The position numbers were made by a program, and so were the translations under genes. Shown here in pieces: positions 1 through 64,000 of a stretch of 64,000 nt of DNA. Positions within the stretch are counted from its first letter, which is position 1, and each line of letters begins with the position of its first letter. Location of the stretch: the NCBI RefSeq assembly GCF_030323025.1, contig NZ_CP097329.1, positions 4,140,001-4,204,000 of the forward strand, given 5' to 3'. Below the pieces are notes generated by a model. The model saw only the letters and a program-made list of their open reading frames with translations, was not told the DNA's origin and searched no databases. Source of the stretch: Pseudanabaena mucicola str. Chao 1806 (lineage in GTDB: Bacteria; Cyanobacteriota; Cyanobacteriia; Pseudanabaenales; Pseudanabaenaceae).

Positions 1-387
1 CGCAATGCCAAAGGAAATGCCAATAATTGCGGAAGCGGTATAGCCGATCGCCACACGGCGCAAACTGACCATCGTTTTGACACCTAAACCTTGCTCAATG
101 GTGAGCTTTTCCTTCAGCGCTTGACGTGCGGGGCTATCGGTCTTTTCGGATGCACTAACATCAAAATAGTTGCGGTCAAAGAAAGGATTCCAAATATATT
201 CTTGAGTTTCTTGCCAAACTTTGCTTGGGGGTGGTAGGGGTGGTGTCTTACCTGAGCAAAGTATTTGCCAAGTTCCTAAAATAAGTATCAATGCAATTAT
301 AGGTGGGATGACAAAACGCGCCTGTTTCTGAAACCATTCACCTATGTTATTAACTGAAAATCGTGACTTTAAACTTCCTGCCGCCAT
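1..387 (-). CDS. nrtB: Nitrate ABC transporter permease NrtB (N-terminal part, cut by window edge)
   Basis: Inner-membrane permease of the NrtABCD nitrate/nitrite importer. The visible 129 residues start at the ATG ending at 387 and run off the left edge. They show a short polar N-terminus, one clear hydrophobic segment (about residues 25-45), and a polar stretch leading toward the next membrane part, as NrtB proteins have before the binding-protein-dependent permease domain. A strong AGGAG lies 7 bases before the ATG. The gene is third after nirA and nrtA on the same strand, the usual order in cyanobacterial nitrate operons. The identity rests on this context plus the N-terminal pattern; most of the diagnostic domain is outside the window. 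Confidence 0.82.
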   Translation of the reverse strand, partial: MAAGSLKSRFSVNNIGEWFQKQARFVIPPIIALILILGTWQILCSGKTPPLPPPSKVWQETQEYIWNPFFDRNYFDVSASEKTDSPARQALKEKLTIEQGLGVKTMVSLRRVAIGYTASAIIGISFGIA

Positions 388-421
388 TTTTATATCTCCT
401 ATTTGCTATAGAAAAGATGAT

Positions 422-445
422 AACAAGGGGCTTAAGCCCCTTGTT
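422..445. repeat. 24-bp perfect palindrome between nrtA and nrtB
   Basis: The core CAAGGGGCTTAAGCCCCTTG is extended by two bases on each side to a perfect 24-bp palindrome. It lies in the 81-base spacer of the nrt operon. The transcript could fold here and act as a processing or attenuation site, separating the abundant binding protein from the less needed permease. The same 20-bp core occurs inside the trpE/pabB-family gene at 62708-62727, so it is a dispersed repeat and not specific to this operon. Confidence 0.8.
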
Positions 446-468
446 CGAGAATTAGATTCAGTTAATAA

Positions 469-1800
469 TTAAGCCTTCTTAATCTTCAATCCTTTGAGGT
501 ATTCACTGGGATTCTCTGGGTCGAATTTGACTCCATCAAAGAAAGTTTCGATGCCGCGAGAAGTACTCTTAGGAATAGCAGCTTCTTCCCCAATTGCCTT
601 AGCAGCTTCTTTCCAGAGATCCTCACGATTGACCTTATCTACCAACTTCTTCGCATCGGTATCTGCATCAAAATAGCCCCAACGCATATCTTCGGTTACA
701 AACCAGAGATCGTGGCTCTTGAATGGGTAGGAAGCGGCATCTTTCCAGAATTTCATGGAGATGTCTGGATTATCAACAGTGCGACCATCGCCATAATCGA
801 TCTTGCCTTGTTGTCTACCCAAAATTTCAGGAGCAGGAACTTTAAACCATTTGTCAGCGCCAACAATCTTGCACATTTCTTCTTTATTCTCTGGCTTTTC
901 ACACCAAATCTGAGCTTCTAGTACAGCCATTAATAGAGCTTTGGCTGCTTTAGGATTTTTATCCACCCAATCTGCACGTAAAGAGAAAGCTTTTTCAGGA
1001 TGATCTTTCCATAGTTCTCCTGTGACTAGAGCACTGTATCCAGAGTTTTGCGCTACTAGGCGAGCATTCCAAGGTTCGCCCACACAGAATGCTTGCATAT
1101 TGCCAGCCTTCATATTCGCAACCATTTGTGGTGGTGGAACAACGATCGTGCTTACATCCTTGTCTGGATCAACACCATTAGCCGCTAGCCAATAGCGCAT
1201 CCACAGATCATGGGTTCCCCCGGGGAAAGTGACCGCACATTTTACATCCTTGCCACCAGATTTAATTTTGGCGAAACTTTCTTTGAGCGAATCACTCTTG
1301 AGGGCAATTTTGAGTTCTTTAAACTCATTAGCAATCGAAATGCCTTGTCCATTGGTATTCAATCTTGCCAAAATATACATTGGCACTTTTTTGCCGTTGG
1401 TGATTTTACCTTCGGTCAGTAAATACGGCATTGGTGTCAAAATGTGAGCGCCATCAATACCACCAGCATCAGAGCCAAGGGCGATATTGTCGCGAGTCGT
1501 TCCCCAAGAAGCTTGTTTGAGAACTTCAACATCCTTCATGCCATATTTCGCGAACAGTCCTTTCTCCTTAGCAATAATCAGAGGCGAAGCATCAGTAAGT
1601 GCAATAAAACCAAGTTTTGCCTTAGTGACTTCAGGGGCATCGGCAGCACTGACTTTTGCCTCTGGGGACTTGCTGGCGGCGGTTGTAGCTTTAGTATCGG
1701 TTTTCGGTGCTTCGCCGCCTGTACAGGCATTTAAAGCGATCGCGCTAGCAGTAGATAGTCCTGCGGTGGCTAAGAACTTGCGACGAGAAAATTTACTCAT
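469..1800 (-). CDS. nrtA: Nitrate/nitrite-binding lipoprotein NrtA
   Basis: Substrate-binding component of the nitrate/nitrite ABC importer, 443 residues, the usual NrtA length. The N-terminus has a twin-arginine motif (SRRKFL, residues 5-10) followed by a lipobox ending at Cys26 (LNAC), so it is probably exported folded and anchored to the outer face of the plasma membrane by a lipid. A Ser/Ala/Lys-rich linker (residues 30-58) leads to an NMT1/CmpA-NrtA type periplasmic-binding domain. It sits 56 bases after nirA and before nrtB on the same strand, so it should be co-transcribed from the NtcA promoter upstream of nirA. The related bicarbonate-binding protein CmpA is the main alternative, but the nirA neighbour argues for nitrate. 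Confidence 0.93.
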   Translation of the reverse strand: MSKFSRRKFLATAGLSTASAIALNACTGGEAPKTDTKATTAASKSPEAKVSAADAPEVTKAKLGFIALTDASPLIIAKEKGLFAKYGMKDVEVLKQASWGTTRDNIALGSDAGGIDGAHILTPMPYLLTEGKITNGKKVPMYILARLNTNGQGISIANEFKELKIALKSDSLKESFAKIKSGGKDVKCAVTFPGGTHDLWMRYWLAANGVDPDKDVSTIVVPPPQMVANMKAGNMQAFCVGEPWNARLVAQNSGYSALVTGELWKDHPEKAFSLRADWVDKNPKAAKALLMAVLEAQIWCEKPENKEEMCKIVGADKWFKVPAPEILGRQQGKIDYGDGRTVDNPDISMKFWKDAASYPFKSHDLWFVTEDMRWGYFDADTDAKKLVDKVNREDLWKEAAKAIGEEAAIPKSTSRGIETFFDGVKFDPENPSEYLKGLKIKKA

Positions 1801-1856
1801 GAGTTTCCTTGATTTTAATAACTAATTGAGGTTTGAGAATCTAATTTTGAGGATTT

Positions 1857-3416
1857 TTAGCCAACTGCGACTAACTTTGCTGAGGGTTCAGCGATCACCT
1901 GATGTTTGGGAACTGCGCCAAAATGTTCGATTAAAAGCTTGCCGATTACTTCATGCAAATCTTCACAGGGAACTTTTTCCATAACACATTTGCCAAGATG
2001 AGCATCTTTACCGACCGTGCCACCCATATAAATGTCAACACCATCGACAACCTTGCCATTCTTGCGAGCTTTGCAGCCAGTAAAGCCAATATCGGCAACC
2101 TGTGGCTGGGCACATGAGTTAGGACAACCACTCCAATGAATCCGCACAACCTTTGGAAGATAGTAATTGTCGCTCAGTTGTCTGGTCAGCGCGAGGGAAC
2201 GATTTTTGGTTTCCACGATCGCTACAGGACAGAATTGATTGCCTGTGCAGGAAACTAAGCCCCGCATGAGGTTGTCAGGATTAACTGGGAATTTCTGAAG
2301 GAGAGGTTCTTGCAATAGTGCAGGTACTTGCTCATCACTGACATTGGTGATCAGTAAATTTTGCTCAACCGTAAGGCGAATATCGCCATTGCCGTAGACA
2401 TCAGCAAGTCTGGCAAACTCGAACATATCAGGGGCATACATCCGTCCTACAGGGATTTGCAACCCTACATAGTTCAATCCTGATTGCTTTTGCGGATGAA
2501 CACCGATGTGATCGCGCTTTTCCCATGCAATTTCATCTTTTGTTTCAGCAGTTGCTAATGGTTTGCCTAATTGTCTCTCAACTTCAGCACGGAATCTTTC
2601 AATTCCCCATTCATCAATTAAGAACATTAATCTTGATTTTGCTCGGTTTTCGCGGAGTCCATGATCGCGGTAAACAATTAGTAATGCTTCACAGAGTGCA
2701 ACGACATCTTCAGGGGGAACCCAGACATTAAGAGGGATTGCTGCATCAACCCGCTTCGCGGAGAAAAATCCACCAACAATGACATTAAATCCAAAGGTTT
2801 CTTTAGATGTCTCTTTAAAAGCAGGAATAAAGGCTAAATCATTGATTTCGGCATGGGTGGAGTTATCACGACAGCCTGCGATCGCAATGTTAAATTTGCG
2901 AGGTAAGTTGGTAAATGCAGGATTACCTTCGCCATTATTAGTGAGTAAATTCTGAACTTGAATTGCTAACTCACGAGTATCGTAAAGCTCATCAGCATCA
3001 AGCCCTGCAACGGGAGAACCTGTAATATTTCGGACGTTATCGATCGCCGATTGCACACTAGTCAAACCGACAGAACGAAACTTAGCGAACATTTCAGGTA
3101 CATCTTCGATGAGAATACCTCGCATTTGGATATTCTGGCGGGTGGTAATGTCGGCAACACCATGCTCACCACACTTCTCAACTACTGAGGCGAGGACACG
3201 CATTTGATCGCTATTGAGTAAACCATTGGGAATTCGCATCCGTACCATGAAACGTCCAGGAGTACTTTTGCGAAAAAAGATGCCGAGCCACTTTAACCGA
3301 TGCTGTAGGTCATCGTCATTGATCGATTCCCAGCCAATGGAGGCGAAGCGATCAATTTCGGCTTTGAGGGCAAGACCATCTTTAGCGGCTTTCAGGTCTT
3401 CAATTTTGTTTGCCAT
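1857..3416 (-). CDS. nirA: Ferredoxin-nitrite reductase NirA
   Basis: Reduces nitrite to ammonium with six electrons from ferredoxin, using a siroheme and a [4Fe-4S] cluster. The 519-residue protein has two nitrite/sulfite-reductase half domains. The four cluster ligands are visible as C-x5-C (Cys390 and Cys396, in CTGNQFC) and C-x3-C (Cys431 and Cys435, in CPNSC). It lacks the C-terminal ferredoxin fusion seen in some cyanobacteria. The gene leads the nirA-nrtA-nrtB operon and follows a textbook NtcA-activated promoter, so it should be induced when ammonium is scarce. Sulfite reductase is a less likely alternative because of the operon partners. Confidence 0.96.
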   Translation of the reverse strand: MANKIEDLKAAKDGLALKAEIDRFASIGWESINDDDLQHRLKWLGIFFRKSTPGRFMVRMRIPNGLLNSDQMRVLASVVEKCGEHGVADITTRQNIQMRGILIEDVPEMFAKFRSVGLTSVQSAIDNVRNITGSPVAGLDADELYDTRELAIQVQNLLTNNGEGNPAFTNLPRKFNIAIAGCRDNSTHAEINDLAFIPAFKETSKETFGFNVIVGGFFSAKRVDAAIPLNVWVPPEDVVALCEALLIVYRDHGLRENRAKSRLMFLIDEWGIERFRAEVERQLGKPLATAETKDEIAWEKRDHIGVHPQKQSGLNYVGLQIPVGRMYAPDMFEFARLADVYGNGDIRLTVEQNLLITNVSDEQVPALLQEPLLQKFPVNPDNLMRGLVSCTGNQFCPVAIVETKNRSLALTRQLSDNYYLPKVVRIHWSGCPNSCAQPQVADIGFTGCKARKNGKVVDGVDIYMGGTVGKDAHLGKCVMEKVPCEDLHEVIGKLLIEHFGAVPKHQVIAEPSAKLVAVG

Positions 3417-3445
3417 GTTGTTTATCCTTGGCTCATGCTGGATTT

Positions 3446-3451
3446 ACACTA
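3446..3451 (-). promoter_or_regulatory. Predicted -10 box of the nirA promoter
   Basis: Read on the minus strand this is TAGTGT, matching the TAN3T -10 element of NtcA-activated promoters. It lies 22 bases downstream of the GTA-N8-TAC site, within the 20-24 base spacing seen in class II NtcA promoters, and about 30 bases before the nirA start codon. Confidence 0.7.
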
Positions 3452-3473
3452 CTTAACGTTTCGATCTCAATGC

Positions 3474-3487
3474 GTATAAATAAATAC
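3474..3487 (-). promoter_or_regulatory. NtcA-binding site of the nirA-nrtAB operon
   Basis: The sequence GTATAAATAAATAC is a perfect GTA-N8-TAC, the consensus target of the cyanobacterial nitrogen regulator NtcA. It sits 57 bases upstream of nirA with a TAN3T -10 box at the expected spacing, so it should replace a -35 element. nirA operons are classic NtcA targets. It could also be read toward the divergent pseudouridine synthase gene, but no suitable -10 was identified on that side. Confidence 0.85.
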
Positions 3488-3612
3488 ATATTTTTTACTA
3501 TTATTTAATAATTGCAATGCTTCCATGCATTAACTGCATAAGTACTTGCATTATGTAAATATAAAGGGCGAATAGATTTAGCCCACTAGTTCTTTATTGC
3601 CCGTTACTTCCG

Positions 3613-4365
3613 ATGATCGAACGCCTCCAAAAAATCCTCTCTCGTCATGGCGTTGCCTCCCGTCGTGAGGCAGAACAGATGATCCTGTCAGGTCGGATTT
3701 CAGTAAATGGCAGACAAGTTAAGGAATTAGGGACTAAAGCTAATTCTGATTGTGATCGCATTGCCGTAGATGGCAAATTACTGCAAACACAGGCTCCCGA
3801 ATTTTTATATCTATTGCTGAATAAACCAACGGGCGTAGTATGTACCTGTGATGATCCCCAAGGTCGCAGGACAGTTCTTGATATATTGCCATCTCAATAT
3901 CGCCATGTTTATCCTGTGGGTAGGCTGGACTACAACAGCAGTGGCGCGTTAATTTTGACTAATGACGGTGCATTCGCAAACTATCTGATGCATCCCCGTC
4001 ATCATATTGCCAAAACCTATGAAGTATGGGTTAAAGATATCCCTAGTCTACAAACTCTTCAGCAATGGCAACAGGGGATCGTCCTTGAGGGTAAACGCAC
4101 CTTACCTGCAATAGTTAGTGTTCAACAGATTTCAGAAAATACTTCGGCACAAACACACCAAACACATCAAACTTCACGCACAAAATTAAAGATTGTCTTG
4201 TCAGAAGGGCGTAACCGTCAGATTAGAAAAGTTGCTGAATTATTAGGGCATCCTGTTTTGTCATTACATCGATCGGCGATCGCTTCTATATCACTAGCTT
4301 CGCTCAGAATAGGAGCCTATCGACTATTGAGTAAGCAAGAAATTCAAAGTCTCATGGGTGATTAG
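3613..4365 (+). CDS. RsuA/RluB-family rRNA pseudouridine synthase
   Basis: Isomerises a specific uridine of ribosomal RNA to pseudouridine. The 250-residue protein has an N-terminal S4 RNA-binding domain (residues 2-48) and the RsuA-family catalytic domain with the signature GRLD; Asp106 is the expected catalytic residue. A C-terminal GRNRQIRK motif completes the family pattern. It diverges from the nirA operon across a 196-base spacer. Near its C-terminus the coding sequence contains a HIP1-related stretch and a CTTCGCTCAG motif that recurs elsewhere in this window. Whether it acts on 16S (RsuA) or 23S (RluB/RluE) cannot be told from sequence alone. Confidence 0.9.
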   Translation: MIERLQKILSRHGVASRREAEQMILSGRISVNGRQVKELGTKANSDCDRIAVDGKLLQTQAPEFLYLLLNKPTGVVCTCDDPQGRRTVLDILPSQYRHVYPVGRLDYNSSGALILTNDGAFANYLMHPRHHIAKTYEVWVKDIPSLQTLQQWQQGIVLEGKRTLPAIVSVQQISENTSAQTHQTHQTSRTKLKIVLSEGRNRQIRKVAELLGHPVLSLHRSAIASISLASLRIGAYRLLSKQEIQSLMGD

Positions 4366-4383
4366 TTACTCAATTAGCTTAGT

Positions 4384-4479
4384 TATAGCAGCCCTAAATA
4401 ATTTGTCTATTTTGGGTTTTGTGGGAAACGCACCTTGAACTGTAAGCTTTACACAAACAATTTAGGACTCGTATACAGC
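4384..4479. repeat. MITE-like element, TATAGCA...CCTAAAT type
   Basis: The left end TATAGCAGCCCTAAATAATT and the right end, read in reverse, CTGTATACGAGTCCTAAATT are imperfect inverted ends; the CCTAAAT part is shared. The element contains a GGTTTTGTGGGAA stretch resembling the GGTTTGTGGAAG core of copies at 8609 and 40922. No coding capacity. Confidence 0.5.
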
Positions 4480-4501
4480 ACCTTGCGCTTACTAAAAACC
4501 T

Positions 4502-4543
4502 AGAAATATTTTGGAAAGTCACGCCACTTTCCAAAATATTTCT
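4502..4543. terminator. 18-bp perfect hairpin downstream of the pseudouridine synthase gene
   Basis: Arms 4502-4519 and 4526-4543 are perfectly complementary around a six-base loop CACGCC. It is 137 bases after the stop codon of the pseudouridine synthase gene with no gene between, so it may end that transcript or belong to the dispersed hairpin family. Confidence 0.55.
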
Positions 4544-4785
4544 GAACTACTAAAAGCTTTAATGAGCTGTATGACTTAGCAATTGCAAATTAGCAATCAC
4601 TAATTTGAGATCGCTAACTTATGCACAAAAGATATTAAAATGAAGCAATTTAATTGCGGATATATAATCTCTGAAAGGATTCTGGAGTATATTGACACTA
4701 GATTAAGTGAGCATTAGCACTAAAATTATGACTTATATGTTCTTAATTTACTTTCAAAACTTTGCAAAATGTTATATTAGTTGAA

Positions 4786-4818
4786 TAAAGGTAATCTATC
4801 AAGCTTAGATTACCTTTA
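4786..4818. repeat. 13-bp perfect hairpin upstream of the RodZ-like gene
   Basis: Arms TAAAGGTAATCTA and TAGATTACCTTTA enclose a seven-base loop. It lies about 100 bases before the start of the RodZ-like gene and could be in its 5' leader or be a terminator for read-through from the left. Confidence 0.5.
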
Positions 4819-4915
4819 AAGGATAAATAAGACTCTATGTAGAACTTGTGGGTGTTAAAATTTGGATCTTAGCCAGATTTTACAAGCCAGTCAGTCCAAT
4901 CTCTTCGTATAAATT

Positions 4916-6019
4916 GTGGGTATTGTGAACATTACAACCTCGAAACAGGCAGAGAAGCTAGCAGAAATCGGAGCGCAATTCAAGCGTATTAGACAAGATA
5001 AAGAGCTATCCATCCCTCATCTCACTGCAACTACATTAATTTCTGAGCGCTATTTACGTGCTATTGAAAATGGGGAAATAGATTCTTTGCCTGAGCCTGT
5101 CTATGTGCGTGGTTTTATCCGTAAGTATGGTACAGCACTGGGGGTTGGTGATCTATCGGAGGATTTTCCTCTTAATCCAGTATTGCCTGAACAAAAATGG
5201 GCGGGTAGTGCTGCCGCAGAATTGCGCCCTCTGCATCTATATGCTCTCTACATTGGGGTAATTGCTGGCGCTGTAAGCCTCTTAGCAACTTTCCTGAATT
5301 CGCCAGATGCTAATAAAATAAATGACAGGCAGACTATTTTAGGTAATTCAGCCCAGATTGTTGAGCCGAAGGATAATACCCCAGTCGCCACAACAGATAG
5401 TCTATTACCTAAATTAGGTGGTTTAGAAGTTTTAAGACAGACAGCAATTAATCCTTCCGTAATGGCATTTAATATCAATAATTCTACTGTCAATGCTTCT
5501 ACGGTTGCTGCGTTACCAATAACTAATGCTAAGACGATGGCTAGTTCTCCAACGAATCAACTCCAGTCAGAAGCAACCTTTGGGGAAGTTAGTTCAAGTC
5601 TAAACAATGCTGTTAAATCTTGGACGAATAATATCAATTTTCCAAATGCGTTAAAAACTAATGTTGATATTGGGGCAAAAGGTAATTTCGAGTTTACAGG
5701 CAATAAGCCTGTCAATATCGGACTTATCATGAAGGGACAGTCTTGGTTACGCATTACCGTTGATGGCAAGACTGAGTTTGAGGGTGTGCTTGACGAAGGT
5801 AAAAAACTAACTTGGTCAGGCAATCGCCAAATTTCTATTCGTGCAGGTAATGCATCAGCAGTAAGACTGAGCTATAACAATCAGCCAATTAAGGTACTTG
5901 GTAAAGAGGGAGAAGTTGCTGAAAGATTGTTTGGTCTGAATCAGCTTAATTCAGTTGAAAATAACGAACCAGAGTTAGGAGGATTTTTAGGATCAATGTC
6001 TAACAGTGAAATTCCTTAG
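4916..6019 (+). CDS. RodZ-like helix-turn-helix membrane protein (DUF4115)
   Basis: 367 residues. An N-terminal Cro/CI-type HTH_25 domain (residues 15-80, with RYLRAIENGEI and PVYVRGFIRKYG) is typical of RodZ, the MreB-anchoring cell-shape protein. One membrane segment lies near residues 108-127. A Ser/Thr/Asn-rich linker leads to a C-terminal DUF4115 beta domain (about 250-335, including QSWLRITVDG). The topology would be a cytoplasmic HTH and an extracytoplasmic beta domain. Start codons are GTG at 4916 or GTG at 4925, neither with a convincing ribosome-binding site. No mre genes are nearby, so the link to cell shape comes from family membership only. Confidence 0.8.
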   Translation: MGIVNITTSKQAEKLAEIGAQFKRIRQDKELSIPHLTATTLISERYLRAIENGEIDSLPEPVYVRGFIRKYGTALGVGDLSEDFPLNPVLPEQKWAGSAAAELRPLHLYALYIGVIAGAVSLLATFLNSPDANKINDRQTILGNSAQIVEPKDNTPVATTDSLLPKLGGLEVLRQTAINPSVMAFNINNSTVNASTVAALPITNAKTMASSPTNQLQSEATFGEVSSSLNNAVKSWTNNINFPNALKTNVDIGAKGNFEFTGNKPVNIGLIMKGQSWLRITVDGKTEFEGVLDEGKKLTWSGNRQISIRAGNASAVRLSYNNQPIKVLGKEGEVAERLFGLNQLNSVENNEPELGGFLGSMSNSEIP

Positions 6020-6046
6020 AGATTTTTCTAGGCATCAAAAACTTTA

Positions 6047-6085
6047 TTAAAAAAGAGTTGGCACAAAGCGCCAACTCTTTTTTAA
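6047..6085. terminator. Bidirectional terminator between the rodZ-like gene and the DUF151 gene
   Basis: Arms of 16 bp (TTAAAAAAGAGTTGGC and its complement) flank ACAAAGC, with A and T runs on the outer sides of both arms. It serves two convergent genes and overlaps the stop codon of the minus-strand gene. On the minus strand a G-U pair extends the stem so that a UUU loop remains. Confidence 0.85.
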
Positions 6086-6579
6086 TTGCTCTCTAAACCA
6101 CTTTTTTTAACTAATTCTTCTGGTGTGAGTTTTGATAAAAACTCACGAAAAGCCCTTCTCTCCGCTTCGTCGGCATCTTGATCTACAGGAATTGAAGCTT
6201 CGAGAATGACCTCCTCCATTACCCAGATTGGACATTTAGCGCGTACTGCGATCGCGATCGCATCGCTTGGACGCGCATCAATCTCCTTTTTAATATCCCC
6301 TTGTGAAACTGTAATCACTGCATAGAAAGTACTATTCTTGAGCGCATGGACGACGACACGCTCCACAGTGATCCCCCAAGCATCTAGAAAATTAAGCATT
6401 AAATCATGAGTCATGGGACGTTCTAGAGGTCTGCCATCTAAAGCGCTGATGATTGCTTTGGCTTCAGCTTCACCGATCCAAATTGGTAAGGCTCGGCGTT
6501 CTAAGGTATCTCGTAGTAGGACGATAGGATTACGGCTGACTGCATCAATCGCTATTCCAGCCACCTTCATTTCGATCAT
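6082..6579 (-). CDS. Bifunctional nuclease family protein (DUF151)
   Basis: A 165-residue protein of the BFN/DUF151 family, whose plant members have RNase and DNase activity in vitro; the cyanobacterial role is not settled. The family core is clear: VSRNPIVLLRD, LPIWIGEAEA, RPMTHDL, DARPSDAIAIAVR. A C-terminal extension resembles a UvrB/C (UVR)-type motif (DEAERRAFREFL). The start chosen is the ATG at 6579, giving MIEMKVAGIAID, because it has GAGGAAGG just upstream; a longer reading frame to 6624 lacks such support. It converges on the RodZ-like gene and shares its terminator. Confidence 0.88.
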   Translation of the reverse strand: MIEMKVAGIAIDAVSRNPIVLLRDTLERRALPIWIGEAEAKAIISALDGRPLERPMTHDLMLNFLDAWGITVERVVVHALKNSTFYAVITVSQGDIKKEIDARPSDAIAIAVRAKCPIWVMEEVILEASIPVDQDADEAERRAFREFLSKLTPEELVKKSGLESN

Positions 6580-6772
6580 TATTGCCGCCTTCCTCAAGAA
6601 ATGAGTGAAAGTACCCCTCATCAATCAAAACTTTTGATGTGATATTGATAATTAAAGACGATCAATATCTAACTAGCAAGGGTTTTAGAAATTAAGAGGC
6701 TTTTGTTATTATATCACCGTCACGATAGGGAATCTGGCTTCCCGTCTTGTTTTTAAGGATACTATTCACAAT

Positions 6773-7711
6773 ATGCAATCAGACTTAAAAAATATTACGA
6801 TTATTGGCGCTGGTGCTTGGGGATTGGCGCTAGCAAGTCTGGTGAAAACAAATAATCATCATGTCAAGATCTGGTCTCGACAAAGTCCTCAACCCCTTTG
6901 CGAATTAGTTAAGGAAAGCGATGCGATTATTTCCGCAGTATCAATCAAAGGGGTGAGATCGATCGCTGAACAATTGCAGATTGCTCAAAAAAATGGGCAA
7001 TTACTACCTGATGCAGTGATCGTCAGTGCTACCAAGGGGATAGAAGCAAATACGAGACAAACACCATCGCAAATTTGGCGATCACTCCTGCCTATGCATC
7101 CCCTTGTGGTTTTATCGGGACCAAATCTATCTGCTGAAATTGTCGAAGGTAAACCTGCAGCAACAGTGGTAGCTAGTACCGACGAGTCGGCTGCACAATT
7201 TATTCAGACAATTTTTGCATCACGAAACTTTAGGGTCTATACCAACTCTGATCCCATTGGCGTTGAATTGGGCGGCACTTTAAAAAATGTCATTGCGATC
7301 GCTGTAGGTGCTTGTGATGGTCTCAATTTGGGAACAAATGCCAAATCAGCATTAATTACCCGATCGCTAATTGAGATTATTCGGGTTGGCGTTTACTTTG
7401 GGGCACAGCCCGAGACCTTTTGGGGCTTATCTGGATTGGGGGATTTGCTTGCAACCTGCAATAGCAATCTCAGTCGCAATTATCAAATTGGCTATGCGAT
7501 TGCACAGGGTAAAAGCCTAGAAGATGCGATCGCTAATGTGCATGGCACGGCTGAGGGAGTCAATACCGCCCATGTTTTAATGGAAATCAGTGTTCGCGAG
7601 AAAATTAGCGTCCCCGTATCAAGGTATGTATATCGATTGCTGAAGGGTGAGATTACACTGCAACAGGCAGTCGAAGGGCTGATGGAGCGTGACCTCAAAC
7701 CAGAAAATTAG
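6773..7711 (+). CDS. gpsA: Glycerol-3-phosphate dehydrogenase [NAD(P)+] GpsA
   Basis: Reduces dihydroxyacetone phosphate to sn-glycerol 3-phosphate, the backbone for membrane glycerolipids. The 312-residue protein opens with the nucleotide-binding glycine motif G-x-G-x-x-G (Gly12, Gly14, Gly17), has SGPNLSAEI in the middle, and carries the C-terminal substrate domain with GGTLKNVIAIA and GLGDLLATC, both family signatures. It is slightly shorter than many bacterial GpsA proteins (330-340) but all motifs are in place. A strong hairpin follows immediately. It is transcribed alone, facing the ABC ATPase gene. Confidence 0.95.
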   Translation: MQSDLKNITIIGAGAWGLALASLVKTNNHHVKIWSRQSPQPLCELVKESDAIISAVSIKGVRSIAEQLQIAQKNGQLLPDAVIVSATKGIEANTRQTPSQIWRSLLPMHPLVVLSGPNLSAEIVEGKPAATVVASTDESAAQFIQTIFASRNFRVYTNSDPIGVELGGTLKNVIAIAVGACDGLNLGTNAKSALITRSLIEIIRVGVYFGAQPETFWGLSGLGDLLATCNSNLSRNYQIGYAIAQGKSLEDAIANVHGTAEGVNTAHVLMEISVREKISVPVSRYVYRLLKGEITLQQAVEGLMERDLKPEN

Positions 7712-7715
7712 CAGA

Positions 7716-7756
7716 TTTTGCTGATGGACGGCACAAAGTGCCGTCCATCAGCAAAA
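7716..7756. terminator. 19-bp perfect hairpin with AAA loop after gpsA
   Basis: The left arm TTTTGCTGATGGACGGCAC and its exact complement flank a three-base AAA loop, starting four bases after the gpsA stop. A second, degenerate sibling with a GAA apex follows at about 7780-7802. Together they separate gpsA from the convergent ABC ATPase gene. Confidence 0.8.
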
Positions 7757-7777
7757 ATTATGAACCCTCTAAAAATA

Positions 7778-7802
7778 ATTGGTGGCACGAAGTGTCGTCA
7801 AT
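7778..7802. repeat. Degenerate hairpin with GAA apex
   Basis: TTGGTGGCAC-GAA-GTGTCGTCAA is an imperfect inverted repeat 22 bases after the gpsA terminator. Apex and layout resemble it, but the stem has mismatches, partly of G-U type. It lies just before the 3' end of the minus-strand ABC ATPase gene and may terminate that transcript. Confidence 0.5.
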
Positions 7803-7816
7803 CATCAAAACCAAAA

Positions 7817-8581
7817 CTAGGAACCCAAATATGCTTCTAAAACTTTAGGATTACTTTGAATTTCTGTAGGGGAACCATCGGCAAGATTATGACCTTCGGC
7901 TAAAACCCAGACGCGATCGCATAGGGACATAATCACATCCATATTGTGTTCGATAATCAAGAAGCTTAATCCTTCTTGATTCAACCTGTGAATCAGGCTG
8001 CAAATTTCTTCAATAAGTGCAGGGTTGACACCTGCCGCGGGTTCATCTAGCAAAATTAATTTGGGGTCAGTCATCAAGGCACGGGAAATTTCTAATAACT
8101 TGCGTTGCCCACCTGATAGCGAACCTGCATAGCTATCCACCATCCTAATTAAGCCGACGGATTCGAGAATATGTCTTGCTTTTTCGCGGTTTTCCCGTTC
8201 CTGCTTCGCGATGGTTTGCCCTTGAAACCACGTATTCCAAAATTTTTCACCTGCTTGATCTTGAGCCGCCAGTAGCATGTTTTCAAGGACTGACAGACGC
8301 GACAGGACACGAGGTACTTGAAAAGTACGAATCATCCCTAACTTGGCGATCGCATGAGGCGGCTTCCCTTGAATGGGCATTCCGTCAAATTGCACCGTCC
8401 CGCGATCAGGCCTGAGGAAATTGGATAGCAAACCAAAAAAAGTAGTCTTCCCTGCTCCATTCGGACCAATTAAACCTGTAATGCTTCCCACAGGTATTTC
8501 AATACGCGCATTGTTAACAGCATGAATACCACCAAAGGATTTTGAGATATTTTCAGCTTTGAGGATGGGGGCGATCGACAT
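7817..8581 (-). CDS. LivG/NatA-type ABC transporter ATPase (neutral/branched-chain amino acids)
   Basis: Cytoplasmic ATPase of an amino-acid importer, 254 residues. Walker A GPNGAGKTT (residues 39-47), the ABC signature LSGGQ (155-159) and Walker B LILLDE (175-180) are intact. The RTFQVPRVL segment and the C-terminal EAYLGS ending are typical of the LivG branch, which in cyanobacteria supplies the NatA subunit of the N-I neutral amino acid permease. The permease, binding-protein and LivF-type partners are not in this window, as is common for scattered cyanobacterial nat genes. A urea UrtD subunit is a less likely reading because no urt genes are near. Confidence 0.82.
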   Translation of the reverse strand: MSIAPILKAENISKSFGGIHAVNNARIEIPVGSITGLIGPNGAGKTTFFGLLSNFLRPDRGTVQFDGMPIQGKPPHAIAKLGMIRTFQVPRVLSRLSVLENMLLAAQDQAGEKFWNTWFQGQTIAKQERENREKARHILESVGLIRMVDSYAGSLSGGQRKLLEISRALMTDPKLILLDEPAAGVNPALIEEICSLIHRLNQEGLSFLIIEHNMDVIMSLCDRVWVLAEGHNLADGSPTEIQSNPKVLEAYLGS

Positions 8582-8608
8582 AAATTCGGCAAGCTAACAT
8601 TTGAGCAT

Positions 8609-8672
8609 ACTATAGCAATCCTTGGAGGTTTGTGGAAGCATCCAGATTCTGGATACTCTTTTACAAACTAAT
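8609..8672. repeat. MITE-like remnant with CTATAGCAATCCT end
   Basis: CTATAGCAATCCTTGGAGG is followed by TTTGTGGAAGC, a small stem (ATCCAG/CTGGAT) and TTTTACAAAC. This is the left end and core of the element seen complete at 40922-41013; the right end is not recognisable. It lies in the short spacer between the ABC ATPase start and the crtW stop. Confidence 0.55.
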
Positions 8673-8674
8673 CA

Positions 8675-9427
8675 TTAGTGATTACGATATAGTGCTTTAG
8701 GTAATTTGTACCAAGGAATGTGAGGATATGCGTGGTGTTCCCAGTGATAATGCCCAAAGTTGTAGCAACTCAAAAATGACCACAGCACCGCATAGCGATC
8801 GCTATGTAAACGCGGCGAGAAATTTAAATTATTATCCACTTGGCGATGCGGAAGATATGTGCCAAAGAAAAATAACTGTAGCGAACTAAGGATCAGAGGT
8901 AAAAGCCAGAAGAGGATTAGATTGATAAGAGCAACATGGAAAACAATCATCAAGATCGCCATAATTACAATCATGCTCGCAATAAAAGTAATCAGCGATT
9001 GCAATGGGAAATATTCGCTCATAAATTTGCAATACCAATGGATCGGATTTGTTGCATCACCATGAAAATCAGGATCACCACTTTGAGAAGGATAGCGATG
9101 ATGATTAATATGATTTGCAAAACAGCGATCGTAAGGCAGAAATCCATAAATGCCTAGCATCAAGCGTCCAACTATTTTGTTTAAGTGCTGATGATTAGGA
9201 ATTAAATTTCCGTGCATGGACTCATGGGCAAGAATAAATAGTCCTGTATGTAAGTATGTGCGAATTAAGATTGAACAAACTAGCAATAGCCAAGAAATTT
9301 GTGTTACGAAGATATGGAAAGAACCAACTAGACTCACAATCCATAAACTGGCGATCGCAAATGTTATGATTGCGCCCATCCAGTCATCAGTATTCAACGC
9401 CTTTTTTTTTAGGCTAAGTATTTGCAT
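8675..9427 (-). CDS. crtW: Beta-carotene ketolase CrtW
   Basis: Membrane di-iron oxygenase that adds 4-keto groups to beta-carotene, giving echinenone and canthaxanthin. The 250-residue protein has the histidine clusters of the fatty-acid-desaturase-like fold: HESMH (68-72), HINHH (106-110) and HYHWEHH (226-232). The CrtW-typical strings FGTYLPHR and YPHIPWYKLP are also present, with hydrophobic membrane segments between the boxes. It lies 103 bases downstream of ocp on the same strand, separated by a hairpin. The orange carotenoid protein binds a ketocarotenoid, so the pairing joins pigment maker and pigment user. Confidence 0.9.
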   Translation of the reverse strand: MQILSLKKKALNTDDWMGAIITFAIASLWIVSLVGSFHIFVTQISWLLLVCSILIRTYLHTGLFILAHESMHGNLIPNHQHLNKIVGRLMLGIYGFLPYDRCFANHINHHRYPSQSGDPDFHGDATNPIHWYCKFMSEYFPLQSLITFIASMIVIMAILMIVFHVALINLILFWLLPLILSSLQLFFFGTYLPHRQVDNNLNFSPRLHSDRYAVLWSFLSCYNFGHYHWEHHAYPHIPWYKLPKALYRNH

Positions 9428-9458
9428 TTCTCGAGAGGAAATTAGTGAATTACAAGAA

Positions 9459-9497
9459 ATCCTTAAAAAGTATTGTGTAACGATACTTTTTAAGGAT
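9459..9497. terminator. 15-bp hairpin between ocp and crtW
   Basis: ATCCTTAAAAAGTAT and its perfect complement flank a nine-base loop. It lies just after the ocp stop on the minus strand and may partly terminate ocp transcripts, giving less crtW than ocp message, or stabilise the ocp 3' end. Confidence 0.65.
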
Positions 9498-9530
9498 CTC
9501 TTAGTTAAAAGTGCAAAGCACTGTCAATAT

Positions 9531-10490
9531 TTAACGAATAAAGTTCAATAACTCTTTAGGAGAAGCGAGTAAATCAATCGCTACGAAGAAAATCTTATTG
9601 CTAGGATCAAGCAAAAAGCGCCAAGAGATATTCATGCCGACACCAGAACCAAACCAAGGTGTTTGCACCTTTCCAGTAATTTTAATTTGGGTATAACCAC
9701 CATCAGCAGGTTCAGAAACGCCTCTTTCTGGAACAAGTACGAGGTTTTGACATTCTTCTTTAAAGAAGCGCATAATTTCTTCCTTACCAACGATGGGTCT
9801 TTGGAATGGAGGCTGCAAAGCACCATCAGGAAGGAATAGCTCAATCAGAGCATCGAAATCATTGGCATTCAAGTTATCCATGTAGGACTGAATTGTGGGG
9901 TTGTCAACTCCTTCGATCTTAACGGCAGTGCGCTTTGATATTTCTTTGGGAGGAGATACTGGTTCAATAATCCGCTTAACTCCATCCAGCTTACTAGGAT
10001 CATAGCCCATATCTACGACTGCATTGCGGAGAATTGTAATTTGCTGTCCAGGCTCCAGACTAATTAATGTAGCTAGGACTGCAGAAGCATTAGCGGATAA
10101 CTTATATCCTTCAGGAATAGGAGCAACAATACCTTCTTCCATCCATTTACCAAGTTGATACCAAAATCCTAGCTTGATATTTTGAGACCAAATTGCATAG
10201 GTGCGGCAGATGGGAGTATCAGCACGATTAGCTAAATCACACATGACCTGAGTTTGTTGCTGAAAACTCATTTTCTTGATTTCATTTAAGGTCAATTCAG
10301 CTAGTTGCATACTTGCTGCTCCTGGAGCCGCGATTGTCACAGTTTTTCCCATCTCAAGGTACGTAAACCAAATCCAAGCGAGTTGATCTTCGGCACTAAG
10401 TTGATTGAATCTTGCAATGGTTGCTGGTACAACATCAGCAGCCAAAGTGCTAGGGAAAATATTTCTAGCAGTAGAAACGGTATATGTCAT
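9531..10490 (-). CDS. ocp: Orange carotenoid protein (OCP1 type)
   Basis: Blue-green-light sensor that binds a ketocarotenoid, switches from orange to red in strong light, and quenches phycobilisomes. At 319 residues it has the all-helical N-terminal domain (1-165), a linker (about 166-190) and the NTF2-like C-terminal domain (about 193-317). Residues matching known functional positions are present: Tyr44 and Trp110 in the N-domain, Arg155 of the interdomain salt bridge with its Glu partner near 246, and Tyr203 and Trp290, which hydrogen-bond the keto group (201 and 288 in Synechocystis; this linker is two residues longer). With frp upstream and crtW downstream it forms a photoprotection cluster. 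Confidence 0.97.
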   Translation of the reverse strand: MTYTVSTARNIFPSTLAADVVPATIARFNQLSAEDQLAWIWFTYLEMGKTVTIAAPGAASMQLAELTLNEIKKMSFQQQTQVMCDLANRADTPICRTYAIWSQNIKLGFWYQLGKWMEEGIVAPIPEGYKLSANASAVLATLISLEPGQQITILRNAVVDMGYDPSKLDGVKRIIEPVSPPKEISKRTAVKIEGVDNPTIQSYMDNLNANDFDALIELFLPDGALQPPFQRPIVGKEEIMRFFKEECQNLVLVPERGVSEPADGGYTQIKITGKVQTPWFGSGVGMNISWRFLLDPSNKIFFVAIDLLASPKELLNFIR

Positions 10491-10892
10491 ATGAGTTGTT
10501 TTAGAGGGTTAACTGAAGATAACTAAGTCTGTACAAAAGCAAACCGCCATAACAAAATCGGGATTAAGATTGTGGAAGCTTAACTCAACTACTTATAAGC
10601 GAAACGGAAATCACATATAAGCAATTACAGAACTTGCAATTACTGCATGGTTAGAATAAGTAGCTCTGAGAAGCCATAACAATAGATTGATTAATTAGTA
10701 GCTTATTGTTTAGCTACATATTGATTTCTCTACCTAGTATCTACTCATATTGTTGTGATCGCTTCATAACCTCTAAGGATAGAGATTCGTAACAATCTAT
10801 ACAAAGAAGTAGAATGTTCCCATCAGCAGCAAAGAGGCCGTGCTTTGAAACACATCTTAGTTATTGAGTGTCAAGACCGATAGGTATAGGAA
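10491..10892. other. 402-base spacer between frp and ocp
   Basis: This AT-rich stretch separates frp from ocp on the minus strand and should contain the ocp promoter. I see no reading frame, strong hairpin or recognised operator in it. Its length argues that ocp has its own promoter instead of depending on frp transcription. Confidence 0.5.
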
Positions 10893-11231
10893 CTACATAC
10901 GCGAAAGTGCTGATATTTTAGCGATTTTATCAGGATTTAATCCTTCTAACTCACTAATGCTTAGCCAGCCATCCTTGACCAATCCCGCAAACACAAACAC
11001 CAGCATTGGTAAATGATAATCATATTTACCATCGACTTCATGGCGCTTTGCGCTCAAAAAATCATGTAAAAGCCACATATCATCTATCTCTGCTAGAGAA
11101 ACAGCTTTGTGTTTTACTTCATCAATCAAATCGTTAATTTCTCGTTTATAGGCAATTTCAAAAGCTCTTTTCGCAATATTTTCCTCTGTTTCTGTCCATT
11201 CAGCGTTTGTTAACTGCATTACTAAAATCAT
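10893..11231 (-). CDS. frp: Fluorescence recovery protein FRP
   Basis: Small helical protein that binds red OCP, detaches it from the phycobilisome and speeds its return to orange, ending photoprotective quenching. The 112 residues contain the family core DDMWLLHDFLSAKRHE followed by DGKYD. Trp53, His56, Asp57 and Arg63 correspond to Trp50, His53, Asp54 and Arg60, which are important in the Synechocystis protein. The start may be the ATG at 11231 or the one at 11219; neither has a clear ribosome-binding site. Having frp upstream of ocp differs from the downstream position usual for OCP1-type loci. Confidence 0.93.
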   Translation of the reverse strand: MILVMQLTNAEWTETEENIAKRAFEIAYKREINDLIDEVKHKAVSLAEIDDMWLLHDFLSAKRHEVDGKYDYHLPMLVFVFAGLVKDGWLSISELEGLNPDKIAKISALSRM

Positions 11232-11307
11232 ATATATTTATGTACCTAATATTAACAATAGTAACCAAGCTTATGGGGTAAAGAATAATTACTAAGTTTC
11301 TTTATCT

Positions 11308-11426
11308 TTAGGACTTACGCATTGGGTGGATATTGTGCAGGCTTTGTCCGCATAATATTTAATATTTACTTTTTTAATATTTACTTTGTGCCTAATAAAT
11401 TCGTTCGGCTTGAGTATGTCCTAAAT
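11308..11426. repeat. MITE-like element with TTTAGGACTTACGC ends
   Basis: It begins TTTAGGACTTACGCATTGGG and ends with an imperfect inverse (reverse read TTTAGGACATACTC). Next to the left end is a decayed stem, ATATTGTGCAGG-CTTT-GTCCGCATAATAT. The left 17 bases match, in reverse orientation, the right end of the element at 21669-21734 and nearly match the end at 19942. Non-coding. Confidence 0.55.
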
Positions 11427-11519
11427 CTTCTTGGAGAAACTGAATAAGACATGAAAAGACAGATGCAAAATCAGGCATAATGGGAACATTATCTGATTTT
11501 GGATTTGGAGTGATCGCCG

Positions 11520-14500
11520 ATGCCATCAGAATCATTAAAAAAACCATCGAAATATTTACGTCTCGATATTCCCATTAATGTCTCCCATCAAATTGTTCTG
11601 GAGGGATTGGAAGCTTGGTTTAATTTGGAACTAATCTCAGAAATAGATTTTCAATGGCGCAATAGTCATCGCTTAGGAAATCGGTTAATCCTTGTTGCAA
11701 TTCAGAATGAGTCAATTTTAGATGGGTTGAACATATGGCTAGAGATGGGTTTAATTAGGGATGATCAAGTTAGACTAATTGCAAAAACGCGCTTTGTGTC
11801 TGAGATTGCAGTAGAAAAGCCAAATTACGCGACTCCGAGTAAGCATGAACCTATTCCTAGCTCCAATCAACCTAGACCTACTACGAATTTATCAGGATCT
11901 CATTTAGCACGATCGCCCCAAGCACCTCCGAAACCAATTTCTCCTAAAGTCACTCAACCACCGAGTAAAGTCGCGCAAACCGTGCGATCGCTCATTTCCG
12001 AATTCAGCACGATGTGGTTGCTATTTTTAGGCGTATTCCTAGTTGTGGTGTCATCTGGAGTGCTAGCGGCGAGTCAATGGAATAATTTTGATGCACAGGG
12101 GCAATATTTATTGCTCTTTGTCTATACATTAGGATTTTTTGGTGTAAGTTTCTGGACTAGCAAAAATGAGCATTTACGCTTGACTACTCGTGCTTTGCAA
12201 TTAGTAACTTTGCTGCTAGTACCTGCAAACTTTTGGGCGATGGATGGCTTAAGAGTAGTTAATAATCCTGCGGGAGTGGGGCTGGGTCTGATTGCAGGTT
12301 GTTTACTCTCAGGGATTGCCATTTTCCTCTTACAAACATCTTTTCTATATCGTGAATCACAGGAAATTACCGCAGATTTACAAAAACGAAGACGAATAAG
12401 GCGACAGCTTAGCCAAATCTCGATCGCTACTATTCTGATTCTTGCTTGGCTACATTTGGGATGGATGAACTCTCCCTACTATCCACTCATTGCGGTTTAT
12501 TTGGGGATTGGCGCGATCGCGATTTCTACTTTTCTCAATCGCGATCAGGGCTTAAATACTGCTGATAGTTCCACTTTCCCATTAGCCTTGATTACTGGCG
12601 CTTACAGCACAGTATTATTAGTTAGCCGAGCGCTTTTATTTGCCAATGTTTCTATCTTTAAGTTGGGATTAGCTTTGGGGATCTGTGGCTGGGTATTGGT
12701 ACAAATTACCAATAAAACGGAGCGATTGGCTTCGGCTTCGCTCAGCCATCAAGGGGATAAGAATTTGGCTGAAACTGGGGATTTGGCTAAACGCAGTCAA
12801 AGCCAGAAATCTTCTGAGAGTCAATCAGTTCTTTCCTTTCAGAAAGATTTAGGCAAGGTTTTACTCGGTTTAGGTTGGCTGGTATCAGTTTGGGATCAAT
12901 ATCCTTGGCAAGCTTTCACGGTGAGTTTATTGATTACATGGGTTCTCTGTGATCGCCTATTCAAACATGAAGAACCTAACGATCTCACTTATTTATTTTT
13001 CTGGGGCTTACAACTACTATGGCTTGGCAAAAGATTAACTCCCGAAGCGTGGTATGAACAGACTCTTAAATCTTTGCTGACATTATTTCAAACTAATTCC
13101 GAAATAAATTTACTGGGAGTTTCGCTATTTCCTTATGTAATTGTGTTTTTAGTAATTGCTGCAATTTATCACGATCGCCAAAAGCCTAGTTTAGCCCTGC
13201 GAGGTGAATTATTAGCCCTTGGATTTGGAGTGACGCTTACCTGTTTAAGCTTCTCGAATATTTACACTCTATTTACTAATTTAACTCTAGCGGCAATTAC
13301 TTTATTAGTTGTGCAAGCAAGGCGATCACCTCATAGCAGTGACTTGAACGGTCTGGTTTATTGTGCTCATATTGTCTGTTTGATTGCCATGAGTTTAGGT
13401 GTTTATTTACTCACCCGTACTCAATCCATCTTTGCTTGGAGTGGCTTTTTACTAGGAATCATGCTGGTGGAATGGATTGTGGTTTTAGTGATCGGCAAGT
13501 TTAAACTTCAAGCTGTCTCTCTTGGTGATGGGTCTAGCCCTCAGCCTCTCTCCCAACCCGAAAATCCTCATTTCCAAGCTTGGCGCGATAGTGCTTGGCA
13601 TATTGGTGCAAGTTTAGCAGCGTTGAGTTATATTTTGCTATGGAATGCCGTGATTGAAGGACAGAAGATTGGTGCTAGTAGCGAACTTCTATTTAGTAAT
13701 TATTGGGGGGTAGCTTGGTTATCCGTGCCGCTATCCCTTACATTTTTGGGGACTTGGCGCGAATTTGCAAATCGCGATTTGGCGATTAAACTCAGCATTG
13801 CAGGACTAGCGATCGCCCAATTCCTGACATGGGCAGATGATAGCTCTCGCTTGATTGGTTTAGGGGTTGCCTTTGCCCTAATGTTAGTAAATACGCGCCG
13901 TAGTAAATCCCTATTAATCACGTTTAATACCGTTGGCTATGGGTTAATCTTTATTGCCGCAATTTTATGGAAGTTTAAAGCTGGGGATGGTCAGATTGCT
14001 CAGTTTAGCTTTGGAATTACAGGTTTAATTGTTAGCGTTTTATTAATCTATGTTCTCAATCATTGGCTCAAATATCGCCGTGATCGCCATGTTCCTGATC
14101 TCAATTTGTCTTTAAATCAATCCTATGCCCAAGCCTTTGATATCTGGTCAGCATTAATATCAGCAGGCTTACTGATTCTACAATCTGTCTTAGCGATTAG
14201 TGTCTTTGCCTATAACCAAGATGACCAATTATTTGTCAATCTCTTACCCAGCACAATTTTAGTTACGATTGGCTTAATCTATCGTGTTTGGCAATCTAAC
14301 ACCTATCCTCCCTTCTGGACAGAGTGGGGCATTGCATGGAGCATTGAACTCATCACTTCAGGAGCGATTGCTGTTTTTAATGGTTCTGCAATTGAACTAG
14401 CGATCGCCAACTTAGCCCTAGGGTTCTTCACCCAATTATTAGGTGATTGGTGGATGCAGCATACGGGCGATGGTAAAAATAAGGGCGAATATCCAATTAG

Positions 14501-15902
14501 TTGGGATCTCGTTCCCTTGATTTATGGAGTAATGGGTTCATTATTTAGAATTGGGAACTTTAGCAGCTTAACAGGTTTATTTTCCCTAAGTACATCCCTC
14601 ATTGGGATTGGGATTGGACGCAGAGCATCCCAAGAAAATCCTCTATTTAAAGCGTTGACTTATCTATCGATGGCGATCGCTACTTTCTCAGCGTACGAGT
14701 TACTGTTCTATCAAATGGTATCAAGTTTTAAAGGAGGTAGCCTCGGTGATGGCTTAGTGGTTTTAGCGACACTTGCTTGTGCGATCGCCTATGCCTACCA
14801 AATTTTTAGTGATTGGATCATGCCGTATTTGCGACTTTCTAAGCAGGAAATTAGCATTTCGGCGCATTTACATTGGACTACAAGTGCTCTTTTTTTAATA
14901 TCCGCAAGTTTATATCAACCTTCCACTACTGGCGGTTTGATTGGTGGCGGTTTAGCGATTGCTTTGGCTACCTATGCGATTATGCAGGGAAGATCCTCCC
15001 TGACCTCCCTTGTAAAGGGAGGAAAAGAGGAAGTCTCCATTGATAAAGAAGATTTAGATGGAGAGGCTATTTGGATTTATACAGGTATTACTACTTCCAT
15101 CGGTGCGATCACCTATTTCATCTTCTTTGCTTTCCCCAATCCTTGGCTGATTGCGAATGTGATTAAACCCTATGCCGCAGCGATCGCTTGTCTGATTTCA
15201 CTCATGCTCTATTTACCGCCTTGGGAGGAATGGGAATGGAATGAGCAACCTTGGTATAATTCTGCCTTAGCCTTGCCATTAATTTTTGTTTTTATCTCTC
15301 AGTCTCAAATAGCAACATCCTGCTTAGTAATCGTAGGTATCTTTTACACAATCTATGCCAAGGTAAAAGAGCAAATTCGCTTTACCTATATAACCCTATT
15401 TCTATGGGATTGGGCAATTTTTGCATATTTACAACCAGTCGAGCTATTGACCAGTCTCAGATTTTTAATTAACATTTGCGTTTTCGGATTTTCTGGACTT
15501 TACTTTGCTCAAGTCGAACCTAATCTTCAGACTTTGTATAGAAGGGATTTGCGCCATACTATTCGCAGTTTAGCAAGTGGAGGGATGGGCTTAGTAGCTT
15601 TTCTCCATTCCTTTACAAATCCTAGTATTGCCTTTACAACATGGATTTTGAGTTTTGCCTTCATCATCGCAGGACTCGCTCTGCGTATCCGTGCTTATCT
15701 CTTTATGGGAACACTCACATTCATTTTGTTAGTCCTCACCCAAGCCGTAATTTTAGTCACGCAATATTCATTCCTGATGTGGACACTTGGTATCTTTGCA
15801 GGGATTGGCTTTATTCTGGTTGCCGCGAATTTTGAGGTCAGGCGCGATCGCATTTTGACATTGTTTAGAACTGTAGCGATCGAGCTAGAGTCATGGGAAT
15901 AA
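11520..15902 (+). CDS. Giant polytopic membrane protein (DUF2157-like N-terminus)
   Basis: A 1460-residue protein of unknown function. Residues 1-110 are soluble and carry two similar short motifs, LEGLEAWFNLELIS and LDGLNIWLEMGLIR, resembling the amphipathic helices at the start of DUF2157 proteins. A Pro/Ser-rich linker (about 105-155) follows, then dozens of hydrophobic segments to the end, many of 18-22 residues. A low-complexity hydrophilic stretch (about residues 400-440) interrupts the membrane part; at DNA level it includes a CTTCGGCTTCGCTCAGCC motif that recurs in spacers. Transcribed alone and ending at a strong terminator. No catalytic motif was seen; a transport or envelope role is only a guess. 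Confidence 0.8.
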   Translation: MPSESLKKPSKYLRLDIPINVSHQIVLEGLEAWFNLELISEIDFQWRNSHRLGNRLILVAIQNESILDGLNIWLEMGLIRDDQVRLIAKTRFVSEIAVEKPNYATPSKHEPIPSSNQPRPTTNLSGSHLARSPQAPPKPISPKVTQPPSKVAQTVRSLISEFSTMWLLFLGVFLVVVSSGVLAASQWNNFDAQGQYLLLFVYTLGFFGVSFWTSKNEHLRLTTRALQLVTLLLVPANFWAMDGLRVVNNPAGVGLGLIAGCLLSGIAIFLLQTSFLYRESQEITADLQKRRRIRRQLSQISIATILILAWLHLGWMNSPYYPLIAVYLGIGAIAISTFLNRDQGLNTADSSTFPLALITGAYSTVLLVSRALLFANVSIFKLGLALGICGWVLVQITNKTERLASASLSHQGDKNLAETGDLAKRSQSQKSSESQSVLSFQKDLGKVLLGLGWLVSVWDQYPWQAFTVSLLITWVLCDRLFKHEEPNDLTYLFFWGLQLLWLGKRLTPEAWYEQTLKSLLTLFQTNSEINLLGVSLFPYVIVFLVIAAIYHDRQKPSLALRGELLALGFGVTLTCLSFSNIYTLFTNLTLAAITLLVVQARRSPHSSDLNGLVYCAHIVCLIAMSLGVYLLTRTQSIFAWSGFLLGIMLVEWIVVLVIGKFKLQAVSLGDGSSPQPLSQPENPHFQAWRDSAWHIGASLAALSYILLWNAVIEGQKIGASSELLFSNYWGVAWLSVPLSLTFLGTWREFANRDLAIKLSIAGLAIAQFLTWADDSSRLIGLGVAFALMLVNTRRSKSLLITFNTVGYGLIFIAAILWKFKAGDGQIAQFSFGITGLIVSVLLIYVLNHWLKYRRDRHVPDLNLSLNQSYAQAFDIWSALISAGLLILQSVLAISVFAYNQDDQLFVNLLPSTILVTIGLIYRVWQSNTYPPFWTEWGIAWSIELITSGAIAVFNGSAIELAIANLALGFFTQLLGDWWMQHTGDGKNKGEYPISWDLVPLIYGVMGSLFRIGNFSSLTGLFSLSTSLIGIGIGRRASQENPLFKALTYLSMAIATFSAYELLFYQMVSSFKGGSLGDGLVVLATLACAIAYAYQIFSDWIMPYLRLSKQEISISAHLHWTTSALFLISASLYQPSTTGGLIGGGLAIALATYAIMQGRSSLTSLVKGGKEEVSIDKEDLDGEAIWIYTGITTSIGAITYFIFFAFPNPWLIANVIKPYAAAIACLISLMLYLPPWEEWEWNEQPWYNSALALPLIFVFISQSQIATSCLVIVGIFYTIYAKVKEQIRFTYITLFLWDWAIFAYLQPVELLTSLRFLINICVFGFSGLYFAQVEPNLQTLYRRDLRHTIRSLASGGMGLVAFLHSFTNPSIAFTTWILSFAFIIAGLALRIRAYLFMGTLTFILLVLTQAVILVTQYSFLMWTLGIFAGIGFILVAANFEVRRDRILTLFRTVAIELESWE

Positions 15903-15947
15903 AGCAAGATGAGAGGTGACGCGAATCGTCACCTCTCATCTTGCTTT
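15901..15947. terminator. Bidirectional 20-21-bp terminator hairpin
   Basis: Arms 15901-15920 and 15928-15947 are exact complements, with one more G-C pair inside leaving a CGAAT loop; a short T run follows the right arm. It serves the convergent giant membrane protein gene and the Get3d-like gene and overlaps both stop codons. Confidence 0.88.
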
Positions 15948-17011
15948 TAGCCAAATGAAATTACCAGATAGGCATCCTGAAACTTTGCACCAATCGCTTG
16001 TTTGCCAGCTAATTCAGGAGGTAAAAAAATATTGCGCCGTTGATCGCCAGCTTCGATGGTCACTTCGGGACCCAACTGAATCAATTTGACCTGCTTTTTA
16101 TTGAAACTTGGCAAAAATAACTTAACTTGTTTGGTCGAAGTATTAATCTCAATTGGCTTTGGCGCTAAGGTTGCATCTAATCGTTCGGGAATGATTAACT
16201 CACTCACCTGATCGGGAATTGAGAAGATCGCTAGGGGGGCAAATTCCTCTTCAGGGATTGACTCCCGTGCAAATATACCGCCAACGGTTAAGCCAATCTG
16301 TTGAGCGCTGCCCCATAGATATTTTGCCGTTGCGATCGCATAGGGATCACCCGTTGTAACCAAATAAGCCGCAACATGACTCGGATCATTTACTGCTTTT
16401 TGACCACGAGTTAATACTGAGGACATTTCTCCTGCTTGCTGGGAAATATCATCAGTGCTAGAAACTTGGAGGATACTTCTTAAAATTGGTTCCACAAAGG
16501 GAGAAATTGCCTGCCCTATCGCTGAACCTGTTAATACCTGTTTAAAACGTCGTAAATACCAACCGAGAATCTCTGGCATTCCCAACATCCGCAGAGTTTC
16601 CAGATCGCCAACGCCATCATAAATGATTACGTCATACTTACCTTCAGCATCACGCTCACGCAGAAAACTTAAGCCGAGAGCCGCATCCATTCCAGGTAAA
16701 ATGCCTAGCTCTTGACCATAAACTTCCTTGAAAAAAGGCGTACGCAAATATTGGGTTTCCAAGCCTTTCATCTTGTCCCAATATCTTTCAAGTAGGACTG
16801 TAGATTGTAAATGGACTGCCGAGAAATTGGGCGCAACCAGTTGCGGATCGCTATTGAGTGTAATCCCTAATCTGATGCTGAGGCTATCACCTGCTTGTTG
16901 ACCGACGTATAAAACTTGTTTATTTTGGGCGGCAAAAGCACGAGCAACCGCGATCGCGGTTGTCGTTTTGCCAACACCACCTTTACCGAGAAATGTCAGA
17001 ATTAGGCTCAT
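15947..17011 (-). CDS. Get3d/ArsA-family ATPase with alpha-crystallin-like C-terminus
   Basis: 354 residues of the Get3/ArsA P-loop ATPase superfamily. The deviant Walker A motif GKGGVGKTT lies at residues 9-17, and a switch-like D-GVGD segment (IIYDGVGDLETL) follows. The last 70 or so residues are beta-rich (VKLFLPSF, EVTIEAGDQRRNIFLP, YLVISFG) and look like the alpha-crystallin domain that marks the Get3d clade of cyanobacteria and chloroplasts. Its client is not established; membrane-protein targeting is proposed from family kinship. Its start lies 29 bases inside the HU-like gene, so the two are probably translationally coupled. Confidence 0.85.
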   Translation of the reverse strand: MSLILTFLGKGGVGKTTTAIAVARAFAAQNKQVLYVGQQAGDSLSIRLGITLNSDPQLVAPNFSAVHLQSTVLLERYWDKMKGLETQYLRTPFFKEVYGQELGILPGMDAALGLSFLRERDAEGKYDVIIYDGVGDLETLRMLGMPEILGWYLRRFKQVLTGSAIGQAISPFVEPILRSILQVSSTDDISQQAGEMSSVLTRGQKAVNDPSHVAAYLVTTGDPYAIATAKYLWGSAQQIGLTVGGIFARESIPEEEFAPLAIFSIPDQVSELIIPERLDATLAPKPIEINTSTKQVKLFLPSFNKKQVKLIQLGPEVTIEAGDQRRNIFLPPELAGKQAIGAKFQDAYLVISFG

Positions 17012-17300
17012 TGGACTTTTGCACCAGCTTTTTTAGATGAGGACTGGGAGTAAAATGGGGAACTATTACTTCGGGAATCGAAATAGGCTGATGGGTGCGA
17101 GGATGACTTCCCGAACGGGCACGACGATGGCGTACCCCAAACTTACCAAAATCACTCAACATTACCGATTGGTGGTTAGCTAGAGCTTTGGTAAGGCAGG
17201 TAATTACTGCCTCAAGGCTTGCTGAAGCCATGCTGTAGCTCAGTCCATCAACCTCCGCCATCATGCCCCTAATGATATCTTGACGGTTAATATCTGCCAT
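16983..17300 (-). CDS. HU/IHF-family DNA-binding protein
   Basis: A nucleoid protein of 105 residues. The HU fold is recognisable from the N-terminal helices (MADINRQDIIRGMM), the turn VMLSDFGKFGVRHRRARSG and the DNA-clasping beta arm HPRTHQPISIPE, closing with PSPHLKKLVQ. It has a short hydrophilic C-terminal tail beyond HU length (about 90). The start chosen is the ATG at 17300; a frame to 17354 adds residues with no HU similarity. Its 3' end overlaps the Get3d-like gene by 29 bases in a different frame. Confidence 0.82.
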   Translation of the reverse strand: MADINRQDIIRGMMAEVDGLSYSMASASLEAVITCLTKALANHQSVMLSDFGKFGVRHRRARSGSHPRTHQPISIPEVIVPHFTPSPHLKKLVQKSNEPNSDISR

Positions 17301-17402
17301 AGGGCTTAGGTGTAACTTATGATGCTTGATTAGACAAGGAGTATGCTCACGCATTCAACGGGAGCATACTCTTTACTGACAGGGAAAGACATCATAACCC
17401 AT

Positions 17403-17594
17403 TTAGGCGGACTCTAGCTCATCTGCAAAAAACCAAGACTTGGTGCTGTCATCAAATTTGACGATATAGCCCCATTTGCTGCCATCCATAATCTTTTCTT
17501 CTTTGATTACGCCAATCGCCCCAACTTTGCTAGCGATCGACTTGCCACTACCGTCTTTGAAACCACGAACACGAACTCTTTGTCCAACTTGCAT
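17403..17594 (-). CDS. DUF2862-type small protein
   Basis: A 63-residue protein starting at the ATG at 17594 (MQVGQRVRVRG); an in-frame extension to 17621 is possible. The pattern GQRVRVRGFKDG, KVGAIGVIKEEK, GYIVKFDD and WFFADELE resembles the SH3-like beta barrels of the cyanobacterial DUF2862 family. Function unknown. It lies about 100 bases upstream of the HU-like gene on the same strand and diverges from panB. Confidence 0.75.
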   Translation of the reverse strand: MQVGQRVRVRGFKDGSGKSIASKVGAIGVIKEEKIMDGSKWGYIVKFDDSTKSWFFADELESA

Positions 17595-17784
17595 AATGTT
17601 TGCTTCTCGTACCGAACTCAATTAACCTTTTGTGATTGCTTTAAAAAGTTTACATTAGATGTTAGCCCTATTAATTTTTTGATGGATATGGCAATCCTGA
17701 ATATTGTTGTTTTTGTCCCTGTACTTTGGGCAAAATGCCAATCCCAACAATATAACGTTTATCAGTCTAGTGAGGAATGCAACG

Positions 17785-18549
17785 ATGCCAGTGACGATCG
17801 CCCAATTGCAAAAATGGAAACAGCAAAAAAAGCCCATTGCCGCACTAACGGCAAGTGACTATGCGATCGCCAAATTACTCGATAAAGCAGGTGTGGATAT
17901 GCTTTTGGTGGGTGACTCCCTCGCAATGGTTGCTTTAGGGCATAAAACAACATTACCCGTTACCCTTGATGCAATGATTCACCATGCCCAAGCGGTCAGT
18001 CGGGGTGTCGAGAATGCGTTACTCATCGTTGATATGCCCTTCCTGAGTTATCAGGTGAGCGCGGAAGAGGCTCTGCGTTCAGCAGGACGCATTTTTAAGG
18101 AGACTGATGCAAAGGGTCTCAAGCTGGAGGGTGGGTATCCTGATATGGTGGCGACAATTCGCAAATTAGTACAGGCGGGAATGCCTGTGATGGGGCACGT
18201 GGGACTAACGCCACAATCGGTGCATCGGATTGGTTATCGAGTTCAAGGTGGTACTCCCGACACCGCCGAAGAGATTTTGCATCAAGCCAAAGCTTTAGTC
18301 GAGGCAGGTATTTTTGCCCTGTTATTAGAAAATATTCCTGCGAAATTAGCCGCTAAGATTACAAATTTAATTCCCGTGCCGACGATTGGCATTGGAGCAG
18401 GTAAGGAATGTGATGGGCAGATCTTAGTAACCCACGATGTGCTGGGTCTATCCGATTGGCATCCCCCCTTTGCTAAGAAATATATAAATTTACAAGAGAC
18501 GATTACTGAAGCAGTTAAGCAATATTGCCAAGATGTTAGAAATCAATAA
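17785..18549 (+). CDS. panB: Ketopantoate hydroxymethyltransferase PanB
   Basis: Transfers a hydroxymethyl group from methylene-tetrahydrofolate to 2-oxoisovalerate, the first step toward pantothenate and coenzyme A. The 254-residue TIM-barrel protein shows [47 protein letters not shown] and GIGAG, which include the metal- and substrate-binding residues. The ATG at 17785 is preferred over one at 17704 because GAGG precedes it and the family begins with MPVTIAQLQ-like sequence. It ends at a GC-rich hairpin facing the CupB-type gene. Confidence 0.94.
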
Positions 18550-18575
18550 ATAGGCGGCGCATTGCGCCGCCTATT
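18549..18575. terminator. 12-bp GC-rich hairpin after panB
   Basis: AATAGGCGGCGC and its complement flank an ATT loop right at the panB stop. The T-rich sequence following it fits a rho-independent terminator for panB. Confidence 0.75.
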
Positions 18576-18585
18576 CACTTTTTAA

Positions 18586-18614
18586 AGTTAAAAATAGCTA
18601 TGCCATTTTTAACT
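18586..18614. terminator. 10-bp hairpin at the 3' end of the CupB-type gene
   Basis: AGTTAAAAAT and its exact complement flank a nine-base loop, ending two bases from the stop codon of the minus-strand CupB-type gene. Likely its terminator, back to back with that of panB. Confidence 0.55.
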
Positions 18615-18615
18615 A

Positions 18616-19752
18616 TTACTGCAATGTATATAGGCGCGATTGCGAGAGGCGATCTAGCCAAATTGCAAGAAAATTATCATTAGCTTTTCTCTCTTTGGGA
18701 TCTTGTGTTTCAAAGGGGTGGGGAGCTAAACCACGCAGGGCGGCTGTCGTTACGCAAAACATCGACTTTTGGAACGAAAGACAAATTTTTACCAGTAAGT
18801 CTTCTTCACCGCGATCGCTTTGTTTATAAAAATCATGTAAATATTGGGGTAAATAGTGACGCATATCCTGCATAAGTAATGTCGGTGGAATACCAGCACC
18901 GCCAATTGGTAAGGGATCGGCATACAGTACACCGTAATTGAAGTGCGAAATTTCAGGAGAGATTTGTTGTGCCTGTGCGTTGTAGGAAACCGTGCCACGG
19001 AAGGGGAAGGATCGGAAAAATACAGCTTCCACATAGGGTACAGCCGTATCCATTAAAAATGATAGATTTGCTGATTTCGGTACAATATCGTAATCGTTGC
19101 CATTAATGGTTACGTTATAGACATAGGGGACAGCCGCCGCAGCAACCAAACCATCTTGAACATGTTTCACCACATCAGGAATGCTCTTAATTTCGCCCCG
19201 ATCATAGCGATCGCTGAGATCTAAAAATAACGGTGACATGAATGACCAAAAATATCCCAAAGCGCTGTAGTAGGTCATCAAGCGTACTTGTTCGGGCAAA
19301 AAGTCTGGAAACAAGCGATTTAAAATTGCCATAAGTGGATTACTTTTGCTTTTTGCAGCGATCGCATCTTGAGCGCGTCGTTGAAATTCCTCTGAGTCCA
19401 AATATTTATCTAAACCGCCGCCACCATGCCAAAACATCGCCTTCATACAATATTCTGCAAATTCAAAATTAATGCGATCATGCCACCAGTGACGACCTAA
19501 CTTTCCTAACGAGAAATTGCCATTAAAAAATTTAAAAAAAGGGAAAAACTCCAAAAATTGATGCTTAGAGATATAGGTAAGATTTCGATAATATTCACCG
19601 AGGACGACACCATAGCTTTTGAGAATGCCAACGACTTCCAGTAAGTTGTCGGAACCGTCAGGAAGTAATGCACCACCCTCTTCTAAGCGTTGCTTTACGA
19701 CAACAAGGGCAGGTTCGATGGGTTTATTTTTGGTCGATACACTCATATGCAA
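18616..19752 (-). CDS. CO2 hydration protein, CupB/ChpX type
   Basis: A 378-residue member of the ChpX/ChpY (CupB/CupA) family, which in specialised NDH-1 complexes on thylakoids convert CO2 to bicarbonate as part of the carbon-concentrating mechanism. Family strings include FPFFKFFNG, HDRINFEFAEYCM, FWHGGGGLD, PDFLPEQVR and PYVYNVTINGNDYDI. The length matches the constitutive CupB/ChpX form (about 380) better than CupA/ChpY (over 430). The partner ndhF4/ndhD4 genes are not in the window. It diverges from ycf46, whose product has also been linked to CO2 use. Confidence 0.85.
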   Translation of the reverse strand: MHMSVSTKNKPIEPALVVVKQRLEEGGALLPDGSDNLLEVVGILKSYGVVLGEYYRNLTYISKHQFLEFFPFFKFFNGNFSLGKLGRHWWHDRINFEFAEYCMKAMFWHGGGGLDKYLDSEEFQRRAQDAIAAKSKSNPLMAILNRLFPDFLPEQVRLMTYYSALGYFWSFMSPLFLDLSDRYDRGEIKSIPDVVKHVQDGLVAAAAVPYVYNVTINGNDYDIVPKSANLSFLMDTAVPYVEAVFFRSFPFRGTVSYNAQAQQISPEISHFNYGVLYADPLPIGGAGIPPTLLMQDMRHYLPQYLHDFYKQSDRGEEDLLVKICLSFQKSMFCVTTAALRGLAPHPFETQDPKERKANDNFLAIWLDRLSQSRLYTLQ

Positions 19753-19846
19753 ATTTATACAACGCTTAATATATGCCTAATATATAGTTAAGCATCGATT
19801 ACAGATTTCGCATGAGTTTAGGAATAATAGAAATGCACAATACAGA

Positions 19847-19942
19847 ACTTATAGCGTTTTTCAAGCAAGCGAAGTACACAGGTTTGTTTCCACGCCAAAG
19901 GCAGTGAAGCCCACACTAACCAATGCGTTAAGTCCTATAAGT
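19847..19942. repeat. MITE-like element with ACTTATAG ends
   Basis: A 96-base element whose two ends are inverted ACTTATAG. Its right end, read in reverse, continues as TAGGACTTAACGCATTGG, matching the element ends at 11308 and 21734. It lies between the divergent CupB-type and ycf46 genes, so it may affect either promoter. Confidence 0.5.
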
Positions 19943-20026
19943 GCGATCGCCTATCACTATTGCTATGGTTTGCTGTAAATTATAGGCTGTAGAAATTCTA
20001 GCGTTTTATTCACGGCTTACTAATCA

Positions 20027-21520
20027 ATGAATTTTGAAGCTGACTTAAATTTGACTCTTCGTGCCCGTTATCCCTTGATTTACATACCTTCGGATGAAGA
20101 GGAGCGGGTCGAAGCCGTGATTAACAATGTGGCAAAATCCCTTGGTCGTAGTGTGTTTATTTGGGATTTTGTCGATGGCTACCAGTCCAATCCCAATGAT
20201 GCAGGTGCAGGGAAACGCAATCCTCTCCAAGCTTTAGAGTTTGTGGATAAAATTCCCAAGGGTGCGGTGTTTGTATTACGCGATTTTGATCGCTTTCTCG
20301 ATGATGTGGCGATCGCTCGTAAGCTCAAAAATCTTGCTCGTAAGCTCAAAAGCGAAGCCCAAAATATCGTCATTCTAGCCTCAAAGATTATTATTCCCGA
20401 TAGCCTCAGTGAATTTTTCTCGATTCTGGAATTTCCGCTTCCTAATCCTAACGAACTAAAAATTGAAATTGAACAAATCGCCAATTCAACTAACTCAGAC
20501 CATGATTTACGATTAAATAAACAGGCGATCGATGATCTTGTTCGGGCAAGTCAGGGCTTATCGCTAGAGCGCATCCGACGGGTATTAGCCAAAGCGATCG
20601 CTGAGCATAACTGCTTGCGTTCCGAAGATGTGGAACTAATTCTCGAAGAAAAGCGCCAAAGTATTCGCCAAACCCAGATTTTAGAGTTCTATCCATCAAC
20701 TACAGAGATTAGTGATATCGGTGGTTTGGATAATCTCAAGGAATGGCTACTGAGACGAGGTGGAGCCTTTAGTGATCGCGCCCGTAAGTATGGATTACCG
20801 CATCCAAGAGGATTGTTGCTAGCAGGGATTCAGGGTACTGGCAAATCCCTCACCGCTAAGGCTATTTCGCACCATTGGCATTTACCCCTATTGCGTCTTG
20901 ACGTTGGTCGTCTGTTTGCGGGACTAGTTGGTGAGAGTGAATCTCGTACCAGACAAATGATTCAACTCGCAGAAGCTTTATCACCCTGCGTATTGTGGAT
21001 TGATGAAATCGATAAAGCATTCTCAGGTATTGAAGGTCGAGGTGATTCAGGAACAACCAATCGTGTATTTGGAACCTTTTTAACTTGGATGGCAGAAAAG
21101 ACTTCGCCTGTATTTGTGGTGGCAACAGCAAATAATATCCGTGCTTTGCCCCCTGAGCTTTTGCGTAAAGGTCGATTCGATGAAGTGTTTTTTGTTGGAT
21201 TGCCTAACCAAGAAGAGCGATCGCAGATTTTCTCTGTGCATCTCAGCAAATACCGTCCCCACAATATTCGCGCCTACGATATTGATCGCCTCGCCTACGA
21301 AACGCCTGATTTCTCAGGTGCAGAAATTGAGCAGGGGATCATCGAAGCGATGCATATTGGCTTTAGTCAAAATCGTGACTTTACAACCGATGACGTTCTC
21401 GAAGCAGCTAGTCAAATCGTGCCCTTGGCGCAAACGGCTCAGCAGGAAATTCAAGTTCTCCAAGAATGGGCAGCTTCAGGCAAGGCAAGATTAGCTTCAC
21501 GACAGAACGTATTTAGATAA
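20027..21520 (+). CDS. ycf46: AAA ATPase Ycf46
   Basis: A 497-residue protein of the Ycf46 family, also found in red-algal plastid genomes. The first 200 residues form a degenerate AAA-like domain. The second half is an intact AAA module: P-loop GIQGTGKS (267-274), Walker B VLWIDEID (322-329), a sensor stretch VVATANN, and LLRKGRFDEVFF with an arginine finger. The Synechocystis member has been reported to influence CO2 uptake and use. That fits with its divergent neighbour here, a CO2 hydration protein. The molecular target is unknown. Confidence 0.9.
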   Translation: MNFEADLNLTLRARYPLIYIPSDEEERVEAVINNVAKSLGRSVFIWDFVDGYQSNPNDAGAGKRNPLQALEFVDKIPKGAVFVLRDFDRFLDDVAIARKLKNLARKLKSEAQNIVILASKIIIPDSLSEFFSILEFPLPNPNELKIEIEQIANSTNSDHDLRLNKQAIDDLVRASQGLSLERIRRVLAKAIAEHNCLRSEDVELILEEKRQSIRQTQILEFYPSTTEISDIGGLDNLKEWLLRRGGAFSDRARKYGLPHPRGLLLAGIQGTGKSLTAKAISHHWHLPLLRLDVGRLFAGLVGESESRTRQMIQLAEALSPCVLWIDEIDKAFSGIEGRGDSGTTNRVFGTFLTWMAEKTSPVFVVATANNIRALPPELLRKGRFDEVFFVGLPNQEERSQIFSVHLSKYRPHNIRAYDIDRLAYETPDFSGAEIEQGIIEAMHIGFSQNRDFTTDDVLEAASQIVPLAQTAQQEIQVLQEWAASGKARLASRQNVFR

Positions 21521-21668
21521 CCACAATTAAGAAACTATCTAAGAATTACTTTGTAAGGTCAAAGGCTCAAAGAGCACACTAGCCAACCTTATCAAACCAA
21601 CGTAGATTGTGTCCCCAATCAAACAAGGCTACATACAGATACAAATACTTTTTGTGAATACCGCTTTA

Positions 21669-21734
21669 TTAGGCTTGAGGTAGATGTGGTGCGGGCTTTG
21701 CCCGCACCACATCTACCCAATGCGTAAGTCCTAA
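21669..21734. repeat. Hairpin element with TTAGG/CCTAA ends
   Basis: A compact 66-base element. The ends are TTAGG and CCTAA, and an 18-bp perfect stem GGTAGATGTGGTGCGGGC (21679-21717) encloses a TTT loop. The right flank CCAATGCGTAAGTCCTAA is the inverse of the end at 11308. Transposase-like coding begins immediately after the element, so it marks a junction. Confidence 0.65.
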
Positions 21735-21735
21735 T

Positions 21736-22090
21736 GTGCTGACATTGGCTGTCATACATCACGGAGTTGCATTCCCCTTGGTATGGATGATGCTGGACAA
21801 AAAAGTAACTCCAACACCAAAGAGCTTTGTCAATTATGGAATCGTTTCTTAGAACTATACTGAGACTAGTTTGGAGACATTTGCTTTATATTGCGGCTAT
21901 GCGTCTGGAGGATGGGGATTTATTAATTGTCCCTACTGCTCACGATCCTGATAAAGCTATTGCTGACTATGCCAAGCGTTGGGCTATTGAGACTCTGTTT
22001 CGTCTTGGTTTTGATTTCCTGCGTCATATCATCTTTGATCTACATCTCAATTCCCAAGTTCTCTTTAACTCCATTAAATTTTTGTCCTAA
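21736..22090 (+). pseudogene. IS4-family transposase remnant
   Basis: Two pieces of a DDE transposase are visible. The first (from 21736) reads VLTLAVIHHGVAFPLVWMMLDKK and then shifts frame to NSNTKELCQLWNRF. After a deletion, the second reads LYIAAMRLEDGDLLI...DPDKAIADYAKRWAIETLF, carrying the IS4-type Y-x-x-RW-x-IE-x-LF region with the expected catalytic Glu. N-terminus, middle and C-terminus are missing. No terminal repeats of an intact IS were found. A non-functional relic. Confidence 0.8.
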
Positions 22091-22134
22091 ACTTAGAGAA
22101 ATTATAGATAATTTAAATAAAAACTACAGATTTA

Positions 22135-22173
22135 ACTTCGCTCAGCTAGCTTACACTGAAGGCTGAGTGAAGT
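22135..22173. repeat. REP-like inverted repeat with CTTCGCTCAGC arms
   Basis: ACTTCGCTCAGC and GCTGAGTGAAGT pair with one G-T type mismatch around a 15-base loop. The arm motif recurs at 12731 inside the giant membrane protein gene and, as TGAGTGGAGTCGAA, near 29075. Confidence 0.5.
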
Positions 22174-22399
22174 CCAGACCGATCTAAAAGTTATTTAAAA
22201 CAACTGTCCTAACCCGAATTAGCACAAACAAGAATATTGACACAAAAGTGACTCTTGCCGCATTCCATCTTAGATGTTGCTGCAACTTTTCGCGAAATAT
22301 GTTAATCTCTTGCATAGGGGTTTTATTTGTGATGTGGTTATCTTTATGAAACCCCTTCCTCCCTTTGCAATTTTTTGTCCTGTACTAAGTCCACAAACA

Positions 22400-22428
22400 A
22401 AAAAAGCAGCACGAAGTACTGCTTTTTT
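22400..22428 (-). terminator. Terminator of the 22433-23068 gene
   Basis: AAAAAAGCAG and CTGCTTTTTT enclose CACGAAGTA. On the minus strand a G-U pair makes the stem continuous with a UUC loop and a U run follows, so it fits the minus-strand gene. Confidence 0.8.
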
Positions 22429-22432
22429 GAGG

Positions 22433-23068
22433 TTATTTTTTCTTGGTAGATTTGCTGACAGGCACTTCCACGATCGCATTGTCAACTTCAGTCACAGACT
22501 CACAAGTAACTTCCGCATCATCAGACTCATTGGTATTAGTCTCACTTTCTATAAGTGTAGGAACTTCAACCACAATTTCGGAGACTTTTACTTCGGAATT
22601 GGGAGACTTCAGCGCTTCATCGAGGACTTGACGAGCCTTTTCAGCTTGCGATCGTGCGTCGAGAAATTTCATATTAAGCTGAGCAAAGTTTTTGAGAGTT
22701 TTAAAACCTTCCTTAATACTATTGATTTGTTCCTCAGAGACGATTTCATCACTAAACAAAATGTCAATTTGCGATCGCACCTGCATTGCATCAGATCGTA
22801 ACTCTTGAACCTTAATTTTGAGGGTTGCAAGATTATTAAGGATTTGTACTGCTTGGGTTATGGGATCTTCACGATCTTCAGACATGGAAAGTTCTCTCAC
22901 TTCGATAAATTGGTCGGGACTAAAGCCATCGGCAAGATCGGTATCGAGTTTGCCTGAGTCCATTAATTCGATCAGTTCTGCCATTGCCTTGTCGCGTGCT
23001 TTTGGCGAATCTTTGCCAGCAACGGTCAAGACAACTTCAGGACTCTGGGCAAGCGTATAGCGCACCAT
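22433..23068 (-). CDS. Cyanobacterial hypothetical protein with lysine-rich tail
   Basis: A 211-residue soluble protein that I do not recognise as a named family. The N-terminus (VRYTLAQSPEVVLTVAGKDSPKARDKAMAELIELM) resembles a conserved cyanobacterial domain of unknown function. The middle (about 70-155) is predicted helical with heptad-like spacing and could form a coiled coil. The C-terminal third is acidic and rich in Val, Glu and Ser, ending in KSTKKK. Codon use and HIP1 content match its neighbours, so it is probably a resident gene. Confidence 0.7.
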   Translation of the reverse strand: MVRYTLAQSPEVVLTVAGKDSPKARDKAMAELIELMDSGKLDTDLADGFSPDQFIEVRELSMSEDREDPITQAVQILNNLATLKIKVQELRSDAMQVRSQIDILFSDEIVSEEQINSIKEGFKTLKNFAQLNMKFLDARSQAEKARQVLDEALKSPNSEVKVSEIVVEVPTLIESETNTNESDDAEVTCESVTEVDNAIVEVPVSKSTKKK

Positions 23069-23303
23069 ATTTTTTAAATTAAAGTTCGGTTTGCAAACAG
23101 GATATGATTTTAACTTGTTTTTACAGTCAAAACTCTCCTAGACAAGACTTACAGCAAAAATAAAATCCTAGCAAAGTTACGCTTTGTGTCTCATGCGATC
23201 GCGAAATCAAGTTAGTTAAAATCCATTGTCTAGTTCAGTTAAACCCTAATCTGACTATATCTGGACAATACTGGAATACTATCGAGGATAGTTATTTGCA
23301 CAC

Positions 23304-25274
23304 ATGGATTCTCCCCTCTTTGATCAAATTCGCCACCTATGCCGTGATCGTGGTTCCTATGAACGTCTCAAAGCAATTTTGGTACAGCAAGAGCGTATTC
23401 ATCAGATAAATTGGCAAGAGCGGTACGAAAAGCTCATGTCCGCACAGGTCGACGAAATGCAGGCTTCCAAAACTTTTAGCAATATCATTGCTAGGGAAAA
23501 GGCGCTTGCCCAACTTGCGGATGCTATTCAGAGATCGCCATCCCTAGATCTAGTTTTACAAGTTGCAGTCCAAGTTACTCTGCAACTTCTCCAAGTAGAT
23601 CGAGTCGCAATTTTTCGTCGTTATGGTGACGGCAGAGGCGAATTAACAACCGATGCGATCGCCGCAGGGCTGGTCTCGATCAGCGATATGCCCGAAAGAC
23701 AATTATTGCTAGCAAAGCATATGGTGGATTTAATGCAATCGGAACAATCTGCTCAAATTGTAGATAGTATCTGTAATTCCAGCATTCCTTCGCATATTGT
23801 CAGCTTGCTGGAACAGATTGGCATTTCCTCCTATGCAGCGAATAAAATTTATGCAGAGCAAGAAGAATGGGGAACCATATTTGCTTTTCATAGCAGTGTT
23901 TATCACGCTTGGTCAGAAAGTGATCGCACCTCTCTAGCGTTAGTGGCGGCTCAGATCGGGATTGCCATATCCCTAGCTAATATGCGCCAACAATCGCAGA
24001 TATTAGCCGATGACTTACAAGTTTTACAGGCTGAGTTAAATAGCTTGCAGGAAACAGTTAACGAGATTATCGAATCTCAATCTAAAAGTATTGAGACTTC
24101 AGATAATGAATTAGATAATACATCAGTTAAATTTTTCTTAGATGACAACGATCCAATCATTTCAAAGTTTGCTCAAAATGTTACTGAAGAGAAAATAGCT
24201 AAGGGAATAACTGTATTAGATCTTGCTAAATCATCTGAGCAGATAAGTAATCTTGATACAGACATTCCAGCAGAGAATTTAACTTCTGTAATGGGAGGGG
24301 AGTCAGTTAAAGAAGAGGAGATAGTTAGCCCTGAGTCAGTGGAAGCAATTAATACAGTTTCAGAACATTTAGAACATTTAGCGGATTCGCAAGATGTTGA
24401 TACGAATAAAGCGAATAGCGAGATTAGTACTGATGAACTGATATCTGAAAGTATTTCCGAGGCTGATTCCCAAGTTGAAGCACAAGTTACATTACAGATA
24501 TCTGAGCAAGAAAAACCTAATTTAGATAATTCTCCTCAAGAGGTGATCGCAAGCTCATCAGAGCTAGAAACAGTAACTACTAAATCACCATTTCTAGAGG
24601 TTCCCAAAACACTTTTTGAATTACAACTGGAGACCCATTCATCTGAAGCAGAGAATCATGATTTAGAAAATCCAGTTCTAGAGGAATCTAAATCAGCAGG
24701 ATCTGAGGCTTCTGTAGATCATGGATTGAAACTTACTGTAATAGAATCTCAGGTCATGACAGAAATAGAAAATTCTGAGCAAGAGATGAAGGCGATTAGG
24801 GTTGTCTCGCCATTTTCCGACGACGATGATACTCAACAAGATAATACATTGCAAACTCACAAAGAGAAGATAAACAATCATATTTATGATGAGGATCGCG
24901 ATCCTCCCATAGAATTGCAATTTATTGAAACGATTTTATCGGTTGCAGGTAATGACGATAAGGGAATTAAATTCTTATTAGAAGTGATTGATTCATATCT
25001 CGAAGAAACTTATATTCTTGTACAAGCGATCGACAAGTCCTTATCCTCTGGCGATCATCTCCGATTGTTGCAAACTTTGAATACATTACGATCCAGTAGT
25101 GAATATGTTGGGGCATTATCTCTTGCTTATCAATGTCGTCAACTTGAATCAGCAGTGAGAGCTAATTATGTCGTGTTGATTTATGCTTGCTTATCACAGG
25201 TGGCGATCGAGGCACAAAGGGCTACTGAAGCATTAAGAATCGAGCGATCGCGATATGTAGAAAAATTGTCTTAA
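23304..25274 (+). CDS. GAF-domain protein with a His-less HPt-like C-terminal domain
   Basis: 656 residues. After a short helical start, a GAF domain spans about 60-215 (ALAQLADAIQRS, VAIFRRYGDGRG, WSESDRTSLALVAAQIGIAI). A coiled-coil helix follows (about 222-255). Then comes a long acidic, disordered linker (about 260-540). The final 100 residues resemble an HPt phosphotransfer domain (IDSYLEETYILVQAIDKSL, LRSSSEYVGALSLAYQCRQLE), but the position of the phosphorylated His in the HTLKSSS motif is Asn593. It may be a docking or inhibitor domain. It precedes a Ser/Thr kinase gene on the same strand, but a hairpin lies between. Confidence 0.8.
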   Translation: MDSPLFDQIRHLCRDRGSYERLKAILVQQERIHQINWQERYEKLMSAQVDEMQASKTFSNIIAREKALAQLADAIQRSPSLDLVLQVAVQVTLQLLQVDRVAIFRRYGDGRGELTTDAIAAGLVSISDMPERQLLLAKHMVDLMQSEQSAQIVDSICNSSIPSHIVSLLEQIGISSYAANKIYAEQEEWGTIFAFHSSVYHAWSESDRTSLALVAAQIGIAISLANMRQQSQILADDLQVLQAELNSLQETVNEIIESQSKSIETSDNELDNTSVKFFLDDNDPIISKFAQNVTEEKIAKGITVLDLAKSSEQISNLDTDIPAENLTSVMGGESVKEEEIVSPESVEAINTVSEHLEHLADSQDVDTNKANSEISTDELISESISEADSQVEAQVTLQISEQEKPNLDNSPQEVIASSSELETVTTKSPFLEVPKTLFELQLETHSSEAENHDLENPVLEESKSAGSEASVDHGLKLTVIESQVMTEIENSEQEMKAIRVVSPFSDDDDTQQDNTLQTHKEKINNHIYDEDRDPPIELQFIETILSVAGNDDKGIKFLLEVIDSYLEETYILVQAIDKSLSSGDHLRLLQTLNTLRSSSEYVGALSLAYQCRQLESAVRANYVVLIYACLSQVAIEAQRATEALRIERSRYVEKLS

Positions 25275-25284
25275 AATGAACATC

Positions 25285-25322
25285 AATCCAGTTGCGATGC
25301 TGCTTTGTAACGCAACTGGATT
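25285..25322. terminator. 12-bp hairpin after the GAF-HPt-like gene
   Basis: AATCCAGTTGCG and its perfect complement flank a 14-base loop, 11 bases after the stop codon and followed by TTTG. It probably ends the GAF gene transcript before the kinase gene. Confidence 0.7.
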
Positions 25323-25394
25323 TGATCTGTCTGGTACTTTAGGGCAAAGCATTGTAAGGTTACATTATGCCTTTTTAGATTTAACACCAACTGT

Positions 25395-27068
25395 ATGATT
25401 GGCACTGTAATTAGTCAGCGATATCAAATCATCCAGAACATTGGCAGTGGCGGATTTGGACAAACATTTTTAGCAAGAGACTTACAACTTCCCGATCATC
25501 CTCAATGCGTGGTCAAACGATTAAAACCCGCAACTAGCGATGAGTCAGTATTACAAATTGCTAGTCGTCTTTTTGAAACGGAGGCAAGAGTTTTACATAA
25601 ACTCGGTAATCATGATCGCATTCCGCGTTTACTAGCCCACTTTGAGGAAGCCCAAGAGTTTTACTTAGTCCAAGAACTAATTGATGGCTATGACCTCACC
25701 AATGAACTGATTGCCAAAGAAAGATCAGTAGATGGTTATCCTATAGGACGGATGAATGAGATGCAGGTGATCGCTTTTTTGTTAGATGTGTTAGAAATTT
25801 TGGGGTTTGTCCATGCCCAGGGTGCTATTCATCGCGATATTAAACCTGCCAATCTCATGCGCCGACGTTCCGATGGTAAGTTAGTTCTGATTGATTTTGG
25901 TGCGGTTAAACAGTTGGGGACAAATAGCGCTAGCGCTTCGACGGTAGCGATTGGGACTAATGGCTATATGCCCAATGAACAGGCGATCGGCAAACCTCGC
26001 CCCTGTAGTGACCTCTATGCAGTTGGCGCAATCGCCATTCAGGGCTTAACAGGAGTCCCCCCAAGCTTAATATCTGAAGATATGCAAACAGGGGAACTAT
26101 ATTGGCGACAATCCCCCACAAACGCATCTACCAAATATCGCACTCAGGTTAGTGATGATTTGGCTAGGGTGATCGACAAGTTAGTGAAGTATGACTTTCG
26201 CGATCGCTACCAATCTGCTGAAGCAGCCTTGACCGATTTGCGCCAGTTATATATTCCTGTTGCTCCAACACTTTTACCTAATTATGCTCAGGCTAACACA
26301 AGTAATCAAGACTTAACAGCGATCAACCAATTAGATCAGCACAATTCCACTACATTTGTGCCAAGCGTTCAGTGGAAATCTCAAGACAAGAAATGGCTGA
26401 AACTGACGGTGATCGCTGTATTAACAACGATTGCGGCAACTAGTGCTGTCCTATTTCTGCGTCTAACCCCTAGTCACAATAATGACATCAATAAATATGT
26501 CAATAAAAATGATTCTAATACAATAGCTAGTTCTCCGAGTCCCACCCCGAGTCCCAAATATGTGTTTTTGTCAGAACGGGCGGTCACGGATAGTGACTTA
26601 GCAGACAAAAGCACGTTTGAGCTGGACATTATGCTTAATGAAATCTTTGCAAGGTATGGTCGTCGCTTTCAAGATCCTGAATTGCAGTCTTATTTTCTCA
26701 GTCAGCCTTGGTATAAACCCAAATTTGATCCTAATCAATTTCCTGAAGACATCTTAACGTCATTAGAAATCAAGAATGTCGCATATATTCGTAATTTTCA
26801 GGCTAGATTTGCCAATAATTCTAACCTATCAAAACCTAGTAATAATAATTTGCAAGAAGCTAAATGTGACTCTAGCAAACGTCTTGTGTCTGATCCAAAT
26901 CCACCGATCAATGTTCGTAAAGATGCGGGAACTGACTATGAGATTGTTGGAACTCTGAATAATGACAGAGAAATTACTGTAATAAGCGAAAAGCAAGGCT
27001 GGTTAAAAATTTCTGAACCGATTAAAGGTTGGGTCGCCGCAAATCGAACTAAGCCAAAATGTCTTTGA
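25395..27068 (+). CDS. Eukaryote-type Ser/Thr protein kinase with YARHG and SH3 domains
   Basis: 557 residues. The kinase domain (about 10-285) has the Gly-rich loop GSGGFGQ (17-23), Lys41, HRD at 146-148 and DFG at 167-169, so it should be active. A membrane helix lies near 331-350 and places the rest outside the cytoplasm. There follows a YARHG-like segment (about 405-450; FELDIMLNEIFARYGRRF, QPWYKP) and a bacterial SH3 domain (about 497-555; NVRKDAGTDYEIVGTL, GWLKISEPIKGWV). Both extracellular domains are associated with cell-wall binding, suggesting a sensor of envelope state. Substrates are unknown. Confidence 0.9.
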   Translation: MIGTVISQRYQIIQNIGSGGFGQTFLARDLQLPDHPQCVVKRLKPATSDESVLQIASRLFETEARVLHKLGNHDRIPRLLAHFEEAQEFYLVQELIDGYDLTNELIAKERSVDGYPIGRMNEMQVIAFLLDVLEILGFVHAQGAIHRDIKPANLMRRRSDGKLVLIDFGAVKQLGTNSASASTVAIGTNGYMPNEQAIGKPRPCSDLYAVGAIAIQGLTGVPPSLISEDMQTGELYWRQSPTNASTKYRTQVSDDLARVIDKLVKYDFRDRYQSAEAALTDLRQLYIPVAPTLLPNYAQANTSNQDLTAINQLDQHNSTTFVPSVQWKSQDKKWLKLTVIAVLTTIAATSAVLFLRLTPSHNNDINKYVNKNDSNTIASSPSPTPSPKYVFLSERAVTDSDLADKSTFELDIMLNEIFARYGRRFQDPELQSYFLSQPWYKPKFDPNQFPEDILTSLEIKNVAYIRNFQARFANNSNLSKPSNNNLQEAKCDSSKRLVSDPNPPINVRKDAGTDYEIVGTLNNDREITVISEKQGWLKISEPIKGWVAANRTKPKCL

Positions 27069-27153
27069 GGGTTGTAGTTTATTTCAGTGTAAAATTCAAT
27101 TAAATCGAAGATATTAGCCTCAACCTCTGTTTGCCATTTACTACATTGACATT

Positions 27154-27591
27154 GTGACTGAAATTTCTGATTGGAGCGATCTCGAAATTCAACTCCAAGA
27201 AACTAGAGAATCCTTAAACAAAATCGAACATCGCTTGCATCAAGTTCGTCGAGATTTGCGCGAGAAGCAAGAATTAGAAGCTCAACAGGAACAAATGCGA
27301 TCTCAGATTCAAGAAATTGCTGATACTCATTACCATAGCAGCAATAATTCGCGTAATTCCAAAATTCGTCGTAAGCCTAAATCTACAAATGGGCGATCGC
27401 AAGTACATCCTCTCCAAGAATCCCTCCACCAAGAGTTAGAGGAAGTCAATAATCGTCTTGAGCAAATTGAAGCAGAGTTAGAAAGTCGGCTGATTTCATG
27501 GAGTAGTTTTCAAGAAATTTTTTGGCAAGTTGTCCGTTTTGTCGGCATTGGTATAATAATTGGCGTAATTTTAAGAAGTTGTGCTGGCTAA
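27154..27591 (+). CDS. Coiled-coil protein with a C-terminal membrane anchor
   Basis: A 145-residue protein of unknown function starting at GTG. Two coiled-coil stretches (about 8-58 and 85-118) are separated by a basic Ser/Asn-rich linker, and a single hydrophobic segment (about 124-141) lies at the C-terminus, so it is a tail-anchored type protein. It follows the kinase gene by 85 bases on the same strand and may be co-transcribed. The Get3d-like ATPase elsewhere in the window belongs to the family that handles tail-anchored proteins, but no link is shown. Confidence 0.65.
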   Translation: MTEISDWSDLEIQLQETRESLNKIEHRLHQVRRDLREKQELEAQQEQMRSQIQEIADTHYHSSNNSRNSKIRRKPKSTNGRSQVHPLQESLHQELEEVNNRLEQIEAELESRLISWSSFQEIFWQVVRFVGIGIIIGVILRSCAG

Positions 27592-27701
27592 TCCCAAATA
27601 ATCAGGTAGCACCCAATTATTTTTTGATTGAACCTTTTGATCTTGTCAATTGTCAAAACACTCGTACAGATAATTAAGCTTTCCACAAAGGGAAAAATCA
27701 A

Positions 27702-28163
27702 ATGTTTCATAAAATCAAAAAAGTTTTGGCGATCGCTTGTGTAACTATGGCTGTTGGCGCAGTTACAATTCCTAACTTTGTTTCTGCCCAGACTTCCACG
27801 CCAGATTCTACTTCTCGTCCAGAAAGACGCAAGCCTGATGATGGCGGTATATGGAAAAAGTTGAACCTAACTGATGCTCAAAAGTCTCAACTCAAGACAA
27901 TTCATGAGAATGCGAAAACTCAACGTCAAAGTGTATTTACTCCAGAACAACGCGCTATTATGGAGCAGGCTCGTCAGTCGGGCGATCGCAAGGGTGTGGG
28001 TAAATCACTCAACTTGACTGATGCTCAAAAGCAACAATTGAAAACGATCTCTCAAAACACAAGGACTCAAGTCGAAAATGTTCTCACCTCTGAACAAAAC
28101 CAACAACTTGCTAAATTCCGTCAAGATCGCAAAGCTCAATATAATAGCCGCAGAGATCGCTAG
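27702..28163 (+). CDS. Spy/CpxP-like periplasmic protein with duplicated LTxxQ motif
   Basis: 153 residues with a Sec signal peptide (about 1-30, cut near VSAQ) and a charged, helical mature part. The sequence LNLTDAQK occurs at residues 54-61 and again at 103-110, each followed by a matching helix (QLKTI....T....V.T.EQ), so the mature protein is an internal duplication of a Spy/CpxP-type LTxxQ hairpin. Such proteins act as ATP-independent periplasmic chaperones or stress sensors; the role here is an inference. A good GGG/AAAGGGAAAA stretch precedes the ATG. Confidence 0.75.
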   Translation: MFHKIKKVLAIACVTMAVGAVTIPNFVSAQTSTPDSTSRPERRKPDDGGIWKKLNLTDAQKSQLKTIHENAKTQRQSVFTPEQRAIMEQARQSGDRKGVGKSLNLTDAQKQQLKTISQNTRTQVENVLTSEQNQQLAKFRQDRKAQYNSRRDR

Positions 28164-28200
28164 ATAAATCTGATTTATAGCCATCTCTGGATATAGCCAC

Positions 28201-28255
28201 CACAAAAGAATTACGGGAAGTATTGCTTTGCAATACTTCCCGTAATTCTTTTGTG
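28201..28255. terminator. 26-bp perfect hairpin with TTT loop after the Spy-like gene
   Basis: The arm CACAAAAGAATTACGGGAAG continues to 28226; the complement runs 28230-28255 and the loop is TTT. It lies 38 bases after the stop codon of the Spy-like gene and is the likely terminator, though the stem is far longer than termination needs. Confidence 0.75.
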
Positions 28256-28425
28256 ATTTAGCATAATGCAAGTTCGGGATAATTTGAAACGATTTTTGAG
28301 AGAGGGTTTGCCAGCTTAAACCGAACTGACGTTAGCATAGGAATTAGGGAAATCTAAAAGATCGCTATGTTCAGTATTGTTAGTAATGCTAATTTTCCAG
28401 CAATCTAAAGAATTTATATATCAAC

Positions 28426-28482
28426 CCTAAATGTTTTTTGGAAGCGCACTCCGAAGGAGTGCGCTTCCAAAAAACATTTAGG
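28426..28482. repeat. 27-bp perfect hairpin with GAA loop
   Basis: The arm starts CCTAAATGTTTTTTGGAAGC and ends with CTCC before a GAA loop; the other arm is an exact complement. The CCTAAAT ends and the following ATTACATACAG resemble the element ends at 4384-4479. No gene is near enough for simple termination. Confidence 0.8.
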
Positions 28483-28596
28483 ATTACATACAGGTGTTCA
28501 GTGACAAGAGTGAAGAAGTAGTTTTGTTTATGAACATCAGTGATGTTTATCATCATATTTGTAAATTGGTAGTCCAAAAAGGGAAGGATTTATTGT

Positions 28597-28635
28597 GGTA
28601 AGAATGGGCGGCGCGAAGCGCCGCCCATTCTTACC
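28597..28635. repeat. 18-bp perfect hairpin with GAA loop
   Basis: GGTAAGAATGGGCGGCGC and its complement enclose GAA, giving the apex GCGCGAAGCGC. It is the third long hairpin within 440 bases and unrelated in stem sequence to the other two. Confidence 0.8.
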
Positions 28636-28836
28636 TATTTAGCAATTTAAAGACGGGAGTTATTGTTCTGAATAGAGCCAATCAAGAACTTTAAATACCC
28701 CCTAAAGCTAAAATCTTATTCTGATTGGCTTATTTAATCATTCTCTTTGCCTAGTGGTGTAAATGGCAAATCTCCCCATATTCTGCATCGATCTACTTAC
28801 CTTGCCCTTATTTGAAGATCACCTAATTTATTACTC

Positions 28837-28988
28837 TTAGGACTTACACAATATCCCTGTAATGAATTATGGGCTGAAAGCTTAAACCCTCTATAAAGGT
28901 TTGATTACAGACGTTCTTGAGTCCGCTTTAGCTGACTTTAGCTTTGAGCCAAGAACGTTAGTTCTTAGTTATTTTGCATAAGACCTAG
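28837..28988. repeat. MITE-like element with TTAGGACTTAC ends
   Basis: It begins TTAGGACTTACACAATAT and ends with an imperfect inverse (TTTTGCATAAGACCTAG). Internally, GTCCGCTTTAGCTGAC and AGAACGTTAGTTCT form small dyads. It belongs to the same end type as the elements at 11308 and 21669. Non-coding. Confidence 0.5.
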
Positions 28989-29626
28989 CTCTTTTAATTC
29001 TTTCTATAGCAATTCTAAATCAGTTGTAGAAACCACTCACATCTCATTAGATTTGCTATCTATAAACCGATTGCTGAGTGGAGTCGAAACTACTCACATC
29101 TCATTATCGAGATCAAGTTAAAGGTGAAATTAGAATTAAATCACGGAAATCTCTAGAATCGAAGTTAGGTTATGAATAGGCGATCGCTAGAAGAAATTAT
29201 CCAAGTCACGTAATCACAAACCTCAAATGGTTTATTTTTAACATGTCTTTCATTTTTTGAGTATATTCTTGTGATTATGAATAAAGAAGCTTTTAATAAT
29301 TTGATTGGAGTATCCAAAAACGATCAGGGTTCAACAATCTAATTTATTGGGCGAAATGTGAGTTGAGTGAAATGGCAATCAATTAAGCAGATTGATCTAT
29401 TGATCCTGACCTAAATAACTAGCCCAAAAAAAGTAAGTCTAAAATAGATTGTCTAGGTGATTTTGCGAAATAATACTTGATTATGAATCACAATAAGTAA
29501 TTAGAAATGGATGACTGATATATGTAAATATAAATAGCTTGTAGATTTAACTAAAATATTTGACGAATAGTACAATTATCTTAGATACTAAGCTAGATAT
29601 ATTAGATGTAAAACTGTTAGAAACTT

Positions 29627-30007
29627 ATGGCAAAAGTCAAACAACCTGTTCAACTCTCTGGTGAAGCATTGTTACAGAAAGTCAAAGAACTAGATCACCT
29701 ATCAAAAGAAGAAAAGGCTAAAGCTTGTGGATACGCAACCATTACTAAAAATAATCAAGCTCGTGTTAACTTGATGAAATTTTATAATGCTTTGATGGAA
29801 GCAGATGGGATTGAGCTTGAAGCGAAAGGAAGCGGCAAAGGCGGGCGTAGTGCTAGTTATCGTGTTAGTGTTCAAAAGAATGGCAACCTATTAATCGGTT
29901 CAGCTTACACACAACTGATGGGTTTAAAGGCTGGTGATGAGTTGGAAATTCGACTTGGACGCAAACATATTCATCTGCGTCAAGTTGGTGCAGACGACGA
30001 AGAATAG
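29627..30007 (+). CDS. Cyanobacterial AbrB-family transcription regulator
   Basis: 126 residues of the cyAbrB family, in which the AbrB-like DNA-binding fold is at the C-terminus (about 75-120; SYRVSVQKNGNLLIGSAYTQLMGLKAGDELEIRLGRKHIHL). The N-terminal half (LSGEALLQKVKELDHLSKEEKAKACGY, VNLMKFYNALMEADGIEL) is the conserved cyanobacterial extension. Such regulators affect nitrogen and carbon genes, including CO2 uptake, and often their own promoter. It is preceded by a 1.46-kb non-coding stretch and shares a terminator with recF. Which of the two cyAbrB paralogues it is cannot be decided here. Confidence 0.9.
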   Translation: MAKVKQPVQLSGEALLQKVKELDHLSKEEKAKACGYATITKNNQARVNLMKFYNALMEADGIELEAKGSGKGGRSASYRVSVQKNGNLLIGSAYTQLMGLKAGDELEIRLGRKHIHLRQVGADDEE

Positions 30008-30016
30008 GCGAAAATA

Positions 30017-30061
30017 AAAAGCAGAAAACAAACTTGCATTGCTGGTTTGTTTTCTGCTTTT
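30017..30061. terminator. Bidirectional 17-bp terminator between abrB and recF
   Basis: AAAAGCAGAAAACAAAC and its perfect complement flank an 11-base loop, with A/T runs outside. It lies ten bases past the abrB stop and overlaps the recF stop region. Confidence 0.85.
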
Positions 30062-31190
30062 AGAATGAAATTTTGCCATTTTCTACTTGAAAAATTCGGG
30101 CGAAATTTAACCACTGGGCATCAAACGATCCCAAATGGGTTGTGGTAATTATTGTTTGCACGCGATCGCCAATTGCATTTAGTAGATGATCCTGCCGTTG
30201 TAGATCCAACTCAGCTAGCACATCATCTAACAATAATAACGGTGGTTCTCCAAGTACGGATTCAAGTAATTCTAACTCCGCTAGTTTTAGGGCTAATACT
30301 AAAGTTCGTTGTTGCCCTTGAGAACCATGCTCCCGCGCAGGCGTAGAATTAATCTTTAAGGAAACTTCATCGCGGTGAGGACCAACTAAACTTGTACCTT
30401 GATGCTGCTCAATGATTGTTTTTTGGAAAATTGACTCAAAAAAAGCCTGATGAATATCTTCAACTATATCTGTTGGTGCAAACTCAAATTTTGGGACATA
30501 AGTAATTTCTAAATGCTCACTACCACCACTAATAGCTTGATGCCACTGCCTTGCGATGGGTGCTAATCGTTCTAATAACCGTGATCGCCTTCTAATTAGT
30601 CTGGTTCCCGTAGTAACCAACTGCGCGTCCCAGATCGCCATTTGTTGTGTTTCATAAACGATTTGTCCCTGTTTAATTAATTTGAGTAAAGCATTTCTCT
30701 GTCGCAAAACTTGGTTGTATTGTTGCAACAAATTAATATAAATCGGCTCTAATTGAATTAAAACTGTATCCAGCCAATTGCGCCGACTTTCAGGACTACC
30801 ACGCACTAAGTCCAGATCTAAACTGGAAAACATCACGGCATTTAAGTTACCGAGAAAATCTAAATGTCTTGCCTGATTCACGGCATTTACCGTTAAGGTG
30901 CGTTTGCCACTAGAGCGCATTCGCATCCCTAATTCTACGGGATAACTTTCAGGAGATCGCGATCGCTGACATATGGCAAAAATTTCGCCAATCGACTCCC
31001 CATTTTTGACCAGATCTCGATCTTTACTGACACGATGCGATCTCAAAGTTGCTAATAATAACACTGATTCCAGTAGATTTGATTTACCCTGAGCATTATT
31101 ACCGACTATGACCGTCTTGGGCGCAGTAAAAGTGACTTGCTGATCGACATAGTTACGAAATTGCTTAATATGGAGAGATTTGAGATACAT
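30060..31190 (-). CDS. recF: DNA repair and replication protein RecF
   Basis: 376-residue SMC-like ATPase that loads RecA at single-strand gaps with RecO and RecR. The P-loop GNNAQGKS lies at residues 30-37, the family strings LRSHRVSKD, RRNWLD and GPHRDE follow, then the signature region GSQGQQRTLVLALKLAEL and Walker B LLLLDDVLAELD near the C-terminus. Length and order of motifs match full-length RecF. It is transcribed alone and not next to dnaN or gyrB, as usual in cyanobacteria. Confidence 0.96.
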   Translation of the reverse strand: MYLKSLHIKQFRNYVDQQVTFTAPKTVIVGNNAQGKSNLLESVLLLATLRSHRVSKDRDLVKNGESIGEIFAICQRSRSPESYPVELGMRMRSSGKRTLTVNAVNQARHLDFLGNLNAVMFSSLDLDLVRGSPESRRNWLDTVLIQLEPIYINLLQQYNQVLRQRNALLKLIKQGQIVYETQQMAIWDAQLVTTGTRLIRRRSRLLERLAPIARQWHQAISGGSEHLEITYVPKFEFAPTDIVEDIHQAFFESIFQKTIIEQHQGTSLVGPHRDEVSLKINSTPAREHGSQGQQRTLVLALKLAELELLESVLGEPPLLLLDDVLAELDLQRQDHLLNAIGDRVQTIITTTHLGSFDAQWLNFARIFQVENGKISF

Positions 31191-31294
31191 GCATACAAAT
31201 TTTGCTACTGGCAGTTTTCTAGCATAAAGCTTTTTCTGAAAAATTAATGCGTAAGTTTAACCAAGTTGTAATTATCAAAGCTTTACGCCGATGC

Positions 31295-34189
31295 TCACAT
31301 TGTTATATTGCTCCCAACATGGATTACAAAATAAAATGTCGCTCCTTGAGTGATGCAATCTAATCGCCAGCCTGAAGGAGGATTACCACCAACTTGACCA
31401 AAACTCTCTACCCAAATTGTGCCTCCCATTAGTTCAACCAATCTCCTGCTAATTGCCAAACCTAGCCCAGTACCGCCATAGCGACGACTAATCGATGTGT
31501 CAGCTTGAGTAAAAGCTTGGAATAGATTAACAAGGTGATCGCCCTGAATACCAATACCAGTATCTGTTATTACAAATTTTAGCTCATATTGAGGAGTATC
31601 GGGTAAGGGAATAGCGTTAACTGTAAGAGATATACTTCCCTTTGTTGTAAACTTGATCGCATTACCAACTAAATTAATCAAAATTTGACGTAATCGCGAG
31701 CTATCACCTATCACACTGTCTGGCAAATGGTTATGAATAGAATATAGATGGATATGTTTGTTTTCAGCTTGACTATGCATGAGGCTGATCACTGAATTAA
31801 TCACATCTTCTAAAATAAATTCCCTCTGTTCTATCTCCAACATTCCTGATTCAATTTTAGAAAAATCTAAAATATCATTAATAATCGTCAGTAGAATATC
31901 ACCACTATCGATAATGGTTTGAACAAGTTCTTGTTGATCTATTGTGAGTTCACTAGTAGCTAGTAACTGAGCCATAACCAATACTCCATTCATTGGTGTA
32001 CGAATTTCGTGACTCATGTTCGCAAGAAACTCGCTCTTAGCCTTGGTTGCTGCTTCAGCGGCTTCTTTAGCTTTGGCTAAAATAATTTCCGATTGCTTCC
32101 TTTCTGTAATATCTCGTGAAATTTGGAGTACTGTATCTTCAGTTAGCGGTGAAATACTGGCAGCAAACCACAATTCGCGCTCATCAATTTCTAATTTGTA
32201 TTCACAATTCTCAATCTGCTTATTTTTTAATGCAGTTTGGATAGTTTTTACAATTATGTTAGCAGTTTCATAGGGTAACTCATCGTATATTGGCTTACCT
32301 AAAACGTCCTCACGAGTTCCCTTTAAATTTAAATCTTTAGTTGCGACTATTTTGATACAAATCCCCTCAGAATTGCGAACTAGGACTACATCACTCATCG
32401 CATTAAATAATATATTCTGTTCTGTATAAGCAGCATTGAGTTTTGCCCGACTTTCTTGAAGTTCTATCTCTGTTTTTTTGCGATCACTGATATCTTTCAT
32501 AATGCCAATGACACAATCCTGACCATCTAAATACGTACAAATTGCCGAGATCAAGACTGTCTTGGGGTTTCTCATCGCTGTACGCACTACTACTTCAAAA
32601 TCTTCGATCCGCCCTTCTTGACGCAGCACTTCCCAGTAATAATAAAGATCTTCTAGGTTATCCCACAGATTAAGTTCCCTAAAGGTACGACCGATGATTA
32701 TATTTTGGTCAGCTTCCATAAAACGGCATAGACTCTGATTGACATATAAGCATCTACCCTCTGCCAAGGTGGAAATCCATGCTGGATCAGGGCTAAACTG
32801 AAAAATAGTAGAAAATTTAGCTTCTGATTCACGTAGAGATTGATTAACTTGATCAAAAGATTGATAAAACTGCTCAGTTATCCAATTAAAAGATCGAGCA
32901 AGAGTATTTAGTTCGGTGATCGCATTGTCCTCTGGTAAAGCTTGCCAATCACCCTTAACTAGCTCTTCACTGGCTTTGCCGAGACGCATAATTGGAGTCG
33001 TGATCCAGCGAGCAAGCAATAGCCCAAGCCCCGTGGATACAACTAAAGTCAGAATACATAACCAAAAAGTTCTATTCGCATTTTCCTTAACCTCAGCCAT
33101 AAAGTCTATTTCAGGAATCACGATCACTGCTAGCCAATCTAAATCCTGATTGCTGAGATCCCTCTTGAGAGGCACAACTTGTAAAAAATAATGTACTCCT
33201 TCCTTCTCAAATCGTAATTGTTGACGTTCTTTAATATTGTCGATTCCTCCAAATTTTTCTGTCAGATACTGAGCAGTAATTCTTGTGAGAGAGTTTTGAC
33301 TATTCAAAACACTAATGCGGCGATTATTTGGATCTTCATTTTGGGCAGTATTTTCTATTGATGGTGCAATTAAGCCTTGACGAAAGGGAATTTCACCCGT
33401 AGACATACCGATCATTAGACCATTACGCTCAATCACAAAGGCTTGTCCTGTTTTACCAACTTTGAGCTTTTGTAAGATGTCTCCCAAATGAGTCAAGGAA
33501 ACAGATGCACCCAAGACACCTTGAAATTGATCATAGCGATCGCTAAATGGTAAAAGATTTACTGCAATTAGAGAAGGTTGATCAGGATTTGCTAGGGAAA
33601 TATTAATTCTCCAAACAGCTCTTCTAGCATTTTTAGCCTGTCCATACCAAGGGTGATTAGGTGGATCATTGTGGGGGTCGTAGGTTACAGAACGTCTAAC
33701 TAGCTGCTGCCGATTACCTGCTAAATCGGCAAGATAAGTGTCCAAATTGTCATTTGTAGATTGATCTCTTACACGAATGATACGAGAACTATTCTCTAGA
33801 TTTTCAACCATGAGAATTTCCTTTTGTTCTGTGGTGATCGTAATAGAAGATATATCCGTAAATATTTGAGATTGCTGCCAAAAATATTTTTCTACGATTG
33901 CCAGATTTTGCCAATCGAGCAGCCCCTGTTTAATGTTTGCCGCATTAATTTGATTTATTTCTGTAGGCTTGCGTAGACAGCTATGGAGGCCTTGATCAAT
34001 GCGATCGCTGACCTCTTGCATAATTTGATTAGCTAATTTATCAGTTGCTATTTCACCACTGCGATAAGACAAATAGCCTACAAGTCCCACTGCTCCAACA
34101 ATCTGTACCACAAAGGGTACAAGAATGATCCAATACAGGGAGATGTTTCCCCAACCAAGGCGTTTATAAAAGTTTGGAGAAGACATCAT
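31295..34189 (-). CDS. Multi-domain sensor histidine kinase (dCache-HAMP-PAS-PAS-HisKA-HATPase)
   Basis: 964 residues. A membrane helix (about 17-40) precedes a long extracytoplasmic sensor region of dCache type (about 50-370), followed by a second helix (about 375-397) and HAMP (about 397-450). Two PAS-like domains (about 475-590 and 605-705) lead to the HisKA domain with the phospho-acceptor His in SHEIRTPMNGV, and to a complete ATPase domain (NLVGNAIKFT, DTGIGI, GGTGLGLAISRRL). There is no receiver domain, and no response-regulator gene is adjacent. The signal is unknown; dCache domains commonly bind small metabolites. Confidence 0.92.
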   Translation of the reverse strand: MMSSPNFYKRLGWGNISLYWIILVPFVVQIVGAVGLVGYLSYRSGEIATDKLANQIMQEVSDRIDQGLHSCLRKPTEINQINAANIKQGLLDWQNLAIVEKYFWQQSQIFTDISSITITTEQKEILMVENLENSSRIIRVRDQSTNDNLDTYLADLAGNRQQLVRRSVTYDPHNDPPNHPWYGQAKNARRAVWRINISLANPDQPSLIAVNLLPFSDRYDQFQGVLGASVSLTHLGDILQKLKVGKTGQAFVIERNGLMIGMSTGEIPFRQGLIAPSIENTAQNEDPNNRRISVLNSQNSLTRITAQYLTEKFGGIDNIKERQQLRFEKEGVHYFLQVVPLKRDLSNQDLDWLAVIVIPEIDFMAEVKENANRTFWLCILTLVVSTGLGLLLARWITTPIMRLGKASEELVKGDWQALPEDNAITELNTLARSFNWITEQFYQSFDQVNQSLRESEAKFSTIFQFSPDPAWISTLAEGRCLYVNQSLCRFMEADQNIIIGRTFRELNLWDNLEDLYYYWEVLRQEGRIEDFEVVVRTAMRNPKTVLISAICTYLDGQDCVIGIMKDISDRKKTEIELQESRAKLNAAYTEQNILFNAMSDVVLVRNSEGICIKIVATKDLNLKGTREDVLGKPIYDELPYETANIIVKTIQTALKNKQIENCEYKLEIDERELWFAASISPLTEDTVLQISRDITERKQSEIILAKAKEAAEAATKAKSEFLANMSHEIRTPMNGVLVMAQLLATSELTIDQQELVQTIIDSGDILLTIINDILDFSKIESGMLEIEQREFILEDVINSVISLMHSQAENKHIHLYSIHNHLPDSVIGDSSRLRQILINLVGNAIKFTTKGSISLTVNAIPLPDTPQYELKFVITDTGIGIQGDHLVNLFQAFTQADTSISRRYGGTGLGLAISRRLVELMGGTIWVESFGQVGGNPPSGWRLDCITQGATFYFVIHVGSNITM

Positions 34190-34254
34190 GGACTAATAAG
34201 TAAAAAAAGCCTTGATGATTTTACCTTGATATTTTGGCGATCATTAACGGTTTC

Positions 34255-34881
34255 TTAAGTAGGGCGAACAAACCATAAACTTCGCTTACCATCATGGGAG
34301 ATGCAATCAAGAATAAGGTTTTTGATGCGAACGGGTAGACGACCTGTCCGACGTGCACGGCGTAGACTACTGGGAGAGCATTCCATAATCTTAGCAATTT
34401 CTATTGTTGACCAGAGTCGCGTAAATAAATCATCAGGGAAAAAGGACATATTTTGGGCTAATTCTTTCCATGACTGCACGTAGGATTCAGTTGCCTCTGT
34501 ATGTTGGATTACTGTCTCACTGTCAACACTACTACTATTTATCTCAGTAAGGTCATGGGGACGTGCATCTAACTCTCCAAAAATTTCAGTATCAATATAA
34601 ACTTGGACGTTTAGTATGTCATCCCAACTTTTAAGAAAGTCTTCATCATTTTCTAATTCTGAGTTGTAGGAATAATCGGTTAAATCTTGATTTTTTACTG
34701 TTGGGTAATTCTGATCGTCTTTAGCTACTGCAATCATATTTTTAACAGCTTCTAGGACATTTTGTTTATCGTGATGATGATAGAGATAGATAATTTCTCG
34801 AATCGATGATGCAAGCTCATTAGGCACGGCTAGCATTTCCGTATCTGATTGATGAGTTGGTTGTTGAGATGGATCGATCAC
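34255..34881 (-). CDS. Acidic protein with C-terminal helix-turn-helix-like region
   Basis: 208 residues, not recognised as a named family. The N-terminal part (SIREIIYLYHHHDKQNVLEAVKNMI) is helical, the middle is acidic and likely disordered, and the last 60 residues (STIEIAKIMECSPSSLRRARRTGRLPVRIKN, then SLWFVRP) look like a MerR/excisionase-type winged helix reading a DNA groove. It ends 65 bases before the large histidine kinase gene on the same strand, so the two may be co-transcribed and it could be the kinase's output or partner. This is positional inference only. Confidence 0.65.
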   Translation of the reverse strand: MIDPSQQPTHQSDTEMLAVPNELASSIREIIYLYHHHDKQNVLEAVKNMIAVAKDDQNYPTVKNQDLTDYSYNSELENDEDFLKSWDDILNVQVYIDTEIFGELDARPHDLTEINSSSVDSETVIQHTEATESYVQSWKELAQNMSFFPDDLFTRLWSTIEIAKIMECSPSSLRRARRTGRLPVRIKNLILDCISHDGKRSLWFVRPT

Positions 34882-35011
34882 AGGAAAGCCCTAAATAAAA
34901 TTGCTGTAAAAATATGAAATATTTTCAACAAATCAGTAATTTTAAAAGTATAACGCTAGTCTCAATAGAGACAACAAATATTCGTTGATTTATCGATAGG
35001 CAAAAGTACAT

Positions 35012-35986
35012 ATGCTGACATCTAACTTAGAAATTGATTCTCCATTCACTAATAAATTTCCAATTATTTATTCTGACATTTTCTTAGAACATAATACAGG
35101 AAATTATCATCCAGAAAAAGCAGGTAGACTTACTGCCATAGTTGATACTTTGAAAAATTCGGCGATCGCCCCACAGTTAGTTTGGCAGGAACCAACTTCC
35201 ATCAAAGCACGACAGCGATCGGGATTAGATATCTTACTAGAAGTGCGTCGCTTTCACACTCAGGAATATATCGAGGCTCTTCGTCAGTTAACCAATCAAG
35301 GTGGTGGCTATATTGACGGAGATACAATCGCTTCTTGGCAAAGTTACGATGTGGCTCTTTTAGCCGTTAGTGCATGGCTCGATGGTGTGGATATAGTGAT
35401 TAAATCTGGTCGCCCTGCATTTGTTTTAGCACGCCCCCCTGGTCATCACGCCCGTGCCCATACAGGAATGGGTTTTTGCATTTTTGGTAATGCGGCGATC
35501 GCGGCGATGTCAGCCATTGCTCGCTTAAATCTTCAGCGTGTCGCTATTCTCGATTGGGACGTGCATCATGGTAACGGTACACAGGAAGCAGTATGGAATC
35601 GCCATGATATTGCCTATATTTCTACGCATCAATCACCTTTTTATCCTATGACAGGGCATCAAGATGAAACGGGCGAACATGAAAATATTTTGAATATTCC
35701 TATGCGAGTAAACTCAACTATTGCTGACTATTTACCAATATTTGAACAGCAAATCATCCCATTTCTGAAAAACTTTAACCCCGACCTACTAATCGTCAGT
35801 GCAGGTTTTGATGCCAATGCTGACGATCCCCTTGCAAGTATTTTGCTAAAGCCAGAGGATTTCGGTACTTTGACCAAGCTTTGTCTAGAGGTAACGCCCA
35901 AAATCTTATTTGGTCTAGAAGGTGGTTATGACTTTAACAGCCTTTCGCGATCGGTCGTTAGTGTCATTGAGCAATGCCTAAACTAA
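35012..35986 (+). CDS. Histone-deacetylase-family amidohydrolase
   Basis: A 324-residue member of the arginase/deacetylase fold (HDAC/AcuC/APAH group), which removes acetyl groups from lysines, polyamines or similar amides with a zinc ion. The conserved sequence RPPGHHA supplies the catalytic His pair, DWDVHHGNG the zinc-binding Asp and His, SAGFDA the second Asp, and LEGGYD the catalytic Tyr loop. Bacterial homologues are often acetylpolyamine hydrolases; the substrate here is unknown. Its 3' end overlaps the convergent restriction endonuclease gene by nine bases. Confidence 0.92.
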   Translation: MLTSNLEIDSPFTNKFPIIYSDIFLEHNTGNYHPEKAGRLTAIVDTLKNSAIAPQLVWQEPTSIKARQRSGLDILLEVRRFHTQEYIEALRQLTNQGGGYIDGDTIASWQSYDVALLAVSAWLDGVDIVIKSGRPAFVLARPPGHHARAHTGMGFCIFGNAAIAAMSAIARLNLQRVAILDWDVHHGNGTQEAVWNRHDIAYISTHQSPFYPMTGHQDETGEHENILNIPMRVNSTIADYLPIFEQQIIPFLKNFNPDLLIVSAGFDANADDPLASILLKPEDFGTLTKLCLEVTPKILFGLEGGYDFNSLSRSVVSVIEQCLN

Positions 35987-36757
35987 TTTTTCATTAACAA
36001 ACTCAATCAAGCTAGAAAGAGGCGAAATAAAGTTAGTGGCTTGAGGATCAATCGGTTTACCAATAAATGCGCGATCGAAAAACTTAAACATTCCCCTGTG
36101 TTGGGGATTATTAATCTCGTTATAAAAGTTAACCGTTACAAAACAAACTAGAGGCACTGTTGGCGGATTATAAGAGATTTCATATTTATCACGCACCTCA
36201 CAATCTGACATGGCAATTTCCATCAAAAGCTTCCATTTATATGTTTGCCCTGCACGTTCTCTTAATGAAGTTTTAAGGGATAAAATAATGCATTTATTTA
36301 AATCTTGATTTTCCTTGAGAGAATAAATCACTAAATCCATATCTGGCTTTTGTGTCTCATCTCCGACATTAATAGTAGAAATTTTCTCAAATCCTGATAT
36401 TTGAGATTTCTTAGCTGTTATATAAATACCTTCAGATATATTTCCAATTAACTTGTTTTGTATAAAAATATAAATAATTATATTTGAGAAAGCATTACCA
36501 ACAATACTTTTACGGGCTTGAGATTTATCCTCAATTTCTGAGTTTGCTATTCTTTTATCTAGAAGTTTTTCTACATCATTTTGAGCATCTCTAAGAATTT
36601 CATTTAAATGATCTAGTACTTCAATCCAGCCAATATCAGGACTTGAGGCTGATGCGACCCAAGCATCTACTTTTTGCTGAATTATTGGCATATAGTAGAT
36701 TTTTGATAAACCTTTTAAAAATTTTGCTTCATCTTTACTAGGAACTATTTCCGCCAT
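35978..36757 (-). CDS. Type II restriction endonuclease, possibly BsaWI-like
   Basis: 259 residues. The central region has a PD-(D/E)XK-like core: PDMDLVIYS, a short loop, then IILSLKTSLRERAGQTYKW, with the Lys of S-L-K and acidic residues nearby as metal ligands. The SLKTSLRERAGQTYKW string resembles the BsaWI group, but I cannot confirm this. Its ATG lies four bases after the stop of a C5-cytosine methyltransferase gene on the same strand, which makes a restriction-modification pair very likely. The gene is markedly AT-rich compared with neighbours, consistent with recent transfer. The recognition site is unknown. Confidence 0.8.
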   Translation of the reverse strand: MAEIVPSKDEAKFLKGLSKIYYMPIIQQKVDAWVASASSPDIGWIEVLDHLNEILRDAQNDVEKLLDKRIANSEIEDKSQARKSIVGNAFSNIIIYIFIQNKLIGNISEGIYITAKKSQISGFEKISTINVGDETQKPDMDLVIYSLKENQDLNKCIILSLKTSLRERAGQTYKWKLLMEIAMSDCEVRDKYEISYNPPTVPLVCFVTVNFYNEINNPQHRGMFKFFDRAFIGKPIDPQATNFISPLSSLIEFVNEKLV

Positions 36758-36761
36758 TAAC

Positions 36762-37793
36762 TTAACCTAAAGCACCTGTTTTCTGATGATAGGAAATCTG
36801 ATTTTCAAATAGTTTTAGCTGTAAAGGGGAACGTGTAGGATAGGTTAAAACTTTTTGATTTTGCATAGCTGATACAATTTCATTAGCGATCGCTTGAACT
36901 ACAGGAACTGCAATAGAGTTACCAAACTGTTTATAAGCTCTTGTGTCACTAGTAACAATTTTGAATGTCTCAGGAAATCCCATTAGTCGGGCGCATTCCC
37001 TTGGGGTTAAACGTCGAGGATTCTTACCAATTTGAGGGATCAGAATTTCGGAACCATCTTTGTAATATCTTGCACTTAAAGTTCTTGATATTCCATCAAT
37101 ATCGACTAGACCAAATCCAAATCCATTACCTTTAGCTCGATGTTTTTCTGCATAGTTTTGCAAATATTTCCAAAGATTATCAGTGAGTGTGTACTTATCA
37201 TCTACATTATCTTCCAAAATATCTCGAATTTTGGGATGCTTATTTACTAAAGTTGGAAATTTAAAAATGATTGGCTCAAGAAACCCGACAATAAATATAC
37301 GTTCTCGGTGTTGTGGAACGAGGGCAGCAGCATCAAAAATTTGGTGATAAACATAGTAACCAAGTTCTTCCAAGGTTTCTTTAATTACTGCAAATGTTCT
37401 ACCGCGATCATGACTTACTAAATTTTTAACATTTTCTAATAAAAAAGCTTTAGGTCTTTTATCTCTAATAATTCTTGCTACTTCAAAAAACAGAGTGCCT
37501 TGGGTCGGATGCTCAAACCCATGATCATTGCCTAAAGAATTATGTTTACTTACTCCAGCAATACTAAATGGTTGACAGGGAAACCCGCCAATTAAAATGT
37601 CATGATCTGGAATTTGATCAGATGATATTTGGGTTATATCGCCTTTAGGCTGTTCGTTAAAATTAGCAAAATAAGTTAGTTGTGAAAATTTGTCCCACTC
37701 TGAGGAAAAGTTACATTTTGCGCCAGCACTTTCAAAGGCAAGGCGCATCCCACCAATGCCAGCAAACAAATCTATAAACTTAAGGCTAGGCAT
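36762..37793 (-). CDS. DNA (cytosine-5-)-methyltransferase of a type II R-M system
   Basis: 343 residues with all main C5-methylase motifs: [15 protein letters not shown] (motif I, SAM binding), GGFPCQPFS (motif IV with the catalytic Cys), LLENV (VI), [11 protein letters not shown] (VIII), and [15 protein letters not shown] (IX) before the closing [12 protein letters not shown] (X). The target-recognition region is short (about 190-260), as in single-specificity enzymes. The ATG at 37793 is preferred over an upstream TTG. It precedes the nuclease gene and protects the host DNA. It does not resemble the solitary methylase reported for CGATCG in Synechocystis. Confidence 0.93.
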
Positions 37794-37873
37794 ATTTATC
37801 AAGTCTCACTAAAGATATGCTTTCGACACCATATCAGGTAAATCTTAAAAATATCGCACATTATTTAAGCAAG

Positions 37874-37906
37874 AAAAAAGGGAACCACTTTGTGACTCCC
37901 TTTTTT
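37874..37906 (-). terminator. Terminator of rpsR
   Basis: AAAAAAGGGA and its complement form the outer stem, and CAC/GTG around TTT forms an inner stem, eight bases after the rpsR stop. T runs on both sides could let it work in either direction. Confidence 0.8.
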
Positions 37907-37913
37907 GAATTGT

Positions 37914-38141
37914 CTAGCCTTCTTTGTTGATGAAGGGAAGCAGTGCAACAACACGAGCTTGTTTAATTGCAGTTGTCAGAGCGCGTTGTTGCTTTGCGGT
38001 CAAGCCTGTAATACGACGGGGAAGAATTTTGCCACGTTCGGTGATGTACTTACGCAGTAATTCGACATCTTTATAGTCGATTTTGGCAGCAGGCGCGATC
38101 GGAGAGAGGCGCTTACGATAAAAAGAAGAGTTTATTGCCAT
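37914..38141 (-). CDS. rpsR: 30S ribosomal protein bS18
   Basis: 75-residue small-subunit protein that binds 16S rRNA on the platform together with bS6. The sequence [34 protein letters not shown] and [24 protein letters not shown] is the complete bS18 pattern. It follows rpmG by about 66 bases on the same strand, the standard cyanobacterial rpmG-rpsR pair. The R-M genes lie directly downstream beyond the terminator. Confidence 0.97.
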
Positions 38142-38207
38142 GATGGGATTATGCGGTTTAAATTATGGGGATTAACAGACTATTTGATTTCAATTACTTG
38201 ATTTCAA

Positions 38208-38402
38208 CTATTTGATTTCTTTGTGGACAGTGTGAGAGTTGCAATGAGGGCAGAACTTTTTGAGTTCTAATCTTGCAGTGGTATTACGACGATTTTTCAT
38301 GGTCGTATAACGAGATACGCCAGGCGATCGCTTATTGGCATTGGTGCGACATTCGGTGCACTCTAGCGTAATAACGAGACGGACACCTTTGTTTTTAGCC
38401 AT
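38208..38402 (-). CDS. rpmG: 50S ribosomal protein bL33
   Basis: 64-residue large-subunit protein. Four cysteines in two pairs (CTEC and CPHC) form the zinc-binding variant, and the sequence [36 protein letters not shown] matches the family throughout. It is first in the rpmG-rpsR pair. Confidence 0.97.
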
Positions 38403-38534
38403 TTTTTTAGTTGTGAGATTACTTAAAAGTGCGATCTACAAGTATTACACAAAATCATACTGCTTCCATACCAATAGGAAAATTATTGTCAAAAATTTGG
38501 GCGATCGCACAATCAACAGCTAAGCAACCAAAAT

Positions 38535-39164
38535 TTACGGCAAGTCAAAATTCTCATAAACCCTTATATGAGAATCGTCGTAAAGCTTTTTAATAATTGC
38601 CTTTGGCGAACCAGATTTATCCCAAGGATGAAGATCAGAATCTAATTCACAAAAATAAACCTCCTCGTTATTAGCAACAAATAACTCTTCTGCTTTAACC
38701 AGCACTGCCGCTAAAATAGCCAAATCAAATGGTTTGAGAGCAAAATTTAATGCTCCAATAGCAACTTGTCGCTCTAACATTTGTTCTGATAATGAAAATA
38801 GATGGAGGTATGGCAAGTCAGCAAGTTCACCTAACCTTTCAGAGACTTTAGTTAATTCACTGGCAACCAATCCGTCAAATTGGTCAAAAACTTTCAAGGC
38901 TATCTCGGCATCTTGGGGTAATACTTTGCCGTTAGTTTTAGCCCACCTCACAAATTTGCGTAGATCTTCAGACCGAGAGCGGGGTGCAAATCGACGTGGT
39001 ACGGTTTCTCTTGCTTCTGCAAAGCATATTGCAGGTACATATAGTTTGATTTCACCAGCACTAGCACGATTCAATAATTTTAGCGCCTGCGGATCTTGCA
39101 AATGAGCAGGCGCGATAATATCAACAACCCAATTGGTTTCAACCAGTACTGTTTTGGGATTCAC
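38535..39164 (-). CDS. PIN-domain-like protein
   Basis: 209 residues. The N-terminal strand VLVETNWVVDII and the following AICFAEARETV resemble the first two acidic sites of PIN ribonucleases, with Glu in place of the first Asp. A later KPFDLAILAAVLV and a final FCELDSDLHPW supply the third and fourth acidic positions. It is longer than VapC toxins (about 130). It starts at a GTG overlapping the stop of the upstream nuclease-like gene by four bases (GTGA), so translation is coupled. It could be an RNA-cutting effector, but activity is unproven. Confidence 0.7.
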   Translation of the reverse strand: MNPKTVLVETNWVVDIIAPAHLQDPQALKLLNRASAGEIKLYVPAICFAEARETVPRRFAPRSRSEDLRKFVRWAKTNGKVLPQDAEIALKVFDQFDGLVASELTKVSERLGELADLPYLHLFSLSEQMLERQVAIGALNFALKPFDLAILAAVLVKAEELFVANNEEVYFCELDSDLHPWDKSGSPKAIIKKLYDDSHIRVYENFDLP

Positions 39165-39640
39165 TTTGCAGCTTTACTCCATCTATAACCAGCCGCACTA
39201 ATTTCTCCCCATTTGAGCAGATAAATGATTGGTTCACTCAATAGATTTTTTAAATCTTCGGGCAATTTATCAAAGTTGGATTTGAGTTTTAAGCTTTCTA
39301 GCCAGTTTTGTACCCGCGATTCAAACTCAAGTCCCTCATGTTCTTGCCACTGCGGATCGGCAGATGGCAGAAGATTGTGAGGTAAACGTGCCTCACCAAC
39401 TATGTATATCGAAGTACCGTTATATTCTGCGAGTGAGTCTCGTAAAAGAATTACACGTTCTCCCGCAACAATCAGCCCTAATGAACAGCTAAAAGATGTC
39501 ATTTCCCGTTTGAGAGAAGTGATCGCTTCATTGACAACCCTTGGTGTATCTTTAGTCTTAACTTCTACCAAGATCAAATATTCTGCATCAGGACTTTTTA
39601 CTAAAATGTCAGCATGGGTATGCGGTGGGATTGTTTGCAT
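39161..39640 (-). CDS. PD-(D/E)XK-like small protein paired with the PIN protein
   Basis: 159 residues of no named family that I recognise. Near the N-terminus HADILVK and, after a short gap, LILVEVKTKD give the D-x(n)-E-x-K pattern of the restriction-enzyme-like nuclease fold. The rest (SLGLIVAGERVILLRD, then a helical C-terminus ending GYRWSKAAK) fits the small alpha/beta core. It may be an active nuclease or a fold used only for binding. Its stop codon overlaps the PIN start by four bases, so the two genes form a unit. Confidence 0.62.
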   Translation of the reverse strand: MQTIPPHTHADILVKSPDAEYLILVEVKTKDTPRVVNEAITSLKREMTSFSCSLGLIVAGERVILLRDSLAEYNGTSIYIVGEARLPHNLLPSADPQWQEHEGLEFESRVQNWLESLKLKSNFDKLPEDLKNLLSEPIIYLLKWGEISAAGYRWSKAAK

Positions 39641-39799
39641 GGTAGATTTAGCGACTAGATATCAACAGATACACCAAAATAAAGCGCTTTATAAATGCTT
39701 ATCTTTTTATATTACACATACAGCCTATTGAAGTTTGAAATAGTACAGAGAAATTTTTAACGTAGCACAATGCATTGTGTCCCGATTTAGGATTAATAA

Positions 39800-40843
39800 T
39801 CACCTCAAGCTTTGTGGATTGATGCCTGCTTTGATCGCTGTTAGAACTCCGATCGCTTCCCAATAATTTTCAACGACAATACCCTTTAATCCCAACATTT
39901 CAGGTGTGACATTAAGTGCTGTTTGATTTTCTTTCACAAAAATAGTTTGGACATGGGGTAAAGGATTTAATGCTAATAGACCTGCTCCACCACAGGCGCT
40001 GTAGGGCGTGAGGATCACATTAATATCATTGGCAGTAACATCGGTAGACTTAAGTAAATTGCGATCAGTAATAATTTTGGGAGCGCGACTCAAGCCCACT
40101 AATACACAGGGCAGGAATGTATAACCTAACTCCTCCGCTGCCGCACGGGGAGAAACACTTGGATCGAGGGGCAAAGGTCGTAAGGCAGGGGCATGGGCAC
40201 AGGGTATGGCGAATTCGCGAACGATCGCATGACTAATTACAGCTTCGGCTCCTGCAAGGGCATCCACTCCTTTACCTTGGCGATAGTTTTGTAAGGCTTC
40301 GCTATCAGGATCATCGGGAAATCTAGCGACTACGGCGATCGCTTCCACTTTAGAGACTTTAATCAGTTTTTCGGCGGCTCTGAGTAAGCTATCGAGATTG
40401 GTGATAGTGCCCCATGTTGCACCAGATTCTCCTGAGCGCAGATCCACCCCTAGATCGCCATCGGTAACCAATATATCGGTAATGTTTAAACCTAAGGTTG
40501 CCTGTGTTGCTGAGATTGCTTGACGGTGACGCAGTATTAATTCTGGTTCCATTGCGCGATCAAGAATGACACCAATGCGATTAGATCTCACTTTACGTAA
40601 GCCCCATTCACCCTTTGCCATGCGATCTAGGGCATAGCCTTCGGTATATAGCACATTATGTTTCGACCAATATAAACTCGCGCCGTTTAAAACATTGGGA
40701 TGGGTAATTACGTTATCCGCTATCGAGGCGATCGCTCTGGCTACTGGTAATGCATCCCCCGCATAGCCACCAATAGCGGCATTAATACCAGTAGGTACTA
40801 GTAATAAAACATTAAAAGATGGAGAAGACAAGTTTAAATTCAT
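39800..40843 (-). CDS. DUF3326 protein
   Basis: A 347-residue protein of the DUF3326 family, widespread in cyanobacteria and plants but without known function. Visible conserved pieces are VPTGINAAIGGYAGDALPVA, HPNVLNGASLYW, GVILDRAMEPEL, DGDLGVDLRSGESGATWG and the near-terminal ILTPYSACGGAGLL. The many Asp, Gly and His in loop-like positions suggest an enzyme. It is transcribed alone, 145 bases downstream of the cobD-like gene. Confidence 0.82.
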   Translation of the reverse strand: MNLNLSSPSFNVLLLVPTGINAAIGGYAGDALPVARAIASIADNVITHPNVLNGASLYWSKHNVLYTEGYALDRMAKGEWGLRKVRSNRIGVILDRAMEPELILRHRQAISATQATLGLNITDILVTDGDLGVDLRSGESGATWGTITNLDSLLRAAEKLIKVSKVEAIAVVARFPDDPDSEALQNYRQGKGVDALAGAEAVISHAIVREFAIPCAHAPALRPLPLDPSVSPRAAAEELGYTFLPCVLVGLSRAPKIITDRNLLKSTDVTANDINVILTPYSACGGAGLLALNPLPHVQTIFVKENQTALNVTPEMLGLKGIVVENYWEAIGVLTAIKAGINPQSLR

Positions 40844-40921
40844 GAATACGAGAACTAAAACCTAGATATAATTTAGAAAGAAGAATTACATATGATGATA
40901 TTTTTAATTTACCCTCATAAA

Positions 40922-41013
40922 TATAGTAATCCTCAATGGTTTGTGAAAGTACTATCCGAAGGATGGTGCTTCTACAAACCCAAAAATCTACAAATGATTG
41001 AGGACTGCTATAG
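40922..41013. mobile_element. Complete MITE-like element overlapping the end of the cobD-like gene
   Basis: It has 16-bp inverted ends, TATAGTAATCCTCAAT and (reverse) TATAGCAGTCCTCAAT, with two mismatches. Inside is a 20-bp imperfect hairpin (40939-40980) with a GAA apex. At 92 bases with no coding sequence it fits a miniature inverted-repeat element. Its right 26 bases lie within the cobD-like coding frame and provide the last residues and stop. Confidence 0.7.
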
Positions 41014-42112
41014 CATTAATTAATTTTTGATTTTCATCTTCTAGTCGCACAGCCACTCGAAAATAGCGATCGCCTAATTCAGGAAAACTCAGACAATCGC
41101 GAATGAGAATTTGATGCTTGTGCAATAATTCCTTTTGTAAAAGAGAACCTTCTATTTCGGTTTGAACTAATAGATAATTAGCAACATTTGGAAATGGGTT
41201 TAACCCTGATATTTGCGATAAGCCTGTAAATAGTTGCGATTTAGCACTCTTTAACCATACCCATGTTTGTCGCTGAAATTCCACATCTTCTAATACAGCA
41301 AGACCTGCAGCGGCAGCTAAGCTATTGACACACCAAGGATCTCGCCATGATTGCCAACGTTGCAGGCGTTCAGGATGGGCGATCGCATAGCCAAGTCTTA
41401 ATGCTGGCAAACTGTAAAACTTGGTCAGTGATCGCAGAATTACTAAATTTGGATGTGATGGAACTAAATCAATTAAACTTTGCTGTTGGTCTGGCGTAAG
41501 GAAATCCATAAAGGCTTCATCAATCACCACTAAGGCAAATCTTTCTAGATAGGGAAGGATGCTATTCCTTGTAAATAAATAGCCTGTGGGGTTATGGGGA
41601 TTATTAATTAGGATTCCTTTGTTATAGGAATTGGTAATTTCAGGTAGATCGTTATTAAAACTGACTTGTTGATTGCTTAATTGCAATGGATATCTTTCTA
41701 CTTGACAGTCAAAGGTTTTTAGAGCGCGATCATAATCGGTAAAGGCTGGTGTAAATAGAACCGTTGATGATAATTGCGATAAATCTCGTCCTACCCAAGT
41801 TAATAGTTCTGCCACACCGTTACCAGCCAAAATCCATTCAGGGGCTAATTGATGAAACTTACTTATAGTTTCTCTAAGTAAGGTATATTCGGGGTCAGGA
41901 TAATGACTGAGATCGGTTAGATGGGATTGGATCGCCATGATCGCTGATTTAGGTGTGCCAAGGGGATTAATACTCGCCGAAAAATCTAAGATTTGTTCTG
42001 GTGATATACCAGCCATACTCGCCGCCCATTGACGATTTCCCCCATGAATTGGACGCGATGCTCGTTGCTTTGCGACTGCAATATAAGTTTGTAAGTCATT
42101 GGGACTGATCAT
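40988..42112 (-). CDS. cobD: CobD-type threonine-phosphate decarboxylase / aminotransferase
   Basis: A 374-residue PLP enzyme of the HisC/CobD branch (called CobC in the aerobic pathway). It makes (R)-1-amino-2-propanol phosphate for the cobamide side chain. The N-terminus HGGNRQWAA and LDFSASINPLG is a CobD hallmark; NNPHNPTGYLF, VVIDEAFMDFL and SLTKFYSLPALRLGY give the PLP site with the Schiff-base Lys in LTKFY. The last eight residues (AIAVLNHL) and the stop codon lie in the MITE-like element, so the C-terminus has been replaced or trimmed. HisC is the main alternative assignment. Confidence 0.88.
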   Translation of the reverse strand: MISPNDLQTYIAVAKQRASRPIHGGNRQWAASMAGISPEQILDFSASINPLGTPKSAIMAIQSHLTDLSHYPDPEYTLLRETISKFHQLAPEWILAGNGVAELLTWVGRDLSQLSSTVLFTPAFTDYDRALKTFDCQVERYPLQLSNQQVSFNNDLPEITNSYNKGILINNPHNPTGYLFTRNSILPYLERFALVVIDEAFMDFLTPDQQQSLIDLVPSHPNLVILRSLTKFYSLPALRLGYAIAHPERLQRWQSWRDPWCVNSLAAAAGLAVLEDVEFQRQTWVWLKSAKSQLFTGLSQISGLNPFPNVANYLLVQTEIEGSLLQKELLHKHQILIRDCLSFPELGDRYFRVAVRLEDENQKLINAIAVLNHL

Positions 42113-42133
42113 TTTTTTCCTTTAAACGAAATC

Positions 42134-42186
42134 CCAAGAGATTTTTTGAAAGTGCTGCAAAGCAGCACTTTCAAAAAATCTCTTGG
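42134..42186. repeat. 25-bp perfect hairpin with AAA loop between the divergent cobD and hisD genes
   Basis: The arm CCAAGAGATTTTTTGAAAGT continues with GCTGC; the exact complement follows an AAA loop. It sits between two divergent genes, so it cannot be a terminator for either and instead overlaps their promoter region. Flanking AAATCC and GGATTT suggest a short mobile element. Confidence 0.8.
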
Positions 42187-42309
42187 TTTGGATTTGCTCG
42201 TAAAGCGTTGTATTAAAAATACTAGCTCTCTTTTTTGGATTTTCGGTCACACAACTTATGAGAATACAGGTTAAGCTAGGATTAATCATCGCTTCTTACG
42301 TCACAATCT

Positions 42310-43608
42310 ATGCTACGAATTGTCACCCAGAGAACTGAAGCAGAATCCGAAATCAAGCGGATTTGCGATCGTATTTATGACGATCAGATGATCCACAAAG
42401 AAGCCACCGTCACCGAAATCATCCAAACGGTAAGACGCAAAGGTGATACAGCCATGCTGCACTATACCTCTGAATTTGACGGTCAAGACTTCACGGCGGC
42501 GGAACTGCGCGTTAGTGGATCAGAACTTGATGCTGCCTATCAGCAAGTCAAAGGCGGTCTATTGAAAGCGATCGAAATGGCACATCAGCGTATCGAAGAA
42601 TTTCATAAAATGCGTGTGCCGAAGAGTTGGGTGCATTTTGGTAATAAAGATGTTGTTTTAGGTAAGCGCTATACACCAGTTGATGCTGCGGGTATCTATA
42701 TTCCAGGGGGAAAAGCTGCCTATCCAAGTACAGTATTGATGAATGCTGTACCTGCGAAAGTTGCAGGGGTGAAAAAAATTGTGATGGTTACGCCGCCAGG
42801 ACAAGAGCGCACGATTAATCCCGCCATTCTCGTAGCGGCACAGGTAGCTGGGGTGGAAGAAATTTATCGTGTGGGTGGCGCACAAGCGATCGCGGCTTTA
42901 GCCTATGGTACAGAGACCATTCCTAAAGTTGATGTGATCACAGGTCCAGGCAATATTTACGTTACGCTCGCCAAAAAACAAGTTTTCGGGCGTGTGGGTA
43001 TCGACTCGATCGCAGGTCCGTCGGAAGTCTTGATCATTGCTGATGCGAGTGCCAATCCCACCTATGTCGCTGCCGATATGCTTGCCCAAGCGGAGCATGA
43101 CCAAATGGCTGCCTCAATTTTGCTGACCAACGATTCGCGACTCGCCAACCGTGTCTCAGAAGAAGTCAATCGAATGCTCGAGACCCATCCCCGTCGGATG
43201 ATGACGGAGAAAGCAATCGCTCATTATGGCTTAATTGTGGTGGTCGATAATCTCAAAACTGCCGCCGAACTCTCCAACCAATTTGCACCCGAACATCTAG
43301 AACTAGAGGTCGAGGAACCTTGGCAATTAGTTGATCTGATTCGTCATGCAGGAGCAATATTTATCGGACATTCTACACCCGAAGTTGTGGGGGACTATTT
43401 AGCAGGACCGAATCATACTTTGCCAACATGTGGCGGTTCGCGATATTCATCAGCCCTAGGAGTGGAAACATTCCTCAAGCATTCTAGTTTGATCCAGTAC
43501 AGTCATGAAGCTTTAAAGGAAGTATCAGGAGCGATCGCTTTACTTACAGAAGCTGAAGGATTGCCCTCTCATGGTGATTCGGTGAGCTTACGTCTGAAAA
43601 ATCAGTAA
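42310..43608 (+). CDS. hisD: Histidinol dehydrogenase HisD
   Basis: Carries out the last two steps of histidine synthesis, oxidising L-histidinol to histidine with two NAD+. The 432-residue protein shows the complete family pattern: YIPGGKAAYPSTVLMNAVPA, GVEEIYRVGGAQAIAALAYGTE, DVITGPGNIYVTLAKK, DSIAGPSEVLIIAD, AQAEHDQMAAS (zinc-binding Gln and His), FAPEHLEL and GPNHTLPT. Transcribed alone, divergent from the cobD-like gene. Confidence 0.97.
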   Translation: MLRIVTQRTEAESEIKRICDRIYDDQMIHKEATVTEIIQTVRRKGDTAMLHYTSEFDGQDFTAAELRVSGSELDAAYQQVKGGLLKAIEMAHQRIEEFHKMRVPKSWVHFGNKDVVLGKRYTPVDAAGIYIPGGKAAYPSTVLMNAVPAKVAGVKKIVMVTPPGQERTINPAILVAAQVAGVEEIYRVGGAQAIAALAYGTETIPKVDVITGPGNIYVTLAKKQVFGRVGIDSIAGPSEVLIIADASANPTYVAADMLAQAEHDQMAASILLTNDSRLANRVSEEVNRMLETHPRRMMTEKAIAHYGLIVVVDNLKTAAELSNQFAPEHLELEVEEPWQLVDLIRHAGAIFIGHSTPEVVGDYLAGPNHTLPTCGGSRYSSALGVETFLKHSSLIQYSHEALKEVSGAIALLTEAEGLPSHGDSVSLRLKNQ

Positions 43609-44138
43609 TTGCATTTATAGTCGATTCTCCGCTAATGTTAACGATTCTGGAAAGTGAAAATCACATAGATTGTCTTAAGTTTGCTGTTGGTTTGTGAAAA
43701 ATATGCAGTTGACATTTTTTGAGAAGCTAATACCCAAGAGTCACGGATAGCTACTCTAGCAAAGCCTATTAGTTTTGCGCGCTCGTTGCAATCCAAAACA
43801 CCCAATTTACTTATGCGCCGACAACTTCTGATCGTCCAATTCTTAATTATGCTTGACTCCAGAGTGATCCTAAGAATAGTGTAGTTTACAAGAGCTATAT
43901 TTTGCTTATGCTTATTAGTTATCTCACTAATGATGAAATTGGATTCATGAATTGATCGCCTATTTCCTGTTTATTTATGATTATCCTCCAATCCCTTCTC
44001 CAGCATTAGTAGGTGAGCAAAGCCCATATTATTTTTTGTTCCCCTCTCCTGCGGGAGAGGGGCTAGGGGTGAAGGTTGTATAACCTTCAACATACATCAG
44101 ATGTCAGTTACAAACACATCATTTCCGAAGTGCCATAC
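43609..44138. other. 530-base spacer between hisD and thrC 3' ends
   Basis: Two genes converge on this spacer, and no coding frame stands out. The only strong structure is the hairpin at 44041-44062. The thrC stop is at 44139. Confidence 0.5.
44041..44062. repeat. CCCCTCTCC hairpin (REP-like)
   Basis: CCCCTCTCC and its complement flank TGCG, preceded by a TTTTTTG run and followed by GGGGTGAAGG. This hairpin type is widespread in bacterial intergenic regions. On the minus strand the T-rich side becomes A-rich, so it is not an obvious thrC terminator. Confidence 0.6.
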
Positions 44139-45239
44139 CTAAAAGCCCATAACCTTTGCCACGCTAGTGATATCTGGGGCAATACCTTTGTGTAACTTAG
44201 CCTCTGCTGCAGCGATCGCGGTGTCAGGGTCTTTGATTCCATTACCTGTAAGGACACAGACAATCGTTGCTCCTGAAGGGATTTGATCGCTGACTTTGAG
44301 CAAACCAGCGACCGAAGCGGCACTGGCGGGTTCACAGAATACCCCTTCTTCACCTGCTAAAAACTTGTAAGCCGATAAAATCTCCACATCGGTAACGCTA
44401 TGAAATTCGCCACCACTTTCTTCACGGACTTTTAGTGCTTTTTGCCAATTAGCAGGATTACCAATTCTGATAGCTGTAGCGATCGTTTCAGGCTTTTCAA
44501 AGACTTCTCCAGTAACTAGAGGAGCCGCTCCTGTGGCTTGAAATCCCATCATACGGGGGAGTTTCTTTGCTTTGCCCGATGCGTAGTACTGCGAGAAGCC
44601 CATCCAGTAGGCAGTAATATTGCCCGCATTCCCCATGGGGATGCAGAGCCAATCGGGAGCATCACTGATCGCTTCGACCAGCTCAAAAGCGGCAGTTTTT
44701 TGTCCTTCTAAGCGGTAAGGATTAACAGAATTAACCAGCGTAATCGGGAATTTATCCGACATTTCCCGCACAATTTCTAGGGCTTGGTCAAAGTTGCCAT
44801 TTATCGCAATGACTTCTGCTCCATAGATTAAAGCTTGGCTCAACTTACCAAGCGCAATTTTGCCATCAGGAATTAATACAAATGCTTTCAGTCCACCGCG
44901 TTTAGCGTAGGCGGCAGCTGCAGCAGAGGTGTTACCTGTACTAGCACAGATTACCGCCTGCGATCCCCCTTCCTTGGCTTTAGAGATCGCCATTGTCATT
45001 CCACGATCTTTAAAACTGCCTGTGGGGTTGAGTCCATCATACTTGAGCAGGACTTTGATGTTGCGTCCCAGTCTTTCACTGAGAGCGATCGCAGGAATTA
45101 GCGGGGTATTGCCTTCATGCAAAGTGATGATCGGCGTTTGGTCTGTAACTGGCAAATAATCCGCATAGCGACATATCAGTCCGGGCCAACCATTAGGAAC
45201 CGTAGAGGCAGGGTAAAGATCGAGACGAGTATCAATCAC
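44139..45239 (-). CDS. thrC: Threonine synthase ThrC
   Basis: PLP enzyme that converts O-phosphohomoserine to threonine. The 366-residue protein is of the short bacterial type: [25 protein letters not shown] (with the PLP Lys in SFKDR), [27 protein letters not shown] and [15 protein letters not shown]. It starts at GTG. The HD phosphohydrolase gene lies upstream on the same strand, 172 bases away. Confidence 0.96.
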
Positions 45240-45331
45240 GCTTTCTTCTGACTAAAAAATTTTATAAATTAACGAATCTTGTTCAGCCCTATACAAACTA
45301 TAAAATCTAGTCTGAGTCTAGTTTTTTGTTT

Positions 45332-45359
45332 TTTTAAAAGGACGATTGACCTTTTAAAA
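45332..45359. repeat. 10-bp hairpin between the HD gene and thrC
   Basis: TTTTAAAAGG and its complement flank an eight-base loop. It lies in the spacer after the HD-domain gene and before thrC on the minus strand, so it may terminate the first or regulate the second. Confidence 0.5.
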
Positions 45360-45411
45360 GTTGATAGTAACAAACAAGTATAGCCTTATATATTACTGCA
45401 AATAGTTACTG

Positions 45412-46272
45412 CTAGGGCAGAGTAGGTATTGTCTGCTGATATTCTAGTTTTTCATGCTCAACTACAAACACATTGGAATATAGATGAGCTACAATTTCTT
45501 GCCCTTGCTGGGTGAGGGATAAGTAGTACAGAGCGTCTTTAACATAGGGATATACGCTTGTCCAGTAGAACTTGGGATAGTTACGTCGTAAGTCTCCAGG
45601 GTGAGCATAACCTAATGCTTTGTTGACACCCGTTTCTTCAAACTCATAAAACAATGCACTAATTTTTTTGAGGTAACGGGGGTCGCTGAGTTGTCCTATT
45701 AAATCGGCTGATCGAACTAGTCCTGCAAAGTTAGTTGTATCTTGATGATCCCCAGTTTTCGGCACAGGAAATCTAGTTAGCTCAATATTGCGACAAATTT
45801 TTTCGGCTTTAATTAAGGAATGATTGGCGAAACGCTGATTGATAAATAATTTCGCGCGATCGACATGGTAAGGAGTCAATCCAGCATCGGAGGCTCCAGG
45901 CGGTAACTCCACCACACCATCACTAACCCCAGTAGCAAACCTGCCATTACCATCTTGTAGACAAACCCCTTTGACATAGCCAATGTCATGGCAAACAAGA
46001 GAAATAATAAAATGCAACCAATCTTCAGGGGCTACCCGACCTTCGCGAATATGTTTCCCTCGCAAAATTTCTTGACCAACCAGAGTAACTAAGATCGTAT
46101 GTTCAACATTGTGGTACAGCGCATCACTATTAGCAATGTTTTCTAGAGCCATGTTACCAGCCCAACCAATAATATCTTCATAATCATGAAGGTAGCCGCC
46201 ATAGGTACGCCGATATCCCAACTTTAGTTGTTCTACAAAATTACTGATCAGAATCTCAATTGCATTAAACAT
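45412..46272 (-). CDS. HD-domain metal-dependent phosphohydrolase
   Basis: 286 residues with an HD-type helical domain: His54 and His58 in YHNVEHT, then His95-Asp96 in VCHDIGY, and a later Asp in RSADLIGQL that completes the metal site. It lacks the GYP loop of c-di-GMP phosphodiesterases, so a cyclic-nucleotide, dNTP or other phosphate ester could be the substrate. Relatives in cyanobacteria are annotated only as HD family. Transcribed apparently alone; the ATG follows an AT-rich region. Confidence 0.82.
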   Translation of the reverse strand: MFNAIEILISNFVEQLKLGYRRTYGGYLHDYEDIIGWAGNMALENIANSDALYHNVEHTILVTLVGQEILRGKHIREGRVAPEDWLHFIISLVCHDIGYVKGVCLQDGNGRFATGVSDGVVELPPGASDAGLTPYHVDRAKLFINQRFANHSLIKAEKICRNIELTRFPVPKTGDHQDTTNFAGLVRSADLIGQLSDPRYLKKISALFYEFEETGVNKALGYAHPGDLRRNYPKFYWTSVYPYVKDALYYLSLTQQGQEIVAHLYSNVFVVEHEKLEYQQTIPTLP

Positions 46273-46313
46273 AAATCTTTGTATGCCTATGTCAAGCCAA
46301 AACTCAATATATA

Positions 46314-46350
46314 GCGGTTTTCATTTAGCCTACGGCAAAATGAAAACCGC
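46314..46350. repeat. 13-bp hairpin with GCC-TAC-GGC tip
   Basis: GCGGTTTTCATTT and its complement are perfect; after one A-A mismatch an inner GCC/GGC stem closes a TAC loop. It lies just upstream of the HD gene start on the opposite side, in its promoter region. Confidence 0.65.
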
Positions 46351-46524
46351 AATAAATAATAAGCCTAACATTGATTTTTAGAGTGCTTTTATAGGATTTA
46401 TCTACAAAATCCTCGGAACTTATAGCCAAAGTTAATCAATTTATGACTTATGTAAGTCTGATGAATTTACTTGGTTTTGAGAGGATTTGGTGCTGGAGAA
46501 TCTCTCTCCTCGACTCTTAAACTA

Positions 46525-46579
46525 AAAACCGAGAGTTTTGTTCCGCCCGCTACGCGGGCGGAACAAAACTCTCGGTTTT
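46525..46579. repeat. 26-bp perfect hairpin element, copy A of an inverted pair
   Basis: The arm core CCGAGAGTTTTGTTCCGCCC continues to GC before a TAC loop; four more A-T pairs extend it outward. The downstream flank TTTAATTAAGTTGAGCTACT is the inverse of the flank of copy B at 49658-49704. The two copies bracket the lipoprotein and transglycosylase genes. Confidence 0.8.
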
Positions 46580-46742
46580 AGTTTTAATTAAGTTGAGCTA
46601 CTTAGTATGTCTAGATTGATGTATGGTATGTATTAAAATTCTTATGTTTTATGATTTATTGTGTTGCAGCAAAAAGTACTATACCAACTCTGTAGGTAAG
46701 GTAATATCATAGGGTCGTAAAACTTCAGTTACAGAATTAAAT

Positions 46743-47303
46743 ATGATTAAACACTTTGCTAAGCATCTGTTACTACCTGCATCCGTTGCGTTGGCAGTAG
46801 CATCATGCCAGCAGCCTAGTGCAACAACTAGTTCATCGCCGTTAGCTACAGCTAGCCCTTCAGCTACAGAATCAGCTTCACCTAAAGTAACTGAATCACC
46901 GAAGGCTACGGAGTCACCTAAAGCAACTGAGTCACCGAAGGCTACGGAGTCACCTAAAGTAACTGAATCACCTAAAGCAGATACTACTAAGTCCGAAGCT
47001 CCTTCTTCACCTAAGACGAAGGATATTGATAACTTTATTAAAGGGAATGCAGAATACAAAGAAATGTATGAAGCTACTGGAGGAATTAAATATATTGGTC
47101 TAGTGGAAACTGAAACTTGTAAAGCTCTGGATCAGGGGGTTCCCTTAGAAGCTTTGACTGGTGCTTTAGAGAAGGAATTTGATAAGCAAGGTAGTTCGCT
47201 TCCTGCTGATAAAATTACCAAATTGAAGGAATATACTGGATTTGTGCTTGGAGCTAGTGTAATGATCGCTTGTCCTCAACATAAAGACAAGATTAAGTCC
47301 TAA
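46743..47303 (+). CDS. Lipoprotein with SPKATE repeats and a DUF732-like domain
   Basis: 186 residues. A lipobox ends at Cys22 (AVASCQQ), so the mature protein should be lipid-anchored outside the cytoplasm. Residues 30-46 are Ser/Thr/Ala-rich. About 47-88 is a tandem array of six-residue units (SPKATE/SPKVTE), seen in DNA as 18-base units and probably variable in length; it would be a flexible spacer. The C-terminal 90 residues (FIKGNAEYKEMYEATGG, ETCKALDQGVPLEALTGAL, YTGFVLGASVMIACPQH), with two Cys that could pair, resemble DUF732. Function unknown. It precedes the lytic transglycosylase gene on the same strand. Confidence 0.75.
   Translation: MIKHFAKHLLLPASVALAVASCQQPSATTSSSPLATASPSATESASPKVTESPKATESPKATESPKATESPKVTESPKADTTKSEAPSSPKTKDIDNFIKGNAEYKEMYEATGGIKYIGLVETETCKALDQGVPLEALTGALEKEFDKQGSSLPADKITKLKEYTGFVLGASVMIACPQHKDKIKS
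46880..46980 (+). repeat. Tandem 18-base repeat inside the lipoprotein gene
   Basis: Units of the form TCACCTAAAGTAACTGAA and TCACCGAAGGCTACGGAG alternate for about six copies, encoding Ser-Pro-Lys-Ala/Val-Thr-Glu. Neighbouring pairs are nearly identical at the DNA level, which suggests recent duplication by slippage or unequal exchange. Confidence 0.85.
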
Positions 47304-47335
47304 TTTGGCAATCTAACGAGTTAGAGATGATTACG

Positions 47336-47360
47336 AATGGGTGGTGTTTAGCCACCCATT
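47336..47360 (+). terminator. Hairpin after the lipoprotein gene
   Basis: AATGGGTGG and CCACCCATT flank a seven-base loop 32 bases after the lipoprotein stop, followed by TTGATTT. A weak terminator; the transglycosylase gene begins 88 bases later. Confidence 0.6.
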
Positions 47361-47447
47361 TGATTTAGATATAGTGTTGAGGTAGCATCAAGTGCTGTAA
47401 AAAACATTAAAAAATGTTAATATGCTCGACATTCAGAAAATATCGGG

Positions 47448-49604
47448 ATGAAAAATTTAATGCGTTGGTCAATTGTACTAATGCTCAGTGCTACATTAGC
47501 AGGAGCTAGTGCCCCAATAATTACGACTTCTTCTGAGTCAGATCTTGCTTTTAATGCAAGCTTAGCCAATAATCGCGACAACAGATCTTTTGATCCTCTC
47601 ACCTACTCGTCAGTTGACCAAAGACTCGCCAAATTAGAAACTCAAGCTCAACAGTACTCGGAGGATATTGATCGCGTTCGTGCAAGATTAGTAATTGCAG
47701 ATATCCACCTTAATAACCGAAAATATCGTGAAGCGATCGCTGCTCTTGATAAATTGGAAACCGCATATCCCATCTTGGCTGACTATGTGCTACTCAAGCG
47801 TGCACAGGCACAGACTCAACTGCGAGATCTCCAAGGAGCAACAACTACTTGGCAAAGCATTTTAACCAATTTCCCCAATAGTCCTGTGGCAGCAGAAGCC
47901 ATGTTTGCATTGGGTCAGAACCAACAACTTATAGATAAATTCCCTGCTCATCCTCGATCGCAAGAAGTCGTACTCCGTTTATTAGCCCAAGCACCTAATC
48001 GAGTTGAGTTGATGACTCATTTAGCGACTTATTTTGGCGATACGAAAGGTATTGTCCCAATTTTAGATCGACTAGTTGCTAGCTCACCTGCACTTAAGGG
48101 TGATCAATGGTGGGCGATCGCTGAGGCATATTACAAAAATTTTGAATTTGGCAAAGCGGCTAATGCATATGCTCGGGCGACAGTCAATCCACTTACAGCA
48201 TATCTATATGCCCGTAGCCTCCACCGTGGTAGACAGATTGAGGCAGCCATAGTCGCTTACAATCGCGTTGTGCAGCAATTTCCCCAAAGTCCTCAAGCCC
48301 CTCGCGCTCTGATTCGTATTACTCAGATTAGCTCTCCTGAAGTCGCGATCACAGCTACGGATCGCGTTGTGGCGAACTACCCTGACACCGCAGGCGAAGC
48401 GTTAGCCACTAAAGCAGCCATTTTGCAAGATAAACTTAGCAGTCCACAAGCCGCTAGTAATGCTAGAAATCTATTGCTAGAGCGATATGGCAGTAGTGAG
48501 GCGGCGAGTCAACTGCGTTGGCGCATTGCCAAAGGTCAGGCACGCGGCGGACAACTGAATAATGCGATCGCTACGGTTGATGCGATTATTGCCAATAGTC
48601 CTGATAGTGATGCTGCTGCTGAAGCAAGTTTCTGGGCTGGCAAATGGGCTAACCAAATTGGCGACAAATCCAGAGCGAAGAAGTTTTTTGAATTTACAAT
48701 TCGTCAGCACCCCGAATCTTACTATGCATGGCGTGCCGCAGGTTCCCTTGGTTGGCAAGTGGGTACATTTACCACTGCACGCTATACAGCGCCTGCGATT
48801 GCTATTCCGAGTGCGCGTACTCCGTTACCTGCTGGTTCGGCAAAGTTGCAAGAGTTATATGTACTGGGGCTAGATCGTGATGCGCGATCACAATGGCAAA
48901 CAGAACTAGGTGCAAAGCGGAATTTGGAGCCTAGCGAAATTTTTACGGATGGGGTATTGCGTGTAGCAGTTCAGGATAATTTGGTTGGTATTAAAACCAT
49001 CGAAAGTTTAGATTTGATTGATGTTCCTTCTCCTCAAAAAGCAGAAATCGCTAAAATCAAGCAGCATCCTGCCTATATGCAATCCCTCTATCCATTCCAT
49101 TATTGGGATATCATTTCCAACTGGTCGCGTGAAAGGAGGCTTTCTCCCCCATTGGTAATTGGTTTGATGCGTCAAGAGTCACGATTTGAAGCACAAATCC
49201 GTTCTCGTTCTGGTGCGATCGGCTTGATGCAGATTATGCCTGATACAGGCTCATGGATTGCCAGCAAAAAGGGTGTAAGCAATTACAATCTGGATAATCC
49301 TGCGGATAATATTAGTTTCGGCACTTGGTATCTGGACTATACGCATAATCGTTACAAGGATAACTCGATGTTGGCTGTCGCTAGTTATAATGCAGGACCT
49401 GGAGCAGTCGGCAGATGGGTTGAAGAGCGTGGTGTTGGCGATCCCGATGAATTTATCAATAATATTCCTTACGAAGAAACTAGAGACTATGTATCGAAGG
49501 TTTTAGGTAATTATTGGAACTATTTACGATTATATTCGCCATCGGTGCAGCAGCAAATCGCGAGTTTGCAGCAAACTAGCAACCTTAATGCCTCAGTTAA
49601 ATAA
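47448..49604 (+). CDS. Soluble-type lytic transglycosylase with TPR-like repeats
   Basis: 718 residues. A signal peptide or N-terminal anchor (about 1-28) is followed by a long helical solenoid (about 50-520) of TPR-like units (for example LVIADIHLNNRKYREAIAALDKLE), as in the Slt70 ring. The catalytic SLT domain (about 560-700) contains Glu577 in MRQESRFE, followed by SGAIGLMQIMPDTG and ASYNAGPGAVGRW, the three Slt signatures. It cleaves peptidoglycan between MurNAc and GlcNAc with anhydro-MurNAc formation. Probably expressed with or near the lipoprotein upstream. Confidence 0.92.
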   Translation: MKNLMRWSIVLMLSATLAGASAPIITTSSESDLAFNASLANNRDNRSFDPLTYSSVDQRLAKLETQAQQYSEDIDRVRARLVIADIHLNNRKYREAIAALDKLETAYPILADYVLLKRAQAQTQLRDLQGATTTWQSILTNFPNSPVAAEAMFALGQNQQLIDKFPAHPRSQEVVLRLLAQAPNRVELMTHLATYFGDTKGIVPILDRLVASSPALKGDQWWAIAEAYYKNFEFGKAANAYARATVNPLTAYLYARSLHRGRQIEAAIVAYNRVVQQFPQSPQAPRALIRITQISSPEVAITATDRVVANYPDTAGEALATKAAILQDKLSSPQAASNARNLLLERYGSSEAASQLRWRIAKGQARGGQLNNAIATVDAIIANSPDSDAAAEASFWAGKWANQIGDKSRAKKFFEFTIRQHPESYYAWRAAGSLGWQVGTFTTARYTAPAIAIPSARTPLPAGSAKLQELYVLGLDRDARSQWQTELGAKRNLEPSEIFTDGVLRVAVQDNLVGIKTIESLDLIDVPSPQKAEIAKIKQHPAYMQSLYPFHYWDIISNWSRERRLSPPLVIGLMRQESRFEAQIRSRSGAIGLMQIMPDTGSWIASKKGVSNYNLDNPADNISFGTWYLDYTHNRYKDNSMLAVASYNAGPGAVGRWVEERGVGDPDEFINNIPYEETRDYVSKVLGNYWNYLRLYSPSVQQQIASLQQTSNLNASVK

Positions 49605-49605
49605 T

Positions 49606-49630
49606 AGAAACGACGCTGCGCGTCGCTTCT
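49606..49630 (+). terminator. Hairpin at the end of the transglycosylase gene
   Basis: AGAAACGACG and CGTCGCTTCT pair with one mismatch around CTGCG, two bases after the stop codon. It is followed at once by copy B of the inverted hairpin element. Confidence 0.6.
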
Positions 49631-49657
49631 AAGTAGCTCAACTTAATTAAAACCCAA

Positions 49658-49704
49658 CCCAGAATTTTGTTCCGCCTGCTACGCGGGCGGAACAAAATTC
49701 TGGG
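49658..49704. repeat. 22-bp hairpin element, copy B of the inverted pair
   Basis: CCCAGAATTTTGTTCCGCCT followed by GC, a TAC loop and the near-complement (one G-T type pair). The apex matches copy A at 46525-46579, while the outer stem differs at two positions, both compensated on the other arm. The left flank CTAAGTAGCTCAACTTAATT is the inverse of the right flank of copy A. Confidence 0.8.
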
Positions 49705-49751
49705 TTTTTAGTTTACTCATGTCAAACTACTTATTATTGAATTCAATGATG

Positions 49752-49778
49752 TAGAGGCGACGCACTGCGTCGCCTCTA
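49752..49778 (-). terminator. Terminator of the acyl-CoA synthetase gene
   Basis: TAGAGGCGACGC and its complement flank ACT, directly at the minus-strand stop codon at 49779. A T run does not follow clearly, so the efficiency is uncertain. Confidence 0.65.
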
Positions 49779-51293
49779 TTATTTAAGTTGTTGAGCTAAG
49801 ATGTTTTTCTGGATTTTACCCATTGCATTACGGGGAAGTTCGTTGACAAAAAGGATTTGTTTAGGACACTTATAAGAGGCAAGGCGACTTTTGCAGTAAT
49901 CAATGAATACTTCAGGAGCAATGCTCATGTCATCTTGGAGAGCGATCGCTGCCACAACTTTTTCGCCAAAATCCTGATCAGGCAAGCCAATTACGGCTGA
50001 CTCCTTAACTGCCTCGTGACCTTCCAAAATATTCTCGATTTCTTTAGGATAGACATTCAGTCCGCCCGTAATAATTAGCTCCTTCACACGTCCTACTAAA
50101 TAGAGCCGATTGTCATCATCGGGATCTTGAAATCCGAGATCACCTGTGCGAAACCATCCATCAACAAAGGCTTCGGCGGTCTTTTCGGGCATTTGCCAAT
50201 AGCCTTGAAATACATTATCACCACGAATCCAAACCTCTCCAACTTCTGATTCTTCCACATCCTCACCATTTGCATTCACAATCCGAATTTTCACTCCTGA
50301 TAATGGAAAGCCAACGCTCTTAGCCTTGCGATGCTCTGATGTAATCAGATTCGATGCATTCATGCCTGTTTCTGTCATTCCATAACGTTCGAGAATCCGA
50401 AATCCTGTCAGTTTCTCAAACTGATAGAATTGCGGATCGCTAAGGGGAGCAGAGCCAGAGATAAATAGGCGCATTTGTTGCAAATTAGGCTTGGGTTCCA
50501 GTTTTTCCCATGCATTCATCAATCTTTGATAAATTGTCGGCACTGCCATAAAAATAGTGCAATTCTGAGAAGTTAGAGTTTCCCATGTGCGGAGCGCCTC
50601 AAATTTCTCAAACATTATCATCGTAGCGCCTGCGTAGAGACAGCCCAAAGCCGCAACATTTAAACCATGTACATGAAATAGTGGTAAGACATGGAGCAAA
50701 ATATCGCGATCGCTCCATGCCCATGCTTGATGCAAAGATTGCATATTCGCGATGAGATTACGATGGGAAATCGCAGCCCCTTTCGAGCGTCCTGTGGTTC
50801 CTGAGGTATAGCAAATCATCGCAATATCATCACCACCTGCGGCATAGTCAGGAATAAATTCTGCTATGGGGAAAGTGGGGATATTTTCTGTAAGCAGAAT
50901 CTGTAATGACGATAAATGCTGCAATTCTGCTTGGACTTTGTTGTAAAGAGAGCTATTCGTAACTAATAAAAAACTGCCTGAATCGGTTAAGAAATATACA
51001 ATTTCTTCGGGGCGATAGTCGGGATTTAGGGGGAGTGCGATCGCACCGATAGACAGAATCGCAAAATGCAAAAATAAAAACTCAATACATTTAGGCAATT
51101 GCACTGCCACGCGATCGCCTTTTTTAATACCTAAGCGATCGAGCTTGGCAGCATAGCCTTGGATCTGTAGACTCAGTTCACGGTATGTCCATACTCGCGG
51201 CAATTTCTGGGGATCGGTGACTTCCTCAAAGATAATTGCTGGTTTGTCTGCATATTTAGCAGCAGTTTCTAAGATGATCTGAGCTAAGTTCAT
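49779..51293 (-). CDS. AMP-forming acyl-CoA synthetase (ANL family), possibly malonyl-CoA synthetase type
   Basis: 504 residues of the adenylate-forming ligase superfamily. The P-loop YTSGTTGRSKGAA, the MTETGMN motif (A5), WFRTGDLG (A7), VGRVKELIITGGLNVYP (A8) and the catalytic Lys in NAMGKIQKN (A10) are intact. The first line, the middle (KFEALRTWETLTSQNCTIFMAVPTIYQRLM) and the size recall malonyl/methylmalonyl-CoA synthetases (MatB/ACSF3) more than long-chain fatty acyl-CoA ligases, but the substrate cannot be fixed. It lies 219 bases downstream of the MATE-like gene on the same strand, with a hairpin pair between. Confidence 0.85.
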   Translation of the reverse strand: MNLAQIILETAAKYADKPAIIFEEVTDPQKLPRVWTYRELSLQIQGYAAKLDRLGIKKGDRVAVQLPKCIEFLFLHFAILSIGAIALPLNPDYRPEEIVYFLTDSGSFLLVTNSSLYNKVQAELQHLSSLQILLTENIPTFPIAEFIPDYAAGGDDIAMICYTSGTTGRSKGAAISHRNLIANMQSLHQAWAWSDRDILLHVLPLFHVHGLNVAALGCLYAGATMIMFEKFEALRTWETLTSQNCTIFMAVPTIYQRLMNAWEKLEPKPNLQQMRLFISGSAPLSDPQFYQFEKLTGFRILERYGMTETGMNASNLITSEHRKAKSVGFPLSGVKIRIVNANGEDVEESEVGEVWIRGDNVFQGYWQMPEKTAEAFVDGWFRTGDLGFQDPDDDNRLYLVGRVKELIITGGLNVYPKEIENILEGHEAVKESAVIGLPDQDFGEKVVAAIALQDDMSIAPEVFIDYCKSRLASYKCPKQILFVNELPRNAMGKIQKNILAQQLK

Positions 51294-51419
51294 GGCTAGA
51301 TTGACCTGACGTTTTTGCCTTAGCGCTTCGCGCCGCCTCTAATTCTGACATAGGTTATACAAAGTTACAGAATGATGAAGCTATGAAGTAATTATTTTGG
51401 TATGACTTGATTAACATCC

Positions 51420-51436
51420 ATTTGCGCGGCGCAAAT
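51420..51436. repeat. 8-bp GC-rich dyad ATTTGCGC
   Basis: ATTTGCGC-G-GCGCAAAT lies directly beside the 22-bp hairpin at 51437 between the MATE-like gene and the ligase gene. The two form a double hairpin. Confidence 0.6.
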
Positions 51437-51483
51437 GGTAGAAAACGGTAAAAATTGCTTCGCAATTTTTACCGTTTTCTACC
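51437..51483 (-). terminator. 22-bp perfect hairpin with TTC loop after the MATE-like gene
   Basis: The arm GGTAGAAAACGGTAAAAATT plus GC and its exact complement enclose TTC (GAA on the minus strand). It lies 30 bases after the stop of the MATE-like gene and may end the sbnA-MATE transcript before the ligase gene. Confidence 0.7.
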
Positions 51484-51512
51484 TTCGTCGAACTGACGTT
51501 AATTAAAAACAT

Positions 51513-52901
51513 CTATTTGAAACGCTTACGATATAAATACCACCACAAACAAATTAATTCCGTGACCATCGCGGCAACCATTGCTAATGCGGCTGAGGTA
51601 GCTCCAGCGAGATGATTTTGAATACTTAAGAATGCCACTGTCAATAAAACAAATGTTCCTAGCCAAGTTGCTAAATTAACGCGGCTTGTTTTGCCTTGAC
51701 CGACCAGAAAACCTTGACCAGCATTCTGTAATGCGGTGAGCATGGGGATAATCGCGCAAACCAAAATCACAGGCTTAATTTGGGCGACTAATGCTAAATC
51801 ATTCCCAATAAAACTGCCGATAACTTGATCACTAATCGGTGTAACGACCATCAAGAGCAAAATTAGAGAACAAGCTAAGCCAATACTCAGGGCAAACATA
51901 AATAAACGAGAGAAAGTCATGCGCGTTTGATATTTAATGACTATCTGCTGCACCATGCGCGTAGAATTGGCAATTACTAAAACTAAACCCCAAGCGGCTG
52001 ACCATGAAGCGATCGCAGTAGTGGCATCAGTCCCTCGACTCAGAATACTTAACAGTAATGCCCTTCCTCCCCATACCACTAACATTGAATTGGCTAAGGG
52101 ATAGTAAAATTTCCAAACTTGTTTAATATTTTGGGGCTTATTATTTTGAGGCAAATGGGAATCAACATCTAAGGATTTAGTGAATTCCCTAGGATCTGAA
52201 TTAGCTGCTTGATTGGGTAACTTGATCACTGCACCAAGCTGATAGGCAAATACTGTAATTAAAATCGCTTCGCTAATTACCCCCATCATCAGTGCGCCCC
52301 CTGCCAATAGCCATCCCGATAACTTAAAGCTAAAGCCGATCGCAAGGGTAATACCTAAAACCACTAACCGCACCAAACTTGCCTTTGCCAAAGCCGCCGA
52401 GTGACCGTGATAAATCAGCAGTCCTTGAAAATAGCGCCGCCATGCAATGACAAACGCCCAGCCTCCCATGATCAGGATGATATTTTGCACTGAAGCCGCC
52501 ATATTTGCAGGAATCGCTAACCATTGCATACCTACAAGGTTAAATACTGGTGGCAGAGCTAACAAATACAATAATCCGCTTAAAATGCCGCCACTTAGTA
52601 AGGTAAAGCGCCACAATGCTAATCGTGAATTGGCATTACTAGCTAGAGCGTTAGAAGCATGGAGAATCATAATAATTGGACTTTCTAACAGAACGGCTAA
52701 GGATTTAGCGATGCCTAAACTAGCAAGATTAACCTGTGCCTCTGGTAGGTAAGCCAACGTAACTGTGACTGCGGGATCTCCACAAGCCATAGTCACATCA
52801 CTAAGCGAAAGAGGCAGAAATTCGCGCCATAGATCGATGAGGGTAATTTGCTGAGGAGAATGGGTAGATAAATTAGAGGCTGAATGAGAAATATTTTTCA
52901 T
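51513..52901 (-). CDS. MATE-like multidrug/metabolite exporter
   Basis: 462 residues with about 12 hydrophobic membrane segments and the two-bundle layout of the MOP/MATE superfamily; the N-terminal LPLSLSDVTMACGDPAVTVTLAYLP and the break between halves around a polar loop (about 230-265) fit. It probably exports a small organic molecule against the cation gradient. The start lies three bases after the stop of the SbnA-like gene, so the two are an operon, suggesting that it exports the product of that enzyme. Lipid-flippase members of the same superfamily are an alternative. Confidence 0.75.
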   Translation of the reverse strand: MKNISHSASNLSTHSPQQITLIDLWREFLPLSLSDVTMACGDPAVTVTLAYLPEAQVNLASLGIAKSLAVLLESPIIMILHASNALASNANSRLALWRFTLLSGGILSGLLYLLALPPVFNLVGMQWLAIPANMAASVQNIILIMGGWAFVIAWRRYFQGLLIYHGHSAALAKASLVRLVVLGITLAIGFSFKLSGWLLAGGALMMGVISEAILITVFAYQLGAVIKLPNQAANSDPREFTKSLDVDSHLPQNNKPQNIKQVWKFYYPLANSMLVVWGGRALLLSILSRGTDATTAIASWSAAWGLVLVIANSTRMVQQIVIKYQTRMTFSRLFMFALSIGLACSLILLLMVVTPISDQVIGSFIGNDLALVAQIKPVILVCAIIPMLTALQNAGQGFLVGQGKTSRVNLATWLGTFVLLTVAFLSIQNHLAGATSAALAMVAAMVTELICLWWYLYRKRFK

Positions 52902-52904
52902 GTT

Positions 52905-54035
52905 TTAGTTAACAGGAGATAGATTATTAATTGCGGTAACTAGATCTTCGTTTTCCCATAGTTCAATGTTTTGTGCCTTGAGCCAGTCAGGGTTATAGAC
53001 TGTTTCCAAATAGCGATCGCCGCGATCGGGATTAATTAAAACCATCGTTTGGGTATTGCTATGGCGTTTAGCTTCCGCGATCGCCGCCGCCGTAATTGCC
53101 CCAGTCGAAGCACCTAAAAGCATTCCTTCCTTTTTCGCTAAGCCATGACAGACAGAAAACGCGAGAGCATCAGTGACATTGTAAGCAGCATCAATCATTT
53201 GGCGATTAAAGTTTGGTGGCGTAAACGATAGTCCTAAACCCGTCATTTTGTAAGGATGACGTGGCATCCCAAAAATTGCTGAACCTGCCACATCTACGCC
53301 GATAATGCGTGTTTGTGGATGATGTTGGCGGAAATAGCGACTCACACCACCGATTTGTCCTGCCGTACTCACACCAATTACTACTGCATCAGGGGCTTGT
53401 GGACAAACTGCCATAATTTCGGCGGCGGTTTGCCAGTAATGGGCTTCCAAATTATCAGGATTGAGATGCTGGCAAGGATACCAAGCCCCATCAATAGCGG
53501 CTGTGAGTTCCTTAGCTCGTTCCATTCGGGCAACTTGCATTGAGCCTTGGGCATCGGCAGCACTGGCAGGGACTTCCACTAACTCCGCACCATAGGCAGT
53601 CAACATACGGCGAATTGTCGGTGAAGTTTTCGCATCAATCACAATCATCACCCTATAACCACGCACCGCACCGACGATCGCTAAACCAATGCCAAAATTG
53701 CCCGAACTAGATTCAATAATTGTTCCCCCTTGGCGTAATAAACCTTGATCTTCCGCTTGTTTAACCAAATAGGCGGCATTCTTTTCTTTGATACTGCCTC
53801 CGGGATTGCAGGATTCTAATTTTAAATAGAGGTTATGTTCGGTACATAAAGGATGAATTTGATTGAGTCTGACTAGTGGTACTTTACCTAGAGCTTCGGT
53901 TACATCATGGCATAAATGACGGATATTAGATGTATTTGCCTGCAAAGATAAGGAAATAGGATTTATTTGACTTAAATAGGTAGAATTTAGTTTATGGGTC
54001 TCATTAAAGTTGACCAATTGATTTTCATAGCTCAT
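52905..54035 (-). CDS. SbnA-like PLP enzyme (diaminopropionate pathway, O-phosphoserine type)
   Basis: 376 residues of the cysteine-synthase fold. LGKVPLVRLNQ and NPGGSIKEKNA carry the PLP Lys, SSGNFGIGLA binds the carboxylate, VSTAGQIGGVSRYF follows, and the end INPDRGDRYLETVY closely matches the NPDRGDRYLDLVY region I know from staphylococcal SbnA. SbnA joins O-phosphoserine with glutamate to make an intermediate of 2,3-diaminopropionate. The ATG at 54035 has GGAG upstream and is preferred to a GTG at 54077. No SbnB partner is in the window. A cysteine synthase role remains possible. Confidence 0.78.
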   Translation of the reverse strand: MSYENQLVNFNETHKLNSTYLSQINPISLSLQANTSNIRHLCHDVTEALGKVPLVRLNQIHPLCTEHNLYLKLESCNPGGSIKEKNAAYLVKQAEDQGLLRQGGTIIESSSGNFGIGLAIVGAVRGYRVMIVIDAKTSPTIRRMLTAYGAELVEVPASAADAQGSMQVARMERAKELTAAIDGAWYPCQHLNPDNLEAHYWQTAAEIMAVCPQAPDAVVIGVSTAGQIGGVSRYFRQHHPQTRIIGVDVAGSAIFGMPRHPYKMTGLGLSFTPPNFNRQMIDAAYNVTDALAFSVCHGLAKKEGMLLGASTGAITAAAIAEAKRHSNTQTMVLINPDRGDRYLETVYNPDWLKAQNIELWENEDLVTAINNLSPVN

Positions 54036-54168
54036 ATTCTTGCTCCATGTTGGTAATTCATCAATGGGATTAACCACCCTACATAAGCAAAATGACAGCC
54101 TTAAATGAAACTACGGTGAAACTCTAGAATGAAGCTCTAGGACGAAAGAAAAGAAATCCTGACTGAAT

Positions 54169-54855
54169 ATGCGGTTATTGTTAGTTGAAGACGAGCCAGA
54201 TTTGGCAAAAGCGATTTGTACTGCTCTACATGAACAGGGCTACGTGGTGGATTGGGCAGAAAATGGGCAAATTGCGTGGGATTATCTAGAAATCGTCAGC
54301 AATCATTACATCGTGGCAGTTATTGACTGGATGCTGCCCAAGCTATCGGGGCTGGAGCTATGCAAAATGATGCGCCAAAAGCATTACCCCTTACCAGTAA
54401 TCATGCTTACGGCAAGGAATAGTATGGCGGATCGGGTTACGGGTTTAGATTCTGGAGCAGATGATTATTTGGTTAAACCGTTTGGAATGGAAGAGCTATT
54501 AGCCAGAATTAGAGCTTTGCAAAGGCGGACACCAACTTTTCAATCGCCACAGTTACAAGTGGGTTCGTTATTGTTGGATTATGGGGCTTTCACAGTCCAG
54601 AATACCGATGATCCAGACACAGTTCCCATCGTTTTAACAGCGAAAGAATTTCAACTTTTAGAATATTTTATGCAGCATCCTCATCAAGTTTTGAGTCAGG
54701 AGCAAATTCGGATGCGACTCTGGGACTTAAATGATGAAAGTATTAGTAATGTTGTGGCAGCACAGATTCGTTTATTGAGACGCAAGCTGATGGAATGCAA
54801 TTACACCAAAGGTATCGAGACGATTAGAGGTTTGGGTTATCGGTTTAATGCTTGA
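54169..54855 (+). CDS. OmpR-type response regulator, RppA-like
   Basis: 228 residues: a receiver domain (1-120) with acidic residues near the start (VEDEPD), the phospho-acceptor Asp53 in VIDWMLP and the invariant Lys in LVKPFG, then a winged-helix DNA-binding domain (about 128-227, ending GIETIRGLGYRF). It most resembles the cyanobacterial RppA group (nickel/redox regulators). It diverges from the SbnA-MATE operon and may control it. The sensor kinase gene follows directly. Confidence 0.9.
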   Translation: MRLLLVEDEPDLAKAICTALHEQGYVVDWAENGQIAWDYLEIVSNHYIVAVIDWMLPKLSGLELCKMMRQKHYPLPVIMLTARNSMADRVTGLDSGADDYLVKPFGMEELLARIRALQRRTPTFQSPQLQVGSLLLDYGAFTVQNTDDPDTVPIVLTAKEFQLLEYFMQHPHQVLSQEQIRMRLWDLNDESISNVVAAQIRLLRRKLMECNYTKGIETIRGLGYRFNA

Positions 54856-54878
54856 TTTCTAAAATGTGGGGAGCATCT

Positions 54879-56249
54879 ATGGCGGATTATCATCAATCAC
54901 ATCACCGACAGCTATTTTATCGATCGCGACTTCAGTTAGCCCTGATTTATGCTGGAGTTATGGGGGTGATTTTCCTGTTTTGTGGTTATATTGCTCATGT
55001 AGCCATCAATTATTCGTTTACGCGGATGACCGATCGCGAATTAGATGTTTTAGGACGCTTAGTGACAGATAAAGTACGGAATAAATTAGAGTATCCTGAA
55101 AAATTTAGCTTCGATCACACAGAAATTGATATTCATTTGTGTTTTCCCAAACAGCCATGCACAACTAGTAATAGCCAATCATCTCTTGAAGCCTTGCTTA
55201 AAAATGGCTATTACCTGAGATTTTTGTCGCTATCTGGTCAGGCGATCGCTGCCATACATGATTATCCAGATCGATTCCCATCTAATCTAGAGCTGGATCA
55301 TTCCTATGATGTTGTCGATCAGCAAAATGAACCATATCATTTGCATCTATTGCCTCTAACTACAACAACGGGAGAACTATGGGGGTATCTGCAAGCAGGG
55401 CAATCAATACGACGGATGAACGACTACATGATTGGTTTTTATTGGTTTCTAATCATCGGTGTGCCATTAATCATCCTATTAATTAGTTGTGCTGCTTGGT
55501 ATTTAGCTGGTTGGGCACTGCGACCAATTCAAATTACCTACGATCGCATGGAGCAGTTTACGGCTGATGCTGCCCATGAATTACTTACACCCATTGCCAC
55601 TAGTCAAGCAATTTTAGAAGTGGCACTTTCGGCGGAAAAGAAGCTTCAAACAGTTGCTCCTGACTTTGCCAATCAGCAGCAAAACTTAGAAGCGGTGACA
55701 CGCCAAATCAAAAGATTAAAAGAACTTACTCAAGATTTACTCTTATTGTCACGATTAGAGAGAGCAGCAACTGCCTTAGTCCAGCAAGAAATTTGCTTGA
55801 ACGAAATCGTTGAAGATGTTGCCGAAGAATTAATGAATGCAGCGATCGCTAAGGGTATAGATTTATCCACTAATTTATGTGATCAGCTAGTTTATATAAC
55901 TGGTAATTCCCAACAAATTTATCGCTTGTTACTAAATTTAGTTTCTAACGGGATTCAATATACCCCCAGTGGGGGCTTAGTGACCATTGAGTTACAGGAA
56001 TCGACTCATCAAGCCAATATCATAGTCAAAGATAACGGGGTGGGTATTGCGCCAGAACATTTACCGCGTATTTTTGAGCGATTTTATCGAGTTAATCACG
56101 ATCGCGCCCGTAATACTGGAGGCTCTGGTTTAGGTTTAGCCATTAGTTTAGCGATTACTAATTTCCATCGTGGTAAATTAACTGTCCAAAGCACTTTAAA
56201 TGCAGGTAGCGAATTCAAAGTAACTTTACCCTTAGTAAGGCTAGGGTGA
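54879..56249 (+). CDS. Sensor histidine kinase, RppB-like
   Basis: About 456 residues. Two membrane segments (about 22-42 and 180-205) flank an extracytoplasmic sensor domain of about 135 residues that contains a C-x5-C pair (CFPKQPC), a potential metal- or redox-sensing site. The HisKA box AHELLTPIATS, the N-box LNLVSNGIQYT, DNGVGIA and GGSGLGLAI are intact. The start at 54879 is preferred because GGGGAG precedes it closely; an ATG at 54864 is also possible. It forms a pair with the RppA-like regulator. Confidence 0.9.
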   Translation: MADYHQSHHRQLFYRSRLQLALIYAGVMGVIFLFCGYIAHVAINYSFTRMTDRELDVLGRLVTDKVRNKLEYPEKFSFDHTEIDIHLCFPKQPCTTSNSQSSLEALLKNGYYLRFLSLSGQAIAAIHDYPDRFPSNLELDHSYDVVDQQNEPYHLHLLPLTTTTGELWGYLQAGQSIRRMNDYMIGFYWFLIIGVPLIILLISCAAWYLAGWALRPIQITYDRMEQFTADAAHELLTPIATSQAILEVALSAEKKLQTVAPDFANQQQNLEAVTRQIKRLKELTQDLLLLSRLERAATALVQQEICLNEIVEDVAEELMNAAIAKGIDLSTNLCDQLVYITGNSQQIYRLLLNLVSNGIQYTPSGGLVTIELQESTHQANIIVKDNGVGIAPEHLPRIFERFYRVNHDRARNTGGSGLGLAISLAITNFHRGKLTVQSTLNAGSEFKVTLPLVRLG

Positions 56250-56253
56250 GATG

Positions 56254-56347
56254 ATATGGCAATGTAAGGCTTGCTTAGGACATAAAAACCAAATAAGTGA
56301 AGGCGGTACTTCGTGCCTTCACTTATTTGGTTTTTACATTGCTATAT
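56254..56347. repeat. MITE-like element after the sensor kinase gene
   Basis: 14-bp inverted ends ATATGGCAATGTAA and (reverse) ATATAGCAATGTAA differ at one base. Inside is a 21-bp perfect stem (56284-56304 with 56315-56335) beginning AAAAACCAAATAAGTGAAGG, and the apex GGTACTTCGTGCC. It starts five bases after the rppB-like stop and probably also acts as terminator. Confidence 0.7.
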
Positions 56348-56444
56348 TTTGGTTTTGGCTTAATTTATCCACAGCGATAGACTGATGCTATGGCTATCTG
56401 TGCGATGATTATTTGCACTATCTTGTCGTTAGGTTTTGTTAACT

Positions 56445-57149
56445 GTGAATACCGTCCGTACTGTTTCTGATACCAAAAAAGATTTTTATTTAGCTTTCCC
56501 CAAGCCAGTTAATCAAGTCTATCGACGGGTTGTAGATGAGCTTTTGGTGGAAGTGCATCTGCTCAAAGTCAATCAAACATTTGTTTATGACTCAATCTTT
56601 GCCCTCGGCTTTGTGACCACATTTGATCGCTTTACTGTTGGTTACAAGCCTGAAACTGATCGCTTTTCCATATTTCATGCCCTATGTTCTGCGCTTCAGT
56701 TTGACTCCGATCTCGTCCGCCAAGACGCAACGACTTTGAGCGATCTTGCTACGCGATCGCCTAATGAAGTCAAGAATTTATTGACTAAGCTCGAATCGAG
56801 TGTCTATCTTGAACCGCTAGCAGGACAAATACATACTATTGCCAGCAAAGAAAATTTCAAATATAGCCGTTTACTCGGTGTTGGACTATACGCTTTATTA
56901 GAAATCAGTGATCCTGAGACGATCTCCGACAATACCAAGCGGGAAGAAGTGCTGAAATTAGTTAGTGAAAATTTAAAGCTTGGAAGTGATCGCTTACTCA
57001 AGGATATTGATTTGTATCGCTCTAACCTCGATAAAATTGAGCAAGCCAGACAAATGATCGCTGACATGGTAGAAGCTGAGCGAAAAAAACGAGTCCCCAA
57101 AGAAGCTGCTACCTCTACAGCATCTAATGATACTTCCGCGGATCAATAA
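56445..57149 (+). CDS. thf1: Thf1/Psb29, thylakoid formation and photosystem II biogenesis protein
   Basis: A 234-residue cyanobacterial/plastid protein required for normal photosystem II assembly or turnover and interacting with FtsH proteases. The sequence NTVRTVSDTKKDFYLAFPKPVN, VYRRVVDELLVEVHLLKVN, FVYDSIFALGFVTTFDRF and YSRLLGVGLYALLE matches the family throughout. The GTG at 56445 is preferred to a TTG at 56436 because family members begin M-N-x-V-R-T-V-S-D-T-K. The C-terminus is a charged helix (EAERKKRVPKEAATS). Confidence 0.95.
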   Translation: MNTVRTVSDTKKDFYLAFPKPVNQVYRRVVDELLVEVHLLKVNQTFVYDSIFALGFVTTFDRFTVGYKPETDRFSIFHALCSALQFDSDLVRQDATTLSDLATRSPNEVKNLLTKLESSVYLEPLAGQIHTIASKENFKYSRLLGVGLYALLEISDPETISDNTKREEVLKLVSENLKLGSDRLLKDIDLYRSNLDKIEQARQMIADMVEAERKKRVPKEAATSTASNDTSADQ

Positions 57150-57328
57150 TGATTTGAGCGAAGCCTAGCCTAGATTTGGCTGCGCTTCCCTCAAATCTCC
57201 TTAAGCTATAGTGACTTTTTTCTGCCAATGCCAAGATAATTAGGTAGTGCTAAGTAGGTAAATATAGGCGGTGCAAAGCTATGCACTTTTCTATCACAAT
57301 AAGCCCTTTCCTTTTTAGGACTACCGAA

Positions 57329-57700
57329 TTATCTACTTACAGAAGGAAATATACTTCTTGTTGAATGAGTATCTATACTTATTCCGAATATTAGTGTGGG
57401 ATCTAGCCCTGTAATCAGACGAAATTGGGTTGCAGAAATATTTGGGGTAATTGTCTTGTTTTCCCAAGATTTCAAAAGATTGTGAGATCGCTCTAGAAAT
57501 GGAACTCCACGCTGTAGGGGAAAATTACGCCAGCCTTCAATCAAGATTTCAACAAGCGCTAACTCAATTTGTGGTGGTGGATAGGCTTGGAGGAGATCTT
57601 CTAAATAGTCATCAAAATATTCATCGTCATCACCAGCTAATAGATAGCTATCGACAATGTATTTGACTCTTTGTCGGCTAATTTCTTCCCATATTTCCAT
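57329..57700 (-). CDS. Hypothetical acidic protein
   Basis: 123 residues without a recognised domain. It is acidic at the N-terminus (SYLLAGDDDEYFDDYLEDLLQAYPPPQIELALVEIL) and closes with LLKSWENK, then ISATQFRLITGLDPTLIF, whose Q-F-x-x-I-T-G-L-D-P form is seen in several cyanobacterial proteins. Composition and absence of stops suggest a real gene. It lies between thf1 and sbcC, reading leftward. Confidence 0.6.
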   Translation of the reverse strand: MEIWEEISRQRVKYIVDSYLLAGDDDEYFDDYLEDLLQAYPPPQIELALVEILIEGWRNFPLQRGVPFLERSHNLLKSWENKTITPNISATQFRLITGLDPTLIFGISIDTHSTRSIFPSVSR

Positions 57701-57856
57701 AACGCTCTCGGCTTGAAGGCAAAAGTAAAAAGTAAAAAGGTAAAAGTAAAAAATTAGAAAGGTACTCGTTTGTGAAGCAATACATTATTATGATTATTAA
57801 ATAATTGCTAGTATAACTGGTTAGGAAAGATTCTGTCACATTAAAAATAATTCCCC

Positions 57857-60800
57857 ATGATCCCTCAGAAATTAAGATTAAAAAATTTCTTGAGCTATCA
57901 ACAATTAGCCTTAGATTTTAGTGGGCTGCATGTTGCTTGTATTTGTGGCGCAAACGGAGCAGGGAAGTCTTCGTTATTAGAGGCAATTTCTTGGGCAGTG
58001 TGGGGAGCGAGTCGGGCGGCGAGTGAAGATGATGTGATTCATGTTGGAACAAAGGAGACACAAGTTGATTTTACGTTTATCGCAAGTGGTGAGGTCTATC
58101 GTGTAATTAGAACCCGATCGCGCAATAGTTCAACCTCTCTAGAATTTCAGGTACAGAGTGAAGGCAAGTTTAAATCCCTGACAGAGCGTAAGGTGCGATC
58201 AACGCAGCAAAGTATCATTTCCCATCTGAAAATGGATTATGAAACTTTTGTCAACTCGGCATATTTGCGGCAAGGTCGTGCCGATGAATTTATGCTGAAG
58301 CGTCCCAGCGATCGCAAACAGATTTTGGCGGATATGCTGGCACTATCGCAGTACGACGATTTGGCGGAAAGGGCTAAGGATATTGCACGAAATAGCAAGG
58401 CAGAATCGGCGGTTTTAGAAAATTTGTTAGCGCATTTGCAAGAACAGATTTTAGCGGGAGCCGAAATTGCGCCACAGTTAGAAACTTTGCGATCGCAGTT
58501 ATTAGATTTGCAAACGTGGGAAAATCGCGATCGCGCTAAATTGCAAGCTGTCGAAGATTTACAAAAGCAATATACCAGCGTTTTCCAGCAGTTGATTTGG
58601 CAACAGCAACAGCAAACTTCGCTCTCTGGTAACCTGACGCAAATAGAAAGACAACTCGCTAGCCAACAGAAGCAATTACAGCAATTAGAAGTATACCTAA
58701 GAGAGCGATCGCTAATTTTGCAAGATTACGAACGCTATCAATTGCTGTCTAATCAAGAGGCTGAACTAGAGCGCAAGTTTCAAAAATATCAACAGTTAAG
58801 TGAAAGGCGCGGCGACTTTAGCCACAAACTCGCCAGTTTGCGGAGCGAACTTAAAGGTCAGTTACGCCATTATCAAGCGCAGTTAGAAAGCCTAGTACAA
58901 CAGGAAACTGATTTGCAAGGTGTGTTGAGTCGGGCTACGGAAATTGAAGCTGCGATCACTGAATTACACAAAGCAAGGGCAGTTTTGCAGGAATTTGATC
59001 GACTCCATGCTCAATCTACACCACTCGTCCATCGCTATCAGACGCTTAAGCATCAGTTAGAAAGGGAAGAAACTAAACTAACGGCAAAGTTAGAAGAATT
59101 AGTTGCTAAGCGTGACCAATTGCAATTGCAAGTCAAAGATCGTGATCGCCTACTCAATCATGCTCAGGAGTTAGATCGTCAAATCGATGCTTTGCAAAAA
59201 AAACAAGTCTATCAACAGCGTGTCCATGAAAAGGGATTGGAACGCAGGGACTTTTTGGAGAGATTAAAAACCCGTTTGGCGGATACAGAGACAGCATTTA
59301 ATAAACTAGAAGCAAAAATGCGTCAGTTAACTGTGCCAAATGCTCCCTGTCCATTATGCGATCGCCCGCTTGACGAAGCACATTGGCAATTAGTTCAGAA
59401 AAAGCACAAGCAAGAATCTCGCGATTTGCAAGCGGATATTTGGGTGGTCAAGGAGCAGCAGGCGGCTTCTAATTGTGAAATTGAAGTTTTGCGTGAGGAA
59501 TATCGCCTATTAAAGAAAGAACTTGCACCGCTTAATGATTTAATTCAGCGTAAGGGAACTTTACAGGAAAGACTCAAAGCTATATCCGAGTCAGTGCAAA
59601 GGCTAGAAATCATTAATGCCGAAATCCAAGATTTAAGCGATCGCTTGCAAACAAAAAATTATTTACGAGAAGCATGGGAGGAGATGGAATTAATTGATCA
59701 TAATATTCATAAATTTGCCTATGATGAAAAAAATCATGCCCTTGCTCGTGGTGATATTGAGCGTTGGCGCTGGGCGGAAATCAAGCAATCGGAATTAAAA
59801 AACGCCCAACGTCAAGCGGATAATCTCTCGCAAAAAATCCCTGACCTTCAATTAAAAATCAATCAATTAGATGAGCGTTTACAAAAAAATTTGATCGATC
59901 TAGAAGTACAGCATGAACTCGAACAATGCGATCGCGCTCTGACTCAACTAGGTTACGATCCCGATTTCCATCAACAACTCCGCACCCAAAAGCAAGAACT
60001 CACTCTATCGCTATTACGCTATCAAGAACTCATTCGCGCCGAAGAGGAATATCCTGAACTTCAGCAACAGGTAAGTCATTTGCAACAGTCCCAAACTAAA
60101 CAACAGCAGGAATTACAAATAATTACCAATCAAATTACGGAATTACAATCACAAATTCAATCTCTTCAAGGCGATCATGGTCGTGAGATTCAAGTTCTAA
60201 AGCAAAATTTACAAAACTGGCGATCGCGAATGGACTCTCTCCTCGCCCTAATTGGTAGCCTTCAGCAAGCCCAACAGCAACTAGAGCAAAGCCGCAAACG
60301 TGAACAAGAAACCATCGCTCAAATCGAAACTGCTTGCCAACGTCAGCGCATCCATACTGAACTCTATCAAGCCTTTGGGAAAAATGGCATTCAAGCCCTA
60401 ATGCTCGAAAATATCTTACCGCAAATTGAAGTGGAAGCCAATCAAATTCTCGCGCAACTGAGCGATCGCCAATTAAACGTGCGATTCATTACTCAAAAAT
60501 CTGGCAAAAAAAGCGATCGCCTCATCGAAACCCTCGACATTGAAATTGCCGACACCAAAGGTACAAGACCATATGAAACTTATTCAGGCGGTGAAGCTTT
60601 TCGCATTAATTTTGCAGTGCGCCTTGCCCTCTCTCGTGTCCTTGCACAGCGGAAAGGCAGTACTTTACAAACCCTTATTATCGATGAAGGCTTTGGCAGT
60701 CAAGATCAGTTAGGATGTGATCGTCTTGTCAGTGCCATAAATGCGATCGCACACGATTTTGAGTGCATTCTCGTGATTACGCATATGCCACTAATGAAAG

Positions 60801-60868
60801 AAGCTTTTAATACACTAATCGAAGTGTCTAAAAATGGCGACGGATCAAGCGTGCAGTTAATTGGATAG
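57857..60868 (+). CDS. sbcC: Exonuclease subunit SbcC (Rad50 homologue)
   Basis: A 1003-residue SMC-like ATPase that with SbcD opens and trims DNA hairpins and protein-blocked ends. Walker A GANGAGKSS (about 33-41) is at the N-terminus. Long coiled coils run about 180-480 and 515-840, and the zinc hook CPLC lies at 498-501. The C-terminal head has the signature YSGGEAFRINFAVRLALSR and Walker B IIDEGFGSQD. The sbcD gene is not adjacent. The substrate class (DNA hairpins) is notable because this genome region is full of long perfect inverted repeats. Confidence 0.95.
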   Translation: MIPQKLRLKNFLSYQQLALDFSGLHVACICGANGAGKSSLLEAISWAVWGASRAASEDDVIHVGTKETQVDFTFIASGEVYRVIRTRSRNSSTSLEFQVQSEGKFKSLTERKVRSTQQSIISHLKMDYETFVNSAYLRQGRADEFMLKRPSDRKQILADMLALSQYDDLAERAKDIARNSKAESAVLENLLAHLQEQILAGAEIAPQLETLRSQLLDLQTWENRDRAKLQAVEDLQKQYTSVFQQLIWQQQQQTSLSGNLTQIERQLASQQKQLQQLEVYLRERSLILQDYERYQLLSNQEAELERKFQKYQQLSERRGDFSHKLASLRSELKGQLRHYQAQLESLVQQETDLQGVLSRATEIEAAITELHKARAVLQEFDRLHAQSTPLVHRYQTLKHQLEREETKLTAKLEELVAKRDQLQLQVKDRDRLLNHAQELDRQIDALQKKQVYQQRVHEKGLERRDFLERLKTRLADTETAFNKLEAKMRQLTVPNAPCPLCDRPLDEAHWQLVQKKHKQESRDLQADIWVVKEQQAASNCEIEVLREEYRLLKKELAPLNDLIQRKGTLQERLKAISESVQRLEIINAEIQDLSDRLQTKNYLREAWEEMELIDHNIHKFAYDEKNHALARGDIERWRWAEIKQSELKNAQRQADNLSQKIPDLQLKINQLDERLQKNLIDLEVQHELEQCDRALTQLGYDPDFHQQLRTQKQELTLSLLRYQELIRAEEEYPELQQQVSHLQQSQTKQQQELQIITNQITELQSQIQSLQGDHGREIQVLKQNLQNWRSRMDSLLALIGSLQQAQQQLEQSRKREQETIAQIETACQRQRIHTELYQAFGKNGIQALMLENILPQIEVEANQILAQLSDRQLNVRFITQKSGKKSDRLIETLDIEIADTKGTRPYETYSGGEAFRINFAVRLALSRVLAQRKGSTLQTLIIDEGFGSQDQLGCDRLVSAINAIAHDFECILVITHMPLMKEAFNTLIEVSKNGDGSSVQLIG

Positions 60869-60942
60869 ATATGAGGCGGTGTGAAGCAAAGAAGGCATTT
60901 GCTCACCCACCTAACCACAAATGTCCAACCGTCTCATCCTCT

Positions 60943-61254
60943 CTAAGCTAAAAGTTGCCGAAGTAAGTCTGCGGGAATATCCTCGGTTAAATTTAAAAAG
61001 ATGGCACTGCCATATTCACTGTCGTAAGTGGTCATTGGTCTTGCTGTCAAATCTTGACGTACTTACTTCTGTAGGAATGTATCTCTTTGGGCGGCTGTCT
61101 CAAAACTACTGATCCGTTCGTGACATAACGGCATTGCCCAACTCCCTGTCATCTCTGGTATCCATGCCAAAGTACTGTGGTCAAGCCCTAGCACGATCGG
61201 TTTGTTGCCTTCAACCAAATTCGGTTGATGCACGAAACTCCTATCTTTTAGCAT
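60943..61254 (-). pseudogene. Transposase relic with an in-frame stop
   Basis: Reading leftward from 61254, DRSFVHQPNLVEGNKPIVLGLD and STLAWIPEMTGSWAMPLCHERISSFE resemble the central DDE region of a putative cyanobacterial transposase family. A TAA at 61063-61065 interrupts; the same frame continues as RPMTTYDSEYGSAIFLNLT, with the Asp of DSEYG as a candidate second catalytic residue, and ends at TAG 60943-60945. The N-terminus and last third are missing. Confidence 0.75.
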
Positions 61255-61401
61255 TTTGGTATGGTGTCTTCCCCATCCTGTATGGGCTCCTGCTAGTAAG
61301 GGGCGAAGGCTGTAGATGTCTCTTTACTTTTCATCTACTTTAGGCAGTTTGTATATCTTTTTCTCTGCCTTTCTTTCCTTTTATTGTCCTAGCAAATTTC
61401 A

Positions 61402-61424
61402 GTGGTGCGGCTTAAGCACACCAC
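61402..61424 (-). terminator. Hairpin after the 61436-61816 membrane protein gene
   Basis: GTGGTGCG and CACACCAC pair with one mismatch around GCTTAAG, 12 bases past the minus-strand stop codon. A moderate candidate terminator. Confidence 0.45.
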
Positions 61425-61435
61425 CGAAACTTAAA

Positions 61436-61816
61436 TTAACCTTCCAAGGAATCAAGATCTAATGCGGCTGAACCACCCCGTTCAAGCTCAACTAGCATTT
61501 GTCCAAGTTGCCGCCACACGAGCAGTGCAATGCCGAGAGTGATTGGGATAGCAACTATATAACCAAATATAGCTGGAAACCCAAATACTTCTAGTCCCGT
61601 TGACATAAATACAGTAATACTGATCACCATACCGAAGTAAGGGACTTTAATACTGGAGCTTTTGAGTTCTAATATTGTGCGCGAGGATTTCTGAGTTGAC
61701 CAAATATTGACTAAATTACGGAGGGTCACTTCAAAAGCACGTCCACAGGCTAGTCCCGCCAGTAGAGAGATTGCGAATAATAAATAAGGAGGATCAGAGG
61801 GGAAGTAGTAGTTCAC
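61436..61816 (-). CDS. Small membrane protein of unknown function
   Basis: 126 residues starting at GTG. Hydrophobic segments lie at about 10-27 and in a broad stretch 58-103 that could cross the membrane twice; the loop between carries basic residues (STQKSSRTILELKSSS). The acidic C-terminus (ALDLDSLEG) is probably cytoplasmic. I recognise no family. It is 34 bases downstream of the trpE/pabB-like gene on the same strand and likely co-transcribed. Confidence 0.68.
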   Translation of the reverse strand: MNYYFPSDPPYLLFAISLLAGLACGRAFEVTLRNLVNIWSTQKSSRTILELKSSSIKVPYFGMVISITVFMSTGLEVFGFPAIFGYIVAIPITLGIALLVWRQLGQMLVELERGGSAALDLDSLEG

Positions 61817-61850
61817 GGTTATATCAATCTTTGAGTATATTTTTATCTTA

Positions 61851-63215
61851 CTAGTCTGAGCGCATTAGTCCGAGTGCAGCTAACTGTGCTTGAGCTTTTT
61901 GTAAAGACTCATGCCATTCGCGATCGCTAATACTGTCAGCGACGATACCTGCACCAACCTGACCCCAAATATGATCGTTAGTCTTTAGCAAAGTCCGAAT
62001 CAAGATATTAAGATCTATATTGCCACGTTTGTCGATATAGCCACAGGAACCATAAAACAAGCTACGTCGTTGGGGTTCAAGCTTCTCGATGATTTCCATA
62101 CAACGCACCTTGGGGCAGCCTGTAATCGTTCCCCCTGGGAAAGTGGCGCGAATCAGATCCACGAAATTGTGATCGCCGCGTAATGTCCCCACCACGTTAC
62201 TCACAAGATGCATCACATGACTATAGCGCTCAATCACTAATAATTCATCAACTTTAACACTTCCCCATTCACAAACCTTACCTAGATCATTGCGCTCTAA
62301 GTCAACGAGCATAATATGTTCAGCCTGTTCCTTGATGCAGGCAAGTAATTCACGCTCAAGCTCTCGATCAAGCTGTTCAGTGTTGCCTCGTGGTCTTGTG
62401 CCTGCGATCGGACGAGTTTCAGCATGGCGATCGCGCAAACTCACAAGACGCTCTGGGGAAACGCTAATCACTTCGCCCCAAGTAGTACGCCAATAGCTAG
62501 CAAAAGGCGAGGGATTGATTTTTTGTAAATGGCGGTATAGTTGCCATCCATCCGATGCCCAAGGATAGCCATATCGTATGGAGAGATTTGCCTGAAAAAT
62601 ATCACCCGCATAGATATGCTGCTTGGCAGTTTCCACGATGGATTCATAGCCTTGTTTTTCTGGAGAATAGGTTGGTTGAGCTTGACTATGATCTTTACTG
62701 AAATAGGCAAGGGGCTTAAGCCCCTTGTTTTCTAAATTGTTAAGGCGATCGCTTAATTCGTCTAGTTCATGGTGATCGCTAGCGGCTAGCCAGACGGTTT
62801 GAGTCTGATGATCGATGACCGCAAAGCTAGATGGTTCATACCAAAAGGCAACTGGGAATGGCAAGTTGTCAGACTTGCTATAGAACAAGCGCTCAATTTC
62901 CCATGCGAGATCATAGCCTAGCCATCCTAAATACCCTCCCGTAAAGGGTAGGTGCTTAGGTAAATTGTTAAAGTTTGGAGCAGATTGCATTCGCGATCGC
63001 AGTTTCTCTAAACAGGTTAAAATCTCCCCAACTTCTGGAGTCCATATTTGGCGAGGCTTACCCCCGACAATCGAGTATCGAGCTAATTTTGAGGGAACTG
63101 TGGTAGGGCTTTCCAATAGAACCGTAATCGGTTCCCAAAAATAGAGTGCTTCCCAGAGATCGGCTCCTGTCATTTCATGGGGCAGTGATCGCTGAAGCCA
63201 CAACCAATCGGGCAT
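61851..63215 (-). CDS. Chorismate-binding synthase, component I (TrpE/PabB family)
   Basis: 454 residues. Makes anthranilate or aminodeoxychorismate from chorismate with an amidotransferase partner. The C-terminal catalytic domain shows RPIAGTRPRG, the ELLACIKEQAEHIMLVDLERNDLG region, and FPGGTITGCPKVRCMEIIE, and ends with FYGSCGYID and NILIRTL. The PIAGT motif has Ala where E. coli PabB has its active-site Lys (PIKGT), as in TrpE; however, the length and weak N-domain fit PabB-like enzymes of cyanobacteria. The ATG at 63215 is preferred to a TTG further up. A palindromic repeat lies within the frame (62708-62727), encoding NKGLKPLA. Confidence 0.82.
   Translation of the reverse strand: MPDWLWLQRSLPHEMTGADLWEALYFWEPITVLLESPTTVPSKLARYSIVGGKPRQIWTPEVGEILTCLEKLRSRMQSAPNFNNLPKHLPFTGGYLGWLGYDLAWEIERLFYSKSDNLPFPVAFWYEPSSFAVIDHQTQTVWLAASDHHELDELSDRLNNLENKGLKPLAYFSKDHSQAQPTYSPEKQGYESIVETAKQHIYAGDIFQANLSIRYGYPWASDGWQLYRHLQKINPSPFASYWRTTWGEVISVSPERLVSLRDRHAETRPIAGTRPRGNTEQLDRELERELLACIKEQAEHIMLVDLERNDLGKVCEWGSVKVDELLVIERYSHVMHLVSNVVGTLRGDHNFVDLIRATFPGGTITGCPKVRCMEIIEKLEPQRRSLFYGSCGYIDKRGNIDLNILIRTLLKTNDHIWGQVGAGIVADSISDREWHESLQKAQAQLAALGLMRSD
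62708..62727. repeat. 20-bp palindrome inside the trpE/pabB-like gene
   Basis: CAAGGGGCTTAAGCCCCTTG is identical to the core of the palindrome between nrtA and nrtB (422-445). Here it lies in frame, in a region (about residue 170) between N-terminal and catalytic domains where an insertion of a few residues would be tolerated. Confidence 0.85.
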
Positions 63216-63349
63216 AGAGAGGATTCGTAAGGTACGATTTTCATTAAACCGTAATTTGGTGATGCAAAATGCTTCCAAAATTGCAGTTTCCTAATTGCAG
63301 TGGCATACTGAAAAACGATATCTCCCTAAAGTAGGAACCATCCAAATCT

Positions 63350-63538
63350 ATGAATCGCACCTTATTTATTGGGATTCTCATCGTCATTGGATTAATGGTA
63401 TTGGCAAGTTCGTTACCTAATCAGTTCTATGGTGCAAGCGATCGCAAATTCATCATTATCACGATCATCACCTGCATTATTTCAGCGATCGGGCTTGCCA
63501 TTTTCTTTGCTGCACCATTCCTTTCAACACAAGGCTAA
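63350..63538 (+). CDS. Small two-helix membrane protein
   Basis: 62 residues with two hydrophobic helices (about 5-20 and 35-56) joined by a short polar loop (PNQFYGASDRKF). No recognised family. A small photosynthesis-related or envelope protein is possible but unproven. It diverges from the trpE/pabB-like gene and ends at a strong bidirectional hairpin. Confidence 0.65.
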   Translation: MNRTLFIGILIVIGLMVLASSLPNQFYGASDRKFIIITIITCIISAIGLAIFFAAPFLSTQG

Positions 63539-63579
63539 GTATTGAACTGTGGCGCGAAGCACCACAGTTCAATACTTAG
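63535..63579. terminator. Bidirectional 18-bp terminator hairpin with GAA tip
   Basis: CTAAGTATTGAACTGTGG and its complement are perfect. Inside, after one C-A mismatch (G-U on the minus strand), GC/GC closes a GAA loop. It overlaps the stop regions of both convergent genes, the small membrane protein and the rhodanese. Confidence 0.85.
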
Positions 63580-63919
63580 CCATATTGAGATCAACACTAT
63601 AGGCATAGGCATCAATCCCACCACTGATATTTTTGACATTCGTAAAGCCTTGATTGATCAGCCATTGACACATTTGCGCTGATCGCATCCCATGATGACA
63701 TAGCACTAATGTTTCCACATTAGGATCAAACTTTTCTTTAAAATCGCTTGCCCATTGGTCATATTCGCTCAGTGGCAAAACCGTAAAGCCATTGATCGCC
63801 GCAATCTCGACTTCATCACGTTCACGCACATCGATTAATTGCAAAGCCCCATGATTTTCTGCATGATTGCTTGCTAAACGTTCGGCTAGTTCTTGGACAG
63901 TAATTTGTATGATAGACAT
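63569..63919 (-). CDS. Rhodanese-like sulfurtransferase
   Basis: A single-domain rhodanese of 116 residues. LIDVRERDEVEIAAI gives the typical first motif, and the active-site loop is CHHGMRSAQM, where the Cys would carry the persulfide. The ending NISGGIDAYA is also typical. Such proteins shuttle sulfane sulfur for cofactor or tRNA thiolation or detoxification. The start at 63919 (MSIIQITVQEL) is preferred to one at 63982, which would overlap the divergent gene at the right edge. Confidence 0.88.
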   Translation of the reverse strand: MSIIQITVQELAERLASNHAENHGALQLIDVRERDEVEIAAINGFTVLPLSEYDQWASDFKEKFDPNVETLVLCHHGMRSAQMCQWLINQGFTNVKNISGGIDAYAYSVDLNMAKY

Positions 63920-63952
63920 ACTCACAAAATATTTTTTATATATTTTAGACCA

Positions 63953-64000
63953 ATGAGCCAGCCCATCGAAGAATTGTTGCAAGACCTCAAGAGCGAAGAT
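63953..64000 (+). CDS. Start of an unidentified gene (cut by window edge)
   Basis: From ATG 63953 the frame reads MSQPIEELLQDLKSED without a stop to the window end. The sixteen residues are helical and charged and could begin a HEAT-repeat protein, but this is too short to assign. It diverges from the rhodanese gene with a 33-base AT-rich spacer. Confidence 0.45.
   Translation, partial: MSQPIEELLQDLKSED

What the first reader, a model, noticed from the sequence alone, without database searches (positions are those of the whole stretch)
4502..63579. Dispersed population of long perfect hairpins with three-base GAA/AAA/TTC/TTT caps
At least a dozen intergenic inverted repeats share a layout but not a sequence: stems of 15-27 bp, often perfect, capped by GAA, AAA, TTC or TTT. 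Examples are 7716-7756, 21679-21717, 28201-28255, 28426-28482, 28597-28635, 42134-42186, 51437-51483 and 63535-63579. Small DNA hairpins of the form GCGAAGC are known to be unusually stable, which may explain selection for this cap. Many serve as terminators, but the stems are much longer than needed, and several lie between divergent genes or far from any gene. Independent stems with one common cap suggest a process that creates or repairs hairpins (for example template switching at stalled forks) or selection at the structural level, not simple copying.
Basis: partly seen in the sequence, partly recalled or inferred. Interest (0 to 1): 0.72.

Follow-up and report, generated by a model that had tools for sequence, protein, structure and literature searches.

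The report
Hairpin tips that flip between strains
A cyanobacterium carries hundreds of long, nearly perfect DNA hairpins whose short tips often point the opposite way in a near-identical strain, evidence that DNA copying repeatedly jumps strands at such hairpins.

Summary
The window is from a Pseudanabaena-like cyanobacterium. The hairpins are far above chance: 186 in 464 kb against 2-6 in shuffles. The cap bias is real too. Of 108 3-nt-loop hairpins without close relatives, 99 close with C-G and 56 carry GAA/TTC or AAA/TTT (short-stem controls: 14 and 9 of 58). It persists under stricter clustering. Of 311 long hairpins, 127 lie in multi-copy clusters by a loose criterion.

The decisive result came from a near-identical strain (G038; 462 kb aligned, 0.82% divergent). 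Among 392 orthologous hairpins chosen for flanks >=96% identical, 60 have the loop reverse-complemented, 55 of these with no other change. Flips occur in 57 of 142 hairpins with inner stems >=14 bp and 3 of 250 shorter ones, reach about 50% from 18 bp and fall with spacer length. In the window itself 2 of 22 mapped hairpins are flipped. Some arms differ by compensated pairs or extensions, several together with flips.

Best explanation: inter-strand template switching between hairpin arms, a known process (yeast; similar plastid inversions), here genome-wide and very frequent. How the hairpins are born is not shown.

The parts
4502..4543 (.). hairpin, 18-bp perfect stem, 6-nt loop
   Evidence: lies in a diverged patch against G038 (flank 82% identical)
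7716..7756 (.). hairpin after a glycerol-3-phosphate dehydrogenase gene; 19-bp stem, cap AAA; one G-C pair is A-T on both arms in G038
9454..9502 (.). hairpin, 23-bp stem; G038 orthologue has 4 paired changes and a different loop, but flank only 80% identical
15901..15947 (.). hairpin between convergent genes (1460-aa ORF and ArsA-type ATPase), 21-bp stem; loop CGAAT is ATTCG in G038: FLIP
18549..18575 (.). hairpin after a ketopantoate hydroxymethyltransferase gene, 12-bp stem, cap ATT, same in G038; AAT with two compensated pairs in G021 and G002
21679..21717 (.). family-B hairpin (GGTAGATGTGGTGCGGGC), 18-bp stem, cap TTT, same in G038
28201..28255 (.). hairpin, 26-bp perfect stem; cap TTT is AAA in G038 with 100-base flanks identical: FLIP
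28426..28482 (.). hairpin, 27-bp stem, cap GAA; same in G038; similar sequences in G005 and G012
28597..28635 (.). hairpin, 18-bp stem, cap GAA, same in G038; inside an ~80-bp element matched in at least 14 genomes of the genus
30017..30061 (.). terminator-like hairpin after the AbrB-like gene, same in G038; same site in relatives with caps ATT/AAT, AAA/TTT, TAA/TTA and changed stems
42134..42186. hairpin between divergent genes (aminotransferase and hisD), 25-bp perfect stem, cap AAA; G002 orthologue imperfect with cap TTA, G038 orthologue degraded; not seen in the other 18 hisD loci
46525..46579 (.). family-C hairpin (TTTTGTTCCGCCCGC core), 26-bp stem, cap TAC, same in G038
49656..49706 (.). 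family-C hairpin, 24-bp stem with one wobble, cap TAC, same in G038
51437..51483 (.). hairpin, 22-bp stem, cap TTC; outside the blocks aligned to G038
63533..63581 (.). hairpin, 23-bp stem with one mismatch, cap GAA; outside the aligned blocks

Best explanation
These are long inverted repeats with tiny spacers: terminator-like hairpins without close relatives plus several multi-copy palindrome families. They are under continuous inter-strand template switching. A nascent strand that has copied one arm can pair equally well with the matching arm on the opposite strand. It jumps there, copies the cap in the opposite orientation, and returns in the second arm, so the cap is inverted in place. Longer or asymmetric jumps copy one arm onto the other, which mends mismatches, makes paired (compensated) changes and extends stems. 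Shown: in-place loop inversion, its dependence on arm and spacer length, and cases combined with arm differences. Inferred: that replication template switching, not cruciform processing, is the agent, and that stable GC-NNN-GC mini-hairpins explain the cap bias, as seeds or as stabilised single-stranded folds.
For: Against G038 (462,186 aligned bases, 3813 substitutions), 60 of 392 hairpins with flanks >=96% identical have the exact reverse complement of the loop, 55 with no other change; 5 in stems >=14 have other loop substitutions. Flips by inner stem in G000: <8 bp 1/156; 8-9 0/50; 10-11 2/25; 12-13 0/19; 14-15 6/26; 16-17 10/28; 18-19 18/37; >=20 23/51. By spacer, arms >=14 bp, one row per site, self-complementary and length-changed rows set aside: <=3 nt 46/103; 4-8 12/38; 9-20 2/28; longer 0/17. 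Hairpins without close relatives flip as well: 29/75, against 19/36 in families of 5 or more (inner stem >=16); with no shared 10-mer 19/49, no shared 9-mer 12/30. An inverted tract that carries an arm mismatch to the other side: 2861891. Flip together with arm extension or correction: 2851298, 1581753 and others. Three paired stem changes, 0.10 expected. Within G000 alone, family-A caps relative to an asymmetric flank are mixed: 11 GAA and 12 TTC among 30 loci. AbrB-site hairpins L111 and L112 differ only in AAA/TTT; L113/L114 in TAA/TTA plus one compensated pair. In yeast, spacer inversions were seen only with arms >9 bp (PMC8604942, passages).
Against: No reads, mutants or replication data. 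G038 is a metagenome assembly, so some flips could be assembly errors. Compensated pairs alone would also fit RNA selection, and only 3 were found. G038 family-A caps are skewed (20 TTC, 6 GAA among 30 loci), not 50:50. Among more distant Pseudanabaena-type loci at hisD, 8 orthologous hairpins gave no exact flip: 2 same, 6 otherwise changed, one of these TTT to AAA with a neighbouring change. Direction of change is unknown at almost all sites. No clean hairpin birth was found between the strains. No test separates template switching from cruciform-based routes.
Confidence: 0.72

Rival explanations
1. Assembly artefact: short-read assemblers cannot orient the loop of a perfect hairpin, so orientation is random in one or both genomes.
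For: Orientation is close to random for stems >=18 bp; G038 is a MAG; no reads available.
Against: Eight flips occur at inner stems of 10, 11, 14 and 15 bp, shorter than usual assembly k-mers (k values recalled). Frequency rises gradually with stem length. Some flips come with arm differences. Other genomes differ in cap orientation at the AbrB site. G038 shows a skew, not 50:50.
Confidence: 0.1
2. Cruciform extrusion: the palindromes extrude in supercoiled DNA and are cut (SbcCD or a junction resolvase) and rejoined with the loop reversed, or flip by recombination between the arms as proposed for plastids.
For: Long perfect arms and short spacers also favour cruciforms. SbcD is present, and a second homologue over the cut-off occurs in 21 of 22 genomes of the genus searched but in none of 14 others of the class. 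Plastid authors invoke recombination (PMC12928735, passages).
Against: Stem ends next to 3-nt loops are G+C-rich (94% and 89% at the first two pairs), which slows extrusion (recalled). Resolution of a cruciform gives hairpin-capped breaks, not a simple inversion (reasoning). Combined one-sided arm extension suggests DNA synthesis.
Confidence: 0.15
3. Copying of mobile palindrome families (MITE or REP-like), with orientation differences from insertion both ways or from gene conversion between copies.
For: 127 of 311 long hairpins lie in multi-copy clusters, more by stricter criteria. Family A has about 92 copies in G000 and no match with up to 2 mismatches in G002, G021, G022.
Against: Flips are at orthologous sites with matching flanks, and hairpins without relatives flip too (29/75, 19/49 or 12/30 by criterion). 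The only indel >=20 bp inside aligned blocks carries no hairpin. The one REP-type transposase gene found has no hairpin of score >=9 in its 3.3-kb locus.
Confidence: 0.05
4. RNA-level selection: they are simply intrinsic terminators kept perfect by selection, and loops drift.
For: 295 of 311 lie mostly outside ORFs >=120 aa that cover 76% of the DNA. A hairpin follows the AbrB-like gene in 15 of 22 loci scanned. Fewer one-sided stem changes than expected at the mean rate: 24 against 73.5.
Against: Drift would hardly make 60 exact reverse complements against 5-6 other loop changes. Only 41 of 311 have a clear T- or A-run by a crude test. Some lie between divergent genes (42134).
Confidence: 0.05

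Closest known systems
Spacer inversion and arm homogenisation by template switching between short inverted repeats in yeast (PMC8604942, passages read)
   Same: Exact reverse complement of the spacer, arms >9 bp, short spacers, occasional simultaneous arm correction, reversible
   Different: Ten spacer inversions in coding genes there; here 60 in 462 kb of one bacterial strain pair, near 50% for stems >=18 bp, with one cap type prevailing
Small (5-50 bp) hairpin inversions of plant plastid genomes, bounded by 11-24 bp inverted repeats (described in PMC12928735, passages; original papers recalled)
   Same: Flip-flop of the loop of a stem-loop, similar arm lengths
   Different: Bacterial chromosome, mostly 3-7 nt loops, hundreds of candidate sites; that paper ascribes them to recombination; common descent of the process is only a suggestion
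Template-switch mutations that create and maintain RNA hairpins (PMC8794818, passages)
   Same: Loop inversions and compensated changes explained by one event; stable loops proposed to promote switching
   Different: Loop inversions were rare in rRNA genes; here they are the commonest change in long hairpins
Quasipalindrome mutation hotspots of E. coli (PMC7202029, search listing only)
   Same: Imperfect inverted repeats mutated by a template switch in a bacterium
   Different: Laboratory system there; here natural variation across a genome
REP elements and their tyrosine transposases (PMC3733652, PMC3116915, search listing only)
   Same: Many-copy short intergenic palindromes
   Different: No linkage of palindromes to a transposase gene was found, and many hairpins here have no close relative

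Membership tests
Inverted-repeat template-switch mutations | Spacer replaced by its exact reverse complement with flanks unchanged | tested here: met
   60 of 392 orthologous hairpins, 55 with no other change
Inverted-repeat template-switch mutations | Dependence on arm length and short spacer | tested here: met
   57/142 against 3/250 at the 14-bp limit; spacer series
Inverted-repeat template-switch mutations | Arm homogenisation or extension in one event | tested here: met
   Multi-base arm differences together with loop flips, a handful of cases, direction unknown
Inverted-repeat template-switch mutations | Replication dependence and effect of fork or exonuclease mutants | not testable with these tools
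   No experiments
Plastid-type small inversions | Stem-loop with 11-24 bp arms, loop in both orientations among relatives | tested here: met
Plastid-type small inversions | Located in a plastid genome | tested here: not met
   4.53-Mb bacterial contig
REP/RAYT elements | Palindromes flank a REP-associated tyrosine transposase gene | tested here: not met
   One REP-transposase-like gene (75 bits, cut-off 80), no hairpin of score >=9 in its locus
Intrinsic terminators | Hairpin at the gene end followed by a T-run | tested here: inconclusive
   Mostly outside ORFs 295/311; T- or A-run 41/311 by a crude test; no transcript ends
MITEs | Target-site duplication at an empty site | tested here: inconclusive
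   No clean empty-site hairpin insertion between G000 and G038 in aligned blocks or the gaps shown

The most novel reading that the evidence does not exclude
Pseudanabaena runs an unusually active hairpin-making and hairpin-flipping process. New hairpins are born when a nascent 3' end folds on a GC-NNN-GC mini-hairpin (GCGAAGC being the most stable) and primes copying of its own arm. The cap is thus the seed, which explains why unrelated stems share one cap, and inter-strand switching then flips and mends them. The same process may underlie the small inversions of plastids, descendants of cyanobacteria.
Probability: 0.2. Interest if true: 0.85.

Novelty: new variant of a known kind. Interest (0 to 1): 0.64.

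Why it matters
It is a natural, genome-wide record of template switching in a bacterium. Orientation of a few bases reports the events, and hundreds of sites could give rate against arm length, spacer and cap. If arms are kept matched by a mutational route, compensated pairs are weaker proof of RNA selection than usually assumed. A 2026 survey found excess variants in the spacers, but not the arms, of bacterial inverted repeats (PMC13155455, passages); loop inversion is a ready and testable cause. It also makes a shared origin of plastid small inversions testable in their bacterial relatives.

Tried and rejected
REP/RAYT origin: one weak transposase-like gene, no hairpin of score >=9 in its locus; Y1 transposase matches occur in 20 of 22 genomes of the genus and 8 of 14 others, so they do not mark the hairpin-rich genus. 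Loss of the hairpin nuclease SbcCD as the reason for tolerance: SbcD is present, with an extra homologue. Known RNA families: none in the window at gathering score. Replication-strand bias of caps: G+C skew along the sampled stretches is too irregular to place fork direction. Energy ranking of caps with DNA parameters: all triloops scored alike, uninformative. E. coli as a flip control: 150 kb of K-12 had one hairpin with inner stem >=14 bp, so it cannot test flipping. Other loci in hand: 46 non-cyanobacterial loci gave 6 orthologous hairpins and no flip; 15 other cyanobacterial loci gave 0; 19 hisD loci of Pseudanabaena type gave 8 and no exact flip; 19 loci of the AbrB search gave 3, of which 2 flipped. 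Clean empty sites: none in aligned blocks or the gaps shown.

Dropped rows: 18 of 410 mapped hairpins with flanks <96% identical, hairpins within 100 bases of an alignment-block end, and alignment blocks under 800 bases or 94% identity. Six rows with a length change (including 4106080, 1573710 and 1581753, whose caps look inverted by eye) were not scored as flips. The first spacer series (<=3 nt 56/129, 4-8 13/39, 9-20 4/32, longer 0/17) had no flank filter and could count a site more than once; it is replaced. 'Without close relatives' rests on 896 kb, about 20% of the genome, and on the clustering rule: 184, 112 or 70 of 311.
Full report
Source. The window lies at 4140001-4204000 of a single 4.53-Mb contig. 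Its hisD protein is matched at 93-100% by 14 records labelled Pseudanabaena, and GCGATCGC occurs 83 times in the window (its meaning as a cyanobacterial motif recalled, also stated in the abstract of PMC4390886 listed). So this is a Pseudanabaena-like cyanobacterium.

All eight example hairpins are present, seven of them perfect. In 464 kb of the same genome there are 186 hairpins of score >=11, against 6, 2 and 4 in dinucleotide shuffles. In 896 kb there are 311 of score >=14. With the rule that half of the 9-mers of an arm are shared they form 204 clusters, 184 of them single; the largest have 22, 22, 15, 15, 10 and 9 members. If any shared 10-mer or 9-mer joins two hairpins, 112 or 70 stay single. 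295 of 311 lie mostly outside ORFs >=120 aa, although these ORFs cover 76% of the DNA.

The cap is real but is better described as GC-NNN-GC. Among single hairpins with 3-nt loops the closing pair is C-G in 99 of 108, against 14 of 58 short chance-like stems; GAA/TTC plus AAA/TTT make 56 of 108, against 9 of 58. Stricter sets give 57 and 31 of 62, and 34 and 21 of 38; controls outside ORFs are only 20, with 7 and 3. 146 of 192 hairpins with 3-nt loops and inner stems >=12 bp, families included, have the form GC-NNN-GC. Against GC-NNN-GC heptamers that are not in hairpins, GAA is enriched 6.5-fold, GTA 4.2, TAA 2.5, AAT 1.9 and AAA 1.7, while AAG, CAA, ATA, ATG and ATC are absent (63 hairpins, 2297 background heptamers). 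GAA and GTA are GNA triloops, recalled as unusually stable in DNA. The density is high: 275 hairpins per Mb with inner stems >=14 bp, against 1 in 150 kb of E. coli K-12, 1 in 231 kb of 15 other cyanobacterial loci and 30 in 671 kb of 46 loci of other bacteria (these loci surround one gene). Of 14 hisD loci labelled Pseudanabaena, 13 have 58 to 1047 per Mb and one has none.

The key result. One relative, G038 (genome of locus L022, Pseudanabaena sp. M53BS1SP1A06MG, a MAG), is collinear with the window and with five other regions chosen by their family-A copies. Over 462,186 aligned bases there are 3813 substitutions, 0.82%. I compared hairpins of score >=8 whose 100-base flanks are >=96% identical: 392 of 410 mapped. 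At 60 of them the loop in G038 is the reverse complement of the loop in G000, in 55 with no other change; in 31 of the 60 the flanks are identical. In the window 2 of 22 mapped hairpins are flipped: 28201-28255 (TTT to AAA) and 15901-15947 (CGAAT to ATTCG). Flips depend on inner perfect stem length: <8 bp 1/156; 8-9 0/50; 10-11 2/25; 12-13 0/19; 14-15 6/26; 16-17 10/28; 18-19 18/37; >=20 23/51. The contrast at 14 bp is 57/142 against 3/250 (P 1.5e-25). They also depend on spacer: <=3 nt 46/103, 4-8 nt 12/38, 9-20 nt 2/28, longer 0/17. Other loop substitutions number 5 in stems >=14. Flipped and unflipped hairpins have the same mean flank identity (0.9951 and 0.9945). Hairpins without relatives flip (29 of 75; 19 of 49 and 12 of 30 under stricter rules) as do large families (19 of 36), all for inner stems >=16.

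Further support. Family A (GTAATTGTGTTGCGGGCGC) gives 94 matches, about 92 sites, in G000 and none in G002, G021 or G022. Relative to its asymmetric TAA flank, caps in 30 G000 loci are 11 GAA, 12 TTC, 3 TTT, 2 AAA and 2 TAA, so orientation is mixed within one single-contig genome; 30 G038 loci are skewed (20 TTC, 6 GAA, 2 AAA, 1 TAA, 1 TTA). Of 21 orthologous family-A pairs matched by flanks, 11 are flipped; some of these sites are also in the 392. The hairpin after the AbrB-like gene was found in 15 of 22 loci scanned. L111 and L112 have identical stems and AAA against TTT; L113 and L114 have TAA against TTA; L107 has AAT where the window, L124 (G038), L132, L119 and L120 have ATT. If caps change class rarely, at least three inversions are needed there. 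Against this, 8 orthologous hairpins among hisD loci gave no exact flip.

Arms. In stems >=14 bp (4455 pairs, 238 hairpins) there are 24 one-sided changes (73.5 expected at the mean rate) and 3 paired changes (0.10 expected by chance), including 7716-7756. Larger differences combine with flips. At 2851298 G000 has a perfect 28-bp stem where G038 has an unmatched outer arm and the opposite cap; another family-B site shows the reverse; at 1581753 G000 has an imperfect arm and G038 a perfect one with the opposite cap. At 2861891 the inverted tract took an arm mismatch with it to the other side. The direction of these changes is not known, but they are what copying from the opposite strand between the arms would leave.

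Could it be an artefact? G038 is a metagenome assembly and no reads were available. An assembler that cannot orient a loop needs stems at least as long as its k-mer. Eight flips at 10-15 bp stems, the gradual rise with length, the flips with arm differences and the orientation differences among other genomes argue against this, but only reads will settle it.

Mechanism. I favour inter-strand template switching: shown are the inversion, its arm and spacer dependence and the combined arm differences; inferred is the replication step. Published yeast data show spacer inversions only with arms >9 bp and explain them in the same way (PMC8604942, passages). Plastid work cites 5-50 bp inversions bounded by 11-24 bp inverted repeats and ascribes them to recombination (PMC12928735, passages). 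For rRNA genes loop inversions were found but were rare (PMC8794818, passages). Cruciform processing or arm recombination is the main rival. A second SbcD homologue, in 21 of 22 genomes of the genus and over the cut-off in none of 14 others of the class, is a lead; the three neighbouring proteins tested are not SbcC.

Cap origin. A polymerase that extends a 3' end paired with itself by two bases is known (human Pol theta, PMC11292364, passages). Snap-back priming on GC-NNN-GC would give unrelated stems one cap. No birth event was seen between the two strains, so this stays a hypothesis.

Novelty. The kind of event is known. In the searches (open-access library; listings, and passages of five papers) I saw no report of genome-wide loop inversion in a free-living cyanobacterium or of such frequency in any bacterium. 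I rate it a new variant of a known kind.

Noticed in passing
window 28837-28987: A ~150-base dispersed repeat with five or more further copies at 82-91% identity in the same genome and others at about 72-90% in many genomes of the genus (capped list).
   Followed up: no
window 22203-22389: A ~190-base repeat with 21 matches listed in G021 (81-82% identical to the window, nearly all with equal scores), two in G038 and one in G002.
   Followed up: no
L248:4630-5796 (G000 264035-264796): A second SbcD-type nuclease gene found in 21 of 22 genomes of the genus searched, with no second match over the cut-off in 14 other genomes of the class.
   Followed up: partly
G000 near 1554975 and G038 contig C57: Where G000 has a 20-bp hairpin with cap TAC, G038 has a sequence that looks like a tRNA-Leu gene, so the strains differ by a replacement (tRNA identity by eye).
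   Followed up: no
L005:6435-6525, L017:5376-5466, L012:17116-17206: Two short palindrome families (GTTTTCATTTTGCC and GTTTTCAAATGAGT) recur as a pair about 30 bases apart, like one composite element.
   Followed up: no
window 11520-15902: A 1460-aa ORF with no Pfam match at E 0.001.
   Followed up: no
window 42063 and G038:C35 14153-14493: G038 has about 330 extra bases near the start of the aminotransferase gene, and the neighbouring intergenic stretch looks more diverged than the genes.
   Followed up: no
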